Shown: positions 1 to 55,087 of the stretch, one piece after another
How the letters are laid out: every line of letters starts with the position of its first letter
How positions within the stretch are numbered: position 1 is the first letter of the stretch
Assembly (NCBI GenBank): GCA_017428565.1
Contig: JAFRQP010000039.1
Location: 1-55,087 of the forward strand
Length of the DNA: 55,087 nt
Direction of reading: 5' to 3'
Origin: Oscillospiraceae bacterium
GTDB lineage: Bacteria > Bacillota > Clostridia > Oscillospirales > Oscillospiraceae
The notes under the pieces: model-generated
What the model was told of the DNA's origin: nothing
What the model saw: the letters and a program-made list of their open reading frames with translations, nothing else
Database searches by the model: none
Position numbers and translations under genes: made by a program

Positions 1-1
1 C

Positions 2-406
2 ATGAAAACACAGAGATCCTTTTTTGAGCAGAACGGCGGCACTTATTCGCGAGTTGGCGATGTGCTTCTTCCTAACCTCGTCATTGAGAACGCGGAGCAA
101 AGACCTCTTGGCAAATATGGTCTGAAGCGGAAACGCTATTTGAAAGAGCGGCATCCCGTGATCTTTTCCGAGTTGCTGCTGTCGGGAAAACTGTATCCGC
201 ATCTTTTGGAAATCGACGAGGCCTGTGAAGGTCGATTGGAACTGCTTATCCTGCAAATGGCCAAGAACGAAGGTGTGACCGAAGCGCTCAAAGCCGCCGA
301 GCAGATGGAATGGGTACGCCGCATGAACAGCATCCGCAGTCGAGCCGAGGAGATCGTGCTGCATGAGCTGGTCTACATCGAGGAGGCCGAAGATGCAGAT
401 ACTTGA
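2..406 (+). CDS. tnpV: TnpV family transposon-encoded protein
   Basis: A 134-residue protein matching the TnpV pattern: an N-terminal stretch FFEQNGGTYSRVGDVLLPNL, a middle LxxGKLYPHLLEIDEA segment and a C-terminal EQMEWVRRMNSIRSRAEEIV segment. TnpV proteins are small accessory proteins carried by clostridial mobile elements; their biochemical role is not established. The ATG at position 2 lies at the window edge, so the upstream signals and the rest of the element are not visible. It overlaps the next gene by 14 bases, so the two are translationally coupled. It indicates that the left edge of the window is the tail of a mobile element. Length is normal for the family. Confidence 0.8.
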   Translation: MKTQRSFFEQNGGTYSRVGDVLLPNLVIENAEQRPLGKYGLKRKRYLKERHPVIFSELLLSGKLYPHLLEIDEACEGRLELLILQMAKNEGVTEALKAAEQMEWVRRMNSIRSRAEEIVLHELVYIEEAEDADT

Positions 407-674
407 AGACCTTTACCTTGGTGATATCCGCCCCAACGAGCGCTTCTTCAAGCGCAACAGTCAGTACGCAAAAGCTCTCGATGAGGTCGTCAAGGTCGGC
501 GATACGCTGACCGAGTCGCTGAACGAGGAGCAAAAGAAGCTCTTTGAGGACTTCATGGACGCCCAGCGCGAGGTCACCGTCCTCACGGATTGCGAGACTT
601 TCTGCTACGCCTTCAAGCTCGGCGCGAAGATCATGCTCGACGTGCTGACAGATGGGCAAATGAAGGAAATATAA
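393..674 (+). CDS. DUF6809 family small protein
   Basis: A 93-residue acidic, probably all-helical soluble protein with no signal peptide. It begins MQILEDLYLGDIRPNE and has a C-terminal FCYAFKLGAKIMLDVL helix, the pattern of DUF6809 proteins that commonly sit beside tnpV in Firmicute mobile elements. I chose the ATG at 393, inside the end of tnpV, because it starts at the conserved family N-terminus; a longer form from 363 would add residues from the tnpV frame that do not fit. Function unknown. A strong hairpin follows the stop codon within a few bases, so this is the last gene of its operon. Confidence 0.65.
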   Translation: MQILEDLYLGDIRPNERFFKRNSQYAKALDEVVKVGDTLTESLNEEQKKLFEDFMDAQREVTVLTDCETFCYAFKLGAKIMLDVLTDGQMKEI

Positions 675-678
675 AACA

Positions 679-718
679 GGGTCCGAACAGAATCTCACGA
701 TCTGTTCGGACCCTTTCA
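679..718 (+). terminator. Hairpin terminator after the TnpV/DUF6809 pair
   Basis: A perfect 13-bp stem (679-691 with 701-713) and a 9-base loop, directly after the DUF6809 stop codon. The trailing T run is short (TTT at 714-716), so efficiency is uncertain. Confidence 0.7.
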
Positions 719-758
719 TACTGTATTCTCAGAAAAAAATCCCAAACACAAACTAAAA

Positions 759-797
759 ACAAGACGTCGAGCGATGATAGAACGCTCGGCGTCTTGT
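759..797 (-). terminator. Bidirectional hairpin, terminator for the MaoC gene
   Basis: A 15-bp stem (759-773 with 783-797) with one G-T wobble. Read on the minus strand it is followed by a T-rich stretch (TTTTTAGTTTG), as expected for an intrinsic terminator 12 bases beyond the MaoC stop codon. A T run also follows on the plus strand, so it may work in both directions and insulate the island from the mobile element to its left. Confidence 0.75.
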
Positions 798-809
798 TTT
801 TCGCGGCAA

Positions 810-1229
810 TTATGCTTTCGGCGGCATAACGGTCGCCTTGCCCTTGATCACAACGTCGCCGTTCTGATTGGTGCAGACCGTGTCAAGAATGGCGCGATTT
901 TTCTCGGGGATCAGTTCAGCCACCGTAGCCGTGGCCGTGATCGTATCGCCGATGGCAACGGGCTTGGTGAAGCGGAGCTCCTGCCCCATATAGATGGTGC
1001 CGGGGCCGGGCAGCAGCGTGCCGAGCACGGTGGAAATCAGGCCTGCCGACAGCATGCCGTGGGCGATCCGCTTGCCGAACATGCCTTTTTCAGCTTCGGT
1101 CTGGTTGACATGGGCGGGGTTGAAGTCGCCGCTGATGCCGGCGTACAGATACACGTCGGTTTCGGAAATGGTCTTGGTGAAAGAGGCGCTGTCGCCGATC
1201 TTCATTTCTCCGATGGTAATGCCTTTCAT
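810..1229 (-). CDS. MaoC-like (R)-specific enoyl-CoA hydratase
   Basis: A 139-residue single hot-dog-fold protein of the MaoC/PhaJ type, which hydrates trans-2-enoyl-CoA to (R)-3-hydroxyacyl-CoA in the cytosol. The hydratase signature is visible at about residues 30-60: YAGISGDFNPAHVN followed by GKRIAHGML, supplying the Asp and His expected for catalysis. The start at 1229 has AGGAGG seven bases upstream. It is transcribed away from the rest of the island, from a promoter (1290-1318) whose start region overlaps one of two identical dyads, so it is probably co-regulated with the rightward operon. It is the only hydratase-like gene in the cluster. A dehydratase working in the reverse direction is equally possible. 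Confidence 0.85.
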   Translation of the reverse strand: MKGITIGEMKIGDSASFTKTISETDVYLYAGISGDFNPAHVNQTEAEKGMFGKRIAHGMLSAGLISTVLGTLLPGPGTIYMGQELRFTKPVAIGDTITATATVAELIPEKNRAILDTVCTNQNGDVVIKGKATVMPPKA

Positions 1230-1266
1230 TTCAAAGCCTCCTGAATATCAGATTTGATCGTGAAAG

Positions 1267-1286
1267 ACATGAATAGCAGTTCATGT
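1267..1286. promoter_or_regulatory. Operator dyad, copy 1
   Basis: Inverted repeat ACATGAA-N6-TTCATGT. The same 20 bases recur exactly at 1417-1436 with 150 bp between equivalent positions. This copy overlaps the predicted transcription start of the MaoC gene, four bases from its -10 box. It is probably the binding site of the TetR regulator at 10381; that link is inferred. Confidence 0.75.
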
Positions 1287-1289
1287 AGA

Positions 1290-1318
1290 ATCATATCACG
1301 AGCCCTGTTTGCTGTCAA
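1290..1318 (-). promoter_or_regulatory. Promoter of the MaoC gene
   Basis: On the minus strand TTGACA (1318-1313), a 17-base spacer and TATGAT (1295-1290). This is a near-consensus vegetative promoter whose start falls in operator copy 1. Confidence 0.8.
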
Positions 1319-1378
1319 TGCCAAAAACTTATATGTAATTTTGTACAAACTGTCAAAACAATAATCCAGGCGTTTTCG

Positions 1379-1407
1379 TTGACATTGAAGATTCACATTG
1401 ATATATT
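1379..1407 (+). promoter_or_regulatory. Promoter of the rightward catabolic operon
   Basis: TTGACA (1379-1384), a 17-base spacer and TATATT (1402-1407). The start should lie near 1414, beside operator copy 2. Such a strong promoter in contact with a dyad suggests simple repression. Confidence 0.8.
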
Positions 1408-1416
1408 TATAGCAGA

Positions 1417-1436
1417 ACATGAATAGCAGTTCATGT
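1417..1436. promoter_or_regulatory. Operator dyad, copy 2
   Basis: Exact second copy of the 20-bp dyad at 1267-1286, located just downstream of the rightward -10 box. The two copies guard the two divergent promoters and could also allow looping across 150 bp. Confidence 0.75.
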
Positions 1437-1472
1437 GAATTATAATTCGTTTGCGGTAAGGAGGACAATCAT

Positions 1473-2498
1473 ATGAGTGATAAAGTTCCCGTAGGCATCG
1501 TAGGCATCGGCATCTATCTTCCGAAGAAGATCATGACGGCGAAGGAAATATCCGACGCCACCGGAGGCGTCTGGAGCGAGGACGCCGTAAAGAACAAACT
1601 GGGCATTATTCAGAAGTACGTTCCTTCCGACGAACCCTGCGACGGAACGCAGGAAATGGGCGCTCTGGCTGCGCTGGACTGCCTGAAGAACACGGGTATC
1701 GATCCGCTGGATATCGACGCGATCCTCTGCTTCGGCGAGGAATGGAAGGAGTATCCGCTCACCACCTCGGCCTGCTACATTCAGGATCGCATCGGTGCGA
1801 AGAACGCCTGGGGCATCGATGTGCAGAACCGTTGCTGCACGACCGTCTCCGCGATGAAGCTTGCCAAGGACATCCTGCTGGCTGACGACGAGGTCAATAC
1901 CATTCTGGTGGCCGGCGGATACCGCAACTGCGATTTCATCGACTTCACCGACAGCGGTGTTTCCTTCATGTTCAACCTCGCCGCGGGCGGCGGCGCGGTA
2001 ATCCTGCAGAAGGGCTATGAGAAGAACCAGCTTCTCGGCACGCATATCATGTCCGACGGCTCCGTTGTCCATACCTGCGGCTCGAAGGTCGGCGGTATCT
2101 CCGATCCCGTTACCGCGGAAAACGTCAAGGAATTCGGCATGCTCCGTCTGATGGACTCTCCGAAGATGAAGGGACTGCTCAACACGGTCTCGATGCCGAA
2201 CTGGTATCACTGCATCGACGAGGCGCTCCGCAAGTCCGGCAAAACGCGCGCGGATATCGGCTATCTCGACATCCTGCACATCAAGCGTTCCGGCCACCTC
2301 GGCATGCTCAGGGACCTTGGTCTCACCGAAGACCAGACGATCTATCTGGAAAACTACGGACACGTCGGCCAGGTCGACCAGCTCCTGTCCCTTAAGCTCG
2401 GACTTGAGGCGGGCAAGGTCAAGCCCGGTACCGTGGTCTGCATGATCGCGGCGGGCATTGGCTATACCTGGGCAGCCAACGTGATCCAATGGGGTTGA
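1473..2498 (+). CDS. KAS III / HMG-CoA-synthase-like condensing enzyme
   Basis: A 341-residue thiolase-fold protein of the FabH/HMG-CoA synthase superfamily. The nucleophile aligns with C121 in DVQNRCCTTVSA, which carries a second Cys at 122. The active-site His aligns with H269 in DILHIKRSGH. Where KAS III has Asn in its YGNTSAAS motif, this protein reads YGHVGQVD, so the Asn is replaced by His (H297). That argues against ordinary fatty-acid initiation and for a specialised acyl-CoA Claisen condensation or its reverse. RBS GTAAGGAGG lies just upstream of the ATG. It is the first gene of the rightward operon, followed four bases later by livH. The exact reaction is not known. Confidence 0.75.
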   Translation: MSDKVPVGIVGIGIYLPKKIMTAKEISDATGGVWSEDAVKNKLGIIQKYVPSDEPCDGTQEMGALAALDCLKNTGIDPLDIDAILCFGEEWKEYPLTTSACYIQDRIGAKNAWGIDVQNRCCTTVSAMKLAKDILLADDEVNTILVAGGYRNCDFIDFTDSGVSFMFNLAAGGGAVILQKGYEKNQLLGTHIMSDGSVVHTCGSKVGGISDPVTAENVKEFGMLRLMDSPKMKGLLNTVSMPNWYHCIDEALRKSGKTRADIGYLDILHIKRSGHLGMLRDLGLTEDQTIYLENYGHVGQVDQLLSLKLGLEAGKVKPGTVVCMIAAGIGYTWAANVIQWG

Positions 2499-2502
2499 TT
2501 TT

Positions 2503-3438
2503 TTGTTTATTTCTTTTCTCTCAACAATTTGCGGCTCGCTTCTGAGCATGTGCGTGACGGCATTGGCCGCCTTTGCCGTGACGATCATCTTCCGCACGTC
2601 CACGACGGCCAATTTCGCACAGGGGGCGATTTCTGCCTTCGGCTGCTATGTCGTCGCAGACCTGCTGAATAAGCATGGCATCCCGGTCTGGATCGGGGTG
2701 TTCGCCGGCGTGCTGGTCGGCGTAGTGATCGGTGTGTTTATCGATCTACTCGTCTTCAGACGCGGCCGCCATGTGAACGAGCTCGGCAAGCAGATCATCA
2801 CCATGGGCTTTGTATCGCTGTTCTTCGGAGGCATCCCACTCGTATTCGGTACGCCCGAGCGCATCCCCTTTGAGGCCTTTTACAACACGGTCAAGGCCAA
2901 GACTTCGCCGAACTTCGTCATCCCCGCGCTGGGCGGCGAGATCGTCATCACCAAGCACGCGGTCATCTGCCTGGGCATCACCGTCGTTGTGCTGGCGGTC
3001 CTGTTCCTGCTGCTGAAATACAGCAAATGGGGCCTCGGCGTCCGCGCGACGGCCTCGAGCGAGTTTACGGCGGAGCTCATGGGCATCGACACGCACGTCA
3101 TCACCGCGATCTCCTGGGCGTTGGCCTGCGGTTTGGGTGTTCTGGCGGCGGTCATGTACGCGGGCGGCGGTACGTCGATTTCCGCGGCTTTCATGACGAC
3201 GATCCAGGTCAACGCTTTTCTCGCCTGTATTCTCGGAGGCTTCTCTACCTTTTACGGGCCGGTGATCGGCGCTGTGCTGATCCCGCTGGCTGCAAGCTGC
3301 GTGGGCTTTTTGGCAAACTTCAAAGGCTTTTACGGGATCTCACGCTGGCAGATGGTCATTGTCTATGTCCTGCTTCTGATCGCGATCCTGATCAAGCCTG
3401 AAGGGCTGTTTGGCAAAAAGACACTCAAGAAGGTATGA
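2503..3438 (+). CDS. livH: Branched-chain-amino-acid-type ABC permease (LivH family)
   Basis: A 311-residue integral membrane protein with about eight hydrophobic segments and the LivH pattern: an early TANFAQGAISAFGCYV segment and a C-terminal FLACILGGFSTFYGPVIGAVLI loop that contacts the ATPase. It starts at a TTG with GGGG eight bases upstream, four bases after the previous stop. It should form the translocation pore with the LivM protein encoded next. The Liv name describes the family only. In this acyl-CoA context the substrate may be an aromatic or other carboxylate rather than an amino acid, as is known for several HAAT-family importers. Confidence 0.85.
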   Translation: MFISFLSTICGSLLSMCVTALAAFAVTIIFRTSTTANFAQGAISAFGCYVVADLLNKHGIPVWIGVFAGVLVGVVIGVFIDLLVFRRGRHVNELGKQIITMGFVSLFFGGIPLVFGTPERIPFEAFYNTVKAKTSPNFVIPALGGEIVITKHAVICLGITVVVLAVLFLLLKYSKWGLGVRATASSEFTAELMGIDTHVITAISWALACGLGVLAAVMYAGGGTSISAAFMTTIQVNAFLACILGGFSTFYGPVIGAVLIPLAASCVGFLANFKGFYGISRWQMVIVYVLLLIAILIKPEGLFGKKTLKKV

Positions 3439-3446
3439 GGTGTGCT

Positions 3447-4532
3447 ATGGATATCAAACAGGAATATCTCAGCGCCGCATACCCTGGGGGCGCAAAAAAG
3501 AATATCGGCTCAAACATCCGCGCAGTCTTTGCCAATCCCTTGGCGCAGATCGCGCTTGTCGGCGTCGTGCTTGCGCTCGTGCAGTTTCTGGCGCTCGGCG
3601 GCATGATCTCCTCGGCTTTTGCCTATGCGCTCGGGAATACGCTGATCTATGCGATTGTGGCGATCGGCTTTTGCCTGCTGCTCGGGTATTCAGGCCTGGC
3701 ATCGCTCGGAACGGCGGGCTTTATCGGTCTTGGTTCCTATGTCGCTTTTTATCTGATCGAGGGGATGGGCGCACCGTATTATGTGGCGCTGCTGGTGACA
3801 CTTGCGGTTTCGATCACGATCGGCGTGATCGTGGGCTTCATCTCGCTGAGGATAGAAGGCATCTATCTGGCAATCATGACGCTGGCGCTGGCAGAGATCA
3901 TCCGCAGCCTGCTCATGGTGCTCAAGGCGACGATCAAGATCAACATCAACAACATCGTGCTCTTTGGCGTCAACGTCAATGAAAAGGCTGTCTATCTGCT
4001 CATCACGGCAACCTTTGTGATCCTGATGGTACTGACTTCAAACCTCATCCGCAGCCCGGTCGGGCGCGCGATGCTGGCCATGAAGGACAGCACCTCGGCC
4101 TCCCAGGCGATGGGGATCAGCCTGATGAAGTATCGTCTGCTTGCCTTCGTCATCTCTACGGTCTATGCCGCTATGGGCGGACTGCTGTACATGATGTACG
4201 TGCGCAACATGACGACAGCCACCTCAACGCTGCTCACGCTGAGCACCTCGCTGAATATTCTCGGCGCGGTCATTATCGGCGGAGCAAAGTCGCTCTGGGG
4301 CACAACCTTAGGTACGTTTATCATTTACGGTCTTCAGTCCATGTTTCTCAGCAAAATCCGTTTCTTTGTCGATCACCCCGCCTTTATCACCATGATCACG
4401 GGACTTTTGATCATCCTTGTCGTGATGTTCTTCCCGGGCGGCTTTGCCCAGATGCTTGCAGCCTTCAGAGGTTGGCTGCGCAGGAAACGGATAGAAAGGA
4501 GGATCCGCGCGTATGTCGATGACAGGAACTGA
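3447..4532 (+). CDS. livM: Branched-chain-amino-acid-type ABC permease (LivM family)
   Basis: A 361-residue membrane protein with about ten hydrophobic segments. LivM features include GYSGLASLGTAGFIGLGSYV near residue 80 and LNILGAVIIGGAKSLWGTTLG in the C-terminal third. I chose the ATG at 3447, preceded by GAGGTG, over the in-frame ATG at 3435, whose ribosome site would be too close; the 3435 ATG overlaps the livH stop by four bases. The C-terminus is a basic tail (RRKRIERRIRAYVDD) and overlaps the next gene by 20 bases. It pairs with LivH to form the transmembrane channel. Confidence 0.85.
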   Translation: MDIKQEYLSAAYPGGAKKNIGSNIRAVFANPLAQIALVGVVLALVQFLALGGMISSAFAYALGNTLIYAIVAIGFCLLLGYSGLASLGTAGFIGLGSYVAFYLIEGMGAPYYVALLVTLAVSITIGVIVGFISLRIEGIYLAIMTLALAEIIRSLLMVLKATIKININNIVLFGVNVNEKAVYLLITATFVILMVLTSNLIRSPVGRAMLAMKDSTSASQAMGISLMKYRLLAFVISTVYAAMGGLLYMMYVRNMTTATSTLLTLSTSLNILGAVIIGGAKSLWGTTLGTFIIYGLQSMFLSKIRFFVDHPAFITMITGLLIILVVMFFPGGFAQMLAAFRGWLRRKRIERRIRAYVDDRN

Positions 4533-5883
4533 GCGGCGACTCCTGAAAAAAGCCAGACGGCTGAAGACCGAGATCGAAATGCTGACCGCTTCCCGAGATC
4601 TGAGGATCGAGCGGGAAACGGAAAAAACAGCAGCTCGCCGCGCGGAGCAGCTCCGTCAGGAAGGGCTGCGGGCGGCGGAGGAAAGCTTTGAAAGTTTAGG
4701 CGCCGACGAGATCCGCCGTGCGATCACAGAAAAACGTCTGCGCGAAGAGAACGAACGCTATGCCGCGCTCCGCAAGGAGATCCTCCTTTGCGGCTATCTG
4801 CTGAGCGACGAGGAAAACGAGGCGCTCGCCTCCGCGCACGAATCACATCTGGAGCGCATCCGTGAGAAGACGACCGCGGAGCTCAGCTCTCTGTCAAACC
4901 CGAGCGCCGGAAAGAAGCTCGAGCTTCCCGCTGTCGCGGAGGAGGGCGCGGCGCCGGATACGACGAAGCTCCGTGAGCGCTGCGACAGAAAAATCGAAAA
5001 TGCGAAAGAACGCCTGAGAAATGTCGAGCGGCGACTGGAAAGCAGCGGGGCATCGAACCGTCAGGCGGAATTGGAAGAAGGCATCATCCTTCGCATTCAG
5101 GATTTGAAAATGTACTTCGGCGGCGTTAAAGCCGTGGATGGGCTAAGCTTCGATGTACATGAGGGTGAGATCTTCGGCCTGATCGGTCCGAACGGCGCGG
5201 GCAAAACGACGGTCTTTAACTGTATCACGCAGTTCTACAAGCCCACCGGCGGTACGCTGCTGTTCCGCGGCAGAGAAAATGAAGTCGTAGATCTGACGAA
5301 GGAAAAAGTGCACGACGTCATCCTGCACGGAATCGTGAGGACCTTTCAGAACGTGGAGGTGGTCCCGGAGCTGACGGTTTTGGAAAACCTTCTGATTGCC
5401 GGACACCGCCAGTATTCTTCCGGGATCGCGGCCAGCGCCCTGCATCTGCCGAAGCTCCGGCGAGAGGAGGACGTGATCCGCTATAAAGCAGAGAAAGTTC
5501 TCTCATTCATGGGCCTGAGCGCCTATGCCGGCGCGTATGCTTTCGGCCTTCCCTACGGCATCCTCAAAAAGATCGAGATCGCCCGAACGCTGATGTGCTC
5601 GCCGCGGCTGATCATCCTTGACGAACCGGCCGCCGGTCTGAACGACACGGAAACGGCGGATCTCGCGCGGCTGATCCGCCGCATCCGCGAGGAGTACAGC
5701 TGCACGATCCTCCTCGTTGAGCACGACATGGGTCTCGTGATGGACGTGTGTGACAACATCTGCGCCATTTCCTTCGGAAAGCTTCTTGCTTTCGGTACAC
5801 CGGAGAAGATCCAGACAAACCGCGATGTGCAGCAGGCATATCTCGGCGTGGATGAGGAGGGCGAGAGCGATGGCACTGCTTGA
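4513..5883 (+). CDS. livG: LivG-type ABC ATPase with long N-terminal coiled-coil extension
   Basis: 456 residues, about 200 more than a normal LivG. Residues 1-190 are highly charged and helix-rich (many E, R, K, A and L) and look like a coiled coil; I recognise no known domain there. From about residue 191 a complete ATPase follows: Walker A GPNGAGKT at 225-232, Q-loop TFQNVEVVPELTV, signature LPYGILKKIEIA (degenerate, but LivG signatures often are), Walker B LIILDEPAAGLN and switch VEHDM. The start has AAAGGAGG nine bases upstream, and there is no internal frameshift, so the fusion appears genuine. It should power the importer together with LivF. The extension may dock a cytosolic partner or regulate the transporter. 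Confidence 0.85.
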   Translation: MSMTGTERRLLKKARRLKTEIEMLTASRDLRIERETEKTAARRAEQLRQEGLRAAEESFESLGADEIRRAITEKRLREENERYAALRKEILLCGYLLSDEENEALASAHESHLERIREKTTAELSSLSNPSAGKKLELPAVAEEGAAPDTTKLRERCDRKIENAKERLRNVERRLESSGASNRQAELEEGIILRIQDLKMYFGGVKAVDGLSFDVHEGEIFGLIGPNGAGKTTVFNCITQFYKPTGGTLLFRGRENEVVDLTKEKVHDVILHGIVRTFQNVEVVPELTVLENLLIAGHRQYSSGIAASALHLPKLRREEDVIRYKAEKVLSFMGLSAYAGAYAFGLPYGILKKIEIARTLMCSPRLIILDEPAAGLNDTETADLARLIRRIREEYSCTILLVEHDMGLVMDVCDNICAISFGKLLAFGTPEKIQTNRDVQQAYLGVDEEGESDGTA

Positions 5884-6589
5884 AATCAGAGACCTTAAGG
5901 TCAACTACGGGCCGATCCAGGCGATCCGGGGGATCGATCTCGACGTCGAAGAAGGCAGTATCGTTGCGCTTCTCGGAGCAAACGGCGCAGGAAAGACCAC
6001 TACGCTGCGCACCATCAGCGGCGTCATCAAACCGGGTGGCGGGAGTATTCACCTTGCCGGGCAAGAGATCTCCCATCTTCGTGCCTGTAAGATCGCTCGC
6101 ATGGGCATCAACATGTCGCCGGAAGGACGTCTGGTCTTCAGCGGTCTGACCGTGGAGGAAAACCTGCGTGCAGGAGCCTATTGCATTCGCTCGCGTACGG
6201 AGACGGAGAAAAACATGCGCCGTGTTCTGGCGCTGTTCCCGCGTCTGGAGGAGCGGCTGCGGCAGCAGGCCGGAACGCTCTCTGGAGGCGAACAGCAAAT
6301 GCTGGCGATCGCGCGGGCGCTGATGGCAAGCCCTAAACTGCTGATGCTGGACGAGCCGAGCCTTGGCCTTGCGCCGCTGGTGATCAAAGACATCTTCCGT
6401 ACACTGCAGGAGATCCGTGCCGAAGGCACAACGATCCTGATCGTGGAACAAAACGCTTTGGCCACACTGAAGATCGCAGACTACGGCTATGTCCTCGAGC
6501 TGGGTAAAATCAGTATGAAGGGGCCTGCGGACGAGCTGATCCACGACGAAAAGCTCATTGAGGCCTATCTTGGCAACAGGAAAACGTAA
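5870..6589 (+). CDS. livF: LivF-type ABC ATPase
   Basis: A 239-residue ATPase of normal LivF length. It has Walker A GANGAGKTTT, the LivF-typical GRLVFSGLTVEENL segment, signature LSGGEQQMLAIARAL, Walker B LLMLDEPSLGLAP and switch VEQNA. I chose the ATG at 5870 because GAGGAGG lies nine bases upstream and the protein then starts MALLEIRDLKVNYG, the family N-terminus; an earlier in-frame ATG at 5750 would read through the end of livG. It overlaps livG by 14 bases. It forms the second half of the importer's ATPase heterodimer. Confidence 0.9.
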   Translation: MALLEIRDLKVNYGPIQAIRGIDLDVEEGSIVALLGANGAGKTTTLRTISGVIKPGGGSIHLAGQEISHLRACKIARMGINMSPEGRLVFSGLTVEENLRAGAYCIRSRTETEKNMRRVLALFPRLEERLRQQAGTLSGGEQQMLAIARALMASPKLLMLDEPSLGLAPLVIKDIFRTLQEIRAEGTTILIVEQNALATLKIADYGYVLELGKISMKGPADELIHDEKLIEAYLGNRKT

Positions 6590-6640
6590 GCTGTCGCGAA
6601 AGCGATAAATAATATGAACAAATACAAAGGAGGAAGCAAA

Positions 6641-8083
6641 ATGAAAAAAGTTCTGGCACTTCTACTGGCTCTCGCGCTCTGCCTGTCTCTGGCCGCCTGC
6701 GGCGGAGGACTGACCAATGAGCAGCCCGCGACCCCGGCCGACAAGCCGGCGGATCAGCCGACACAGGCCGACACCCCCGCAGACGCTCCCGCGGACACCC
6801 CCGCAGACGCTCCCGCGGACACCCCCGCAGACCAGCCTGCTGAAGCGGGCGACGGCTACGCACCCTTTGTTCCCGTTCAGGGAGTGGACGACACGACGAT
6901 CCTTGTCGGCAACACGGCTGCCACGACAGGCGCTTTTGCCACGGTCGGCATTCCGTTCAACGCCGGCATGGAGGCCGCGTTCATGGCCTATAACCTCTCC
7001 GGAGGCTTTGACGGCCGGTCCATCCAGCTCATCCACTATGACGACGGCTTCGACGCCGCGCAGGGCCTGACCTACACGCAGACGCTTGTGGAGACCGATC
7101 ATGTCTTCGCCATTGTCGGCCACTTCGGCACCAACACCGTCGGCGCCACGCTCGACTACCTCAAGCAGATGGGTATCCCCATGGTCTATGCCGCCACCGG
7201 TATTGCGGAGCTCTATCAGGAGGGCGCGACCGGCAACGACAAGGTCATCTACCCTGTTCAGCCCATTTACAACTCCGAGGGCCGCGTGCTGCTCGCCCGC
7301 GCGCTCGCTCCCGTTGAGGGGGGCATGGGTCTCGGCGGCACCAAGATCGGCGTAATTTCCACCACGGACGACGCGGGCGTCGGCCTGCTCTACGGCGTGC
7401 AGAAGCAGAATGAGACGCTGGGCGTCGAGATCGTCTATCAGGAAGTCGACGCGGCGGCCACCGACTACTCCGCGGCTGTGAACGTGCTGAAGAACGCCGG
7501 CTGCGATGTGGTCATTGCCTGCATGAACCAGGCGCCGCTTGCGATCCTCATGTCCTCTATGCGCGACGCCAACTATAACGCCAACGTCGTGACCTCCTAC
7601 GTCAATGCCTCCGCGGTCACGCTGGGCGCTTTCGTGGAGAACGGCTCCGTGACGGAAGACCGCCGCGTGTATTGCACCGCCTGGCTCGACACCAGCACCG
7701 AGGAAGGCATGAACGGCTACCTTGAGTTCTACGCAGCCATGAGCGCCTGGGAGCTTGCCAACGGCGGCTCCGGCAACGACAACGCGCTGAACTCCTATGC
7801 GATGGCGGGCTACATCGCCGGCAGCCTGTTTGTCCAGGCACTGCAGGCCCTGCACGATCAGGGCCTCGAGCTCAACTGGGCCAACTTCAACGACGTGATG
7901 GAATCCACCGATTTCATGATCCCCATGGGCGGCGAGATTAACTACCACAACGGCGACCGTCTGGCTATCACTTCTCTGGCGCTGAACACCATCTCCCTCG
8001 AGCCGGGCGAGAGCGGCTACTATGAACTGCAGATCGTCAGCCCGATCATGAGCCTCGACGACGTGCTTGCAACGATCAAGTAA
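6641..8083 (+). CDS. Lipoprotein substrate-binding protein of the Liv-type importer
   Basis: A 480-residue periplasmic-binding-protein-like lipoprotein (Peripla_BP_6/LivJ family). A signal peptide with lipobox LAAC places the lipidated Cys at residue 20. A low-complexity Pro-Ala-Asp linker (about residues 28-66) holds the ligand-binding domain off the membrane. The domain starts near VDDTTILVGNTAATTGAFA and continues with two Rossmann-like lobes. Start chosen at 6641 (AAAGGAGG upstream); an ATG at 6614 lacks a good ribosome site. It captures the transported ligand for LivHMGF. Residues in the fold do not tell me the ligand. A stem-loop follows the stop codon. Confidence 0.88.
   Translation: MKKVLALLLALALCLSLAACGGGLTNEQPATPADKPADQPTQADTPADAPADTPADAPADTPADQPAEAGDGYAPFVPVQGVDDTTILVGNTAATTGAFATVGIPFNAGMEAAFMAYNLSGGFDGRSIQLIHYDDGFDAAQGLTYTQTLVETDHVFAIVGHFGTNTVGATLDYLKQMGIPMVYAATGIAELYQEGATGNDKVIYPVQPIYNSEGRVLLARALAPVEGGMGLGGTKIGVISTTDDAGVGLLYGVQKQNETLGVEIVYQEVDAAATDYSAAVNVLKNAGCDVVIACMNQAPLAILMSSMRDANYNANVVTSYVNASAVTLGAFVENGSVTEDRRVYCTAWLDTSTEEGMNGYLEFYAAMSAWELANGGSGNDNALNSYAMAGYIAGSLFVQALQALHDQGLELNWANFNDVMESTDFMIPMGGEINYHNGDRLAITSLALNTISLEPGESGYYELQIVSPIMSLDDVLATIK
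6770..6832 (+). repeat. 24-bp in-frame tandem repeat in the binding-protein linker
   Basis: Two exact 24-bp units (6770-6793 and 6794-6817) plus a 15-bp partial third, encoding DTPADAPA repeats. The repeat keeps frame, so copy-number change would alter only linker length. Confidence 0.85.
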
Positions 8084-8101
8084 CTGTGTCATAATCGGAT
8101 A

Positions 8102-8125
8102 GGGCTGCGGCATCAGCCGCAGCCC
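8102..8125 (+). other. GC-rich stem-loop between binding protein and CoA-transferase genes
   Basis: A perfect 10-bp stem (8102-8111 with 8116-8125) and a 4-base loop, with no T run after it. Such hairpins after binding-protein genes usually protect the upstream mRNA and dampen downstream expression; that role is inferred here. Confidence 0.65.
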
Positions 8126-8150
8126 AGTGCAAAAAATCGGAGGACAGATC

Positions 8151-9467
8151 ATGGATTATACGTCTAAAATCATCTCTCTGGAAAAGGCTCTGTCGCTTGT
8201 AAAAAGCGGCGATATCATCGTCACGGGCCTCGGCGCGGCCGAGGCGGGCCTGATCATGGAGAACATCCATACGCTCAACGGCAAAGTCAAGGACATCCGG
8301 ATCGTCAACTGCAACCCGTCTCATACCTGCGAGTTCTACAAGCCCGAATATGCGGAGAACTTCAGCGTGGACGGCTGGTTTTACGCGACGCCGCTGCGCA
8401 AGGCTCACGCGCAGGGCAACATGTCTTATATCCCGAACAATCTGCATTTTGCGGCTACCAAGTGGCTGTACCGCAACAAGCCCAATATTTTCTGCGCATC
8501 AGCTTCCATGCCGGACAAAAACGGCTTCATTTCTCTGTCTACCTCCAATACGTATGAGCGCCGCATGATGGAGGCCGCGGACATCACGATCCTGGAAATC
8601 AACCCGAATTTCCCCTTTGTCTACGGAGACATCGTGATCCACTATACAGACGTGGATTATCTTCTGGAAGCGGATTATCCGGTTCCCACGCTTCCCGACG
8701 TGCCCTTCAACGACAAGGACCGCGAGATCGGCCGCCTGATCAGCCAATACGTGCCGGACGGCGCCTGTCTGCAGCTTGGCATCGGCGGTATTCCCAACGC
8801 CGTGGCCGAGTACCTGAAGGAGAAGAACGATCTTGGCATCCACACGGAGCTGATCACCAGCGGCATGGCGGAGCTTGTCAAGATGGGCGTCGTCACCAAC
8901 AAGCGCAAGAACATCAACCGCGGGCAGATGGTCGCCACGATGATCCTCGGCAGCAAGGAGCTCTTTGAATTCTGCGATCACAACTCCGGCGTAGCGCTTT
9001 ATGACGGCGCATGGGTGAACGATCCCTATACCATTGCCCAGAACGACAATCAGATCTCGATCAACACGAGTCTGGAGGTCGATCTGACCGGCCAGTGCGC
9101 CAGCGAGTCGATCGGTTCGCGTCAGTTCTCCGGCACGGGCGGCCAGGCGGACACCGCCATCGGCGCGCAGATGTCCAAGGGCGGACGCTCGATCATCGCA
9201 CTCTACTCCACGGCCATGATCAAGGACAAGGCCACCGGCGAGCGCCACGAGGTCTCCAAGATCGTTCCGCAGCTCCAGACCGGCGCGGCTGTCAGCCTCT
9301 CCCGCAACGACGCGGATCTGATCATCACCGAGTACGGTGTGGCGGATCTGCGCGGCGCGACCATCAAGGAGCGCGTGGAGAGCTTGATTGCGATCGCGCA
9401 TCCGAAGTTCCGCGACGAGCTGTGGGATCGCGCGCTGGAATGCGGCATCATCGGCAAGAAGTGGTAA
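8151..9467 (+). CDS. Acetyl-CoA hydrolase/transferase family CoA-transferase
   Basis: A 438-residue protein of the 4-hydroxybutyrate / butyryl-CoA:acetate CoA-transferase family. It has the glycine motif QLGIGGIPNAVAEYL near residue 210, a following GIHTELITSGM that carries the conserved Glu expected to form the glutamyl-CoA intermediate, and GTGGQADTAIGAQMSKGGRSI further on. Start chosen at 8151 (GGAGGA seven bases upstream, MDYTSKI). It probably activates the imported acid at the expense of acetyl-CoA or another acyl-CoA without using ATP. A paralogue lies at 45990-47327 with different codon habits. Substrate cannot be read from the sequence. Confidence 0.85.
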   Translation: MDYTSKIISLEKALSLVKSGDIIVTGLGAAEAGLIMENIHTLNGKVKDIRIVNCNPSHTCEFYKPEYAENFSVDGWFYATPLRKAHAQGNMSYIPNNLHFAATKWLYRNKPNIFCASASMPDKNGFISLSTSNTYERRMMEAADITILEINPNFPFVYGDIVIHYTDVDYLLEADYPVPTLPDVPFNDKDREIGRLISQYVPDGACLQLGIGGIPNAVAEYLKEKNDLGIHTELITSGMAELVKMGVVTNKRKNINRGQMVATMILGSKELFEFCDHNSGVALYDGAWVNDPYTIAQNDNQISINTSLEVDLTGQCASESIGSRQFSGTGGQADTAIGAQMSKGGRSIIALYSTAMIKDKATGERHEVSKIVPQLQTGAAVSLSRNDADLIITEYGVADLRGATIKERVESLIAIAHPKFRDELWDRALECGIIGKKW

Positions 9468-9472
9468 ACGGC

Positions 9473-10288
9473 ATGGCGACCTTTGGCTTTGAAGGAAAGC
9501 AGGTCTACTACGAGACCTACGGAGAGGGCAAGCCGCTGCTTCTGCTCAACGGCATCATGATGTCCTGCGCGAGCTGGAAGGAGTTTATCGAGCCGCTGAG
9601 CGCGTTCAACCGACTGATCCTTGTGGACATGATGGATCAGGGGAAGACGGACAAGCTTTCGGAGTCCTACGACCATGCGGTGCAGATCCGGCTGGTCCAT
9701 GCGCTGCTGGAGCATCTGGGGATCGAGAAGCTCTGCATTGCCGGCATTTCCTACGGCAGTGAGATCGGGCTGGAATATGCCATCGAACACCCGGACCGGG
9801 TGGAGCGGCTTCTCCTCTTCAACGCCACGGCCGCGACCGGCCCCTGGCTGGACGATATCGGCAAGGCGTGGAATCTGGCGTCGTCCGATCCAATGCAGTA
9901 CTACTACACGGCGATCCCCGTGATCTATTCGCCCCGCTTCTATACGCAGAACAACGACTGGATGGAGCGGCGGCGAGGACTGCTGGGGCCTGTATTCGGC
10001 AACCGGGATTTTATCGAAGCCATGATCCGGCTGACCAACAGCTCGTCCAATTATGACGTGCGCGACCGGCTGGATCAGGTCCTGTGCCCGACGCTGATCG
10101 TCTCCTGCCGCCAGGATTATCTGACCCCTGCGGAGGAGCAGCAGTACCTCGCGGCCCACATCCGGGACAGCCATTACGTCATGATCGAAAACAGCGGCCA
10201 TGCCTCCATGTACGAGCAGCCGATGCTCTTCGCCAGTCTGATCGTCGGCTTTGCCAACGCCTCAAAGGACAGCTATCATATCGTCTGA
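9473..10288 (+). CDS. Alpha/beta hydrolase (first of two in the island)
   Basis: A 271-residue alpha/beta-hydrolase. Nucleophile elbow GISYGS, a late acid in SCRQDYLTP and the catalytic His in NSGHASM form the triad; NGIMMS after strand 3 gives the oxyanion hole. No signal peptide, so cytosolic. It could be a thioesterase, enol-lactonase or C-C bond hydrolase of the pathway. The start is uncertain: ATG 9473 sits five bases after the CoA-transferase stop with a weak ribosome site, and GTG 9461 overlaps that gene. Tight spacing indicates co-translation with the CoA-transferase. It is the last gene before the TetR promoter. Confidence 0.8.
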   Translation: MATFGFEGKQVYYETYGEGKPLLLLNGIMMSCASWKEFIEPLSAFNRLILVDMMDQGKTDKLSESYDHAVQIRLVHALLEHLGIEKLCIAGISYGSEIGLEYAIEHPDRVERLLLFNATAATGPWLDDIGKAWNLASSDPMQYYYTAIPVIYSPRFYTQNNDWMERRRGLLGPVFGNRDFIEAMIRLTNSSSNYDVRDRLDQVLCPTLIVSCRQDYLTPAEEQQYLAAHIRDSHYVMIENSGHASMYEQPMLFASLIVGFANASKDSYHIV

Positions 10289-10317
10289 GAGAATATGAGG
10301 GATTCCCACGGCTCCTG

Positions 10318-10346
10318 TTGAATTGACTGGTTTTTTATGTTAAAAT
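10318..10346 (+). promoter_or_regulatory. Probable promoter of the TetR gene
   Basis: TTGAAT (10318-10323), a 17-base spacer and TAAAAT (10341-10346), in the 92-bp gap before the GTG start at 10381. No copy of the 20-bp dyad is present here, so autoregulation through that operator is not indicated. Confidence 0.6.
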
Positions 10347-10380
10347 ACCGCCATCAAAAACAGGACGGAGCGTAAGAAAC

Positions 10381-11088
10381 GTGGACGAATTACTGAAAAT
10401 GCCTCAGACCGCCAAGGGAATGGAGACCCTGAACAATATCCTGTCTGCCGCAGCGCAGCTGATTTACGAAAAGGGTTACTACGGTGCGAATATCGCGGAC
10501 ATTACAAAGCTCGCGGGCGTGGCGACGGGGACCTTTTACGTGTATTTCAGCAGCAAGATAAGCCTGTACCGCTATCTCCTGCTACAGTTTGGGCACCAGA
10601 TCCGCAAGGAGATGTCCCAGAAGACGGCTGACTGCCGGACGCGGCGCGAGGCGGAGCGGGAAGGCCTGAAAGCCTGGCTGCAATATGTCCAGAAGCATCC
10701 CTATGTGTACAACATCATCTGGGAATCGCTCTATGTAGACCGCAATCTGTTCAAAGAGTACTACGAGACCTTCAGCAAAGCCTACTGCGCAGGCCTCCGC
10801 CGTGCTCAGGAAGACGGGGAGGTCAAGGATGTTGATTTGACGGTGCTGTCCTATATGCTGATGGGCATTTCCAACTTCGTCGGTCTGAAATACTGCCTTC
10901 TCGGCGACGGAAGCGCGGATCTGGACCAGGTTGTGGACGAGGCGATGCGCGTGCTGGACGGCGGCATGTTTACCGACGAAGCTCCGACAAGACAGGAGCG
11001 GGTTTCCAAACCGAAAAAAGATATGAACTTCCGCGTGGAAGTTGACTTTGGATTTCTCAACAACAGAGAACGCGAAGGAGATCAATAA
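10381..11088 (+). CDS. TetR/AcrR family transcriptional regulator
   Basis: A 235-residue TetR-type repressor. The N-terminal helix-turn-helix is clear at about residues 15-65 (ILSAAAQLIYEKGYYGANI, then GVATGTFYVYFSSK), followed by an all-helical ligand domain. After about residue 200 there is an unusual basic then hydrophobic tail (KPKKDMNFRVEVDFGFL). It starts at GTG with AGGACGGAG upstream. Being in the middle of the island, it is the obvious candidate to bind the paired dyads at 1267 and 1417 and to respond to an acyl-CoA or substrate. Its gene ends two bases before the second hydrolase starts, so the downstream genes share its transcript. Confidence 0.88.
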   Translation: MDELLKMPQTAKGMETLNNILSAAAQLIYEKGYYGANIADITKLAGVATGTFYVYFSSKISLYRYLLLQFGHQIRKEMSQKTADCRTRREAEREGLKAWLQYVQKHPYVYNIIWESLYVDRNLFKEYYETFSKAYCAGLRRAQEDGEVKDVDLTVLSYMLMGISNFVGLKYCLLGDGSADLDQVVDEAMRVLDGGMFTDEAPTRQERVSKPKKDMNFRVEVDFGFLNNREREGDQ

Positions 11089-11090
11089 GC

Positions 11091-12113
11091 ATGTTTTATG
11101 AAGTACAAAAGGTGGACACGCCCCGGCTGACGACCGCCTGTTACCATGCTGGACAGCCCGGCATGCCAAAGCTGCTGCTGATCCACGGCAACGCCTCCTC
11201 CGCAAAATTCTATCTGCCGCTGATGAAGCGGCTTGAGGATCGTTTTGAGTTGGTGGCTCTCGATCTGCGCGGCTTCGGCGACACCGAGCCCAAGCCCATC
11301 GACGCCAGACGCGGTATGCGCGATTTCTCCGACGACGTGGACGCTCTGGCGGAAACGCTCGGCTGGGATCGCTTCAGTCTGCTCGGCTGGTCCATGGGCG
11401 GAGGCGTCGCCATGCAGTATGCTATCGACCACAGCGAGAAGCTCGAAAGGCTGATCCTCGAAGCGCCGCTTTCTCCCTTCGGTTTCGGCGGCACCTATGA
11501 TGCGGACGGAAAGAAACTGCAGCCGGCCGGCCTGGCAAGCGGTGGCGGCTGCGCCAACGCGCAGCTCATCGCCTGCCTGCAAAGCGGCGAGCGCAGCTTC
11601 ATCGCGCAGACCATTGACGGCGTTTATGTCGCTCCGCCCTATCAGATCGCACCGGAGCTCAAGGAGATGTTCATCGACAGCGTCCTTTCTACGCGCGTCG
11701 GGGACGGCCTGTATCCCGGCGACAAGACCGCGGCGCCGGTCTGGCCCTTCTTTGCCGCGGGCGAAAACGGCGTCTGCAATACGATGGCCCCCAACTACTG
11801 CGACCTCTCGCCCCTTTCGGAGATCCCCAACAAGCCCCCGATCCTCTGGATCCGCGGCGCGTCGGATATCATGGTCTCCGACACGAGCCTGATGGATCTG
11901 GCATGGCTCGGCCAACTCGGTTATGTGCCCGGCTGGCCCGGCGCGGAGCTCTGCCCGCCGCAGCCCATGCTGCGCCAGACGCGCTATGTCCTGGATCGCT
12001 ATCAGGCAAAAGGCGGACGCTACAAGGAAGTCGTGATCGCCGGCGGACACGGCCCGATGCTGGACAACGAGGACGGCTTTGTTGCCGAGCTTCTGCAGTT
12101 TTTTGAAGAATAA
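11091..12113 (+). CDS. Alpha/beta hydrolase (second of two in the island)
   Basis: A 340-residue alpha/beta-hydrolase with HGNASSAKF oxyanion loop, nucleophile elbow GWSMGGG, acid in RGASDIMVSD and catalytic His in AGGHGPML. It carries a longer, Gly/Pro-rich cap (about residues 140-260) than the first hydrolase, so the two probably act on different intermediates. RBS GAAGGAG lies upstream of ATG 11091, and the gene is coupled to tetR. No export signal. Candidate roles are thioesterase, esterase or C-C hydrolase acting after CoA activation. I cannot narrow it further. Confidence 0.82.
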   Translation: MFYEVQKVDTPRLTTACYHAGQPGMPKLLLIHGNASSAKFYLPLMKRLEDRFELVALDLRGFGDTEPKPIDARRGMRDFSDDVDALAETLGWDRFSLLGWSMGGGVAMQYAIDHSEKLERLILEAPLSPFGFGGTYDADGKKLQPAGLASGGGCANAQLIACLQSGERSFIAQTIDGVYVAPPYQIAPELKEMFIDSVLSTRVGDGLYPGDKTAAPVWPFFAAGENGVCNTMAPNYCDLSPLSEIPNKPPILWIRGASDIMVSDTSLMDLAWLGQLGYVPGWPGAELCPPQPMLRQTRYVLDRYQAKGGRYKEVVIAGGHGPMLDNEDGFVAELLQFFEE

Positions 12114-12134
12114 GAAAAAGAAAGGCGATGCACC

Positions 12135-12611
12135 TTGAAGGCAGTTTACGCGGGGAGCTTTGACTGCTATACCAACGGGCATCACGACATCGTGCGCAAG
12201 GCGTGCCGTCTGTTCGACGAGGTTCATATCGTGATCGCGGTCAATTCGGCCAAAACACGGACCTATCCTGCCGAAGAGATGGCCGAGGCCATCCGGGCGG
12301 CACTCCGGCGCGAGGAGATCGAAAACTGTACCGTCGCGATTTACTGCGGTCTGGTTGCGGAGTACTGTCGGGAGCAGGAGATCGATTATTTTATCCGAGG
12401 TCTTCGCAACAATCTTGACTACAATTACGAGGAGAATGTGGCCAATGTCAACAAGCTTGTCATGCCGGACATGGACACGATCTATTTTCGCGCGGTAGCG
12501 CCGGCGATCTCCTCCTCGATGGTGCGCGAGCTGCACTCGTTCGGCAAGGACGTCTCTGCGTACGTCCCCGCCGAGGTGTGGGATTGCATCCAAGCTCAGA
12601 GAAACAACTAA
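12135..12611 (+). CDS. coaD: Phosphopantetheine adenylyltransferase (CoaD-like)
   Basis: 158 residues, the normal length for CoaD, which joins ATP and 4'-phosphopantetheine to dephospho-CoA. The nucleotidyltransferase motif GSFDCYTNGHHDI is at residues 7-19 (usual form GSFDPxTxGH), with RGLRNNLDYNYEENVANVN in the middle and ISSSMVREL near the end. It starts at TTG with AAAGG upstream; no in-frame ATG fits. Its position between the hydrolase and the acyl-CoA dehydrogenase suggests a pathway-associated copy boosting CoA supply, but it could be the only coaD of the genome. The sequence departs from the consensus (C for P at position 11), as expected for a divergent copy. Confidence 0.85.
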   Translation: MKAVYAGSFDCYTNGHHDIVRKACRLFDEVHIVIAVNSAKTRTYPAEEMAEAIRAALRREEIENCTVAIYCGLVAEYCREQEIDYFIRGLRNNLDYNYEENVANVNKLVMPDMDTIYFRAVAPAISSSMVRELHSFGKDVSAYVPAEVWDCIQAQRNN

Positions 12612-12771
12612 GTAAACGCTGGTCAAATGCCACTTCGGCGCCTTGCGGCCTTTTTCCGCCATGATTTTGTCTCAAAACCTTGAAATACACAAAGTATTCC
12701 TGCGGTTTTTCGCCTTCATCCCGGCGAAAAAATCCTCGCAATCCGCTTTCGTGGATTTAATCATCGTTTAC
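12612..12771. repeat. 160-nt foldback (MITE-like) element
   Basis: The whole stretch between the coaD stop codon and 12771 is one long imperfect inverted repeat. The arms begin GTAAACG and end CGTTTAC; the left arm (about 12612-12680) aligns with the complement of the right arm (about 12703-12771) over most of its length. The centre pairs as GAAATAC-N5-GTATTC. No protein is encoded. It looks like a small non-autonomous element and could also weaken read-through from coaD into the dehydrogenase gene. Confidence 0.65.
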
Positions 12772-12830
12772 AAAATTTTTTTTACCCCTGAAACTGAATG
12801 ACAATTCATATTTGATGAAGGAGAATAGCT

Positions 12831-13970
12831 ATGTTCAGACTGGATGAAGAGCATCTGGAGCTTCAGGCATCCTTTAAGGAATTTGCGGAAAACGAGATCA
12901 AGCCCCTCGCCAAGGAGATCGACGAGACCGAGCGCTTTCCGCTAGAGAGCGTGAAGAAGATGGCCGAAATGGGCATGATGGGCCTGCCTATCCCCGAGGA
13001 ATACGGCGGAAGCGGCATCGACCAGCTTGGCTACGTACTGGAGATCGAGGAACTGGCCAAGGTCTGCGCGACCACCGCGATCATCGTTTCGGCGCATACC
13101 TCGCTCTGCTGCTGGCCGATCCTTAAATTCGGCACGGAGGAACAGAAGCAGAAGTATCTTGTTCCGCTGGCCCGCGGCGAAAAGCTGGGCGCCTTCGCGC
13201 TCACCGAGCCGAGCGCCGGCACAGACGCATCCATGCAGAAATCCACGGCCGTTTTGGACGGCGACGCCTATGTGCTCAACGGAAGCAAGATCTTTATCAC
13301 CAACGCCGGCGCGGCTGACGTGTTTATCGTCTTCGCCATGACCGACAAGGAGCAGGGGACCCGCGGCATCTCCGCGTTCATCGTGGAGCGCGATATGCCC
13401 GGCTTCAGCATGTCCAAGCCCGAGAACAAGATGGGTCTGCGCGCCTCCTCCACCTGCGAGCTGATCTTCGACAACGTCCGTATCCCGAAGGAGAATCTGC
13501 TTGGCCAGGAAGGCAAGGGCTTCAAGATCGCCATGGCGACGCTGGACGGCGGACGTATCGGCGTGGCCGCTCAGGCGACCGGTATTGCGCAGGGCGCGAT
13601 CGATGAGGCAGTCAAGTACACCACCGAGCGTATTCAGTTCGGCCGCCGTATCTCTCAGTTCCAGAACACCCAGTTCACCCTGGCGGATATGCAGACCAAG
13701 ACCGACGCCGCGCGCCTGCTGGTCTGGCGTGCTGCCGCGGCCGAGCAGGACGGCCAGCCCTACACCGCTCCCGCCGCCATGGCAAAGCTTTTTGCCGCGG
13801 AGACGGCCTCTTACGTCACCAACCGCGCGGTGCAGCTCTTCGGCGGCTACGGCTACTCGAAGGATTACCCCGTGGAGCGCATGATGCGCGACGCGAAGGT
13901 CACGGAGATCTATGAGGGCACCAGCGAAGTCCAGAAAATGGTTATCTCCGGCTTCATGGGCGTGAAGTAA
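12831..13970 (+). CDS. Acyl-CoA dehydrogenase (butyryl-CoA-dehydrogenase-like)
   Basis: A 379-residue flavoprotein of the short-chain acyl-CoA dehydrogenase family, normal length. FAD and substrate motifs are present: [12 protein letters not shown] near residue 125, [41 protein letters not shown], and [22 protein letters not shown]. The catalytic base is Glu362 in IYEGTSEVQ, the position used by short-chain enzymes. RBS GAAGGAG precedes the ATG. etfB and etfA follow immediately, so this is an Etf-coupled dehydrogenase that either oxidises the acyl-CoA substrate or reduces an enoyl-CoA with electron bifurcation, as in clostridial Bcd/EtfAB. Substrate unknown. Confidence 0.9.
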
Positions 13971-13974
13971 GGGT

Positions 13975-14760
13975 ATGAAAATACTGGTATTTGTCAAACA
14001 GGTTCCTGATACCGACGATGTGCAGCTTGATCCCAAAACCGGTAATCTGCGCCGCGACGGCGTCAAGAGCATGATGAACCCCATGGACGCCAACGCGATC
14101 GAGGCAGCGCTCCAACTCAAGGAGAAGCACGGAGGCAGCGTAGTTGTCGTGACCATGGGCCTGCCGATGGCGACCGAGGTGCAGAAAAAAGCTCTCGGCA
14201 TGGGCTGTGACGAGGCTTTTCTGCTCTCCGACCGGCCTTTTGGCGGCGCGGACACGCTGGCGACCTCCTATACGCTGGCCAAGGCGGCAGAGAAGATCGG
14301 AGACTTTGATCTGCTGCTGTTCGGCCGTCTGGCAACCGACGGCGACACGGCGCAGACCGGCCCTGCGGTCGCGGCACAGCTCGGCATCCCGCAGATCAGT
14401 CTGGCAAGCTCCATCGAGGTTAGGGACGGCTGGGTCTACTGCGATCGGGATCTCGGCGACCGTGTACAGCGTGTGCGGGCCAAGCTGCCTGCCGTGGTCA
14501 CGGTCAACGGCGGGATCAACAAGCCGCGTTACGCTACGCCCATCAATATCATGCGCGCGCAGAAAAAGCCGCGCACGACCTGGACAGCGGCGGATCTCGG
14601 CTGCGACATGACGAAGATCGGCACGCCCGGCTCGCCCTCCTCGACCAAGAAGGTCTTTGAGCCGGAAAAGCGCAATACCGACACGCAGTATCTGACCGGC
14701 AGCCCGGACGAAATGGCAAAAGCGCTGGCTGATCTGCTCGAAGCAGAGCATCTTCTGTGA
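13975..14760 (+). CDS. etfB: Electron transfer flavoprotein, beta subunit
   Basis: A 261-residue EtfB starting MKILVFVKQVPDTDDVQLDP, with the nucleotide-binding segment GRLATDGDTAQTGP near residue 120 and PAVVTVNGGINKPRYATP. Length and N-terminus match clostridial EtfB partners of butyryl-CoA dehydrogenase. The ATG at 13975 is four bases after the dehydrogenase stop codon. It forms a heterodimer with EtfA and passes electrons between the dehydrogenase and ferredoxin/NAD. Whether it bifurcates cannot be settled by eye; operon partnership with a single Acd is consistent with it. Confidence 0.9.
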   Translation: MKILVFVKQVPDTDDVQLDPKTGNLRRDGVKSMMNPMDANAIEAALQLKEKHGGSVVVVTMGLPMATEVQKKALGMGCDEAFLLSDRPFGGADTLATSYTLAKAAEKIGDFDLLLFGRLATDGDTAQTGPAVAAQLGIPQISLASSIEVRDGWVYCDRDLGDRVQRVRAKLPAVVTVNGGINKPRYATPINIMRAQKKPRTTWTAADLGCDMTKIGTPGSPSSTKKVFEPEKRNTDTQYLTGSPDEMAKALADLLEAEHLL

Positions 14761-14774
14761 GAGGCTGTGAAGAC

Positions 14775-15770
14775 ATGAAATCAGATTATAAAGGGATTTG
14801 GGTCTTTGCCGAACAGGAGAACGGCAAGCTGCACCAGACGGTATTGGAGCTCCTGGCAAAATCCAAAGAGCTGCAGAAACACAACGGGGAGAAGATCACG
14901 GCCGTTCTGCTCGGCGCGGACGTCGCGGCTCTGGCGGATACGCTCTTCGCTTACGGCGCTGATGCGGTTTTGCTGGCGGAGTCTGAGGCGCTGCGCGAAT
15001 ACAGCGCGAGGCCTTACCAGAAGGTGCTGACAGAGCTTGCGGAGAAGTACAAGCCCTCGATCATCCTCTACGGCGCGACGCCGCTGGGACGCGATCTCGC
15101 ACCGCGTATGATGGTGGCTCTGGATACGGGCTTGACCGCGGATGCGATTGACCTTGGCTTCGACGAAGACGGCGTGTTCTACCAGACAACGCCGGGCTAT
15201 GGCGGGAAGATCCTGGCGCACATCGTGATTCTGGAGCGCAGACCTCAGATGGCGACGGTCCACCCGCAGATCTGCGAACCGCTCGAACCGGTGAATGGCG
15301 CGAAGGGCGAGCTGCTCGTCGAAAACCTGGCGGTGGAAGGAGACGCGGAATACGAGGTGCTGGAGACGCTGCCGGCCGAGAAGAGCGGAGAATCGCTGAC
15401 TGAGGCCAAAGTCGTCGTAGCCGGAGGAAGAGGCGTTAAGAACGAAGACGACCTCACCATGCTGCGCGAACTGGCGGAGCTTTTGGGCGGGCAGATCGCC
15501 TCGTCCAGACCGCTGGTGGACAACGGTATGCTGCCGCATGACCGACAGATCGGACAGAGCGGCACGACAGTCACACCGCAGCTCATGTTCAACATTGCGA
15601 TCTCCGGATCTGTGCAATATCAACTCGGCATGCAGAAGGCCAAATGCATCGTCGCGATCAATCAGTCGGAGGACGCGCCGATCTATGACATCGCGCACAT
15701 CGGTGCAGTCGTGGATTACAAGAAACTCATTCCAGCCTTGATTGCGGAAATCAAAGCAAGAAGACAGTAA
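14775..15770 (+). CDS. etfA: Electron transfer flavoprotein, alpha subunit
   Basis: A 331-residue EtfA. The C-terminal FAD domain has the family pattern in order: GGRGVKNEDDLTMLRELAELLGG, ASSRPLVDNGMLP, QIGQSGTTVTPQLMFNIAISGSVQY and CIVAINQSEDAPIYDIAHIG. Start placed at ATG 14775 with GAGAGG ten bases upstream; a GTG at 14757 overlaps etfB. It is the last gene of the catabolic island, and everything after it belongs to the mobilizable element. Together with EtfB and the upstream dehydrogenase it makes the redox arm of the pathway. Confidence 0.9.
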   Translation: MKSDYKGIWVFAEQENGKLHQTVLELLAKSKELQKHNGEKITAVLLGADVAALADTLFAYGADAVLLAESEALREYSARPYQKVLTELAEKYKPSIILYGATPLGRDLAPRMMVALDTGLTADAIDLGFDEDGVFYQTTPGYGGKILAHIVILERRPQMATVHPQICEPLEPVNGAKGELLVENLAVEGDAEYEVLETLPAEKSGESLTEAKVVVAGGRGVKNEDDLTMLRELAELLGGQIASSRPLVDNGMLPHDRQIGQSGTTVTPQLMFNIAISGSVQYQLGMQKAKCIVAINQSEDAPIYDIAHIGAVVDYKKLIPALIAEIKARRQ

Positions 15771-15781
15771 TGCGAAACAAA

Positions 15782-15808
15782 AGCGCCTTGGGTTTTTCCC
15801 GAGGCGCT
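15782..15808. terminator. Hairpin after etfA
   Basis: An 11-bp stem with one wobble (15782-15792 with 15798-15808) and a 5-T loop, 11 bases after the etfA stop. No T run follows on the plus strand, so it is a weak or factor-dependent terminator at best; a short T run lies on the minus-strand side. Confidence 0.5.
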
Positions 15809-15849
15809 ATCGCTAAAAGCAAACTCAAGCAAAGAGTTTTAAATATATA

Positions 15850-15898
15850 TTGACACAGACTGTTTCTGATGCCATACTCCTTATCAGAAACAGTCTGT
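15850..15898 (+). promoter_or_regulatory. Promoter with large dyad upstream of the LexA-like gene
   Basis: TTGACA (15850-15855), a 17-base spacer and CATACT (15873-15878). The -10 box lies in the centre of a perfect 16-bp inverted repeat (15855-15870 with 15883-15898). Each arm is itself a small dyad CAGA-N5-TCTG (15856-15868 and 15885-15897), as expected for two repressor dimers flanking the -10. The same stem could act as an RNA hairpin. Confidence 0.65.
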
Positions 15899-15915
15899 TT
15901 TCTTTGGAGGTTCTC

Positions 15916-16525
15916 ATGAGAAGAAAAAAACGAATCGAAGAAACCGATCATCGTGAACTATATCAACGATTTCTTTTACGAGCATGATAAGGTCCCCACC
16001 GTGCGTGAGATCGTAAACGGGACCGGTATTCCGCTTTCGACCGTTCATCGGTATCTTTTGGATATGCAGGAGAAAGGCGAGCTGAGTTACAACGGATATC
16101 GCAGCGCACGCACGAAAGAGATGAGTGAGGTCTCGCCCATTCATGGGATCGCAGTTTGGGGAACGGTCGCTTGTGGCCCCGGTCAGGAAGAGGAGCAGCG
16201 TTTCATTGAAACGATCCGTATGCCGGAGAGCTTGGTGGAGAAGGGAGATTACTTCGCGCTGATTGCCAAAGGCGAGAGCATGATCGGCGCAGGCATCTTC
16301 CCCGGCGATTATGTTTTTGTGAAGCGGCAGCAGACGGCAAACGAGGGCGATCTCGTCATCGCGCTCTTTGACGGAAAGAACAATCTGAAAAAGCTTGACT
16401 TCGATCAGAAGAATAAAAAGTATATTCTCCATTCCTGCAATCCAAACACAGAGATGTATCCCGATATCATCGTGGATGATTTGCAAATTCAGGGCGTTGT
16501 GAAAGGCTCGTATCATAAGCATTGA
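15916..16525 (+). pseudogene. lexA: LexA-like S24 autoproteolytic regulator with frameshift at an A7 run
   Basis: Read with one base fewer in the A7 run at 15924-15930, this is a 202-residue LexA-type protein, the normal size. It has an N-terminal winged helix (VPTVREIVNGTGIPLSTVHRYLLDM), a cleavage region VACGPG, the catalytic Ser in GESMIGAGIFPGDYVF and a Lys in the LKKLDF segment. GGAGG lies five bases before ATG 15916, which reads MRRKK and must then shift by -1 to continue NESKKPIIVNYIND. Unshifted translation ends near 15987. The run is in the form A_AAA_AAA, a classic slippery heptamer. It may be a sequencing error, a mutation or true slippage. An internal GTG at 15953 could give a protein lacking about 12 residues. 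Confidence 0.75.
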
Positions 16526-16547
16526 TCACGGAGGAAACAGAACAAAA

Positions 16548-16820
16548 TTGAAAAACGCTATCGCAGAAGATCGTCTTCGACTTCCTTCTTTCGATTGTCC
16601 GAATCCAAATTGCACGGCAAAGAATATCGCCTTTGCAGTCAGCCGCGAAGCGAAAAACGAATCGGAGTTGATCCCGCTGGAATGCATTTCTGAGAATACA
16701 CCCGCGGATTTCGCAGTCGTCTGTCCGAAGTGCAAACGCAAATATGTTTTGTGCAGGCACAGAACTTCACCGATCATTCCGTTTTGCGATCTTCCTCTTT
16801 ACGGCAGAGTCGCCACATAG
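16548..16820 (+). CDS. Small zinc-ribbon-like protein of unknown function
   Basis: A 90-residue basic protein with two Cys clusters: CPNPNC near residue 17 and CPKCKRKYVLC near residue 59, which together could hold one zinc ion. No membrane segment. The start is uncertain: TTG 16548 has GGAGG 13 bases upstream, which is long. It lies 22 bases after the LexA-like gene and may share its transcript. I do not recognise the family. Its place between a repressor and the mobilization genes suggests an accessory function of the mobile element. Confidence 0.55.
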   Translation: MKNAIAEDRLRLPSFDCPNPNCTAKNIAFAVSREAKNESELIPLECISENTPADFAVVCPKCKRKYVLCRHRTSPIIPFCDLPLYGRVAT

Positions 16821-16877
16821 AAAACAAAATACTTTGGCATAGTGAGCCGTCCTCCCACCCGTGAATGTGGAAGCAAA

Positions 16878-16962
16878 GGGCAGGTATCAAGTCCAAAAAA
16901 GAATCACACAGCATGAGAAGTTGCGCGTGATCTTTGGCTTGATGCCTGTCTTCTTTTTTCAG
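16878..16962 (+). terminator. Long interrupted hairpin with T run
   Basis: Outer stem CAGGTATCAAG (16881-16891) pairs with 16938-16948 with one wobble; an inner stem around ATCAC/GTGAT extends it. TTCTTTTTTC follows at 16951-16960. It could terminate the regulator transcript or be the 3' end of a small structured RNA. The rest of the gene-free stretch 16821-17134 shows no convincing coding sequence. Confidence 0.5.
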
Positions 16963-17134
16963 TTTTTTGCGTGAGCATGACTTTCTTCGACAGCATTTTT
17001 TATCAGGAATCAGTTAGATTCGGATGAAGAAACGTGAAAAATCGGAGCGCGGGGTAACGGTCAGGTACTAAGAGCAAGTATCGACCTGTGGCCCAAATTT
17101 CAGCATTTGCTTCTTCGGTCCCGGTCAAAACTTG

Positions 17135-17154
17135 TTGGGGAGTGCCTTCCCCAA
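17135..17154. other. Candidate transfer origin (oriT) hairpin
   Basis: TTGGGGA (17135-17141) pairs with TCCCCAA (17148-17154) across a 6-base loop, about 50 bases before mobC. A G-run dyad just ahead of MobC/relaxase genes is the usual arrangement of MOBP-type oriT sites, where the nick lies beside the stem. The nick position is not assigned. Confidence 0.45.
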
Positions 17155-17206
17155 ACCCAGCAGAACGAAAGAAACAAAAATTCTTCGCACAGGAGCTGCT
17201 TCAAAA

Positions 17207-17678
17207 ATGCGAGGAACATACGATACGCCCAAGCGCGATCATGTCATTAAAACGCGCCTGGACGATGACGAATACGAATTCTTTTTTACGGAAGTGCAAG
17301 GTCTATGGGATGAATCAATCGGAAATGATCCGCGCGTCTTTGGACAAGCTCGTCATCAACCCCGTGATCAAATTCTCCCCGGTGAACAAGGAGCTTCTTT
17401 CCAAAATTGACGAGCTGATCACCGAAGGAAAACGCATCGGGAACAATCTCAATCAAATCGCCCGTGCGCTCAATTCCGGTTTTCCCGATCAATCTGTTGA
17501 CTCGGAGATCCGCCGCGCGCTTGGTGATCTGGCGGAATGGAAATACACGATTTTGCAGGAGGTGGGAAGCGCCATTGGCAACGATCAAACATTTGAGCTC
17601 GAAAAACTCGGACCTCGGGGCCGCCGAGCGTTACTTGATCTTTCAGCACGACGAGAGCAGCAACAAACCGGTTCTTGA
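17207..17678 (+). pseudogene. mobC: MobC-like mobilization accessory protein, frameshifted
   Basis: The reading frame from ATG 17207 gives MRGTYDTPKRDHVIKTRLDDDEYEFF, then breaks at the T6 run 17282-17287. The next frame continues LRKCKVYGMNQSEMIRASL and KRIGNNLNQIARALNSG, the hallmark of MobC/plasmid mobilization relaxosome proteins. Removing one T joins the halves into about 156 residues. The N-terminal part resembles a ribbon-helix-helix DNA-binding module; the C-terminal part binds the relaxase. The end overlaps the relaxase gene by about 100 bases, longer than usual. The break is either a real mutation or a homopolymer error. Confidence 0.75.
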
Positions 17679-19170
17679 TGAATACGGCTATCTCATTCCG
17701 CGTGAGGATTATCGCATCGACACGCTCCTCTGCGGCGACGAAGATTTCGCCATCTCCTGCATGAAAGCGAATCTCGCCTATAACAAAAATCTCTCTCGCG
17801 GCGATGTCAAGACGCATCATTACATCATCAGCTTCGATCCCCGCGACGCGGAAGATAACGGCCTGACGATGGATCGAGCGCATGAGCTGGGACTCGAATT
17901 CTGCAAAAAGCATTTCCCAGGCCATCAGGCTTTGGTTGCAACGCACCCGGACGGCCACAACAAAAGCGGCAACATTCATGTGCATATCGTCTTCAACAGT
18001 CTGCGCATCGAGCGCGTTCCGAGAATGCCGTACATGGACAAAGACTGTGATATGCTGCCCGGCATGAAGCACCGATGCACTTCGGCTGCGCTCCGTTATT
18101 TCCGTGCGGAAGTGATGGAAATGTGCCAGCGCGAAGGACTGTATCAGATCGATCTTCTCAACGGCAGCAATAACAGAATTACCGAACGCGAGTATTGGGC
18201 GCAGAAGCAGGGGCAGAAAAAGCTCGACGAAGAGAACGCCGAGTTGATCGCAAAAGGCGAAGAACCGAAGCAAACGAAGTTCGAGACGGACAAACAGATT
18301 CTGCGTCAGCAGATTCGCGCAGCGCTCAAGAAATCCAAAACACTGAAAGACTTCTTCGATTTTCTTTTGGAGGATTACGGCATTGCGGTGAAAGAAAGCC
18401 GCGGACGATTCAGTTATCTGACGCCGGAGCGCACGAAGCCGATCGCGTCCCGAAAGCTCGGCGATGACTTTTCCAAAGAAGCGATCCTCGCAGCATTGGA
18501 ACAAAACGCAAAACAGATCCTTCCTTCCGTCAGTCAGAGGCCAGACACTTTTGTCACACCCGCAGCAAAACCGGAGATCGAAAAGCTGATCGATCTTGAA
18601 GCCAAGCGTGCCGAAGGAAAGGGCGATGGCTACATCCATTGGGGCAGGGTCTTCAATCTGAAAACGATGGCGAAGACGCTTTTGTATTTGCAGGAAAACG
18701 GCCTGACCGATCTCGACGCGCTCGACGCCGCGCTTGCGGAATCGCATGAGAAAGCAAAAACAGCCCGCACCGAACTGAAAAAGATCGAGGCAGAGCTGAA
18801 AACGAAAAAGGAATTGCAGCGGCATGTGCTGAATGCCCGCGACGCGAAAGATCTGCACGCGGAGTATCTGAAGCTGCCGAAGAAAAAGCAGGAAAAGTTT
18901 TACGAAGAAAACCGTCCGGCGCTTATGCTTTACGACGCGGCTATGCGGTATTTCAAAGAAAACGGAATCAAGACCATCCCTGCCGCCAAGCGAATCCAGG
19001 ATGAGATCGAAGATCTGACTTCGCAGAAAAACGCAGGGTACACCGAGTACCGTGCGAGCCAGAAACGCGAAAAAGAACTGCAGACTGTCAAGGCCAACAT
19101 CGAAAAAATGCTCCGGCTGCAGGAGCCAGAGATCGGGCAGGAGCACAAAAGAGACGGACAGGAATTATAG
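17575..19170 (+). CDS. MOBP-type relaxase/mobilization nuclease
   Basis: A 531-residue relaxase, which nicks oriT and leads the strand into the recipient. The three-His metal motif is HPDGHNKSGNIHVHIVFNS near residue 125; AERYLIFQHDE near the N-terminus contains the likely catalytic Tyr, and KSHHY-like KTHHYIISFDPRD precedes the His motif. The C-terminal 200 residues are charged and helical. It starts at TTG 17575 with AGGAGGT 11 bases upstream, inside the end of mobC. The gene is intact, unlike its neighbours. No coupling protein or conjugation pore is encoded in the window, so the element would be mobilizable rather than self-transmissible. Confidence 0.88.
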   Translation: MATIKHLSSKNSDLGAAERYLIFQHDESSNKPVLDEYGYLIPREDYRIDTLLCGDEDFAISCMKANLAYNKNLSRGDVKTHHYIISFDPRDAEDNGLTMDRAHELGLEFCKKHFPGHQALVATHPDGHNKSGNIHVHIVFNSLRIERVPRMPYMDKDCDMLPGMKHRCTSAALRYFRAEVMEMCQREGLYQIDLLNGSNNRITEREYWAQKQGQKKLDEENAELIAKGEEPKQTKFETDKQILRQQIRAALKKSKTLKDFFDFLLEDYGIAVKESRGRFSYLTPERTKPIASRKLGDDFSKEAILAALEQNAKQILPSVSQRPDTFVTPAAKPEIEKLIDLEAKRAEGKGDGYIHWGRVFNLKTMAKTLLYLQENGLTDLDALDAALAESHEKAKTARTELKKIEAELKTKKELQRHVLNARDAKDLHAEYLKLPKKKQEKFYEENRPALMLYDAAMRYFKENGIKTIPAAKRIQDEIEDLTSQKNAGYTEYRASQKREKELQTVKANIEKMLRLQEPEIGQEHKRDGQEL

Positions 19171-19184
19171 CTCCGACTTCACGC

Positions 19185-19421
19185 TTTAGGCTTTAAAAAA
19201 TCCAGCGATCATGCGGTTTCCTGAGCGAGCTTTTAGCAGGACAATACGATTTGACCTACGCCCCGGGTTTCGGGTTTTAGAGCGTGACATTTTCAAACGG
19301 CATGGGCTGCGGAGTGGACAATTAGAGCATCAAAAAGCCTGTCATCATGCGGGTTTCAAGACGCGATTTTGATGAGGGAATACGATTTCACATCCCCCTT
19401 CGATTTCGGCATTTTAAATGC
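19185..19421 (+). repeat. Two diverged direct repeats after the relaxase gene
   Basis: Copies at about 19185-19284 and 19321-19421, offset 136 bases, share TCATGCGG(G)TTTC, AATACGATTT and a T-rich end, with perhaps two thirds identity overall. They fill most of the gap between the relaxase and the next gene. Possible recombinase- or plasmid-partition-type binding sites, or a decayed duplication; no coding sequence seen. Confidence 0.5.
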
Positions 19422-19450
19422 TAACGAGTTATCAATCAGAGGAGTATATC

Positions 19451-19714
19451 ATGAAAAGAAAAGATGAAAACGATATCGATCTGTGCGCTTGTTATGAGCC
19501 GACCGAGCCTGTTCCCGAAGAGTTTATCGATCCAGACGATCGGGAGCCGACGCTTGCGGATACGGCGATCTATATCACAGACGAAAACGGCGTTGAATAC
19601 TACTGCTGCGGGAATACAAAGATCAAGATTACGGAGCATTTCGCAGAAGAAGGAAAAACGATGGGCGAGCTTCTGGAAGAGATGATCATCCGCGAAGCAA
19701 AAAAGCAGCCATAG
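19451..19714 (+). CDS. Small acidic protein of the mobile element
   Basis: An 87-residue, strongly acidic protein, with an N-terminal disordered-looking half (KDENDIDLCACYEPTEPVPEEF) and a C-terminal compact half (YITDENGVEYYCCGNTKIKITEHFAEEGKTMGELLEEMI). GAGGA lies just before the ATG at 19451. The C-terminal half resembles small accessory proteins (TnpW-like) encoded beside clostridial serine recombinases, but the match is weak. The gene sits between relaxase and recombinase in the same direction. Function unknown. Confidence 0.6.
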   Translation: MKRKDENDIDLCACYEPTEPVPEEFIDPDDREPTLADTAIYITDENGVEYYCCGNTKIKITEHFAEEGKTMGELLEEMIIREAKKQP

Positions 19715-19756
19715 AATAACGCTTTAAATCGTTAAAGTTGCCAATGGATTCTTGCT

Positions 19757-19798
19757 CACGCTTATTGTATAATACCGTCAGGAAGTATTGTAAGCGTG
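19757..19798 (+). promoter_or_regulatory. Recombinase promoter region within a dyad
   Basis: A TATAAT box (19768-19773), with a weak TGGATT 17 bases upstream, lies between the arms of an 8-bp inverted repeat CACGCTTA (19757-19764) and TAAGCGTG (19791-19798). The layout suggests repression by a protein binding both arms. Confidence 0.5.
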
Positions 19799-19828
19799 GG
19801 TTGTTTCGCACGAAGGAGGATTATCTAT

Positions 19829-21446
19829 TTGAAGCAACCGTACAATACCGCACTATACATGAGACTCAGCCGTGATGACGAGAAATACGGCGACAGCGTT
19901 TCCATAGAAACACAGCGAACGATCCTCCGACAGTTCGCAAGCGACAACAATCTCCGCGTGGTCGATGAATACGTAGACGACGGATGGAGCGGAACCAATT
20001 TCGAGCGTCCGGACTTCAAGCGCATGATGGATGATGTGGAGGCCGGGAAGATCAACTGTATTGTCACGAAAGACCTATCCCGTTTTGGCCGCGAGCATGT
20101 GATGATGGATTATTATCTGGAGTTCATGTTCCCGGAGAAACATATCCGCTACATCGCCGTCACGGAGAACGAAGACACCGAAAAGGGCCTGAGCGATTTC
20201 GTCCCTTTTAAGAACCTGTTCAACGAGTGGTTTGCCAAGGATACCAGCAGGAAGGTTAAGGCCGCATTGAAAGCCAAGCATACAGCCGGGGAACGGACGT
20301 CTACCTATGCTCCCCTCGGATACAAAAAGGATCCTGACGAGAAAAACAGGATCGTGATCGACGAGGAGACCCGATGGGTCGTCGAAAAGATTTTTGATCT
20401 CGCCGCCCATGGCTGCGGCGCGGCCAAGATCGCCCGGGTGCTGTATGACGAAAAAGTCCCGACTCCGGCCTTTTGGCTATTCTCACGTCTGGGGAAGTTC
20501 GATTACGTTTTCGCAGATGCCCCGCCGGATAAAGCATATTCCTGGTCACTTTCGGCGATAAAGAACATCCTGAACGACGAGACCTATATCGGCAACACGA
20601 TCCATCACAAACAGTCGACCATATCCTACAAGAATAAGAAGGTCGTTCAGAATCCGAAGGAAGAGTGGGTCCGGGTCGAAAATACGCACGAGCCGATCAT
20701 TTCCAAGGATTTGTTTTACCAGGTTCAGGATCAAATCGCCGCCCGACGCAGGATTCAAAAGGACGCGACAACGAGAGATCTTTGCCGGATTGCTCAAATG
20801 CGCTGACTGTGGATGGTCGATGAGCTATGGCCGCAACAATGCCGGAAACAGATCATTCGCCTATTACATCTGCGGAAAGCACAGAGCGTATCGCTACAAA
20901 GGCGGAGAATGCACCAGGCATTACATCCGGTATGATGTGCTTTACGCCTATGTGCTGGAACGAATCCAGCATTGGGCGGTTAGGGCCGAAAAGGATGAAG
21001 ACAGACTTTTGGAGGATCTGCTTCAGTCCGGAGATCGGGAACGCGCCGCCGCAGCCAAAAAACAGACCGCAGAGCTGAAAAAGGCGGAGAAGCGCAAGGC
21101 CGAACTGGACAATATGTTTGCCAAAATGTATGAGGATTGGGCGGCGAATCGCATCACGGAAAGCAACTTTAACATGCTCTCTCAGCGGTATCAGAAAGAG
21201 CAGGAAGATCAGGAGCAGAAAATCGAGACCTGCAAGGCTGCTTTGTCTGCCGGGAAACAGACCGTTGAGGACGCCCAGAAGTGGGTCGAGCTGATCAAAC
21301 AGATCGGCATCCCGAAGGAACTGACCGCGGAGCTTCTAAATACCCTGATCGAGAGGATCGTCGTCCATGAAGCAACGGAAGACGACTTCGGCTTCCGACA
21401 GCAGGAAATCGAAATCATCTTCCGTTTCGTAGGCAAGATCGACTAA
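19829..21446 (+). pseudogene. Large serine recombinase, frameshifted
   Basis: A resolvase/invertase-family site-specific recombinase that would be about 538 residues. The N-terminal catalytic domain is intact (LYMRLSRDD with Ser14, SIETQR, then TKDLSRFGRE), followed by the recombinase domain with LGYKKDP. The frame breaks near 20770-20790, after QKDATT; the next frame continues FAGLLKCADCGWSMSYGRNNAG, the zinc-ribbon domain, and then a coiled coil and C-terminal domain to 21446. One extra base explains the break. It starts at TTG with AAGGAGGA eight bases upstream. It is the integrase of this element. If the break is real, excision would be impaired. Confidence 0.85.
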
Positions 21447-21513
21447 GCTATAAAGAAGTATCCTTAACTAAAGGAAACGGGGGAGGGTATGCCCCCCTTC
21501 ACGTTCCATTTAC

Positions 21514-21552
21514 GCAAGAATGGGAACTTTTTTCGGAAGTTCCCATTCTTGC
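21514..21552. other. Hairpin A at the element/backbone junction
   Basis: A perfect 16-bp stem (21514-21529 with 21537-21552) and a 7-base loop. It is the first of three consecutive hairpins between the recombinase and the next gene. Confidence 0.8.
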
Positions 21553-21553
21553 A

Positions 21554-21586
21554 CTCAAGCTGTCGACACTTTGTCGACAGCTTGAG
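21554..21586. other. Hairpin B at the element/backbone junction
   Basis: A perfect 15-bp stem (21554-21568 with 21572-21586) around a 3-base loop, containing GTCGAC twice. It begins one base after hairpin A. No T run follows. Confidence 0.8.
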
Positions 21587-21622
21587 GCCGGGCATCTTTT
21601 GTGATGCCCGGCCTTTTGCTTT
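21586..21622 (+). terminator. Hairpin C, plus-strand terminator
   Basis: An 11-bp GC-rich stem (21586-21596 with 21603-21613) followed on the plus strand by TTTTGCTTTTTT. It is oriented to stop transcription leaving the mobile element before it reaches the convergent spx/arsC-like gene. Confidence 0.75.
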
Positions 21623-21623
21623 T

Positions 21624-21956
21624 TTATTCCCAGGTTTTCCAGATCTCCGGGCAGTAGCCCACGGTGGCCTGCTTGCCGTTGCGCACAACGGGGCTGCGGA
21701 TCAGCTCCGGGATCTCAAAGAGCTTTTCCATTTTGGCCTCCGTGCCCGCCAGATACTGGAACAGCGGGTAGTCCCGGTCGTCCTTGTTCACCAGATTCTC
21801 CAGCCCCACCGCGTTTTTGACCGCGTTCAGCTCTCCCCTGCTCATGCCGTAGCGCACAAGGTCGATGTACTGGTATTTGATGCGGCGTTCCTTGAACCAG
21901 CGCTCGGCCTTTTTGGTGTCGAAGCACTTGCTCTTGCCAAAGATCTGGATGTTCAT
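21624..21956 (-). CDS. Spx/ArsC family thioredoxin-fold protein
   Basis: A 110-residue protein of the ArsC/Spx family. It starts MNIQIFGKSKCFDTKKAERWF with a single N-terminal Cys (C11), then SPVVRNGKQATVGYCPEIW at the end, the family's RxP-like loop region (here RSPVV). Lacking the CxxC pair of true Spx, it is closer to the ArsC/YffB type, small glutaredoxin-like reductases of unclear substrate. The start has GAGGGAAAC upstream. It lies 10 bases after rnjA in the same direction and probably shares its transcript. Confidence 0.8.
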   Translation of the reverse strand: MNIQIFGKSKCFDTKKAERWFKERRIKYQYIDLVRYGMSRGELNAVKNAVGLENLVNKDDRDYPLFQYLAGTEAKMEKLFEIPELIRSPVVRNGKQATVGYCPEIWKTWE

Positions 21957-21966
21957 ATCGTTTCCC

Positions 21967-23628
21967 TCAAATCTCGGAAATCACGGGCAGGATCATGGGG
22001 CTGCGGCGGGTGGTCTTATACAGGTAGCCGGCCAGATCGCTCTTCACCCGGCTCTTGACGGTGGTCCAGTCATAGATGTGCCTGGCCTGGCAGGCGTCCA
22101 CCGACTCGACGGCCACCCGCTTGAGCTCGGCCATCAGCTCCTCCGCCTCCTTGACGTAGACAAAGCCGCGGGTGATGATCTCCGGCTCCGCCATGAGGCG
22201 GTGGTCGTAGGAGGAGAAGGGCATGACCACCACGATCATGCCGTCTTCGGCCAGCTTGTGCCGGTCCCGCAGCACCACGCTGCCCACCTCGCCCAGGCCG
22301 CCGCTGCCGTCCAGCAGCACGGCGCCGGTGGTCACGGTCTCCTCCACCTTCATGCTCTTTTTGGTGATCTCGATCACGTCGCCGTTCTCGGCCACCAGCA
22401 CGTTTTGGGGCGCCACGCCCATCTCTTTGCCGATCTGGGCGTGCTTGACCAGCATCCGGTACTCCCCGTGGACGGGGATGAAGTACTTGGGCCGGATCAG
22501 GGCCAGCATCATCTTCTGCTCCTCCTGGGAGGCGTGGCCGGAGACGTGCAGGTCGGTGTGCCGGTCATAGATCACCTCCGCGCCCTTGTGGAAGAGCTCG
22601 TCGATGACGCGGCTGATGGTATTCTCGTTGCCGGGGATGGCGGAGGCGGAGATGATGACCCGGTCCTCCCCGTCCACACGGATCTGCTTGTGCTCGGAGA
22701 AGGCCATGCGGTACAGGGCGGACATGGCCTCGCCCTGGCTGCCGGTGGAGAGGATGACCACCTGCTCCCGGGGCAGCTTGTTGACCTGGTCCAGGTCCAC
22801 CATCACGTTCTCCGGAATGTCCATATAGCCCAGGACCATGGCCACCCGCAGCACGTTTTCCATGCTGCGGCCGGTGATGGCCACCTTGCGCTTGAATTTG
22901 GCCGCCACGTTGATGATCTGCTGCAGCCGGTGGACGTTGGAGGCGAAGGTGGTGATGATGATGCGCTTTTTGCAGCCTATGAAGAGCTTTTCAAAGCCTG
23001 CGCCCACCTTCCGCTCGGAATCCGAGTGGCCGGGCTTTTCCACATTGGTGGAGTCCATCAGCAGGGCCAGCACGCCGGCGTTGCCCAGCTCGCCGAAGCG
23101 GGTCAGGTCGATCATGCCGCCGGAAATGGGCGTCACGTCGATTTTAAAGTCCCCGGTGTGGACCACGGTGCCCAGAGGCGTCTTGATGGCCAGGGCCACC
23201 GAGTCGGGGATGGAATGATTGACGTGGATGAACTCCACGGAAAAATAGCCGAGGCGGAACACGTCGCCGGCCTTTTTAGTGAAGATCTGGGAATTGCGCA
23301 GCAGATCGTGCTCCTCCAGCTTCAGCTCCACCAGCGCCGCGGTGAGGGGCGTGGTGTAAATGGGCACGTCCAGCTCCTTCAGGACGTAGGGCACGGCGCC
23401 GATGTGGTCCTCGTGCCCATGCGTCAGAATGATGCCGCGGATGCGGGAGGCGTTCAGCTTGAGATAGCTGATGTCCGGCAGGACCACGTCGATGCCGTAC
23501 ATGTCCTCGTCGGGAAAGCCCATGCCGCAGTCCACCACGATGATGTCGCTGCCGTATTCAAAGGCGGTCATGTTCTTGCCGATTTCTCCAAGACCGCCCA
23601 GGGGAATGATTTTCAGTTTTTGTACCAT
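21967..23628 (-). CDS. rnjA: Ribonuclease J
   Basis: A 553-residue RNase J, normal length, an enzyme with endonuclease and 5'-3' exonuclease activity central to mRNA decay in Firmicutes. The metallo-beta-lactamase motif is THGHEDHIGAVPYV, with further metal ligands in HTGDFKID and the beta-CASP domain (ALLMDSTNVEKPGHS, STGSQGEAMSAL, VSGHASQEEQKMML, IPVHGEYRML). The C-terminal domain is present. It starts at 23628 with GGAG upstream. It heads a unit with the spx/arsC-like gene. Confidence 0.93.
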   Translation of the reverse strand: MVQKLKIIPLGGLGEIGKNMTAFEYGSDIIVVDCGMGFPDEDMYGIDVVLPDISYLKLNASRIRGIILTHGHEDHIGAVPYVLKELDVPIYTTPLTAALVELKLEEHDLLRNSQIFTKKAGDVFRLGYFSVEFIHVNHSIPDSVALAIKTPLGTVVHTGDFKIDVTPISGGMIDLTRFGELGNAGVLALLMDSTNVEKPGHSDSERKVGAGFEKLFIGCKKRIIITTFASNVHRLQQIINVAAKFKRKVAITGRSMENVLRVAMVLGYMDIPENVMVDLDQVNKLPREQVVILSTGSQGEAMSALYRMAFSEHKQIRVDGEDRVIISASAIPGNENTISRVIDELFHKGAEVIYDRHTDLHVSGHASQEEQKMMLALIRPKYFIPVHGEYRMLVKHAQIGKEMGVAPQNVLVAENGDVIEITKKSMKVEETVTTGAVLLDGSGGLGEVGSVVLRDRHKLAEDGMIVVVMPFSSYDHRLMAEPEIITRGFVYVKEAEELMAELKRVAVESVDACQARHIYDWTTVKSRVKSDLAGYLYKTTRRSPMILPVISEI

Positions 23629-23707
23629 TATTGCTCCAATCTATAGGTTATTGCCATGCTGAGACAGTATGTATGCTTATAGTATAGCCGGGACGCGGAG
23701 AAGCTAA

Positions 23708-24307
23708 TCACATCTCCGTCCGGCCCTCGATGGCGCGGTTCAGCGTCGCGTCATCGGCAAACTCCAGGTTCGAGCCCACGGGGATCCCGTAAGCCAGGCG
23801 GGTCACCCGGATCTGGAAGGGCTTGAGCAGCCGGGAGAGATACATGGCGGTGGCCTCTCCCTCCGTGTCCGGGTTGGTGGCCATGATGACCTCGCTCACA
23901 TCCTCCTCCGCCACCCGGTGCAGCAGCTCCTTGATGCGGATATCGTCCGGCCCCACGTGGCTCATGGGCGAGAGGACCCCGTGCAGCACGTGGTAGGTGC
24001 CGTTGTATTCCCGGCCCCGCTCGATGCTCAGCACATCCCGCGGCTCGGACACCACGCAGATGGTGCTGTGATCCCTCCGGTCGCTGGCGCAGATGGAGCA
24101 GAGCTCCCCCTCCGTCAGATTCTGGCAGACGCGGCAGGTGTGCACGTTCCGCCGGGCGTCGGTAATGGCGTCGGCAAAGGAATAGGCCTCCGCCTCGGGC
24201 AGGGACAGGACGTGGAAGGCCAGTCTCTGGGCGCTCTTGCGGCCGATGCCGGGGAGCGAGGCGAATTTATCGATCAGATTTTCCAGGGAAGCAGGAAAAA
24301 AGGACAT
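23708..24307 (-). CDS. recR: Recombination protein RecR
   Basis: A 199-residue RecR, full length, which works with RecF and RecO to load RecA at gaps. It has the helix-hairpin-helix (LPGIGRKSAQRLAFHVL), the four-Cys zinc site (CRVCQNLTEGELCSIC), the Toprim domain (ICVVSEPRDVLSIE) and a Walker-like C-terminal segment (AYGIPVGSNLEFADDATL). I chose ATG 24307, which has GGGAGA upstream and the family N-terminus; the frame stays open further upstream but into rpe. It follows rpe by 13 bases, an unusual pairing since recR commonly follows dnaX. Confidence 0.93.
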   Translation of the reverse strand: MSFFPASLENLIDKFASLPGIGRKSAQRLAFHVLSLPEAEAYSFADAITDARRNVHTCRVCQNLTEGELCSICASDRRDHSTICVVSEPRDVLSIERGREYNGTYHVLHGVLSPMSHVGPDDIRIKELLHRVAEEDVSEVIMATNPDTEGEATAMYLSRLLKPFQIRVTRLAYGIPVGSNLEFADDATLNRAIEGRTEM

Positions 24308-24320
24308 GGTTGATTCTCCC

Positions 24321-24980
24321 TTATTTCGTTTCGCCGCGGATGGCGCAGATCGCGGCGGCCCGATCCGTCCGCTTGAACACGGCGCTGCCCGCCACCAGGA
24401 CCGTGGCGCCCGCCTCGATGCAGGCGGGGGCGGTTTCCGCGTCCACGCCGCCGTCCACCTCCAGCTCGCAGGCAAGGCCCCGCTCCTCGATCCAGCCGCG
24501 AATGGTCCGGATCTTGGGCAGCATATCCGCCATGAAGCGCTGGCCGCCGAAGCCGGGCTCCACCGTCATCACCAGCACCTGGTCCGCCTGATCCAGCCAG
24601 GGCAGCACCGCCTCGGCGGGAGTGCCGGGCTTCAGGGTGAGGCCGGTCTTTTTGCCGAAGGCGCGGATCTTCTCCAGCGCCTCGGTGATTCTCTCCGGCG
24701 TGTCGGCCTCCACATGCACGTTCACCAGATCCGCGCCGGCCTTGCAGAAGGCCTCCACATAGCGCACGGGCCGGTCCACCATCAGGTGGGCGTCCAGGAA
24801 CATGTCCGTCGTCTTCCGCAGAGAGGCCAGCACCGGGATGCCGAAGGAGATATTGGGAACAAAAGCGCCGTCCATCACGTCAAAATGCACGTAGTCCGCG
24901 CCGGCGGCGCGGATATCCGCCACCTCCTGCGCCAGATGCGCCAGATCAGCCGCCAGGATCGACGGGGCAACCTTGATCAT
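24321..24980 (-). CDS. rpe: Ribulose-phosphate 3-epimerase
   Basis: A 219-residue TIM-barrel enzyme interconverting ribulose 5-phosphate and xylulose 5-phosphate in the pentose phosphate pathway. Motifs: APSILAADLAHL at the N-terminus, HFDVMDGAFVPNISFG with metal-binding His and Asp, MTVEPGFGGQRF, and ELEVDGGVDAETA. AGGAGG precedes ATG 24980. It is the first gene of the rpe-recR unit, transcribed from a promoter at 25032-25061. Confidence 0.93.
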   Translation of the reverse strand: MIKVAPSILAADLAHLAQEVADIRAAGADYVHFDVMDGAFVPNISFGIPVLASLRKTTDMFLDAHLMVDRPVRYVEAFCKAGADLVNVHVEADTPERITEALEKIRAFGKKTGLTLKPGTPAEAVLPWLDQADQVLVMTVEPGFGGQRFMADMLPKIRTIRGWIEERGLACELEVDGGVDAETAPACIEAGATVLVAGSAVFKRTDRAAAICAIRGETK

Positions 24981-25031
24981 GTTTGTTCCTCCTTCGGATG
25001 GCGCGGGGCGCGCGCCGCTTGATGACGGGTC

Positions 25032-25061
25032 ATTATACTACATTTTATATTTAAAATGCAA
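25032..25061 (-). promoter_or_regulatory. Promoter of rpe-recR
   Basis: On the minus strand TTGCAT (25061-25056), 18-base spacer, TATAAT (25037-25032). It is divergent from the xpaC promoter six bases away. Confidence 0.6.
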
Positions 25062-25066
25062 TACTC

Positions 25067-25095
25067 TTGACGATAAGAACTTTTCGATATAAAAT
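25067..25095 (+). promoter_or_regulatory. Promoter of the xpaC-telA operon
   Basis: TTGACG (25067-25072), a 17-base spacer and TAAAAT (25090-25095), 30 bases before the ATG. The AT-rich island here contrasts with the GC-rich surroundings. Confidence 0.7.
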
Positions 25096-25124
25096 AGTTT
25101 GATAAAACTTGGAGGATACAAGCT

Positions 25125-25985
25125 ATGGCCAGACGCAACAACAGACGTTCCGGCGTAAAGCCTTTCTATACCTTTGCCCTGAGCTGGCTCTTCCTTTCCG
25201 CTTTTCTGCCCATGTTCCGCCTCTCCACCCTGCTGCTCAGCCTTGGCCTGTGCGGCGGGCTCTCCTACCTGCTGGGACGCAGCCGGGGACGGAAGGAGCG
25301 GGAAGAGGAGGAGGCCGCCCGCAAGGCCCGTGTGGAGGCCGCCCAGGTGAAGCCCCAGTACACCTCCCAGCGGGTGCAGCAGCAGAACGCGCCCCAGTAC
25401 ACCTCCCAGCGGGTGCAGCAGCAGGCCCAGCCCCAGAAGAAGAGCTACGGCCCGGAGGTCGACCCCATCGTGGAGGAGGGAAACAGGGCTCTCAGCGAGA
25501 TGGGCAGGATCTACATGTCCGTCAAGGATCCCAACATCCGGGTGAAGATCAACGAGCTGATGCGCATCACCGACAAGATCACCCAGGACGCCATCGCCGA
25601 TCCCTCGGACATCCCGCAGATCAAAAAGTTCATGAACTACTATCTGCCCACCACCATCAAGCTCCTGAACGCCTACGACCGGATGAGCTCCCAGGGCATC
25701 GAGGGGGAGAATCTGGACAAGACCATGAAGAGCATCGACACCATGCTGGACGACGCCATCGTGGCCTACAAGAAAATGCTGGATTCCCTCTTTGCCAACC
25801 AGGCTTTGGATATCGAGACGGATATCGCCGTGATGAACACCATGCTGGCCCGGGAGGGTCTGTCCGGCGTGAAGGACTTTGACGTGAAGCCGGCGGAGCA
25901 GCCGGCAGCGAAGCCGGCGGAGCAGCCCGCCGCCGCCGAGGGCGGCGTCCCGGTGGGCTCCAGCGGCATCACGCTGCATTTCTAA
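25125..25985 (+). CDS. xpaC: XpaC family protein (5-bromo-4-chloroindolyl phosphate hydrolysis family)
   Basis: 286 residues. Residues 13-50 hold two hydrophobic segments forming a membrane hairpin, followed by a basic RKEREEEEAARKAR stretch, then a Gln-rich linker with a duplicated PQYTSQRVQQQ unit. The XpaC domain is at about residues 105-250 (VDPIVEEGNRALSEMGRIY, then IKKFMNYYLPTTIKLLNAYD). A second small repeat, KPAEQPAA, precedes the C-terminus. XpaC proteins usually sit next to TelA genes, as here, and are thought to act at the membrane; the name's hydrolase activity is not demonstrated. GGAGG precedes ATG 25125. Confidence 0.8.
   Translation: MARRNNRRSGVKPFYTFALSWLFLSAFLPMFRLSTLLLSLGLCGGLSYLLGRSRGRKEREEEEAARKARVEAAQVKPQYTSQRVQQQNAPQYTSQRVQQQAQPQKKSYGPEVDPIVEEGNRALSEMGRIYMSVKDPNIRVKINELMRITDKITQDAIADPSDIPQIKKFMNYYLPTTIKLLNAYDRMSSQGIEGENLDKTMKSIDTMLDDAIVAYKKMLDSLFANQALDIETDIAVMNTMLAREGLSGVKDFDVKPAEQPAAKPAEQPAAAEGGVPVGSSGITLHF
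25352..25424 (+). repeat. Tandem repeat in xpaC linker
   Basis: A 34-bp sequence at 25352-25385 recurs exactly at 25391-25424 (period 39 bp, in frame), encoding the two PQYTSQRVQQQ units. Confidence 0.85.
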
Positions 25986-26036
25986 GCGTTTAATAACCTT
26001 TTGCCATATTATCTGTAACAGAAAGGAACATGTGAC

Positions 26037-27191
26037 ATGAGCGAAGAAACGAAGATCCCCTTCCTGACTCTGGATCCCAACGCAGCCGCGGCAGCCGTGC
26101 AGGAAGCGCCCGCCGAAGAAGAGGAAAAGGTCGAAGAACAGGCTCCGGCGGAAAAGCTGGATCTGAGCAACCTGTCCGAGGCAGAGCAGGCCGCCGTCCG
26201 CGAGTTCTCCGAGAAGATCGACGTGCTCAACACCGAACAGGTCATGAACTACGGCGGCGCCGCCCAGAAGAACATTTCCGAGTTCTCCGACGCCGCGCTG
26301 GCCACCGTGCGCACCAAGGACCTGGGCGAGGTCGGCAATATGCTGGGTGACCTGGTGGTGGAGCTGAAGGGGCTGAACTTTGACGCGGATGAGAAGAAGG
26401 GCTTCCTGGGTCTGTTCAAGAAGAGCCAGCAGGGCCTGGCCTCTCTGAAGGCGCAGTATGACAAGGCCGAGGTCAACGTGGACAAGATCGTGGACTCTCT
26501 GGAGAAGCACGAGGTCGTTCTGCTCAAGGACATCAGCATGATGGACAAGATGTACGAGAAGAACGAGGAGTACATGAAGGAGCTGACCATGTACATCCTG
26601 GCCGGCAAGCTGAAGATCCAGCATCTGCGCCAGGTGGAGCTGCCGGAGCTGGTAAAGAAGGCCAACGAGTCCAACCAGCCCGAGGACGCCCAGGCCGCCA
26701 ACGACTTTGCCAACATGATCGGCCGCTTTGAGAAGAAGATCCACGACCTGGAGCTGACCCGCATGATCTCCGTGCAGATGGCGCCCCAGATCCGCATGGT
26801 CCAGAATAACGACAGCCTGATGGTGGAAAAGATCCGCACCTCCATCGTCAACACCATCCCCCTGTGGAAGAACCAGATGGTCATGGCCCTGTCCCTGTAC
26901 CACTCCGAGCAGGCCATGAAGGCCCAGCGGGAGGTCACCGACGTGACCAACGCCCTTCTGCAGAAGAACGCCCAGACCCTGCACCAGGGCAGCGTCGCCA
27001 TCGCCAAGGAGTCCGAGCGCGGCATCGTGGATATGGAGACCCTGCGCAAGACCAACGAAGAGCTGATCGCCACCCTGAACGAGGTGCGCGAGATCCAGGA
27101 TCAGGGCCGCATCCGCCGCGCCCAGGCCGAGGAGGAGCTGGGCCGTATCGAGGGCGCCCTGAAGCAGAAGCTGCTGGAGATGAAGGGCTGA
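26037..27191 (+). CDS. telA: Toxic anion resistance protein (TelA family)
   Basis: A 384-residue soluble, helix-rich TelA-type protein. The first 50 residues are Ala/Glu-rich, then the family core follows, with GDLVVELKGLNFD, RFEKKIHDLELTRMISVQMAPQIRMVQ near the middle, and VTDVTNALLQKNAQTLHQGS toward the end. TelA family members are linked to tellurite and envelope-stress resistance, but the mechanism is unknown. It follows xpaC by 51 bases in the same direction, the standard pairing. RBS AAAGGAAC. Long amphipathic helices suggest oligomers that work with the membrane-anchored XpaC. Confidence 0.85.
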   Translation: MSEETKIPFLTLDPNAAAAAVQEAPAEEEEKVEEQAPAEKLDLSNLSEAEQAAVREFSEKIDVLNTEQVMNYGGAAQKNISEFSDAALATVRTKDLGEVGNMLGDLVVELKGLNFDADEKKGFLGLFKKSQQGLASLKAQYDKAEVNVDKIVDSLEKHEVVLLKDISMMDKMYEKNEEYMKELTMYILAGKLKIQHLRQVELPELVKKANESNQPEDAQAANDFANMIGRFEKKIHDLELTRMISVQMAPQIRMVQNNDSLMVEKIRTSIVNTIPLWKNQMVMALSLYHSEQAMKAQREVTDVTNALLQKNAQTLHQGSVAIAKESERGIVDMETLRKTNEELIATLNEVREIQDQGRIRRAQAEEELGRIEGALKQKLLEMKG

Positions 27192-27212
27192 GAACCCCTT
27201 TAGGTATTTCGT

Positions 27213-27746
27213 ATGAAGTTTTTCAAGAATCGCACGGTAGCGCTGATCCTGTGTCTTTTGATCGTCGTCTGCGCGACGCTGCTGAACACCCATGTGAAAT
27301 TCGGCGGGCTCTGCCGGGAGCTGACGGACGAATTTTACGGCGAGGGCGGCATCGCCCCGGATCTGGAGATCATCCAGGAGCAGGCGAAGGTCCTGGCCGC
27401 CATCGGGCAGGCCAACGGCCTTGACGTCTCCGCGCTGCGCACCGCGACGGACAATATGCAGGGAATGCTGAGCCAGAGGAGCGTCGGCGCGGCGGAGCTC
27501 TACCGCTACTACGACGCGCTGGACCGGGAAGTGAAAACCGTGTCCCTGCAGCTGGTCGCCAAGGGCTGCCCCGTGGACGCGGAGCGCTTTACCGCCTGCC
27601 TCTCCGCCATCAACACCGCCCAGGAGCGCATCCGCGTCTCCGGCTACAACGCCCGGGTGCGGGACTTCCTGCAGGAGAACGACCGCTTCCCGACGGGTTT
27701 GCTGGCAAAGCTGGCCGGCGTCAGCATGCCGGAGGAATTTGCCTGA
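27213..27746 (+). CDS. LemA-like membrane-anchored protein
   Basis: 177 residues with one N-terminal transmembrane helix (ALILCLLIVVCATLL) and a helical extracytoplasmic domain. The C-terminal part, YNARVRDFLQENDRFPTGLLAKLAGVSMPEEF, matches the end of LemA family proteins (YNxxVRxxN, FP, LAxxxGF). The N-terminal half is diverged from typical LemA. It starts 21 bases after telA and ends at a strong terminator, so it is the third gene of the xpaC-telA operon. Function unknown; LemA proteins are associated with envelope processes. Confidence 0.65.
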   Translation: MKFFKNRTVALILCLLIVVCATLLNTHVKFGGLCRELTDEFYGEGGIAPDLEIIQEQAKVLAAIGQANGLDVSALRTATDNMQGMLSQRSVGAAELYRYYDALDREVKTVSLQLVAKGCPVDAERFTACLSAINTAQERIRVSGYNARVRDFLQENDRFPTGLLAKLAGVSMPEEFA

Positions 27747-27759
27747 GCTCCAGGAACGC

Positions 27760-27811
27760 AAAAAAGAATCACGGGACCGCTTCTCAGGAAGCGTTCCCGT
27801 GATTCTTTTTT
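27760..27811. terminator. Bidirectional terminator between lemA-like and vanZ genes
   Basis: A long stem with A6 on the left and T6 on the right: AAAAAAGAATCACGGGA pairs with its complement at 27795-27811, with an inner CGCTTC/GAAGCG pair. It serves both convergent operons. The last codons of the vanZ gene lie within it. Confidence 0.88.
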
Positions 27812-28239
27812 GTCTGCCAAAGCCACCAGGCCAGCCAGCCCAGGCAGGCGCCGGGCACATTGAGGATCAGATCGTCCACGTCCAGAGAGCCCCGCCGGGT
27901 CCAAAGCTGCAGCAGCTCCACCGCGCAGACGGCAAGCACGACCGTCAAAAGAAAAAGCCAGATGTTTCTCTGCCGCCTAAACAGCAGCGGGAGGAACAGG
28001 CCCAGAGGCACAAAGGCGAAGATGTTGCCCAGGAAGTTGACCCAGCCGTAGGTCCGAAGGGAGGCCTCCCAGGGATTGCGCATCCGCATCACCAGAAAAT
28101 AATCCCGGATGGTGGCAAAGGGGATCAGATTGTACTCATGGCCAGCCCGGGGCCGGCGGACAAAGAGCAGGAGCAGCAGCAGCACCGCATAGGTCCCGAA
28201 CAGGAGCCAGAGCGCGCGCCGGATTCGTTTTTCTCTCAT
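27784..28239 (-). CDS. VanZ family membrane protein
   Basis: A 151-residue membrane protein with four hydrophobic segments and the VanZ pattern: NLIPFATI, then NFLGNIFAFVPLGLFLPLL, VELLQLWTRRGSLDVDDLILNVPGACLG. VanZ-like proteins give low-level teicoplanin resistance in some enterococci, but most chromosomal copies have no known role. The start at 28239 has GAGGTGAAGG upstream, inside the end of rqcH, four bases after that stop. No glycopeptide-resistance genes are nearby. Confidence 0.85.
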   Translation of the reverse strand: MREKRIRRALWLLFGTYAVLLLLLLFVRRPRAGHEYNLIPFATIRDYFLVMRMRNPWEASLRTYGWVNFLGNIFAFVPLGLFLPLLFRRQRNIWLFLLTVVLAVCAVELLQLWTRRGSLDVDDLILNVPGACLGWLAWWLWQTKKNHGNAS

Positions 28240-28242
28240 CCT

Positions 28243-29964
28243 TCACCTCTTGAGCCGCTGCACCAGCGCCTCGTCCGCCTGGGTCAACAGGGTCCTGTAT
28301 TCGGTATAGATCACCTTGCCGGGCAGGGCGCCGGAGGGCTTGCGGACGTTTCGCACCATGGCGCAGTCCACGGGCACCTTGCCGCCCTCCCGCGCCTGGG
28401 AGTACCAGGCGGCGATGGCGGCCGCCTGGAGCAGGGCCGTCTCGCCGGGCTCCTCCCCCTCGCAGCGGAGGATCACATGGCTGCCGTGGATCTTCTGGGT
28501 GTGGAGCCAGTAGTCGCTGCGGCGGGCGATCTTGGTGGTCAGCTCGTCGTTCTGCACGTTGCTGCGGCCCACCAGCACCTCAAAGCCGTCGTCGGTGACA
28601 AAGCGCAGGGGGGCCTGGGGCCTTCCTTTTTCGTTTTTCGCGCCGCGGCTCTTTTTCAGATAGCCCGTTTCCGTCAGCTCCCGGCGGATGTCCGCCAGGT
28701 CCTTTTCGCTCTCCGCCTGCTCCAGCTCCGCCAGGACGCTGTTGAAATAGTCCAGCTGCTTCTCGCCCTGGTCGATCAGCTCCGTCAGATGGAGCTCGGC
28801 GCCCTTGAGCTTGCGGTACTCCTTGAAAAGGGCTGCCGCGTTCTGCTGGGGCGTTTTCAGCGCGTCCAGGGGGATGGTGATCTCCGGGCAGTCCGGCTCA
28901 TAGTAGTTCTGGCAGGTCAGACTTCTATCACCCTTCTTGATCCGGTAGAGATTCGCGGTGAGAAGCTCCGCCCGCTGGCGCAGCTCCTCCCGGGTCTCCG
29001 TGCGCTTCAGCTCCTCCCGCTGGTTCCCCAGCTTCCGGGCAAGCCGGTCCCGGGCGCCGCGGATGGAGCGGGTCAGCTCATGGCTCCGGCGGCGGCGCAG
29101 CTCCGCCTGGTCCCGCCGGGTATAGAAGGCGTCCAGCAGCTCCGAAAAGCTGTCAAAGCGCTCGAATTGGGTCTCTTTTCCGTACTGGCCGATGGGCAGG
29201 AAGCTGAAATCCTGGGGCTTTCCGTCCCGGATCAGCAGCGTGGGGGCAAAGTCCCCCGCGGCCACCGTCTCCTGCAGGGCCTCCATCTGGGCGGGCAGGG
29301 CGTCGTAGTCCTCCCCGCAGCGGAAGGCCAGCTCCCGGCAGAGGAGCGGCGAGAGGCCGGAGAAGCTGTCCAGCAGCCACTTGTCCGCGGGGCGGCTCCG
29401 ATCCGCCCGGGCGGCCAGGCTCCGCAGCTCCGCCGGCTCCGTCTCAAAGAAGGGGCGCTTCTCCTGCCGGGGCGGCAGACGGTAGAGCATGCCGGGCTGC
29501 AGGATGCGCAGCGCGTCCCCCGCGAAATCCACCCGGCGCATACAGTCGATGATCCGGCCATCCTCGCCCACCAGGATCAGATTGGCGCTGCGGCCGATCA
29601 GCTCCGCCACCAGGCGCTTGCGGGAGGCAACGCCCAGCTCGTCCCGGGCGTCCAGCTCCAGGATCAGCATCCGCTCCCAGTCCGGCTGGGTGACGGAGAC
29701 GATGCGCGCGCCCACCAGGTGCTTGCGCAGGAGCATGCAGAACATGGGCGCCTCCGCCGGGTTTTCATAGGAGGCTTCGGTCACGTGGACCCGGGCGTTG
29801 CCGGAGCCGGCGGCCAGCAGCAGGCGCAGATTTTTCCCCTTGGCGCGCAGGGAGAGCAGCAGCAGATCCCGCTCGGGCTGCTGCACCTTGTCGATGCGCC
29901 CGCCGGCGAGACTTTCCTCCAGCTCCGCCGCCAGGGCGTGGATACATACGGCGTCAAGTGGCAT
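28243..29964 (-). CDS. rqcH: Rqc2/RqcH family ribosome quality control protein (NFACT)
   Basis: 573 residues. RqcH binds the stalled 50S subunit and directs C-terminal Ala tailing of the nascent chain. The N-terminal NFACT-N domain starts MPLDAVCIHALAAELEESLAGGRIDKVQQPERD; a long coiled coil occupies about residues 260-420; the C-terminal NFACT-R domain contains VGRSNVQNDELT and YWLHTQKIHGSHVILR. Older annotations call this family fibronectin-binding. It overlaps mrnC by 11 bases and precedes vanZ by three, forming a unit with ftsK-mrnC upstream. Confidence 0.9.
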   Translation of the reverse strand: MPLDAVCIHALAAELEESLAGGRIDKVQQPERDLLLLSLRAKGKNLRLLLAAGSGNARVHVTEASYENPAEAPMFCMLLRKHLVGARIVSVTQPDWERMLILELDARDELGVASRKRLVAELIGRSANLILVGEDGRIIDCMRRVDFAGDALRILQPGMLYRLPPRQEKRPFFETEPAELRSLAARADRSRPADKWLLDSFSGLSPLLCRELAFRCGEDYDALPAQMEALQETVAAGDFAPTLLIRDGKPQDFSFLPIGQYGKETQFERFDSFSELLDAFYTRRDQAELRRRRSHELTRSIRGARDRLARKLGNQREELKRTETREELRQRAELLTANLYRIKKGDRSLTCQNYYEPDCPEITIPLDALKTPQQNAAALFKEYRKLKGAELHLTELIDQGEKQLDYFNSVLAELEQAESEKDLADIRRELTETGYLKKSRGAKNEKGRPQAPLRFVTDDGFEVLVGRSNVQNDELTTKIARRSDYWLHTQKIHGSHVILRCEGEEPGETALLQAAAIAAWYSQAREGGKVPVDCAMVRNVRKPSGALPGKVIYTEYRTLLTQADEALVQRLKR

Positions 29965-30364
29965 GATCGGCCTCCGTGATCGCGGTGAAGAGCGCGTCGA
30001 TCCGCTCCGTCCGGCCCAGCAGATAGAGCCAGCCGAAGAGAGCCTCCAGCCCCGTTGCCGCGTGATAGTCCGCCAGCGACCCGTTGTGGGGTACGCTGTT
30101 CACATGGGTGTTTCGCCCCCGGCGGTAGATCGCCAGCTCCTCCTCGTTCAGCAGGGGCAGGATCGTCTCCGCCGCCCTGGCCTGGGCCCGGGCGCAGACC
30201 CGGGCCACCGTGAGCCGGTGCAGCTCCTGGACGCCCGTGTGGCCCTCCCGGCAAAGGAAGCTCCGGTTCAGCAGCTCATAGACCCCGTCGCCCACGTGGG
30301 CCAGGCCCAGCATGCTGATGCGGTTGACCTCCTGCGGGCTCATTTCCGGATTCAAACAACTCAT
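29954..30364 (-). CDS. mrnC: Mini-ribonuclease 3
   Basis: A 136-residue RNase III catalytic domain without a dsRNA-binding domain, as in B. subtilis MrnC, which matures 23S rRNA ends. Motifs: GLAHVGDGVYELLNRSFL (catalytic acidic signature), then RGRNTHVNSVPHNGSLADYHAATGLEALFGWLYLLGR. The start at 30364 has only a weak ribosome site; an ATG at 30343 (MSPQEV) is an alternative. In many Firmicutes mrnC is near cysS; here it lies between ftsK and rqcH. Confidence 0.9.
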   Translation of the reverse strand: MSCLNPEMSPQEVNRISMLGLAHVGDGVYELLNRSFLCREGHTGVQELHRLTVARVCARAQARAAETILPLLNEEELAIYRRGRNTHVNSVPHNGSLADYHAATGLEALFGWLYLLGRTERIDALFTAITEADHAT

Positions 30365-30376
30365 AAGATTACCCGA

Positions 30377-30398
30377 AAGGGGCGCCTCCGCGCCCCTT
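30377..30398 (-). terminator. Short GC hairpin between ftsK and mrnC
   Basis: A 9-bp stem AAGGGGCGC (30377-30385 with 30390-30398) and a 4-base loop. Only three T residues follow on the minus strand, so it is probably a partial attenuator. Confidence 0.5.
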
Positions 30399-30411
30399 CC
30401 CTTCTGTCAGA

Positions 30412-33111
30412 TTATTCGTCAAAGGCCGAGAAATCCGCGCTCTCGCTCATTTCCGCGGCCAGGGCCATGTCGCTGTCCTGCGCCAGACCCAGCTGCACCT
30501 GCAGCTCCTGCCAGCCGGCCCGGTCGATGGTCACGGCCCGGGGCTTGGCTCCCTCGTAGGGGCCGACCACGCCCAGCTCCTCCATCTGATCCACGATGCG
30601 GGCCGCCCGGGAATAGCCCAGCTTGACCCGGCGCTGCAGCATGGAGACGGAGCAGGAGCCCGCCTCGATCACGGCCTCCACCGCCTGGGGCAGCATCTCG
30701 TCATAGCCGGAGGCGGACATGCTGTCGTCCTTGGCGCCCTTGGCGCCGTCGGCGCCGGCCTTGTCCTCCGTGGCCTTGTTCATGAACTCCTCGATCTCGC
30801 TGTTTCGCTGCACATCGCCGGAGCTGTCCTTGATGAACTGGATGACCTCTTCCCGCTCCTCGTCGGAGACGAAGGCGCCCTGGATGCGGGTGGGCTTGCC
30901 GCTGCCCAGGGGAGCATAGAGCATGTCGCCCATGCCCACCAGCTTTTCCGCGCCGCTCTGGTCCAGAATGATGCGGCTCTCCATGGCGGAGGACACCGCA
31001 AAGGCGATGCGGCTGGGGATATTGGCCTTCATGAGGCCGGTGATCACGTCCGCAGAGGGGCGCTGGGTGGCGATGACCAGGTGGATGCCCGCGGCGCGGC
31101 CCATCTGCGCCACGCGGCAGATGCTCTCCTCCACTTCCTTGGAGGCCACCAGCATCAGATCGGCCAGCTCGTCGATGACGATGACCACCTGGGGCAGACT
31201 CTCCTCCCCGGCGACCTGGGCGTGCCTGTTGTAGCTCTCCAGGTCCCGCACGCCGATCTCGGAGAAGAGCCGGTAGCGCTTGAGCATCTCCACCACCGAC
31301 CACTGCAGCGCGCCGGCGGCCTTCTTGGGATCGGTCACCACCGGGACGTAGAGGTGGGGGATGCCGTTGTAGATGCCCAGCTCCACCATCTTCGGGTCGA
31401 TCATGATGAGGCGCACTTCATCCGGCCGGGCCTTGTACAGCAGGCTCAGGATCAGGGAGTTCATGCACACGGATTTGCCGGAGCCGGTGGTGCCGGCGAT
31501 AAGCATGTGGGGGAGCTTGGAGATATTGCCCACGATGCAGTCGCCGCCGATGTCCTTGCCGATGGCGAAGCTCAGCTTGGACTTGGCGCTCTGGAAACGG
31601 GGAGACTCGATGATCTCCCGCAGATAGACGGTGCTGACGATCTTGTTGGGCACCTCGATGCCCACGGTGGAGATCTTGTCGGGGATGGGGGCGATGCGCA
31701 CGTTCACCACGCCCAGAGCCAGGGCCAGGTCGCCCGCCAGGTTCGTCACCCGGGAGAGCTTTACGCCCTGCTCCAGCTCCACATCGTAACGGGTGACGGT
31801 GGGGCCGTGGGTGACGCCCACAATGGCGGCGTTGATGCCGAAGCTGTGCATGGCGCCCTGCAGACGCTCGCCGTTGAGCTTGATCTCGTCCCGGGCGTCC
31901 ACCTTGCCGCCGCTGCCGCTGCGCAGCAGCTCCATGGGCGGGAACTCGTAGGCGGGCTTCTCCTCCGTTTTGGCGATCTCCGCCGCGACGGCCTGGGTCT
32001 CCTTCTCCAGCTCCTTTTTGCCCATCTTTTTGGGCTTGGGCTGCTCCTTGGGGGGGTCCTCGATGGCCGCCGTCATGGGAACGGGGGCATTGGGGGTCCT
32101 GGGAACCGGCACAACGGGGATCGGCTGAAGGATCTCCGGCTCCTCTTCTCTCCGCCGGGGCTCCTCGTCGGGGAAGCGGAAGCTCTCCACCTTGGGAGGC
32201 GGCGCCTTGCGGCGCACGGTGGCGCGCTTCGCCGCGGGATCCTTCTCCGGCGGACTGGGGACGAAGGACACGCTGGGTCCCTTCAGACTCAGCTCCTCCT
32301 CGTCCTCCCGCAGGGGCACATCCACCGCGTAGGAGGGACGGCGGGGCTTGCGCTCGTCTCTGCGCTCCGGGGCCTTCGGGCGGGGCTTGGGCTCCTCGGG
32401 CTCTTCAAAGTCCTCCGGCTCCTCGTCCTCCGCCTCGCGGCGCTGACGCTGCTCCTCCCGCCGCTGGGCGGCGGCCTCCTTCACGCCAGCGAAGAGACCG
32501 GAAAGTCTCCCGCGGACGGCCAGGATGGCAAACAGCACAAAGCCCACCAGCAGCATCGGGAAGGCGCCGTAGATGCTGAAGGCGGAGTCCAGCCCCTCCC
32601 CCAGCAGGCCGCCCAGGGCGCCGCCGGATTCCAGGCCCTTGCCGCTCTCAAACAGCCTTGTGGCCAGCTGCTGCAGGCCCAGGCCCTCCAGCCCCTTGGG
32701 ACGGGCCACCAGCTCCGTGATGGCGCCGAAAAACAGGGGCAGCAGCAGCGCCGCGCTGACGCGCAGGCCCGCGGACTGCTCCCGCCGGAACAGCAGGACG
32801 ACGCCGGCGAACAGGAAGGCCGGCACGGTGAGCCAGAAGCCCCGGCCCAGCAGCCCCTTGAATATGTCCGCAAAAAACCTGACGAATTTCCCGTCCGTGC
32901 TGAAATAGCTGATGGTCAGAATGACGCCCAGCGCCAGCAGGATCAGGCCGAACAGGACACGAGCGTCGCCCCCGGCGGGCTGTGCGCTCTCCTCCTCGGG
33001 CTCGGCAGCCTTGCCGCGTCCCTTGGGCTCCGGCTTCCTGGCCTTCGCGCTGTTCTTCGCCGGGGCAGAACGGCTTGTTTTTTTCTTGTTCGTGGTCTTT
33101 TTCTCCGCCAT
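30412..33111 (-). CDS. ftsK: FtsK/SpoIIIE DNA translocase
   Basis: An 899-residue DNA pump for chromosome segregation at the septum. The N-terminus is basic (KKTTNKKKTSRSAPAKN), then four transmembrane segments at about residues 50-180, a long charged Pro/Glu-rich linker (about 200-400), and the motor: Walker A GTTGSGKSVCMN, Walker B VVIVIDELADLMLVA, and RPSADVITGLMKANIPSRIAFAV. A C-terminal winged-helix gamma domain (YDEMLPQAVEAVIEAGSCSVSMLQRRVKLGYSRAARI) reads sequence polarity signals. It is 16 bases from uppP. FtsK versus SpoIIIE cannot be decided from sequence alone. Confidence 0.93.
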   Translation of the reverse strand: MAEKKTTNKKKTSRSAPAKNSAKARKPEPKGRGKAAEPEEESAQPAGGDARVLFGLILLALGVILTISYFSTDGKFVRFFADIFKGLLGRGFWLTVPAFLFAGVVLLFRREQSAGLRVSAALLLPLFFGAITELVARPKGLEGLGLQQLATRLFESGKGLESGGALGGLLGEGLDSAFSIYGAFPMLLVGFVLFAILAVRGRLSGLFAGVKEAAAQRREEQRQRREAEDEEPEDFEEPEEPKPRPKAPERRDERKPRRPSYAVDVPLREDEEELSLKGPSVSFVPSPPEKDPAAKRATVRRKAPPPKVESFRFPDEEPRRREEEPEILQPIPVVPVPRTPNAPVPMTAAIEDPPKEQPKPKKMGKKELEKETQAVAAEIAKTEEKPAYEFPPMELLRSGSGGKVDARDEIKLNGERLQGAMHSFGINAAIVGVTHGPTVTRYDVELEQGVKLSRVTNLAGDLALALGVVNVRIAPIPDKISTVGIEVPNKIVSTVYLREIIESPRFQSAKSKLSFAIGKDIGGDCIVGNISKLPHMLIAGTTGSGKSVCMNSLILSLLYKARPDEVRLIMIDPKMVELGIYNGIPHLYVPVVTDPKKAAGALQWSVVEMLKRYRLFSEIGVRDLESYNRHAQVAGEESLPQVVIVIDELADLMLVASKEVEESICRVAQMGRAAGIHLVIATQRPSADVITGLMKANIPSRIAFAVSSAMESRIILDQSGAEKLVGMGDMLYAPLGSGKPTRIQGAFVSDEEREEVIQFIKDSSGDVQRNSEIEEFMNKATEDKAGADGAKGAKDDSMSASGYDEMLPQAVEAVIEAGSCSVSMLQRRVKLGYSRAARIVDQMEELGVVGPYEGAKPRAVTIDRAGWQELQVQLGLAQDSDMALAAEMSESADFSAFDE

Positions 33112-33127
33112 GGTATCGTTCCTTTTC

Positions 33128-33967
33128 TCAGAAAATCAGGGTCAGGATGATGGCCAGCACGCCCATCACCCAGCAGTAGTAGGCAAAGCCGCCGAAGCGT
33201 CCCTTTTTGGCGATGGCGTGGAGCAGCCGGATCGAGGCGATGCCCGACAGCGCCGCCACCGCGGTCCCGATCAGATAAGCCGGCATGAGGGACCAGTTGA
33301 TCCCCTCCTGCAAGGCGTCGATCAAGCTCAGAAGATTGGCGCCCAGAACCGCCGGAATGGACATCAGAAACGCGAATTTCACCGCGAAATCCCGGTTGAG
33401 ACCGGTGGAAATGCCCGCCGTGATGGTGGTTCCGGAGCGGGACAGGCCCGGGATCACGGCCGCGCACTGGCACAGGCCGATGATGAGGGCGTCCAGCACC
33501 GTCATATTGGTCTCGGTCTTCTTGCCGGGAACCATCCTGTCGGAGACGTAGAGCATGCAGCCCGTCAGGATCAGGGCGACGCCGATGAAAATGCTGTTGT
33601 AATACAGGCTCTCCAGCTCATCCTTCATGGGCAGGACCAGCACCAGGGGCAGGGTGGCCAGGACGATCATGAGGAAGAGTCTGGCCGCGGGATAGCGGCG
33701 CTTCCGCTCCCCCGCCGCCGGGCCGATGCGGACAAAGCCCAGCACCTCGTTGATCATCGCGGCAATATCCTTCCAGTACACCACAAAAATGGAAACCAGC
33801 GTTCCCAGATGCAGCAGCACGTCAAAGAAAACATGCCCTTCCTCCGCCGTGCTCAGCCCGAAAAGGTTATTCAAAATGGACAGATGCCCCGAGCTGGATA
33901 TGGGCAGGAACTCCGCAATGCCCTGAATCAGGCCCAGAAGGATGGCATACAGGATGGTCATGGTCAA
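33128..33967 (-). CDS. uppP: Undecaprenyl-diphosphatase UppP/BacA
   Basis: A 279-residue membrane protein that recycles the cell-wall lipid carrier by removing a phosphate from undecaprenyl diphosphate. Active-site motifs are both present: GIAEFLPISSSGHL near residue 17 and PGLSRSGTTITAGISTGL near residue 170. About eight membrane segments. GGAGG lies seven bases before ATG 33967. It precedes ftsK by 16 bases in the same direction. BacA homologues also confer bacitracin tolerance when overproduced. Confidence 0.93.
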   Translation of the reverse strand: MTMTILYAILLGLIQGIAEFLPISSSGHLSILNNLFGLSTAEEGHVFFDVLLHLGTLVSIFVVYWKDIAAMINEVLGFVRIGPAAGERKRRYPAARLFLMIVLATLPLVLVLPMKDELESLYYNSIFIGVALILTGCMLYVSDRMVPGKKTETNMTVLDALIIGLCQCAAVIPGLSRSGTTITAGISTGLNRDFAVKFAFLMSIPAVLGANLLSLIDALQEGINWSLMPAYLIGTAVAALSGIASIRLLHAIAKKGRFGGFAYYCWVMGVLAIILTLIF

Positions 33968-34070
33968 GCCTCCAGAATGTTCGTAAAAGTTATTTTACCA
34001 TAGATCGCCCGCAAAAACAAGTGCAGATGCTCGGGAAAAAGCCCGCGCTTCCGCCTCTCCCCGCGCAAAA

Positions 34071-34098
34071 ACGCCGTCTGCCGAAGGGCAGACGGCGT
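34071..34098 (-). terminator. Terminator of the gtrA operon
   Basis: A perfect 12-bp stem (34071-34082 with 34087-34098) with a GAAG loop, followed on the minus strand by TTTTT. It lies seven bases after the gtrA stop codon and separates that operon from uppP. Confidence 0.85.
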
Positions 34099-34104
34099 AT
34101 GCGT

Positions 34105-34542
34105 TTACTCCTGTTTTTTCTGAACGAACACCCAGTATTTCTGCACCAGGAAGTTCACGATCATCATGACCACGTCCACCGGGGCGTTGATCAGGGTGTG
34201 GAGCGCCGCGCTCTTGACCCGACTGAAGCCGGCGGTGAGCTCGTCGATCCTGGTCCACTTCGCCACCAGGGCCAGCAGGCCGGCGGAGGCCAGCATGGAG
34301 GGAACCACCAGGCAGTAGTACTTCAGCAGCTTTTTCCAGTAGGACTCGTTTCCGCGGAAGACCAGCCAGTTGTTCATGTTGAAATTGTAAAAGGAGGAGA
34401 TGAGCCGGGCGATCACCTTCTGGGGCATCTCGCTCAGAACCGCGCCGAAGAAATACTCCAGCGCAAAGAGCACCAGATACTCCAGCAGGAAGGAGGAAAG
34501 GGCGCAGAGCACGTACAGGATCGGTTGCTTCGCCTTTTTCAT
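34105..34542 (-). CDS. GtrA family membrane protein
   Basis: A 145-residue protein with four hydrophobic helices and the GtrA pattern (ILYVLCALSSFLLEYLVLFAL, then RLISSFYNFNMNNWLVFRG, and VVMMIVNFLVQKYWVFVQKKQ). GtrA proteins are thought to flip lipid-linked sugars or otherwise help surface glycosylation. It starts three bases after the glycosyltransferase stop, with GGAGCTGAGG as ribosome site, so the pair is co-translated and probably acts as one system: the GT2 enzyme loads a sugar on a polyprenyl phosphate and GtrA translocates it. Confidence 0.85.
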   Translation of the reverse strand: MKKAKQPILYVLCALSSFLLEYLVLFALEYFFGAVLSEMPQKVIARLISSFYNFNMNNWLVFRGNESYWKKLLKYYCLVVPSMLASAGLLALVAKWTRIDELTAGFSRVKSAALHTLINAPVDVVMMIVNFLVQKYWVFVQKKQE

Positions 34543-34545
34543 GCC

Positions 34546-35268
34546 TCAGCTCCTGTCGAACAGGCCCTTGAACATGACCTTGAAGATGCGCCAGGAGTCC
34601 TTCACCGCGTTGTAGTGGGAGCTGTAGTCCTCCGGGTCGTAGACCGTGGCGATGGGCTGCTCCAGGAAGGGGATCCCCCGGTGCTTCATTTTCAGGAGCA
34701 TGTTCATCTCATACTCAAAGCGCTCCCCGTGGATCCGGGAAAAGCTCTCCAGATACTTTCGGGGAATGGCGCGCAGCCCCGTCTGGGTGTCGGAGAGGCG
34801 GATGCCATAGAACAGCCGGAACATGTGGGAGGTGACCTTGTTGCCGGTCACGCTGCGGGCGGGGACGCCCTCCTGGTCAAAGTTCCGGCAGCCCAGCACG
34901 ACCTTGTCGCCCTCGGCCAGCATCCGCTCGCCGCAGGCCACAATATCCTCCAGCAGATGCTGCCCGTCGCCGTCGATGGTGATGACGCCGTCCAGCTCCG
35001 GAAGCTCCCGCAGCACGTGGGTAAAGGCGTTTTTCAGGGCGCAGCCCTTTCCCATGTTGCGCTCATGGTGGAGCACGGTGCAGCCGGGAAGGGCCGCCGC
35101 TTTTTCAAAGTGCGTCTGCTTTTCGGGGGCGCTGCCGTCGTCCACGATCACCAGGTGCCGGAAGCCCCGGTCCACCAGGCCCTGCACCACCCGGTCAAAT
35201 TTCTCGTCCGGGTCCAGAGACGGGAGCACGATCGCCAGATCGCGCAGGGGGGATTTCATATCAGCCAT
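34546..35268 (-). CDS. Family 2 glycosyltransferase (polyprenyl-phosphate glycosyltransferase-like)
   Basis: A 240-residue GT-A-fold glycosyltransferase of the DPM1/GtrB type. Motifs: LAIVLPSLDPDEKF, VDDGSAPEKQTHFEKA for the nucleotide sugar, DGVITIDGDGQHLLEDI with the metal-binding DxD, and SDTQTGLRAIPRKY. No C-terminal membrane segments, so it is a short cytosolic form. It overlaps the upstream membrane protein gene by eight bases and is followed by gtrA. The start could also be at 35259 (MKSPL). Confidence 0.85.
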   Translation of the reverse strand: MADMKSPLRDLAIVLPSLDPDEKFDRVVQGLVDRGFRHLVIVDDGSAPEKQTHFEKAAALPGCTVLHHERNMGKGCALKNAFTHVLRELPELDGVITIDGDGQHLLEDIVACGERMLAEGDKVVLGCRNFDQEGVPARSVTGNKVTSHMFRLFYGIRLSDTQTGLRAIPRKYLESFSRIHGERFEYEMNMLLKMKHRGIPFLEQPIATVYDPEDYSSHYNAVKDSWRIFKVMFKGLFDRS

Positions 35269-36448
35269 CCTTGTTCTCTACCGTGTTGTAGTCCTCTGCC
35301 GAGAAGGCAAATACCTCGTCCGTATTCGGGCGGTACTGCACGTAGACCAGCATATCCCGATGGACCTTCACTCTGCCCACGGGCATGTGGGAGCTGGAGT
35401 CCGTGGAGATGTCCAGCACGTAAATATCGTTGCCCAGAGGGGTCACGCCGTTGAGCGTGGCGCCGTTGAACTCGAATTTCGAGTTGTGCTGCCAGCCCAG
35501 GTAGCTGTCGATCATGCGGTAGCAGCGGTCATGCAGATCGCTGCCCTTCAGCAGATAGGGCTCCAGCTCCACCCACAGGGTCCACATGTCCCGGGTGCCG
35601 GCGCAGAACTCCAGATAGCGGTAGGCAAAGCGGGGCACGAAGTCCGTAAAGCGGGCCACCAGCTCGTCCGAAACCGGGGGAATGAACTGGGAGTCATCCC
35701 GGTTCGGGTCGATCTGGGTGGGATTGCCGCTCTCGTCCAGCAGCTGATAGTCCACATGGCCGAAGATCTTGTCGGCGTGATAGGTCACCTTGGTGGGCAG
35801 ACCGTCAAAATCGTCGTAGAACTCCTCCAGCACGTCGTAGTGGATCCCGGTCTCGACGATATTCTCCTCCGTCAGAGCATGGCCGTTGAGCAGCACCGTG
35901 TACTTCTCCGGCACGGTGATCTCAAAGCTGGTATAGAGCTTGTCCATATTCAGCTCGAACCGCACGCTGTTCGGGTCCACCTCCCAGGGATAGAGGGAGC
36001 GGTACTCGATCAGCCAGTTCAGAAGCCAGTCCTCATTCGGGGTGAACCTCCGCTCGACCAGAGTCACCTGGCCCAGACTGCTTTGGCCGCAGAGGATGTT
36101 ATAGGTCTTGGTGCCCGGGCCGGCGGTGGCGATCTGACAGCTCAGCTCCTCCTGCAGCATGCCGCGCAGGACTTCCACGCATTCGTCGTCCGTCTGATAG
36201 GGATGCTCCATCCCCGAGACGGCGCTGCGGATGCCGTTTTCGCCGTCCTGCCACATCCTCACCGAGATCTCGTCCAAAAAGGCGTCCAGCTTGGGCTCGA
36301 TCTGCGCCGCCTCATGGTATTCGCCGAAGCGCATCGCGTCCTTCCAGATATAGGAGGTCACAAAGGCCAGCAGGCCGATCCAGAGGACGAGGAACAGCCA
36401 GAACAGAATATTGCCGCTTCTGTTCCTGCGTTTTTTCGTATTCTGCAT
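35261..36448 (-). CDS. Membrane-anchored extracytoplasmic protein of unknown function
   Basis: A 395-residue protein with a basic N-terminus (MQNTKKRRNRSG), one transmembrane helix (ILFWLFLVLWIGLLAFVTSYIW) and a large extracytoplasmic part rich in acidic and aromatic residues. I do not recognise a named domain. The region resembles a three-part arrangement of mixed alpha/beta modules, including VTLVERRFTPNEDWLLNWLIEY and a late VGRVKVHRDMLVYVQYRPNTDEVF. I chose ATG 36448 (GGGGGGAAG upstream) over the preceding GTG. It lies between the glycosidase-like gene and the glycosyltransferase, all in one direction, so a role in cell-envelope polymer handling is plausible. Confidence 0.6.
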   Translation of the reverse strand: MQNTKKRRNRSGNILFWLFLVLWIGLLAFVTSYIWKDAMRFGEYHEAAQIEPKLDAFLDEISVRMWQDGENGIRSAVSGMEHPYQTDDECVEVLRGMLQEELSCQIATAGPGTKTYNILCGQSSLGQVTLVERRFTPNEDWLLNWLIEYRSLYPWEVDPNSVRFELNMDKLYTSFEITVPEKYTVLLNGHALTEENIVETGIHYDVLEEFYDDFDGLPTKVTYHADKIFGHVDYQLLDESGNPTQIDPNRDDSQFIPPVSDELVARFTDFVPRFAYRYLEFCAGTRDMWTLWVELEPYLLKGSDLHDRCYRMIDSYLGWQHNSKFEFNGATLNGVTPLGNDIYVLDISTDSSSHMPVGRVKVHRDMLVYVQYRPNTDEVFAFSAEDYNTVENKDG

Positions 36449-36463
36449 CACGCTTCCCCCCTC

Positions 36464-37609
36464 TTAACGGAACAAAAAGGCGTCGGGCAGGCCGCGGGAG
36501 TAGCCGCTCTGGGAGGAGGGCTGATTCACCAGCTCGCCGTTCAGATACATGACCGTGGAAGAGCCGCCGTCCAGGTTCATGGCGTTCACCGCGCCGAACT
36601 GCAGCATCACCTCGATCAGATCGTCATAGGTAGCGCCGGCGCTGGAGAGCTGCCGTCCGTCGATGACCAGCATCAGCACCGCGCCGTCCGCCCGCTGGCC
36701 GATGGCCGTGCGGGGGTTCACGCCGCTGGGGCCGGGATTCTGGGGCACACCGTTGATGATCAGCGGGGGCGAGAAGGTCACGCCGCCCACGATGCCCAGA
36801 TTCAGACAGTCGGCATAGCTGAAGTAGCCCACGTGCAGGATGCCGTCCGCGTCAAAGCCGGCAAAGCTCTCCCGATCCCAGCGGGCGGCCTCGATCATGG
36901 CGCCGTCGATGATGGTCAGGCCCTCCGGCTCCTTGCCGGAGCCGCTGCCGTCCGGATCCACAAAGGCGCCGGCGTTGATGCCGCCGATGGCTCCATTGCG
37001 CTCGGCGATCATGTTGATGGTCTGCCCCTCGCCGCCGCGGGCCACGAAGCAGCGCTTGGGATCCAGCACGATCAGCATATAGCCGTTATAGCCCCGGCCG
37101 CTGACCGGGACCAGGATATAGCCGTCCCCGTCCTCGTCCACGATGCCGTAATCGTCCGCGCCCGGCTGGGCCGCGGACTGGCCGGGATCCTGCTCGCCGG
37201 ACTCGTTCAGCGCGGGATCGGGCTCGTCATTCGCGGCAATGTGGATCAGAGAGGGATCGGTGGCCATGTCCGTGTCGTTTTTCCTGCGGGCGGCGATCGC
37301 GGCACGGATCGGTTCGTATTCCTCCTCCGACAGGAAGATGCGGGAGACGAATTTGAAGCGGCGGGTCTCCTCCATCGTCGTCACAAATTTCTCGCGCAGG
37401 TAGGGATAGTCTTTATTCGTGAGGATCATGCCCACGCCCACGCCGGCGATCCCCAGCATCATTCCCGTGACGAGAAGGACGCCGAAGACCCGGTTCAGAA
37501 AGCGGTTCACCTTTCTCCAGGCGGATCTTCTTTTTCTCTTTGCCTCGCTGCCCGGCTCAACGCTCTCCAGCGTTTCCGGAACGGGCTCTTCCATCCGATG
37601 TTTCTTCAC
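36464..37609 (-). CDS. Phosphodiester glycosidase (NAGPA-domain) family protein
   Basis: 381 residues starting at GTG with AAGGTG upstream. An N-terminal cytoplasmic basic tail is followed by one membrane helix (VFGVLLVTGMMLGIAGVGVGMIL), a linker, and the extracytoplasmic NAGPA domain at about residues 195-380. Its motifs are GGINAGAFVDPDGSG, SPPLIINGVPQNPGPSGVNPRTAIGQRADG and VNAMNLDGGSSTVMYLNGELVNQPS. Family members cleave N-acetylglucosamine phosphodiesters, including ones on wall or lipid-linked polymers. It begins the run of envelope genes ending at gtrA. Confidence 0.85.
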   Translation of the reverse strand: MKKHRMEEPVPETLESVEPGSEAKRKRRSAWRKVNRFLNRVFGVLLVTGMMLGIAGVGVGMILTNKDYPYLREKFVTTMEETRRFKFVSRIFLSEEEYEPIRAAIAARRKNDTDMATDPSLIHIAANDEPDPALNESGEQDPGQSAAQPGADDYGIVDEDGDGYILVPVSGRGYNGYMLIVLDPKRCFVARGGEGQTINMIAERNGAIGGINAGAFVDPDGSGSGKEPEGLTIIDGAMIEAARWDRESFAGFDADGILHVGYFSYADCLNLGIVGGVTFSPPLIINGVPQNPGPSGVNPRTAIGQRADGAVLMLVIDGRQLSSAGATYDDLIEVMLQFGAVNAMNLDGGSSTVMYLNGELVNQPSSQSGYSRGLPDAFLFR

Positions 37610-37749
37610 TAAAAAGCACCTTCAAATCAAGTTTTGTGCAGAGCAATCTGCACTCAATCTCTAATATTTTACCATAGGCCGGCCTTTATGACAAGCAGTA
37701 TTTGCGAAAATTCTGAAAAAGCGCGGGATCCCTTCTCCTGTACAAGCAG

Positions 37750-37786
37750 AAACAGGATCTGTGTCGGAAGGACGCAGATCCTGTTT
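37750..37786 (-). terminator. Hairpin after ireB
   Basis: A 16-bp stem with one wobble (37750-37765 with 37771-37786), about 20 bases beyond the ireB stop. The minus-strand T run is short (TTT). Confidence 0.65.
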
Positions 37787-37807
37787 CCTGCAAATCGCCT
37801 GTTCTGC

Positions 37808-38050
37808 TTATTTGGCCAGGTAGTTGCGCAGCAGCTCCTGCAGCAGCTCGTCCCGGTCGATCCGGCAGATCAGCTGACGGGCGTTGTTGTAGTTGGTGAT
37901 GTAGGTCGGATCCTCGGAGAGGATGTAACCCACGATCTGGTTGATGGGATTGTAGCCCTTGACCATGAGGGAGTTATACACGGACGACAGGATCTCGCGC
38001 ATCTCCGCTTTACTGTCCATGGCTGCAAATTTTCTGGTGACGTCCTCCAT
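37808..38050 (-). CDS. ireB: IreB family regulatory phosphoprotein
   Basis: An 80-residue protein of the IreB/UPF0297 family (VYNSLMVKGYNPINQIVGYILSEDPTYITNYNNARQLI), normal length. In Enterococcus faecalis IreB is phosphorylated on N-terminal threonines by the kinase IreK and affects cephalosporin tolerance; here Thr5 is the candidate. AAGGAGG precedes ATG 38050. It follows pheT by 94 bases, an unusual neighbour, since ireB typically precedes a Holliday-junction resolvase gene (yrrK/ruvX). Confidence 0.92.
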   Translation of the reverse strand: MEDVTRKFAAMDSKAEMREILSSVYNSLMVKGYNPINQIVGYILSEDPTYITNYNNARQLICRIDRDELLQELLRNYLAK

Positions 38051-38144
38051 GACGTTCCCTCCTTTCCAATGTCCTCGATCCCATTATAACAGATTTTTTC
38101 GTCAAGTAAAGTCGAAAAAAGGCGGGAAATGCTTCTTTTTTCGC

Positions 38145-40829
38145 TCAGCGCATGACGGCGTTGAATTTCTCCTTCAACAGCTTCAGCACACGGGCGACGG
38201 TCTCCTCGGCATGCTCGTCGGTCAGGGTCTGGTCCTCGGCCCGCATGGTCAGGGAGAAGGCCACGGACTTCATGCCCTCGGCGATATGGTGGCCGGTGTA
38301 CACGTCGAAGAGGGCGCAGCCCTTCAGATACTGGCCGCCGCCGGAGAGGATGGCCTCGGTCATGTCGCCCACGGGCACGGAGGCGTCGCAGACCACGGCG
38401 ATATCGCGGGTCACCGCCGGGAAACGGGGCAGGGGCTTGAAGACGGGGATGCCGCCCTGCGCCGCGCACAGCGCCTCGAAGGACAGCTCCGCGCAATAGA
38501 GCTCCGCGTCCACGCCGTAGTTGGCCGCCGTCTGGGGATGGATCTGGCCCAGCACGCCGATCTCGCTCTCACCCACGAAGACTTTGGCGCAGCGGCCGGG
38601 ATGGTAGGCGCTGTTGCCGCGCTCCGCCACGAAGTGGGGCTTGGCGGCGCCCAGCTCCTGCAGCAGGTTCTCCACCCAGCCCTTGAGAACGAAGAAGTTC
38701 ATCTTCGGCCCGTAGGCGCCCAGGGAGACGATCCTGGGCTCGTCCGCCAGGCCGTCGGGGCGCTTTTGATAGATGCGGCCGATCTCGTAGAGGGCGGCCT
38801 CCTTGTTGCGGTAATTGAAGTTGCGGGTCAGGATCTCCAGCATGGAGGGCAGGATGGTGGTGCGCATGATGGAGGTATCCTCGCCCAGGGGGTTCAGGAT
38901 CCTCAGGCTGTCCCGCCGGGGATCGTCCTTGGGCATGCGGATCTTGTCGTAGTAGGAGGGGCTGATGAAGGAGTAGGTGATGATCTCGTCCAGGCCCATG
39001 CTGCGGCAGATCTCCCCGATGCGCCGCTCCGTCTGCTGCAGGGGGCTGTAGCCGCCGGCGGTGCTGATGCCGCCGGAGAAGGCGGTGGGGATCTCGTTAT
39101 AGCCGTAGAAGCGGGCGACTTCCTCGGCAATGTCGGAGTAGTGCTCCACATCGCCCCGCCAGGAGGGCACCAGGATCGTGTCGCCGTCAAAGCCGAAGCC
39201 CAGGTCGCTGAGGATTTTGCGCATGGTCGTCTCGTCGATGTCGGTGCCCAGCAGGCCGTTGATCTTCCCGGGCTCCAGCTTCACCCGGGTCTGCGGCTTC
39301 TTGCCGGGGAAGACGTCGATCACACCCTCCACCACCTGGCCGCAGCCCAGCAGCTCCACCAGCTCGCAGGCCCGGTTCACGGCCTTCATGGTGCCCTCGG
39401 CGTCCAGACCCTTCTCGAAGCGGGAGGAGGCGTCGGTGCGCATGCCCAGGGCGGTGGCGGTGCGGCGGACGGAGGGGCCGTTGAAGCAGGCGCTCTCAAA
39501 GAGCACCTTGGCGGTGTCGCCCACGATCTCGCTGTTCTCGCCGCCCATGACGCCGGCCACGGCCACGGGCTTCTCCGTGTCGCAGATGCAGAGCATGTTG
39601 GGGCTCAGAGGCCGGTCGGTGCCGTCCAGGGTGCGGATGCTCTCCCCTTCCCGGGCGGTGCGGACGCGGATCTCCCCGTCCTGCACGCAGCTGAAATCAA
39701 AGGCGTGCATGGGCTGGCCGTACTCCAGCATGACGTAGTTGGTGATGTCCACCAGGTTGTTGATGGGGCGCATGCCCGCGTTGCGGATCCGCTCCCGCAT
39801 CCAGGCCGGAGAGGGGGCGATCTTCACGTTCTTCACCATGCGGGCGGTGTAGCGGGGGCAGAGAGCCGGGTCCTCGATGACGATCTTCGCCATGTCCGCG
39901 ATGCTGCCGCCTGCCTTGGCCTGCACCGCCGGCTCGTGGAGCTTCAGCTCCTTGCCGAAGGTGACGGCAACCTCCCGCGCCAGGCCGATCATGCACAGGC
40001 AGTCGGGCCGGTTGGGGGTGATCTCATACTCCACCACATGGTCGTCCCGCCCCAGCAGCTTCGCCATATCGTCGCCGGGCCTGCAGTCCTCGTGGAGGAT
40101 CAGGATGCCGTCCTCGATGCAGTTGGGGAACTCCTTCTGCTCGGCATGCAGGTCCTGGAGGGTGCAGATAGCGTCCTTTTCGGTGTTGTAGGCCACCAGA
40201 TCGCCCTCATGGACGTTCTGGCAGTCGGTGACGGTCTCCGTCCCGGTGGCGAGGCTGCATTTCCACAGATTCACGCCGGCGTTTTCCACCTTGGTGACCT
40301 CCGCCGCCACCACCTTGCCGAAGATCCGGTCCCCGCTCTTGATGAGAGGCGAGACGGAGGGCTTCAGCGGGTCGATGGGGTGGTAATTGTTCAGCAGAGC
40401 CGCGGCCTTGATCTGGCCGTAGGGGAAATCGTGGACGTCGGCGGCCAGCTCCTTGAGAGAGCAGAGCATGCCGAAGGACTCTACGCCCCGCAGCTTGCCC
40501 TTTTCGATCTTCGCGCCGCTGGGCAGCAGGGATTTGTGCAGCGCCACGGGGACCAGGTCGCCCACGTGGACGTTCCAGGCGCCGGTAACGATCTGAACGG
40601 GGGCTTCAGCGCCCACGTCGATCTGCGTCACCAGCATGTGGTCGGAATTGGGGTGCTTCTCCAGGGACAGGATGCGCCCCACCTTGACGTTATGGATGGT
40701 CTGGCTCAGATCCTCGGTGACCTCCACCTTGGAGCCGGAGACGCTCATGGCCTCGGCAAAGGCCTTGTCTCCCACTTCCTCCAGAGGCAGATTGACAAAC
40801 TCATTGAGCCACTTTCTGGGCATTTTCAT
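38145..40829 (-). CDS. pheT: Phenylalanine--tRNA ligase beta subunit, with extra OB-like segment
   Basis: 894 residues, about 90 more than usual. The N-terminal tRNA-binding OB domain (residues 45-125, VKVGRILSLEKHPNSDHMLV) is followed by an insertion of about 100 residues (roughly 131-232). The insertion itself looks like a second, degenerate OB copy: IFGKVVAAEVTKVENAGVNL, then TVTDCQNVHEGDLVAY beside VQIVTGAWNVHVGDLVPV of the first. The B3/B4 core (EITPNRPDCLCMIGLAREVAV), B5, B6/B7 (class II-like) and anticodon-binding C-terminal domains follow normally. Start chosen at 40829 (AGGAGG nine bases upstream). It pairs with PheS but is separated from it by 237 bp. Confidence 0.93.
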   Translation of the reverse strand: MKMPRKWLNEFVNLPLEEVGDKAFAEAMSVSGSKVEVTEDLSQTIHNVKVGRILSLEKHPNSDHMLVTQIDVGAEAPVQIVTGAWNVHVGDLVPVALHKSLLPSGAKIEKGKLRGVESFGMLCSLKELAADVHDFPYGQIKAAALLNNYHPIDPLKPSVSPLIKSGDRIFGKVVAAEVTKVENAGVNLWKCSLATGTETVTDCQNVHEGDLVAYNTEKDAICTLQDLHAEQKEFPNCIEDGILILHEDCRPGDDMAKLLGRDDHVVEYEITPNRPDCLCMIGLAREVAVTFGKELKLHEPAVQAKAGGSIADMAKIVIEDPALCPRYTARMVKNVKIAPSPAWMRERIRNAGMRPINNLVDITNYVMLEYGQPMHAFDFSCVQDGEIRVRTAREGESIRTLDGTDRPLSPNMLCICDTEKPVAVAGVMGGENSEIVGDTAKVLFESACFNGPSVRRTATALGMRTDASSRFEKGLDAEGTMKAVNRACELVELLGCGQVVEGVIDVFPGKKPQTRVKLEPGKINGLLGTDIDETTMRKILSDLGFGFDGDTILVPSWRGDVEHYSDIAEEVARFYGYNEIPTAFSGGISTAGGYSPLQQTERRIGEICRSMGLDEIITYSFISPSYYDKIRMPKDDPRRDSLRILNPLGEDTSIMRTTILPSMLEILTRNFNYRNKEAALYEIGRIYQKRPDGLADEPRIVSLGAYGPKMNFFVLKGWVENLLQELGAAKPHFVAERGNSAYHPGRCAKVFVGESEIGVLGQIHPQTAANYGVDAELYCAELSFEALCAAQGGIPVFKPLPRFPAVTRDIAVVCDASVPVGDMTEAILSGGGQYLKGCALFDVYTGHHIAEGMKSVAFSLTMRAEDQTLTDEHAEETVARVLKLLKEKFNAVMR

Positions 40830-41066
40830 ATCAATAATCCTCCTTTTTGGCTCCCCCCCCATGGGGGAATTGCGGACTCGCGCTGCCAGTGGCAGGAGAA
40901 GCGAGCCCGGAATTTCCGCAGCGGTCGAAAAATGCAAGGAGTTGTGAGAGCCCGCAGCATTTTTCGGGCACCGCAAGGCGGAAGCTGGCGCGTAGCGCCT
41001 GAAGGGGCTGTTCGATAAAGCCCCCTATCGCCCCTGCGGGGCACTTCCCCCCAAGGGGGAAGCAAG
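40830..41066. repeat. Structured palindromic element between pheS and pheT
   Basis: The 237-bp spacer contains no gene but several hairpins. There are palindromic ends CCCCCATGGGGG (about 40855-40866) and CTTCCCCCNNGGGGGAAG-type (about 41044-41062), a perfect 10-bp stem CGAAAAATGC (40926-40935 with 40957-40966), and a nested stem around CTGCCAGTGGCAG. It has the look of a repeat inserted within the operon. It resembles the GGGGAG-type repeats at 42108-42247 and 52362-52440. Confidence 0.7.
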
Positions 41067-42098
41067 TCAGAACTGTTCCAAGAACCGCACGTCGTTCTCG
41101 AAGATCAGACGCAGGTCGGTGATCTTGTATTCGCCCATGGCAAGACGCTCCAGGCCCATGCCGAAGGCCCAGCCGGAGTACACGTCCGGGTCGATGCCGC
41201 AGCCGGAGAGCACCTTGGGGTGCACCATGCCGGCGCCCAGCACCTCGATCCAGCCCTCGCCCTTGCAGGTGCTGCAGCCCTTGCCGCCGCACTTGTGGCA
41301 CTGGATGTCCAGCTCGCAGCTGGGCTCGGTGAAGGGGAAGTGATGGGGGCGGAAGCGGGTGACGGTGCCCTTGCCGTAGATCTTCTCCACCACCAGGTTC
41401 AGCGTGGCCTTCAGATCCGCCATGGTCACGCCCTTGTCGATGACCATGCCCTCGATCTGATGGAACATGGGGCTGTGGGTGGCGTCCACCTCGTCCTTGC
41501 GGTAGACCCGCCCGGGGGCGATGATGCGGATGGGCAGGGGCCGGGTCTCCATGGCGTGGATCTGCATGGGAGAGGTCTGGGTGCGCAGGAGAATCCGGCT
41601 GTCCGGCGTGAAATAGAAGGTGTCCGTCCACTCCCGGGAGGGGTGGCCCTCGTCGATGTTCAGCTTGGTGAAGTTGTAGTCCGCCAGCTCCACCTCCGGG
41701 CCCTCCACGATCTCAAAGCCCATACCGATGAAGATGTCCTTGATCTGGTCCAGCACGTTGTACATGGGGTGCTTGTGGCCCAGATGGGGCTTCTCGCCGG
41801 GCAGGGTCACGTCCAGAGACTCCTTCTCCAGCTTCTTCTGCAGCATCGCCTCGGTGACGACGCGCCTGCGCTCGTCCAGCAGGTTTTCGATCTCGCCGCG
41901 GATCTGGTTGGCCATCTGGCCCATTACGGGGCGCTCCTCCGCGGAGAGCTTGCCCATCTGGCGCAGGATCCCGGTGAGCTCGCCCTTCTTGCCCAGGTAC
42001 TTGATGCGAAGCTCCTCCAGCTTCTCCACGTCCTCCGCCTCGAAGATGGCCTGCATGGCAGCATCATGCAGAGACTGCATCAACTCTCTCATGCTCAT
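41067..42098 (-). CDS. pheS: Phenylalanine--tRNA ligase alpha subunit
   Basis: A 343-residue PheS with class II motifs: HPMYNVLDQIKDIFIGMGFEIVEGPEVE, then TSPMQIHAMETRPLPIRIIAPGRVYRKDEVDATHSPMFHQIEG, the zinc-like CHKCGGKGCSTCKGEGWIEVLGAGMVHP insert common in some Firmicutes, and GWAFGMGLERLAM (motif 3). An N-terminal coiled coil binds tRNA. Start chosen at ATG 42098 (AGGAG seven bases upstream) rather than TTG 42104. Controlled by the T-box leader at 42289-42545. About 190 nt of palindromic repeats separate the leader's terminator from the start codon. Confidence 0.95.
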   Translation of the reverse strand: MSMRELMQSLHDAAMQAIFEAEDVEKLEELRIKYLGKKGELTGILRQMGKLSAEERPVMGQMANQIRGEIENLLDERRRVVTEAMLQKKLEKESLDVTLPGEKPHLGHKHPMYNVLDQIKDIFIGMGFEIVEGPEVELADYNFTKLNIDEGHPSREWTDTFYFTPDSRILLRTQTSPMQIHAMETRPLPIRIIAPGRVYRKDEVDATHSPMFHQIEGMVIDKGVTMADLKATLNLVVEKIYGKGTVTRFRPHHFPFTEPSCELDIQCHKCGGKGCSTCKGEGWIEVLGAGMVHPKVLSGCGIDPDVYSGWAFGMGLERLAMGEYKITDLRLIFENDVRFLEQF

Positions 42099-42107
42099 AT
42101 TCAATCT

Positions 42108-42247
42108 CCTTTCCTTGTAGGCTCCCCTGCCTTAGGGGAGCTGTCTGGCCGTAAGGCCAGACTGAGGGGTATCCTTTCCTTGTAGGCTCCCCTGCCGAAG
42201 GGGAGCTGTCCGGCGGCGTGTTGCGGTCCGCCGGATGACTGAGGGCT
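42108..42247. repeat. Two tandem palindromic repeats in the pheS 5' leader
   Basis: A 24-bp sequence at 42108-42131 recurs exactly at 42173-42196 (65-bp offset). Each copy begins GGCTCCCCTGCC, forms a GGGGAGC stem, then a second stem (GTCTGGCC/GGCCAGAC in copy 1, TCCGGCGG/CCGCCGGA in copy 2) and ends GACTGAGGG. They belong to the same family as 52362-52440. Confidence 0.8.
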
Positions 42248-42260
42248 ATTCCATATTCAT

Positions 42261-42288
42261 GCGGGCCGCCGTGGGCGTCGGCCCCTAC
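42261..42288. repeat. Short palindromic repeat, CTAC-ended family
   Basis: Contains GGGCCGCCGTGGGCGTCGGCCCCTAC, nearly identical to 45313-45340 and the same in kind as the copies at 47561-47690. It sits directly beside the T-box terminator. Confidence 0.75.
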
Positions 42289-42545
42289 ACAAAAACAAAA
42301 AATGAGCCTCCGTCCCGCACAGGGACGAAAGCCGTCGCTTCCGTGGTACCACCCACATTCGATTCCGCAGAATCGCACTCTCGGTGCTGTAACGCGCACC
42401 ACGCGCCGGGGATTGGCCGGAGCTCCCGGGCGAACCAAGCACCGCTGACGCAGAGGGCTCACAGCCGCCGACCCTCATTCTCTGTGCGCAGATGGAAGTG
42501 CTATTTTCCCGATCACAGCAGGCATAGACTATCACAGTTCTCACA
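42289..42545 (-). ncRNA. T-box leader (tRNA-Phe-type) controlling pheST
   Basis: On the minus strand the conserved T-box core GGGTGGTACCACGGAAGC lies at 42354-42337. A terminator stem with GCC/GGC and CGTCCC/GGGACG pairs follows at about 42333-42304, then TTTTTTGTTTTTG at 42302-42289. Stem I lies upstream (about 42520-42400) with GAGAATGAGGG near 42480; a UUC triplet at 42434-42432 is the candidate Phe specifier. Uncharged tRNA-Phe should pair with the core and prevent termination. Specifier assignment is by eye. Confidence 0.9.
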
Positions 42546-42586
42546 AAAATTCAAGTAGCTTTTTGTGTTTTCTGTCCAAGAATGAT

Positions 42587-42615
42587 TTGACGGAGCGGCC
42601 CACAGGCATTATAAT
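42587..42615 (+). promoter_or_regulatory. Promoter of the lipoprotein-alr operon
   Basis: TTGACG (42587-42592), a 17-base spacer and a perfect TATAAT (42610-42615). Confidence 0.8.
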
Positions 42616-42661
42616 GGGAAAAACGCATAAGCATGGGTACTACTGCTTTTCGGAGGTACCC

Positions 42662-43201
42662 ATGAAAAAATCCCTTGTCCTGATCCCCCTGCTGTTCGCG
42701 CTGCTGCTCTCCGGCTGCGGAAACGCCGCCCGGGAGCGCTTTGAGGCGTTTTCCCGGGAGCTTGCCCAGAGGGACTCGCTCAGCTTCACCGCCCGGCTCA
42801 CCGCCTCCTATCCGGATCGCAGCGCAAGCTTTACCCTGCGCTACGCCCTGGAGGGGGAAGTCCAGCGGGTCACGGTGCTGGCGCCGGAGCGGATCTCCGG
42901 CATTTCGGCCCGGGTGGAGAAGGGCGGCACCGCCCTGGAGTATGACGGGCTGATCCTGGACACCGGGGATCTGGACGCCTACGGGCTCACGCCCATGTCC
43001 GCCCTGCCCCTGCTGACGGACGCTCTGCGCTGCGGCCATGCGGACGCCTTCTGGGAAGAGGACGGCTGCGAGGCGGTGGAGCTGCAGATCAGCGACCACA
43101 CGCTGGCGCGGGTCTGGTTCCGGGAGGGCGTGCCCTGCCGGGCGGAGCTGCAAAGCGACGGCAGGGTGACCGTCGCCTGTGAAATCGAAAACTGGAGCTA
43201 A
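42662..43201 (+). CDS. Small lipoprotein of unknown function upstream of alr
   Basis: A 179-residue lipoprotein with signal MKKSLVLIPLLFALLLSGC, placing the lipidated Cys at residue 19. The mature part resembles the LolA/outer-membrane-lipoprotein-sorting-like beta fold seen in small Firmicute lipoproteins: a helical start (ARERFEAFSRELAQRDSLSFTARL), then many beta strands, ending GRVTVACEIENWS. I am not certain of the family. GGAGGTACCC precedes ATG 42662. It is 9 bases ahead of alr in one transcript, a position where many Firmicutes have an outer-surface lipoprotein gene before alr. Confidence 0.75.
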   Translation: MKKSLVLIPLLFALLLSGCGNAARERFEAFSRELAQRDSLSFTARLTASYPDRSASFTLRYALEGEVQRVTVLAPERISGISARVEKGGTALEYDGLILDTGDLDAYGLTPMSALPLLTDALRCGHADAFWEEDGCEAVELQISDHTLARVWFREGVPCRAELQSDGRVTVACEIENWS

Positions 43202-43210
43202 CGAAGAGAT

Positions 43211-44341
43211 ATGAACGATCTGCAAAAGAGAACCTGGGCGGAGATCTCCCTGCCCAATATCCGACACAATTACGAGGCCATCCGCGCCGCCCTGCCGGCG
43301 GGCTGCCGCTTTCTGGGCGTGGTGAAGGCCGACGCCTACGGCCACGGCGCGCTGCCCGTCTCCCGCCTGCTGCAGGAGGCCGGGGCGGAATATCTGGCCG
43401 TCTCCTGCCTGGACGAGGCGCTGGAGCTGCGCCGGGGCGGCATCCGCATGCCGGTGCTGATCCTGGGGCACACGCCGCCGGAATACACGGGCCTGCTGAT
43501 CGAGGAGAACTTTACCCAGACCGTCAGCGCCCTGGCCAAGGCCCGGGAGTATTCCGCCGCGGCTGCCGCCCTGGGAAAAACCCTGCGGGTCCACATCAAG
43601 CTGGACACCGGCATGTCCCGGCTGGGCTTCCTCTGCGCCGGGGACTATTTCGATCTGGGCGTGGGGAACGTGGTCGCCTCCTGCAAGCTGCCCAATCTGG
43701 AGCCGGAGGGGATCTACACCCACTTCGCCGTGTCCGACGAGGAGGGCGAGGAGAACGAGGCATACACCAGAGAGCAGTTCAGCCTCTTCCTCCGGGTGGT
43801 GGAGGCGGTGGAGAGCCGCTGCAGCTTCCGCTTCGCCCTGCGCCACTGCGCCAACTCCGGCGCCGTGCTGCGCTATCCCGAGATGGCGCTGGACATGGTG
43901 CGTCCCGGTCTGCTGCTCTACGGCTACGGGGACGACAGCGGCCGCCTGGGGCTGAAGCCCTGCATGCGCCTGGTCAGCACCGTGAGCACCATTAAGCACT
44001 ACGAGGCCGGGACCTCCGTCAGCTACGGCCGCCGCTTTGTGACGGAGCGGCACACCCGCATGGGCGTGCTGGCCATCGGCTACGCCGACGGGCTGCCCCG
44101 CGTCCTCTCCAACCGCTGCAGCTTCGCCGTGGCCGGGGGTTTCGCGCCCCAGCGGGGCAGCATCTGCATGGACATGTGCATGGCGGATCTGACCGATCTG
44201 CCGGAGGCGAAGGTGGGCAGCGAGGTGGAGATCTTCGGCGAGCAAAACGATCTGGACGCCCTGGCCCGGGAAGCGGGCACCATCAGCTACGAACTGCTGT
44301 GCGCGGTGTCCAAGCGGGTGCCGAGAGTGTATCAAAAGTGA
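43211..44341 (+). CDS. alr: Alanine racemase
   Basis: A 376-residue PLP enzyme making D-alanine for peptidoglycan. The cofactor Lys is K39 in LGVVKADAYGHGA; the second catalytic Tyr is in SVSYGRRF; RPGLLLYGY and IGYADGLPR are the other signatures, and GSICMDMCMADLTD completes the PLP site. Length is normal. The start follows GAAGAGAT, nine bases after the lipoprotein stop. A terminator follows at 44355. In many Firmicutes alr is followed by a toxin-antitoxin pair or coaX; neither is present here. Confidence 0.95.
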   Translation: MNDLQKRTWAEISLPNIRHNYEAIRAALPAGCRFLGVVKADAYGHGALPVSRLLQEAGAEYLAVSCLDEALELRRGGIRMPVLILGHTPPEYTGLLIEENFTQTVSALAKAREYSAAAAALGKTLRVHIKLDTGMSRLGFLCAGDYFDLGVGNVVASCKLPNLEPEGIYTHFAVSDEEGEENEAYTREQFSLFLRVVEAVESRCSFRFALRHCANSGAVLRYPEMALDMVRPGLLLYGYGDDSGRLGLKPCMRLVSTVSTIKHYEAGTSVSYGRRFVTERHTRMGVLAIGYADGLPRVLSNRCSFAVAGGFAPQRGSICMDMCMADLTDLPEAKVGSEVEIFGEQNDLDALAREAGTISYELLCAVSKRVPRVYQK

Positions 44342-44354
44342 AAAGATAAAAATG

Positions 44355-44391
44355 AAGAGTGAAGAGAGTTATGCTCCCTTCACTCTTTTTT
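44355..44391 (+). terminator. Terminator of the alr operon
   Basis: A perfect 10-bp stem AAGAGTGAAG (44355-44364 with 44378-44387) followed by TTTT, 14 bases after the alr stop. Confidence 0.85.
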
Positions 44392-44460
44392 CTATCCACA
44401 AATACACGTCCAACCGCAAGGGCGTAGGGCGCCACTTGGATCCATCGGGTTCTTCCCTGT

Positions 44461-44541
44461 CGTAGGGCCGACCATTGGTCGGCCGCTCCGTCCCAGGAAA
44501 GTGCTGACGGGGAAAGGCGGACGAGCGATGCTCGTCCCTAC
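44461..44541. repeat. Pair of palindromic repeats, GGACGAGC family
   Basis: Contains GTAGGGCCGACCATTGGTCGGCC and, inverted, GGACGAGCGATGCTCGTCCCTAC. The same two units recur at 45916-45987. They fill most of the gap between alr and the next gene. Confidence 0.8.
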
Positions 44542-45224
44542 GGCTGGTGCGGCTCGACTCCCCCGAAATCCTCATCCCACCAGAAGAAGCCATCGACCAG
44601 CTTTCCCTTTTTGTCATACAGTCTTCCGTTTTCGGAGTAGAAATTGCGATTTGCCGGGTCGCAGTTGACGTAGACCCGGACCACATGGACTTCTCCCCTG
44701 TCTCCGCCCGTATCAACGTAATGAGCATCCTGGCAGGCATAGATTTCCCGTATATTTTCGCCCAGGTTCAGCGTAACATCATGATAGATGACGTCAACAT
44801 TTTTCCCGTTGACCTTTCCAAAGATCCCGGCAGCAGACGGAGAAAGCCCCAGCGTAGAATGGATTCCCTCCACTTCGATTTCAAAGGGGCAGGGGGCGCC
44901 TCTTCCCACGTAACCGCCCAATTCCACCACAGGATAATCTCCATAGGAATCCGGGATCGTGAACTCTGTCAACCCACTTTCCGGATCGTAAATCAGGCCG
45001 GTAACGGCAGCCTTTTTCCCCTCGCTGCGATAAAACAGCGTTCCCTCCCGCTCGTCCCGGGTCAAATACAGATAGCAGCCTTCTTGATCACTGTCCGTAT
45101 AATTCAAGTTTACTGCGTTAGTCAAGCCGACAAAGACCAGTCCATAGCCCAGTGCGGGCAGCAGCAGGGCGCCGATCAGCAGGACCAGGACCAGCGTCAG
45201 CAGGATTTTCCCCGCCGTTTTCAT
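44538..45224 (-). CDS. Membrane-anchored protein of unknown function
   Basis: A 228-residue protein with one N-terminal hydrophobic helix (KILLTLVLVLLIGALLLPALGYGLVFVG), then an extracytoplasmic domain rich in beta strands and Gly. A segment IYDPESGLTEFTIPDSYGDYPVVELGGYVG resembles a single BspA/leucine-rich-like repeat (FTIPxxYxxxPVxELG), which suggests a surface adhesion or recognition role, but I cannot name the family. GGAGATACCG precedes ATG 45224. The stop lies within the repeat DNA downstream, so the C-terminus may have been altered by repeat insertion. Confidence 0.6.
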   Translation of the reverse strand: MKTAGKILLTLVLVLLIGALLLPALGYGLVFVGLTNAVNLNYTDSDQEGCYLYLTRDEREGTLFYRSEGKKAAVTGLIYDPESGLTEFTIPDSYGDYPVVELGGYVGRGAPCPFEIEVEGIHSTLGLSPSAAGIFGKVNGKNVDVIYHDVTLNLGENIREIYACQDAHYVDTGGDRGEVHVVRVYVNCDPANRNFYSENGRLYDKKGKLVDGFFWWDEDFGGVEPHQP

Positions 45225-45312
45225 CGGTATCTCCTCCTTTCTCCGCTAATAGAACGTGTGAGAAGGTCAAAAGGTTTCAACGGCAATGGGAAAAGCGGGA
45301 CTCTTCTTTTCT

Positions 45313-45340
45313 CGGGCCGCCGAGGGCGTCGGCCCCTACA
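45313..45340. repeat. Short palindromic repeat, CTAC-ended family
   Basis: GGGCCGCCGAGGGCGTCGGCCCCTAC, matching 42261-42288 with one or two differences. It lies between two minus-strand genes. Confidence 0.75.
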
Positions 45341-45343
45341 GGA

Positions 45344-45901
45344 TCATTCTTCCACCACCCAGGGGAGGTCCACGTAGGTCGGCTCGTGTTCCAGGGCGGG
45401 CAGGATCTTTTCAAAGAGATCCTTGGTCGTAAAACGCAGGCTGGAGGTGTTGATGCAGGGGTGGCAGCCGAAGTATTCCTCCCGCAGCAGGTCCCGGTCC
45501 ACCAGGAGCCGGACCTGTTTTTCTTTGTCGTTCATCAAGCCCAGGACGCTGACGGAGCCCGGGGTGATGTCCAGAAGCCGTTCCATGTGCTCCGGTCCGG
45601 CGAAGCTCAGCCGGGCGGAGCCGATCTGCTTGGAGAGGAGCTTGGTCTTGAAGGGCTTCTCCCCCGGCATGATGAGCAGATAGAAATCCGTCTGCTGGCG
45701 GTTGGTGAGAAAAAGGTTCTTGCAGATCCTGCAGCCCAGCAGTCCCTCCACCAGCTCGCAGTCCGGGATGGTGTCGGCGTGCTCGTGATCCACCCGGTAG
45801 TATTCCAGCCCCAGGCCGTCCAGAAAATCATAGCAGCGCGTCTCCTTGGGGATGCGCTCCCCCGCTGGGCGACCGCGGTATAAGGTGTTGTCAATGGTCA
45901 T
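45344..45901 (-). CDS. Prolyl-tRNA deacylase-like (ProX/YbaK superfamily) protein
   Basis: A 185-residue protein of the aminoacyl-tRNA-synthetase-associated (ProX/INS) family that hydrolyses mischarged Ala-tRNA-Pro or similar. It begins with YDFLDGLGLEYYRVDHEHADTIPDC, then CRICKNLFLTNRQQTDFYLLIMPGEKPFKTKLLSKQIGSARLSFA (the catalytic-Lys region KNLFL) and CHPCINTSSLRFTTKDLFEKILP at the end. Soluble; no other domain. Start at ATG 45901 has a weak ribosome site (GAGTGAG). It is flanked by palindromic repeats on both sides and appears to be a single-gene unit. Confidence 0.85.
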   Translation of the reverse strand: MTIDNTLYRGRPAGERIPKETRCYDFLDGLGLEYYRVDHEHADTIPDCELVEGLLGCRICKNLFLTNRQQTDFYLLIMPGEKPFKTKLLSKQIGSARLSFAGPEHMERLLDITPGSVSVLGLMNDKEKQVRLLVDRDLLREEYFGCHPCINTSSLRFTTKDLFEKILPALEHEPTYVDLPWVVEE

Positions 45902-45915
45902 GTTGTCTCACTCTC

Positions 45916-45987
45916 CGTAGGGACGACCATTGGTCGTCCGTCTCCTCTGCTTCCCCTGCACGCGGACGAGCAATGCTCGTCCCTACC
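45916..45987. repeat. Pair of palindromic repeats, GGACGAGC family
   Basis: GTAGGGACGACCATTGGTCGTCC followed, inverted, by GGACGAGCAATGCTCGTCCCTAC. Closely matches the pair at 44461-44541. Confidence 0.8.
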
Positions 45988-45989
45988 AG

Positions 45990-47327
45990 TTATCTCTTTT
46001 TCGACGGCAGCCAGATATGCTGCTCCTCGGCCTTGCGGATCAGCTCCTCCCGGAAATCGGGATGGGCGATGTCGATGAGCCTGGCCGCCCGCTCCCAGGT
46101 GCTGCGGCCGGTGAGCTCCGCCGCGCCGTACTCGGTGACGATGGTGGGCGCCTGGCTGCGGGGGGTGGTGATGATGTCGCCCGCCATCTGGGGCAGGATG
46201 CGGGAGTGGAGCAGGCCCTTCTTGTCCGTGAAGGTGGAGGTCAGGCACAGGAAGCCCCGGCCGCCTTTGGACATGGCCGCGCCGGTGACGAAGTCCAGCT
46301 GGCCGCCGGTGCCGCTGATCTGGCGGGTGCCCGCGCTCTCGGAGGCCACCTGGCCGTAGAGATCCACGTTCAGGCAGCCGTTGATGGAGATCATTTTTTC
46401 GTTCTGCGCGATGACGAAGGGGTTGTTCACATAGCTCAGCGGAGCGCCCAGCACAGCCTCGTTCTCGTTGACCCAGTCAAAAAGCTCCCGGGAGCCGATG
46501 GCCAGGCCCAGCACCCCCTTGCCGGGGTGCTGGGTCTTTTTCGCGTTGGTGAGCTTGCCGGCCTTGAAGAGGGCCAGGTAGCCGTCGGAACAGAGCTCGG
46601 TGTGCATGCCCAGGTCCTTCAGATCCGACTCCGCCAGCAGCTCGCCCAGGGCGTTGGGCATGCCGCCGATGCCCAGCTGGATCACCGCCCCGTCGGGGAT
46701 CAGAGGCAGCACGTGGCCGGCGATCTGCCGGTCCAGTTCCGTGGGCTCGGGAGACTTCATTTCCCAGAGAGGCAGGGCTCCCGCCTCCACAATGGCGTCC
46801 ACCCTGCTCAGCGGGACGGAGGTCTCCGCCGGGTCGCCCTTGATGCGGGGCAGGTTCTCATTGACCTCCACGATGATCTTCTTCGCCGTGTCCACGATGC
46901 CCCGCTCCGCGCCCAGGGCGCCGGAGAGGTTGAAGAAGCCCTTCTCGTCCATGGGAGCCACGGAGAGCATGGCCACGTCCACCGTCAGGAACTGGTGATA
47001 ATAGCGGTCCAGATCCCGGAAGAGCATGGGGGTGAAAAAGGCGCGGCCCTGGTCGCAGAGCTTGCGCTCGTAGCCGGAGCAGTGCCAGGTGTTGTAGACA
47101 AAATGTTCCTGGCCGGGGTCGCATTCCACCACCGCCAGCGGGCCCCGCAGCAGATTGCCGCGGACCTTTACGTGCCTAAGCTCGTCCCGCCGGGCGGCCA
47201 GCGCCGCGTCCAGGGTGGGAGGATAACCGTTGTTGGAGCCGTAGTCCACCCAGTCGCCGGATTTGACCAGGCGCACCGCCTCTTCGGCGGTGCAGAGCTT
47301 GCTGCGATATTCGTTCATGAGATCCAT
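45990..47327 (-). CDS. Acetyl-CoA hydrolase/transferase family CoA-transferase (second copy)
   Basis: A 445-residue paralogue of the enzyme at 8151-9467. Motifs: [14 protein letters not shown] near residue 218, then [14 protein letters not shown] with the candidate catalytic Glu, [33 protein letters not shown] and [10 protein letters not shown]. The last part reads [31 protein letters not shown] precedes ATG 47327. It is a stand-alone gene rather than part of an operon. In gut Oscillospiraceae such enzymes often produce butyrate by butyryl-CoA:acetate CoA transfer, but I cannot assign the substrate. Confidence 0.88.
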
Positions 47328-47370
47328 GAAGCATCACCTCTGGGAAAGTATACCATAACTGCCCTTGATT

Positions 47371-47665
47371 CTACAAGTCCATGTAGTATCGATCTTGCGT
47401 CCATTTTGCAGGATTATCCTGAATATATTTCCAAATCATTTGAAAATCAGCTTCATCTCTTACGATATGCTCATAATAGCCTCTCTGCCAGATATTCGAG
47501 CCGATTTCCCGTCCGATCCTTCTTTTCCAAGTAGAAACAAAAGCGGGAACCTTCTCTGCTGTACGGGCCGGCGTCCTCGACGGCCCTTCGTTCCCCCCTG
47601 CCGTAGGGGCCGGCGTCCTCGACGTCCCTTTTTTTCGTTTCCTTTTTTCCGGCCTTCAGGGCCGC
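47371..47665 (-). pseudogene. 5'-truncated REP-associated tyrosine transposase (RAYT, IS200-like) relic
   Basis: Minus-strand translation ending at TAG 47371-47373 gives WKRRIGREIG, then NIWQRGYYEHIVRDEADF and MIWKYIQDNPAKW, the C-terminal third of IS200-like Y1 transposases associated with REP sequences. Upstream, in the same frame, the linker codes for GTSRTPAPT and again GPSRTPART; these are the repeats described at 47561-47690. The frame stays open back to about 47660, where it meets a stop. The HUH catalytic half with the nucleophilic Tyr is absent, so the gene is dead. Confidence 0.75.
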
Positions 47666-47690
47666 CGGGAACGTCGATCCCTACGGAAGC
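47561..47690. repeat. Repeats within the RAYT relic
   Basis: GTACGGGCCGGCGTCCTCGACGGCCC and, 42 bases on, GTAGGGGCCGGCGTCCTCGACGTCCC, then an inverted relative near 47660-47685 (GCCGCCGGGAACGTCGATCCCTAC). Same family as 42261-42288 and 45313-45340. Confidence 0.75.
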
Positions 47691-47702
47691 AGGCTTAGAA
47701 AA

Positions 47703-47724
47703 AAGGGCTGCCGAAGCAGCCCTT
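47703..47724 (-). terminator. Terminator of cstA
   Basis: A perfect 9-bp stem (47703-47711 with 47716-47724) with a CGAA loop, followed on the minus strand by TTTTTTCT. It lies about 40 bases after the cstA stop. Confidence 0.85.
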
Positions 47725-47765
47725 CATTTCTGAGGAATCTTTTGAAATTGCTATGTTGCGGGGAA

Positions 47766-49514
47766 TCAGGCCTGAGCCTTCTTGCCCTGCTTGGACAGGG
47801 TCTTGAAGCCCTCGATGACCAGGATGACGGCCAGGACGATCAGGCCGATGGACCAGATGGTCTGGAACCAATCGCCCCAGGCAGCGCCGCCGGCGCCGAT
47901 CTTTCCGAAACCGGCGATAACGGTCATGGTCAGAGAGGTCAGGGTAGCGCAGAGCATGAAGATCATCGGGAAGAAGAACATCTTGTTGTTCTTGCCGATC
48001 TGACCCAGCCAAGCGCAGACAGCCAGCATAGCCAGGCCGGCCAGCAGCTGGTTGGCAGCGCCGAACACGCCCCAGATCTGGTTCAGCTTCAGGAAGCCGA
48101 TGCCGCAGCCGATGATGACCATGAGCAGGGTGGAGACCAGGGGGTGAGCAAAGAAGGCGCGGACGCCGGTCAACTCCTCGCGGGTCTTTCCTTCGGGAAC
48201 AAACAGCTCGCCGAACATGTAGCGGGACAGACGGCAGGCGGAGTCCAGAGAGGTCAGAGCGAAGACGGAGACGGCCAGGGTGAACAGGGTGTAGATCACG
48301 CCGTAGCTGGCCTCACCGGCGAAGGACTTGAACAGGGTGGCAATACCACCGGCAAAGATGGTGGGAGGAGCGTTCAGGCTGAACTTGGCGCCCTCGCCCT
48401 GGGTCTGGCCGAAGATAACGGCAACAGCGATCAGGGAGATGATGCCCAGAGCAGACTCGACGATCATGGAGCCGTAGCCGATGATCTTGGCGTCCTTCTC
48501 ATTGTTCAGCTGCTTGGAGGTGGTGCCGGAGCCGATCAGGGCATGGAAGCCGGAGACGGCGCCGCAGGCCACGGTGATGAACAGGGTCGGGAAGAGGTAC
48601 TTGCCGGCGGCGTTCTGCCAGGTGGCAACGGGCATGGTGGGATCCACGAAGGCAGCCTTGGTGAAGGTGCCGCCGATGATGGCGATGATGGCCAGGATCA
48701 TCATGCCGTAGAGCAGGAAGGAGCTCAGGTAGTCACGGGGCTGCAGCAGGATCCACACGGGCAGCAGGGAGGCCAGGGTGACGTACACGGCGATGAAGAT
48801 GACCCAGAAGGTGCGGCCCATGTTGAAGCCCAGGTTCAGGCCGGCGAACACGATGGCGATGATGCCGATGATGCCGATGATGGTGGCGATGCCGACCTTG
48901 GCGTTCTTGCGGTACACAAAGAAGCCGAAGATGATGGCGATCAGGATGAACAGCAGGGAGGTGGTGGCGGTGGCAGCGTGGTCAGACACGTTCTCCATAC
49001 CGGTGGTGAAGATGGGAGCAGTGCGGACACCCTCAGCGTCAACGCCAGACTCGAAGGTACCGGCAACGACGGAGGTGAAGGACGCAATGACCAGGATCAG
49101 CACCAGCAGGGCGAAGATGGTGAACAGGCGCTGCGCCTTGACACCCATGGAGTCCTTGATGACCTCGCCGATGGAGCCGCCGTTATGACGGATGGAGGCG
49201 AACAGGGCGCCGAAGTCGTGCATGGCACCGAAGAAGATGCCGCCCAGGACACACCACAGGAACACGGGGACCCAGCCGAAAACAGCGGCCTGAATGGGGC
49301 CGTTGATGGGGCCGGCGCCGGCGATGGAGGAGAAATGGTGGCCCATCAGCACGGCGGGGTTGGCGGGAACGAAGTCCTTGCCGTCGTAGCTGGTGTGAGC
49401 CGGAGTCTCGCGATTGGGATCCACGCCCCACTGCTTGGCCAGCCAGCCACCGTAGAAGATGTAGCCCAGAGCAAGCAGGACGATGGCGCAAAGGAGAATC
49501 AATAATGCGCTCAT
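47766..49514 (-). CDS. cstA: Carbon starvation protein CstA family transporter
   Basis: A 582-residue polytopic membrane protein with about 16 hydrophobic segments. CstA family signatures: YFYGGWLAKQWGVDP-like start region, KDFVPANPAVLMGHHFSSIAGAGPINGPIQAA near residue 47, GGIFFGAMHDFGALFASIRH, and TLDSACRLSRYMF toward the C-terminus. CstA proteins import peptides or pyruvate during carbon limitation. Start chosen at ATG 49514, with AGGAG eight bases upstream, over GTG 49523. It follows the small gene at 49560-50081 and ends at its own terminator. No LytSR-type sensor pair is present in the window. Confidence 0.93.
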   Translation of the reverse strand: MSALLILLCAIVLLALGYIFYGGWLAKQWGVDPNRETPAHTSYDGKDFVPANPAVLMGHHFSSIAGAGPINGPIQAAVFGWVPVFLWCVLGGIFFGAMHDFGALFASIRHNGGSIGEVIKDSMGVKAQRLFTIFALLVLILVIASFTSVVAGTFESGVDAEGVRTAPIFTTGMENVSDHAATATTSLLFILIAIIFGFFVYRKNAKVGIATIIGIIGIIAIVFAGLNLGFNMGRTFWVIFIAVYVTLASLLPVWILLQPRDYLSSFLLYGMMILAIIAIIGGTFTKAAFVDPTMPVATWQNAAGKYLFPTLFITVACGAVSGFHALIGSGTTSKQLNNEKDAKIIGYGSMIVESALGIISLIAVAVIFGQTQGEGAKFSLNAPPTIFAGGIATLFKSFAGEASYGVIYTLFTLAVSVFALTSLDSACRLSRYMFGELFVPEGKTREELTGVRAFFAHPLVSTLLMVIIGCGIGFLKLNQIWGVFGAANQLLAGLAMLAVCAWLGQIGKNNKMFFFPMIFMLCATLTSLTMTVIAGFGKIGAGGAAWGDWFQTIWSIGLIVLAVILVIEGFKTLSKQGKKAQA

Positions 49515-49559
49515 ACTTTTCACTCCTTAAATGAAAAAGTTTTTTATTCCTATTTGATC

Positions 49560-50081
49560 TCAGCCTTCCTCTTTTCTGAGATCAAACAGTTTACGAAAGA
49601 ATTTTTCCAGGTCGTGCCCGACCTTGTTGGGATAAGCCTTCCTCTCCCCCAGATCCACGGCGGCGGTCAGCAGATTGCTGAAGCCCCAGAGGGAAAAGTG
49701 ATAGTTCTTGGTAAAGCTCTTTTTCTGCACCAGCTTCCTGGTTTCCTCATCAAAATGATCCGCGATCAGGATCGCCTTGATGTCGGTGTGCTGATGCTCC
49801 TTGTGGGGCTTTACCCGGGGCAGCCCGTCTTCCAGCGCGAAGGCGATGCACTTTTCCGCCAACTCCGGCGTGAAGCGCTCCGCCGAGAAAACATAGGCAT
49901 ACTCGCCGGTCTCGTTCCCCCAGATGGGAATGCTCTTGGTCAGCCAGTAACGTTCCTCCCGCTTGCGGTAGTCCCCGCGGAAGACCAGCGGCAGCTCCGG
50001 ATTCTCCTGCTCTTCGATATCATAATAGGCAGTGAAGGAATCCTCCAGTATATTCAGAAACTGCTCCCGATCCATGGACAT
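49560..50081 (-). CDS. Conserved small protein upstream of cstA
   Basis: A 173-residue soluble protein, acidic then basic, with many aromatic residues. Recognisable segments are SFTAYYDIEEQ, PLVFRGDYRKREERYWLTKS, VFSAERFTPELAEKCIAFALEDGLPRVKPHKEHQHTD and KNYHFSLWGFSNLLTAAVDLGERKAYPNKVGHDLEKFFRKLF. I cannot assign a named domain with confidence. The last segment looks like a conserved signature and the gene lies 45 bases before cstA in the same direction, so a link to CstA expression or activity is the natural guess. GAGGAAAGC precedes ATG 50081. Confidence 0.65.
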   Translation of the reverse strand: MSMDREQFLNILEDSFTAYYDIEEQENPELPLVFRGDYRKREERYWLTKSIPIWGNETGEYAYVFSAERFTPELAEKCIAFALEDGLPRVKPHKEHQHTDIKAILIADHFDEETRKLVQKKSFTKNYHFSLWGFSNLLTAAVDLGERKAYPNKVGHDLEKFFRKLFDLRKEEG

Positions 50082-50237
50082 GGCTTTCCTCTCGCAAAAA
50101 TGAACAATTTATGACCATAGCTTACTATACCTCCAAATACTAAAAAATTCAATAGTTTTTTCATCCTTTTTTTATATCAGTTCTTGATGAATCGACCAAA
50201 ATTGAGCAAGTTTTTCTGTGAATTTCGCTGAATCCCG

Positions 50238-50266
50238 TTTACAAGTTTCGATTCCTATTGTATAGT
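50238..50266 (+). promoter_or_regulatory. Promoter of the THUMP methyltransferase gene
   Basis: TTTACA (50238-50243), a 17-base spacer and TATAGT (50261-50266). Confidence 0.7.
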
Positions 50267-50307
50267 AATAGCGTTTGAAACGATCAGTTTTTTGCATCGA
50301 GGTATTT

Positions 50308-51420
50308 ATGAATCATCAATTTTGCGTCCCCTGTCTCTTCGGTCTGGAGGGTCTGGCGGCGGATGAGCTGCGCCGCATGAACGCCCAGCAGGTCGCCGCC
50401 GAAAACGGCCGGGTCTATTTCTCCGGCGGGGAGGAGCTGCTGGCCCGGGCGAATCTCTGCCTGCGGACCGGCGAGCGGGTGCTGCTGGAGCTGGGCAGCT
50501 TCGAGGCTTTGACCTTCGACGCCCTCTTTGAACAGACCAAGGCCCTGCCCTGGGAGCGCTGGATCCCCAAGGACGCCGCCTTCCCCGTCACGGGGCACAG
50601 TCTGAACTCCAGGCTCTTCTCCGTGTCCGACTGCCAGAAGATCATCAAAAAGGCCGTGGTGGAGCGGCTCAAGAGCCGCTATCATCTGGGCTGGTTCGCG
50701 GAGAGCGCCGAGACCGTGCAGATCCGCTTTTCCATCATGAAGGACCAGGTCTCCCTGTGCCTGGACACCAGCGGCGAGGGGCTGCACAAGCGGGGTTACC
50801 GCCCGGCCCACAACGCCGCACCCCTGCGGGAAACGCTGGCCGCCGCCATGGTGATCCTTTCCCGCTATCGGGGACGGGACGACTTTGCGGACCCCTTCTG
50901 CGGCAGCGGCACCATCCCCATCGAGGCCGCTCTGATCGCCCGGAACATCGCCCCCGGGCGGGACCGGCACTTCGCCGCCATGGACTGGCGCACGCTGGAC
51001 CGGGGGATCTGGCAGCGGGAACGGGAGGCTGCCGCCGCCCGGGAGTTTCACGGGGACTACCGGATCCTGGGCACGGATCTCGATCCCAAGGCCGTGGCCA
51101 TGGCCAAAGCCAACGCCGAGCGTGCCGGGGTCTCCGACCTCGTCCGCTTCGAGACCGCCGACGCACGGCGCTTTGACCGGGAGACGGAACGGGGCGTGAT
51201 CGTCACCAATCCCCCCTACGGGGAGCGCATCGGCGAAAAGGAGGAGGCGGAGAGCCTCTACCGCGCCTTCGGCGAGGCGTTCCGGGGTCTCCGGAACTGG
51301 CAGCTCTACCTGCTGTCCTCCCATACGGAGTTTGAGCGCTGCTTCGGCCGGGAGGCCGACAAAAAGCGGAAGCTGTATAACGGTATGATCAAGTGCGACC
51401 TGTTCATGTACTATAAATAA
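50308..51420 (+). CDS. THUMP-domain class I methyltransferase (RlmL/YpsC-like)
   Basis: A 370-residue rRNA methyltransferase of the RlmL/YpsC family (23S rRNA guanine N2-methylation). N-terminal ferredoxin-like and THUMP regions (CLFGLEGLAADELRRM, then GHSLNSRLFSVSDCQKIIKKAVVERLK), and the SAM domain with DPFCGSGTIPIEAALIARNIAPG, GTDLDPKAVAMAKANAERAG and the amino-methyltransferase motif VTNPPYGERIG. Start chosen at ATG 50308 (GAGGT upstream); an earlier ATG at 50275 lies inside the promoter's transcribed region without a ribosome site. The lipid kinase gene follows after 16 bases. Confidence 0.9.
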   Translation: MNHQFCVPCLFGLEGLAADELRRMNAQQVAAENGRVYFSGGEELLARANLCLRTGERVLLELGSFEALTFDALFEQTKALPWERWIPKDAAFPVTGHSLNSRLFSVSDCQKIIKKAVVERLKSRYHLGWFAESAETVQIRFSIMKDQVSLCLDTSGEGLHKRGYRPAHNAAPLRETLAAAMVILSRYRGRDDFADPFCGSGTIPIEAALIARNIAPGRDRHFAAMDWRTLDRGIWQREREAAAAREFHGDYRILGTDLDPKAVAMAKANAERAGVSDLVRFETADARRFDRETERGVIVTNPPYGERIGEKEEAESLYRAFGEAFRGLRNWQLYLLSSHTEFERCFGREADKKRKLYNGMIKCDLFMYYK

Positions 51421-51436
51421 AAAAGAGGGATACAAG

Positions 51437-52354
51437 ATGAAGCATCTGTTTATCGTAAACCCCATCGCCGGCGGCAAGGACAAGACCGAAGAGGTGCGGG
51501 GCAAGGTGGAGGCCGCTTTTCAAAAACGGGGCGGAGAATTTGAAATCTATGTGACCACCGCCCCCATGGACGCCACCCGCAAGATCGAAGAAGAAGCGGC
51601 GAAGGGCGAGCATCTGCGCATCTACGCCTGTGGCGGCGACGGTACCCTCAACGAGTGCGTCTGCGGCGCGGCGCTGAAGTCCAATGTGGCCGTCTGCCCC
51701 TTCCCCACCGGCACCGGCAACGACTTCTGCCGCATGTTCGGGGAGGAAAAGGATTCCTTCCGGGATCTGGAGGCCCTGCTGGACGGCACGGAGCACGCCA
51801 TTGACCTGCTGGAATGCAACGGCCGCTACAGCGCCAACATCTGCTCCGTGGGCGTGGACGCCCGCATCGGCACCGACGTGCACAAGTACAGCGGCATCCC
51901 CCTCATCGGCGGCGCAGGCGGCTACGTGATCTCCGCCGCGGTGAACATGTTCAAGGGCATCGCCACCGAGATGGACATCAGCTGCGAGGATTTTCACGCC
52001 GACGGCAAGCACACCCTGGTCTGCGCCTGCAACGGCCGCTTTTACGGCGGCGGCTTCAATCCCAGCCTGGAGGCCATGCCGGACGACGGGATCATGGACG
52101 TTTACATCGTCAAGAAGGTGAACCTGATCCAGTTTGCCGCCCTGATCGGCAAGTACTCCAAGGGCAAGGCGGACGAGCTGCCCAAGTTCATCACCCATCT
52201 GCGAACCGCGGAGGAGGTCGTCATCCGCTGCGACAAGGAGGACGTGGCCCAGCTGGACGGCGAGGCCCTGCGCGCCACGGAGTTCCGCTTCCGCATGGCG
52301 CCCAAAGCGCTGAATCTGATCGTGCCCAGGGGAATGAAGTTCTTTGAGAAATGA
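51437..52354 (+). CDS. Diacylglycerol/lipid kinase family protein
   Basis: A 305-residue kinase of the DagK/YegS type. Motifs: FIVNPIAGGKDKTEEV at the N-terminus, YACGGDGTLNECVCGA (the GGDGT nucleotide site), CPFPTGTGNDFCRMFG and NICSVGVDARIG, with EEVVIRCDKEDVAQLDGEALRATEFRF near the end. It phosphorylates a membrane lipid such as diacylglycerol or undecaprenol; the exact lipid is not readable. AGAGGGAT precedes the ATG. It ends close to palindromic repeat DNA. Confidence 0.9.
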   Translation: MKHLFIVNPIAGGKDKTEEVRGKVEAAFQKRGGEFEIYVTTAPMDATRKIEEEAAKGEHLRIYACGGDGTLNECVCGAALKSNVAVCPFPTGTGNDFCRMFGEEKDSFRDLEALLDGTEHAIDLLECNGRYSANICSVGVDARIGTDVHKYSGIPLIGGAGGYVISAAVNMFKGIATEMDISCEDFHADGKHTLVCACNGRFYGGGFNPSLEAMPDDGIMDVYIVKKVNLIQFAALIGKYSKGKADELPKFITHLRTAEEVVIRCDKEDVAQLDGEALRATEFRFRMAPKALNLIVPRGMKFFEK

Positions 52355-52361
52355 AGAGCGG

Positions 52362-52440
52362 CTGCGCAAGGGGCAACCCCTCCGTCACCCGGCTTGCGGG
52401 GGACGCCGGGCGACACCTCCCCTTTCAGGGGAGGCCGGGA
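52362..52440. repeat. Palindromic repeat after the lipid kinase gene
   Basis: CAACCCCTCCGTCACCCGGC, then GGGGGACGCCGGGCGACACCTCCCCTTTCAGGGGAGG: an inverted-orientation relative of the 42108-42247 family (CCTCCCCTGAAAGGGGAGG stem, then a second stem, then GACGGAGGGG). Confidence 0.75.
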
Positions 52441-52525
52441 AGCGCTGCCTTCATTCCGAATTCCGAACTCCGAATTCCGAATTGATCTTGTCACAAAAAG
52501 TTTAAAACTATTTTTCCCCGGGGGC

Positions 52526-52553
52526 TTGCAAAAACAGAAAAATGTGGTATAGT
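52526..52553 (+). promoter_or_regulatory. Promoter of groES-groEL
   Basis: TTGCAA (52526-52531), a 16-base spacer and TATAGT (52548-52553). The start falls at the beginning of the CIRCE element. Confidence 0.7.
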
Positions 52554-52561
52554 TAGCACCG

Positions 52562-52588
52562 TTAGCACTCATAGGTTTTGAGTGCTAA
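52562..52588. promoter_or_regulatory. CIRCE operator (HrcA binding site)
   Basis: A perfect TTAGCACTC (52562-52570), a 9-base spacer and GAGTGCTAA (52580-52588), the consensus element bound by HrcA. It predicts heat-shock derepression of groESL. hrcA itself is not in the window. Confidence 0.97.
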
Positions 52589-52631
52589 CGGTGCTGAATT
52601 TTGGTAAAAACTTTATGGAGGTATAGAAGCA

Positions 52632-52916
52632 ATGAAACTGAAACCCTTGGCTGACAGAGTCGTGCTGAAGCAGCGCGCCGCCGAAGAGCGCACCGCGTCC
52701 GGCCTTTTCCTGGCCTCTTCCGCCCAGGAGAAGCCCGAGATCTATGACGTGATCGAGGTCGGCCCCGGCGGGCTGGTGGACGGCAATCAGGTCGAGATGA
52801 TCGTGAAGGCCGGGCAGCAGGTCCTGGTTGGCAAGTACAGCGGCAGCAAGGTCAAGCTGGAGGACGTGGAGTACACCATCGTCCGTCAGTCCGACATTCT
52901 GGCCGTTATTGAGTAA
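52632..52916 (+). CDS. groES: Co-chaperonin GroES
   Basis: A 94-residue GroES, the lid of the GroEL chamber. It starts MKLKPLADRVVLKQ and has the mobile loop around EERTASGLFLASSAQEKPE, then EVGPGG, VGKYSGSKVKLEDVEYTIVRQSDILAVIE. Length is normal. GGAGG precedes the ATG. The usual mobile-loop ending LPxxA is altered (LASSAQ). First gene of the CIRCE-controlled operon, 19 bases before groEL. Confidence 0.97.
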   Translation: MKLKPLADRVVLKQRAAEERTASGLFLASSAQEKPEIYDVIEVGPGGLVDGNQVEMIVKAGQQVLVGKYSGSKVKLEDVEYTIVRQSDILAVIE

Positions 52917-52920
52917 GTAA

Positions 52921-54561
<1,641 letters not shown>

Positions 54562-54696
54562 GATGTAACTTTCGAGTGAGAAAGCAAGCAAATTAGTATC
54601 CATTCTTCATGAAAACGCAAACTTTTAAATGTGAAAAGTTCGAGCTTACGCAGACCTTACGCAGAAAGCTTTGCGCCTAATGAGTAACTATGAAGA

Positions 54697-54731
54697 AGCC
54701 TCTGAATCATCAAATGGTTCAGAGGCTTTTT
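54697..54731 (+). terminator. Terminator of groESL
   Basis: A perfect 10-bp stem AGCCTCTGAA (54697-54706 with 54718-54727) followed by TTTT. It lies about 135 bases after the groEL stop; the DNA between holds nothing else I recognise. Confidence 0.85.
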
Positions 54732-54733
54732 CA

Positions 54734-54826
54734 TTACTGGATCTCAAACGCTGCAAAGTCCAGGCTTCCGCCGCCCTCGTAGACGAAATATAGATCCCCC
54801 AGGGAATGAGCTTTCGCTCGTCCCCT
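54734..54826 (-). pseudogene. Relic of a CBM6-like carbohydrate-binding C-terminus
   Basis: Minus-strand codons before TAA (54736-54734) read [21 protein letters not shown], the ending of CBM6-type sugar-binding modules (DLYFVFxGxxxxLDFxxFxF). The open frame upstream is only about 30 codons, ending at a TAA near 54834. It is a leftover of a secreted glycosidase or surface-protein gene. A nested hairpin (54794-54833) overlaps it. Confidence 0.5.
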
Positions 54827-54833
54827 GGGGGAT
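54794..54833. repeat. Perfect hairpin beside the CBM6-like relic
   Basis: An 11-bp outer stem ATCCCCCAGGG (54794-54804 with 54823-54833) around an inner ATGAGC/GCTCGT pair. No T run. It resembles the intergenic palindromes elsewhere in the window and may have interrupted the relic gene. Confidence 0.6.
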
Positions 54834-54906
54834 TATCGATCAAAGCGTATTGCTCAAGAGCAGCAGGTTCTTCCCTTCTCTCGATCCATAGTCAGCGTTT
54901 CCAGCA

Positions 54907-55087
54907 TCAGAGCAAACCTACCAGGTTGAAAGCCAGGATCAGGCCAGAAAACACGATTGAGACCGTGGAGCAGAGCTTGATCAGAATGTTCAGGCTTGGG
55001 CCAGCGGTGTCCTTCAGCGGGTCGCCCACCGTGTCGCCCACAACAGCAGCCCTGTGCTGCTCGCTGCCCTTGCCTCCGTGGTGCCCC
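54907..55087 (-). CDS. hppA: Membrane-bound pyrophosphatase (HppA), C-terminal fragment
   Basis: The last 59 codons of an ion-pumping pyrophosphatase, cut by the window end. The segment [34 protein letters not shown] is the conserved C-terminal motif of these proteins, whose Asp and Lys residues bind pyrophosphate-Mg; it is followed by the last membrane helix ([18 protein letters not shown]). It couples pyrophosphate hydrolysis to H+ or Na+ export; the ion cannot be decided from this part. Stop TGA at 54909-54907. No terminator hairpin is obvious just after it. Confidence 0.9.

Follow-up and report, generated by a model that had tools for sequence, protein, structure and literature searches.

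The described systems closest to the locus analysed here are the genes for mobilisation of poly-3-hydroxybutyrate (PHB), the Liv/HAAT importers for branched-chain amino acids and aromatic acids, the KAS III enzymes of the FabH and NphT7 types, and mobilizable elements. In other bacteria p-coumarate is taken up by Liv-type importers, and a Cys-His-His catalytic arrangement is that of the decarboxylating KAS I/II enzymes. Excerpts of two papers describe TnpV, mobilisation genes and a large serine recombinase in mobilizable elements of the Tn4451/Tn6104 type (PMC3158075, PMC5704250). A search of partial open-access texts, in which absence is weak evidence, found no description of the present cluster, its enzyme or its pathway.

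The window, as we call the whole analysed stretch of 55,087 nucleotides, is an entire contig of an Oscillospiraceae MAG that is 83.7% complete, and therefore does not show where any island starts on the left. Searches with Pfam and NCBIfam families confirmed, between 810 and 15770, each gene that an earlier note on this DNA had named there: MaoC, the KAS III-like enzyme, LivHMGFK, CoA-transferase, two hydrolases, TetR, CoaD, acyl-CoA dehydrogenase (ACAD) and EtfBA. A single operon is ruled out, since MaoC is divergent and a gap of 219 bases lies upstream of ACAD; there are thus at least two transcription units. Scanning the window for Rfam families and tRNAs gave no matches.

Features of the window, with flanking mobile genes and predicted regulatory sites
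Feature	Position	Strand	Evidence
TnpV transposon protein (flank)	2..406	+	PF14198 145 bits
MaoC-type enoyl-CoA hydratase, probably (R)-specific	810..1229	-	PF01575 83.7 bits; best structure 5cpg
Operator-like inverted repeat 1	1267..1286		just past -10 of predicted MaoC promoter
MaoC promoter-like TTGACA-17-TATGAT	1318-1290	-	promoter-pattern scan
Promoter-like site of KAS-importer genes	1379..1407	+	11/12 match
Operator-like inverted repeat 2, identical copy	1417..1436		just past -10 of KAS promoter
KAS III-like enzyme, NF005308/PRK06840	1473..2498	+	440.9 bits vs cut-off 315; predicted C121-H269-H297
LivH-type permease	2503..3438	+	PF02653
LivM-type permease	3435..4532	+	PF02653
LivG-type ATPase, ~190-residue N-terminal extension	4513..5883	+	LivG model over residues 192-445; relatives' loci show long and short forms
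LivF-type ATPase	5849..6589	+	PF00005
LivK substrate-binding lipoprotein	6641..8083	+	PF13458
CoA-transferase, 4-hydroxybutyrate/butyrate type	8151..9467	+	PF13336; best structure 3eh7
Alpha/beta hydrolase 1, esterase type	9467..10288	+	PF00561; best structure 4q3l MGS-M2
TetR-family regulator	10381..11088	+	PF00440
Alpha/beta hydrolase 2, divergent relative of intracellular short-chain PHA depolymerase	11091..12113	+	best family NF050089, below cut-off
CoaD, pantetheine-phosphate adenylyltransferase	12135..12611	+	TIGR01510 142.6 bits vs cut-off 103.3
Weaker operator-like site before ACAD-EtfBA	12795..12808		pattern match
Acyl-CoA dehydrogenase (ACAD), nearest acryloyl-CoA reductase family	12831..13970	+	NF042972, below cut-off
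EtfB	13975..14760	+	PF01012
EtfA	14757..15770	+	PF01012, PF00766
MobC (flank)	17088-17678	+	PF05713/PF03432 for MobC and relaxase
Relaxase (flank)	17464-19170	+	PF05713/PF03432 for MobC and relaxase
Large serine recombinase, two frames (flank)	19796-20806, 20790-21446	+	PF00239, PF07508 on first piece; second by eye

A genuine gene set stands at 810-15770; chance clustering is ruled out by its repeated co-occurrence in the loci of relatives. This compact set is common to a gut bacterium and many unrelated bacteria. Named relatives were the best 80 of 249, from which 30 loci with <5 kb on either side were excluded. An importer (at least three of LivHMGF) lies near the KAS gene in 49 of the remaining 50 loci, a CoA-transferase in 45, and a thiolase and an SDR reductase in 34 each; neighbour families were called by profiles of the window's relatives (E up to 1e-8), and ordinary ABC ATPases or SDRs may thereby be counted as LivG/LivF or SDR. 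ACAD was found in 22 of the 50 and CoaD in one, counts that are too low for ACAD-EtfBA or CoaD placed downstream as in the window, because the loci stop 10 kb beyond that gene. In a draw of 398 genomes of the phylum, NF005308 scored above its cut-off in 38, the window's own included, and 40 stretches were fetched from 36 of the other 37 (G389 was left out; in L158 ORF picking gave no KAS gene). After exclusion of 6 of 39 loci by the same flank rule, the importer was present in 26 of 33 and absent from 7, and a CoA-transferase or CoA-ligase was present in 31. The earlier note had treated the genes as one unit, to be given up if they were not co-conserved or were expressed independently; the locus counts show the KAS gene, importer, CoA-transferase, hydrolase 1 and TetR together in other genomes, so the first of these grounds for rejection falls away. 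Its description of the island as self-contained is not supported, as the thiolase and SDR of most well-flanked relatives are both absent from the window. The CoA supply it named is there as a gene, CoaD, but is not supported as a core part: a similar copy was seen in the two nearest relatives, L038 and L039 (90% and 76%), and in L076 and L109 (34%). We rejected CoaD as a proven core part, and one in 50 is no fair count in loci of this length.

The KAS III-like protein belongs to NF005308, a family named 3-oxoacyl-ACP synthase, and scores 99 bits against the FabH model TIGR00747 (cut-off 292). Sequence alignments pair the Asn of the FabH Cys-His-Asn triad with a His in all 130 KAS sequences compared (129 and the window's; 11 of 140 KAS hits, at <=194 bits, were left out, and the genome duplicates L032/L054, L033/L062, L034/L072 and L036/L073 are included, as they are in the hydrolase 2 survey that covered haloarchaeal loci). 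Our guess at the reaction is acyl transfer via the cysteine to CoA, with thiolytic cleavage of a 3-oxoacyl chain or of an ester bond. A bolder version, which we consider rather improbable, is that NF005308 puts the KAS III fold to a new, catabolic use, in which CoA-dependent thiolysis of hydroxyacyl oligo-esters or their 3-oxo forms would save one activation per bond, and that the family marks a polyester-scavenging route across Bacillota, Mycoplasmatota and Actinomycetota, with related enzymes next to Liv importers in haloarchaea. The three haloarchaeal loci examined yielded no hydrolase 2 of either type.

Alongside a reductase and a thiolase, relatives often carry an intracellular short-chain polyhydroxyalkanoate (PHA) depolymerase. 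The window's hydrolase 2 has the depolymerase family NF050089 as its best match, at 112 bits over residues 15-133 only and thus below the cut-off of 300. Ser101, Asp259 and His320 are invariant in 38 aligned sequences (alignment A3, the window and 37 of 59 candidates) and form the predicted hydrolase triad. All 38 match NF050089 at 1e-20 or better, the next family reaching 28. Operon hydrolases of relatives score above the cut-off in 8 of 10 scanned singly (the others are L077, 277 bits, and L107, 122 bits), and an Acholeplasma copy matches the PHB depolymerase 8ynv over 274 residues (E 9e-70). Among the 398 phylum genomes, 20 have an NF050089 depolymerase and 18 of these also NF005308, the two genes lying <=7 kb apart in 15 and separately in 3. 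This co-occurrence has a hypergeometric p of ~1e-18 by genome and ~1e-7 by family, assuming 139 families in the draw as taken from the labels seen; eight of the 18 co-carriers are of one family. The depolymerase is missing from 19 of the 37 other NF005308 genomes, and a PHA synthase (TIGR01836) was found in one of the 18 co-carriers. For the window's own hydrolase 2 type, a specific tie to NF005308 is weak: both occur together in 4 of 8 family and 3 of 10 phylum genomes, own included, and the hydrolase occurs without NF005308 in 4 of 8 and 7 of 10, respectively. Thirteen stretches around this type were fetched; in two more (L222, L224) it adjoins a CoA-transferase and a distant KAS (104-108 bits), and the remainder showed no such company or were too short.

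The best structure match of hydrolase 1 was MGS-M2 (E 1.1e-78), for which an open-access literature search found nothing. Among solved structures, MaoC is closest to an (R)-specific enoyl-CoA hydratase (E 2.4e-35) and the CoA-transferase to 3eh7 (E 3.4e-96); the latter scores 257 bits against TIGR03948 (cut-off 675) and is therefore not a member. Likewise, the ACAD falls outside the AcrC acryloyl-CoA reductase family, because its 548 bits lie below 640. A search of the window's incomplete MAG gave no thiolase match and a best SDR of 36%. Thiolases of relatives match PhaA/BktB models, below cut-offs where shown, and their SDR members match FabG models best, a result that does not point to hydroxybutyrate.

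Taken with the shared inverted repeat described below, the gene set, its co-conservation and the genomic tie between the KAS family and the depolymerase lead us to propose, tentatively and as plausible without being probable, a TetR-controlled catabolic regulon through which exogenous (R)-3-hydroxyacid esters or short oligomers, for example PHB breakdown products, would be taken up and fermented. LivK-HMGF would import the ester or oligomer, the two hydrolases would cut ester bonds, and the CoA-transferase would form hydroxyacyl-CoA. MaoC would then dehydrate this to enoyl-CoA, ACAD with EtfBA would reduce it to saturated acyl-CoA, and the product would leave as the acid via the CoA-transferase. 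Relatives with SDR reductase and thiolase could oxidise part of the substrate to acetyl-CoA. The Clostridium bovifaecis locus, which also counts for this reading, has one more CoA-transferase subunit and a transporter for short-chain fatty acids. The window may run a variant of this chemistry, given that its second hydrolase is divergent and no oxidative pair turned up. Against the hydroxyacid-ester reading stand the sub-threshold score of hydrolase 2, the missing thiolase match in an incomplete genome and the seven loci lacking the importer. The occurrence of the window's hydrolase 2 type without NF005308, the 19 NF005308 genomes with no depolymerase, the eight co-carriers of one family, the three that keep the two genes apart, the haloarchaeal loci and the FabG matches of the SDRs also count against it. 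Among the aromatic, branched and hydroxy acids that the earlier note had considered as substrates, the genomic links point best to a hydroxy acid in ester or oligomer form.

It is possible, though we think it unlikely, that the cluster serves generic uptake and beta-oxidation or butyrate formation from a mixture of hydroxy or branched short-chain fatty acids, in which case the link to the depolymerase would reflect ester use in general. All its enzyme classes are broad, and the importers seem to have been exchanged between loci: LivH is ~28-55% or 65-95% identical to the window's, out of step with the KAS gene. Four phylum-draw loci have a sodium/solute symporter, replacing the importer or alongside it, and near the Clostridium bovifaecis cluster lies the transporter mentioned above. 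What speaks against this reading is that a single KAS family and a single depolymerase family are linked reciprocally, as do the GHFGT and QPIY..EG blocks of LivK, conserved in 18 sequences chosen from 75 (alignment A6, the window and 17 of 74 candidates), which suggest a common ligand class.

Degradation of aromatic or phenylpropanoid side chains, in which Liv would take up cinnamate-like acids, the CoA-transferase would activate them and ACAD, MaoC and KAS would shorten the chain, is very doubtful. Papillibacter cinnamivorans has two such clusters, p-coumarate is a known Liv cargo, and hydrolase 1 is partly similar to PcaD models, below cut-off. Set against these are the strong depolymerase tie, the lack of any ring-attacking enzyme among the annotated recurrent neighbour families, which are part of all neighbours, and the presence of the cluster (best 80 of 249 relatives) in Acholeplasma and Erysipelotrichaceae, which to our knowledge are not known for aromatics. 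About as doubtful is butyrate synthesis from malonyl-CoA or a similar dicarboxylic donor by an NphT7-like acetoacetyl-CoA synthase, which the KAS fold, the Cys-His-His residues, the butyrate-type enzymes (MaoC, ACAD, Etf, CoA-transferase) and the lack of a thiolase match in the window's incomplete genome would suit, but which leaves hydrolases and importer unexplained and may be needless where a thiolase stands near the KAS gene, since acetoacetyl-CoA could form there without the KAS enzyme.

The proposed hydroxyacid-ester regulon would be controlled by TetR binding to the inverted repeats. A TetR-type repeat lies at both divergent promoters, although the whole window would be expected to contain 0.01 matches with 3 or fewer mismatches, and it recurs in relatives (80 intergenic sites against 5.3 expected). 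This conserved placement fits a TetR-operator regulon with these repeats as putative operators. For the weaker site before ACAD-EtfBA the chance figure of 0.02 is flattering, because the search pattern was drawn after the site had been seen. A k-mer comparison found no copy in the LivK, CoA-transferase and TetR gaps. Promoter-like sites number 16 in 700-16600 against 6.3 in shuffles.

The earlier note had suggested transfer of the cluster from codon choice and had pointed out mobile flanks, and both observations stand. The Karlin codon distance of cluster to backbone is 0.319, against 0.060-0.155 for contiguous 15-gene backbone blocks, and GC3 is 0.757 in the cluster, 0.873 in the window after 23 kb and 0.848 in parts of four further contigs. 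A GC-by-codon-position rule served to select the genes, and the 15-gene cluster set missed hydrolase 1 and held a spurious 79-residue ORF. Mobile genes flank the cluster with TnpV on the left and MobC, relaxase and serine recombinase on the right. LexA, at 15953, cannot readily be counted among the mobile genes. A clean recent insertion was rejected: in the sister genome G596 the match to the window runs over 724-16568, with short breaks, and resumes at the recombinase end (21255), so the genes at 16.6-21.2 kb were lost in G596 or gained in the window. UBA1701 shares 808-15748. Nucleotide identity to G596 is 83-86% in the cluster and 80% in one backbone gene over about half its length, a comparison that decides neither for nor against transfer. 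Two partial matches came from a search of plasmid DNA.

The enzyme family NF005308, for which our literature search turned up no tested role, is now placed in a specific, testable setting and a likely context. The analysis suggests that many gut and sediment anaerobes with no apparent polyhydroxyalkanoate synthesis of their own scavenge the products of its breakdown, or hydroxyacid esters resembling them, which would feed butyrate and acetate formation.

With the Tn4451/Tn6104-type elements, as the cited excerpts describe them, the window has TnpV, mobilisation genes and a large serine recombinase in common; it differs in its catabolic cargo, in a left end outside the contig and in a recombinase in two frames. 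The five-part architecture of the Liv/HAAT importers is the same, whereas none of the five Liv proteins passes any of the curated importer models listed (for the ATPases, among the best 25 models). The KAS III-like enzyme shares the fold family and the position of the catalytic cysteine with FabH and NphT7-type enzymes, but has His at the triad Asn and sits in a catabolic gene cluster. Equivalents of the PHB mobilisation genes (phaZ, phaJ-type hydratase, phaB-type reductase, phaA-type thiolase) lie together in many relatives, whereas the window has a divergent depolymerase-like enzyme and no thiolase found in its incomplete genome. The cluster as such is set apart from PHB mobilisation genes by its Liv importer, CoA-transferase, NF005308 enzyme and TetR-type repeat.

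Family profile checks confirmed the cluster described in the earlier note: every listed gene lies at its position and belongs to the family assigned to it. MaoC is transcribed leftward out of an intergenic gap. In the rightward direction, the KAS III-like gene (NF005308/PRK06840) is followed by LivHMGFK, CoA-transferase, hydrolase 1, TetR, hydrolase 2 and CoaD, which overlap or lie less than 100 bases apart, and the acyl-CoA dehydrogenase (ACAD), EtfB and EtfA genes start 219 bases further on. Across relatives LivG occurs mostly in two forms, a short one of about 260-330 residues and a long one of about 470-540 residues.

Coordinates of the features in the window and in two relative loci
Feature	Sequence	Coordinates	Remark
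MaoC/KAS gap	window	1230-1472	243 bases
Inverted repeat, first copy	window	1267-1286	20 bases
Inverted repeat, second copy	window	1417-1436	20 bases
KAS III-like gene	window	1473-2498	
LivG	window	4513-5090	these coordinates cover the charged N-terminal extension, roughly 190 residues
Hydrolase 1	window	9467-10288	
Hydrolase 2	window	11091-12113	
Weaker operator-like site	window	12795-12808	ahead of ACAD
ACAD	window	12831-13970	
Large serine recombinase	window	19796-21446	two overlapping frames, 19796-20806 and 20790-21446
Segment present in sister genome G596	window	724-16568	
Segment present in UBA1701	window	808-15748	
Tandem Liv importers	locus L054	about 11000-21011	two different types
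Short protein with MCP signalling domain	locus L156	2792-3610	

A single genome scan with a seven-sequence alignment as query returned 249 relatives of the KAS III-like enzyme, and among the best 80 of these were sequences from Clostridia, Erysipelotrichaceae, Acholeplasma, Clostridium bovifaecis, Proteiniclasticum ruminis, Papillibacter cinnamivorans and an Atopobiaceae MAG. Neighbours within 10 kb were counted at the 50 loci whose flanks reach 5 kb or more on either side. The conserved company of the KAS III-like gene, importer and TetR expected from the earlier note was borne out, with an importer (at least three of LivHMGF) at 49 and TetR at 43 of the 50 loci. CoA-transferase was found at 45, hydrolase 1 at 41, hydrolase 2 at 37, SDR and thiolase at 34 each, MaoC at 31 and ACAD at 22, the last a count that would miss ACAD copies positioned downstream like the window's own. 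In the two nearest relatives, G596 and UBA1701, ACAD is present too (99% and 91%), in the same order.

In an even draw of 398 genomes from the phylum of the window (Bacillota, judged from the named relatives), NF005308 scored above its cut-off in 38, the window's own genome included; among 33 loci with enough flank, the importer was present at 26, and a CoA-transferase or CoA-ligase at 31. Within the family 6 of 200 genomes, again including the own one, were above cut-off, and the three same-genus genomes listed in that scan had no NF005308. Three haloarchaeal plasmid loci encode a 34-35% identical enzyme directly adjoining a Liv importer (three read); MaoC, an alpha/beta hydrolase and an AMP-binding protein lie about 9-12 kb away in L118 and L119 and are lacking in L120. 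A 46-sequence tree places the Atopobiaceae copy within Bacillota, paired with a Lachnospiraceae copy (98/90), a picture that a misbinned contig would also give.

Importers vary between loci. L054, from the same genome as L032, has two Liv importers in tandem behind one KAS gene. Other loci use just one of these types, as though importers had been swapped. At four phylum-draw loci (L161, L166, L176, L184) a sodium/solute symporter family is found near the KAS gene and the Liv importer is missing. The P. cinnamivorans genome holding L036 has a second KAS cluster (L037; 51% identical), which includes an importer, CoA-transferase, hydrolase, MaoC and ACAD of its own. The L156 protein with the MCP domain (one member scanned) belongs to a protein cluster found in seven phylum-draw loci.

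Hydrolase 2 offers a clue to the substrate. All 38 aligned hydrolase 2 proteins matched NF050089, the intracellular short-chain PHA depolymerase, at 1e-20 or better, and the next family matched 28. Scanned singly, 8 of 10 scored above 300 bits, the curated cut-off, and L077 (277) and L107 (122) fell short. The Acholeplasma granularum protein matched 8ynv, a PHB depolymerase of solved structure, across 274 residues. Taking the depolymerase rather than the operon as starting point, we found NF050089 in 20 of the 398 phylum-draw genomes; 18 of these also carried NF005308, at a distance of at most 7 kb in 15. A hypergeometric test gives p of about 1e-18 when genomes are counted and about 1e-7 when families are, with NF005308 in 10 of 12 depolymerase families and the draw taken to contain 139 families; one family supplies 8 of the 18 co-carriers. 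Conversely, of the 37 other NF005308 genomes in the draw, 18 had the depolymerase and 19 had none. PHA synthase, sought with model TIGR01836 at E values up to 1e-20, was found in one of the 18 co-carriers; the model also matched genome G485 and the control Caulobacter. The depolymerase therefore does not appear to act on granules made by the cells themselves. A recurrent protein is encoded close to the KAS and CoA-transferase genes in five loci of the phylum draw (L151, L152, L156, L162, L166). Those of L152, L156 and L166, the three that were scanned, are lipase-class-2-like with a signal-like stretch at the start; the solved relatives of one include PhaZ7 (E about 0.004), ranked after ordinary lipases.

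The window's own hydrolase 2 is of a second type, with 112 bits against the NF050089 cut-off. Among the loci examined, 13 have one type, 54 have the other and none has both, some genomes being counted twice; this fits one type having replaced the other at a shared position. The window type also occurs in NF005308-free genomes, twice adjoining a CoA-transferase and a distant KAS. Thiolase was not found in the source MAG (2.69 Mb, 83.7% complete; the window is its entire contig C26), UBA1701 or genome G598, in a search that matched 7 of 10 genome handles, two of which (G133 and G599) seem to be the same genome. Therefore only a reductive branch, MaoC and ACAD-EtfBA, is visible in the window.

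The MaoC/KAS gap contains two divergent, near-consensus promoter-like sites, each matching at 11 of 12 positions, with an identical inverted repeat directly past each -10; 0.01 matches to this repeat with up to three mismatches are expected. The pattern used for the operator-like site ahead of ACAD was made after the site was seen. The core TGAA-N6-TTCA occurred 80 times in 476 intergenic stretches of the 80 relatives, compared with 5.3 on average (sd 2.5, maximum 11) over 40 dinucleotide-shuffled versions and 2 to 5 for each of four control palindromes of equal base make-up and spacing. At half-site spacings of 4, 5, 7 and 8 we counted 3, 18, 10 and 7. At 46 of the 80 loci, cluster genes are preceded by a site no more than 450 bases away; the loci are kin, so that sites are not independent. 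We infer that the TetR protein binds these repeats.

The earlier note had proposed acyl-CoA catabolism of an aromatic, branched or hydroxy acid. This was supported in part, and we sharpen it, tentatively and at somewhat less than even chances, to a co-conserved, apparently co-regulated set for hydroxyacid-ester utilisation. Judging by family membership, LivK-HMGF would import the substrate, the hydrolases would cleave the ester, CoA would be transferred onto the acid, MaoC would dehydrate, ACAD-EtfBA would reduce and the CoA-transferase would release the product. As a guess, the KAS enzyme might move an acyl group onto CoA, with either a 3-oxoacyl chain or an oligo-ester as the donor. As far as the literature searched shows, the gene combination is new.

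NF005308 carries the name 3-oxoacyl-ACP synthase, and the label PRK06840 appeared in no paper found in the open-access literature. Aligned with FabH, the cysteine position is Cys in 128 and the histidine position His in 124 of 130 sequences, and Asp302 is invariant. In contrast to FabH, which has Asn at the third triad position, all 130 have His there (pairing read off alignments). In the window's enzyme the predicted residues are C121, H269 and H297. A Cys-His-His arrangement is known in KAS I/II and is compatible with condensation as well as cleavage.

The cluster falls outside the backbone in codon usage, in agreement with the foreign codon choice noticed before. The sister genome G596 has its segment together with the last part of the recombinase, without the genes between. 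UBA1701 has different surroundings, which on one side include two ORFs judged by eye to be serine-recombinase-like. The window's large serine recombinase looks broken or misassembled. The genes that flank the cluster, namely TnpV, MobC with the relaxase, and this recombinase, match the component set described for Tn4451/Tn6104-type elements (PMC3158075, PMC5704250).
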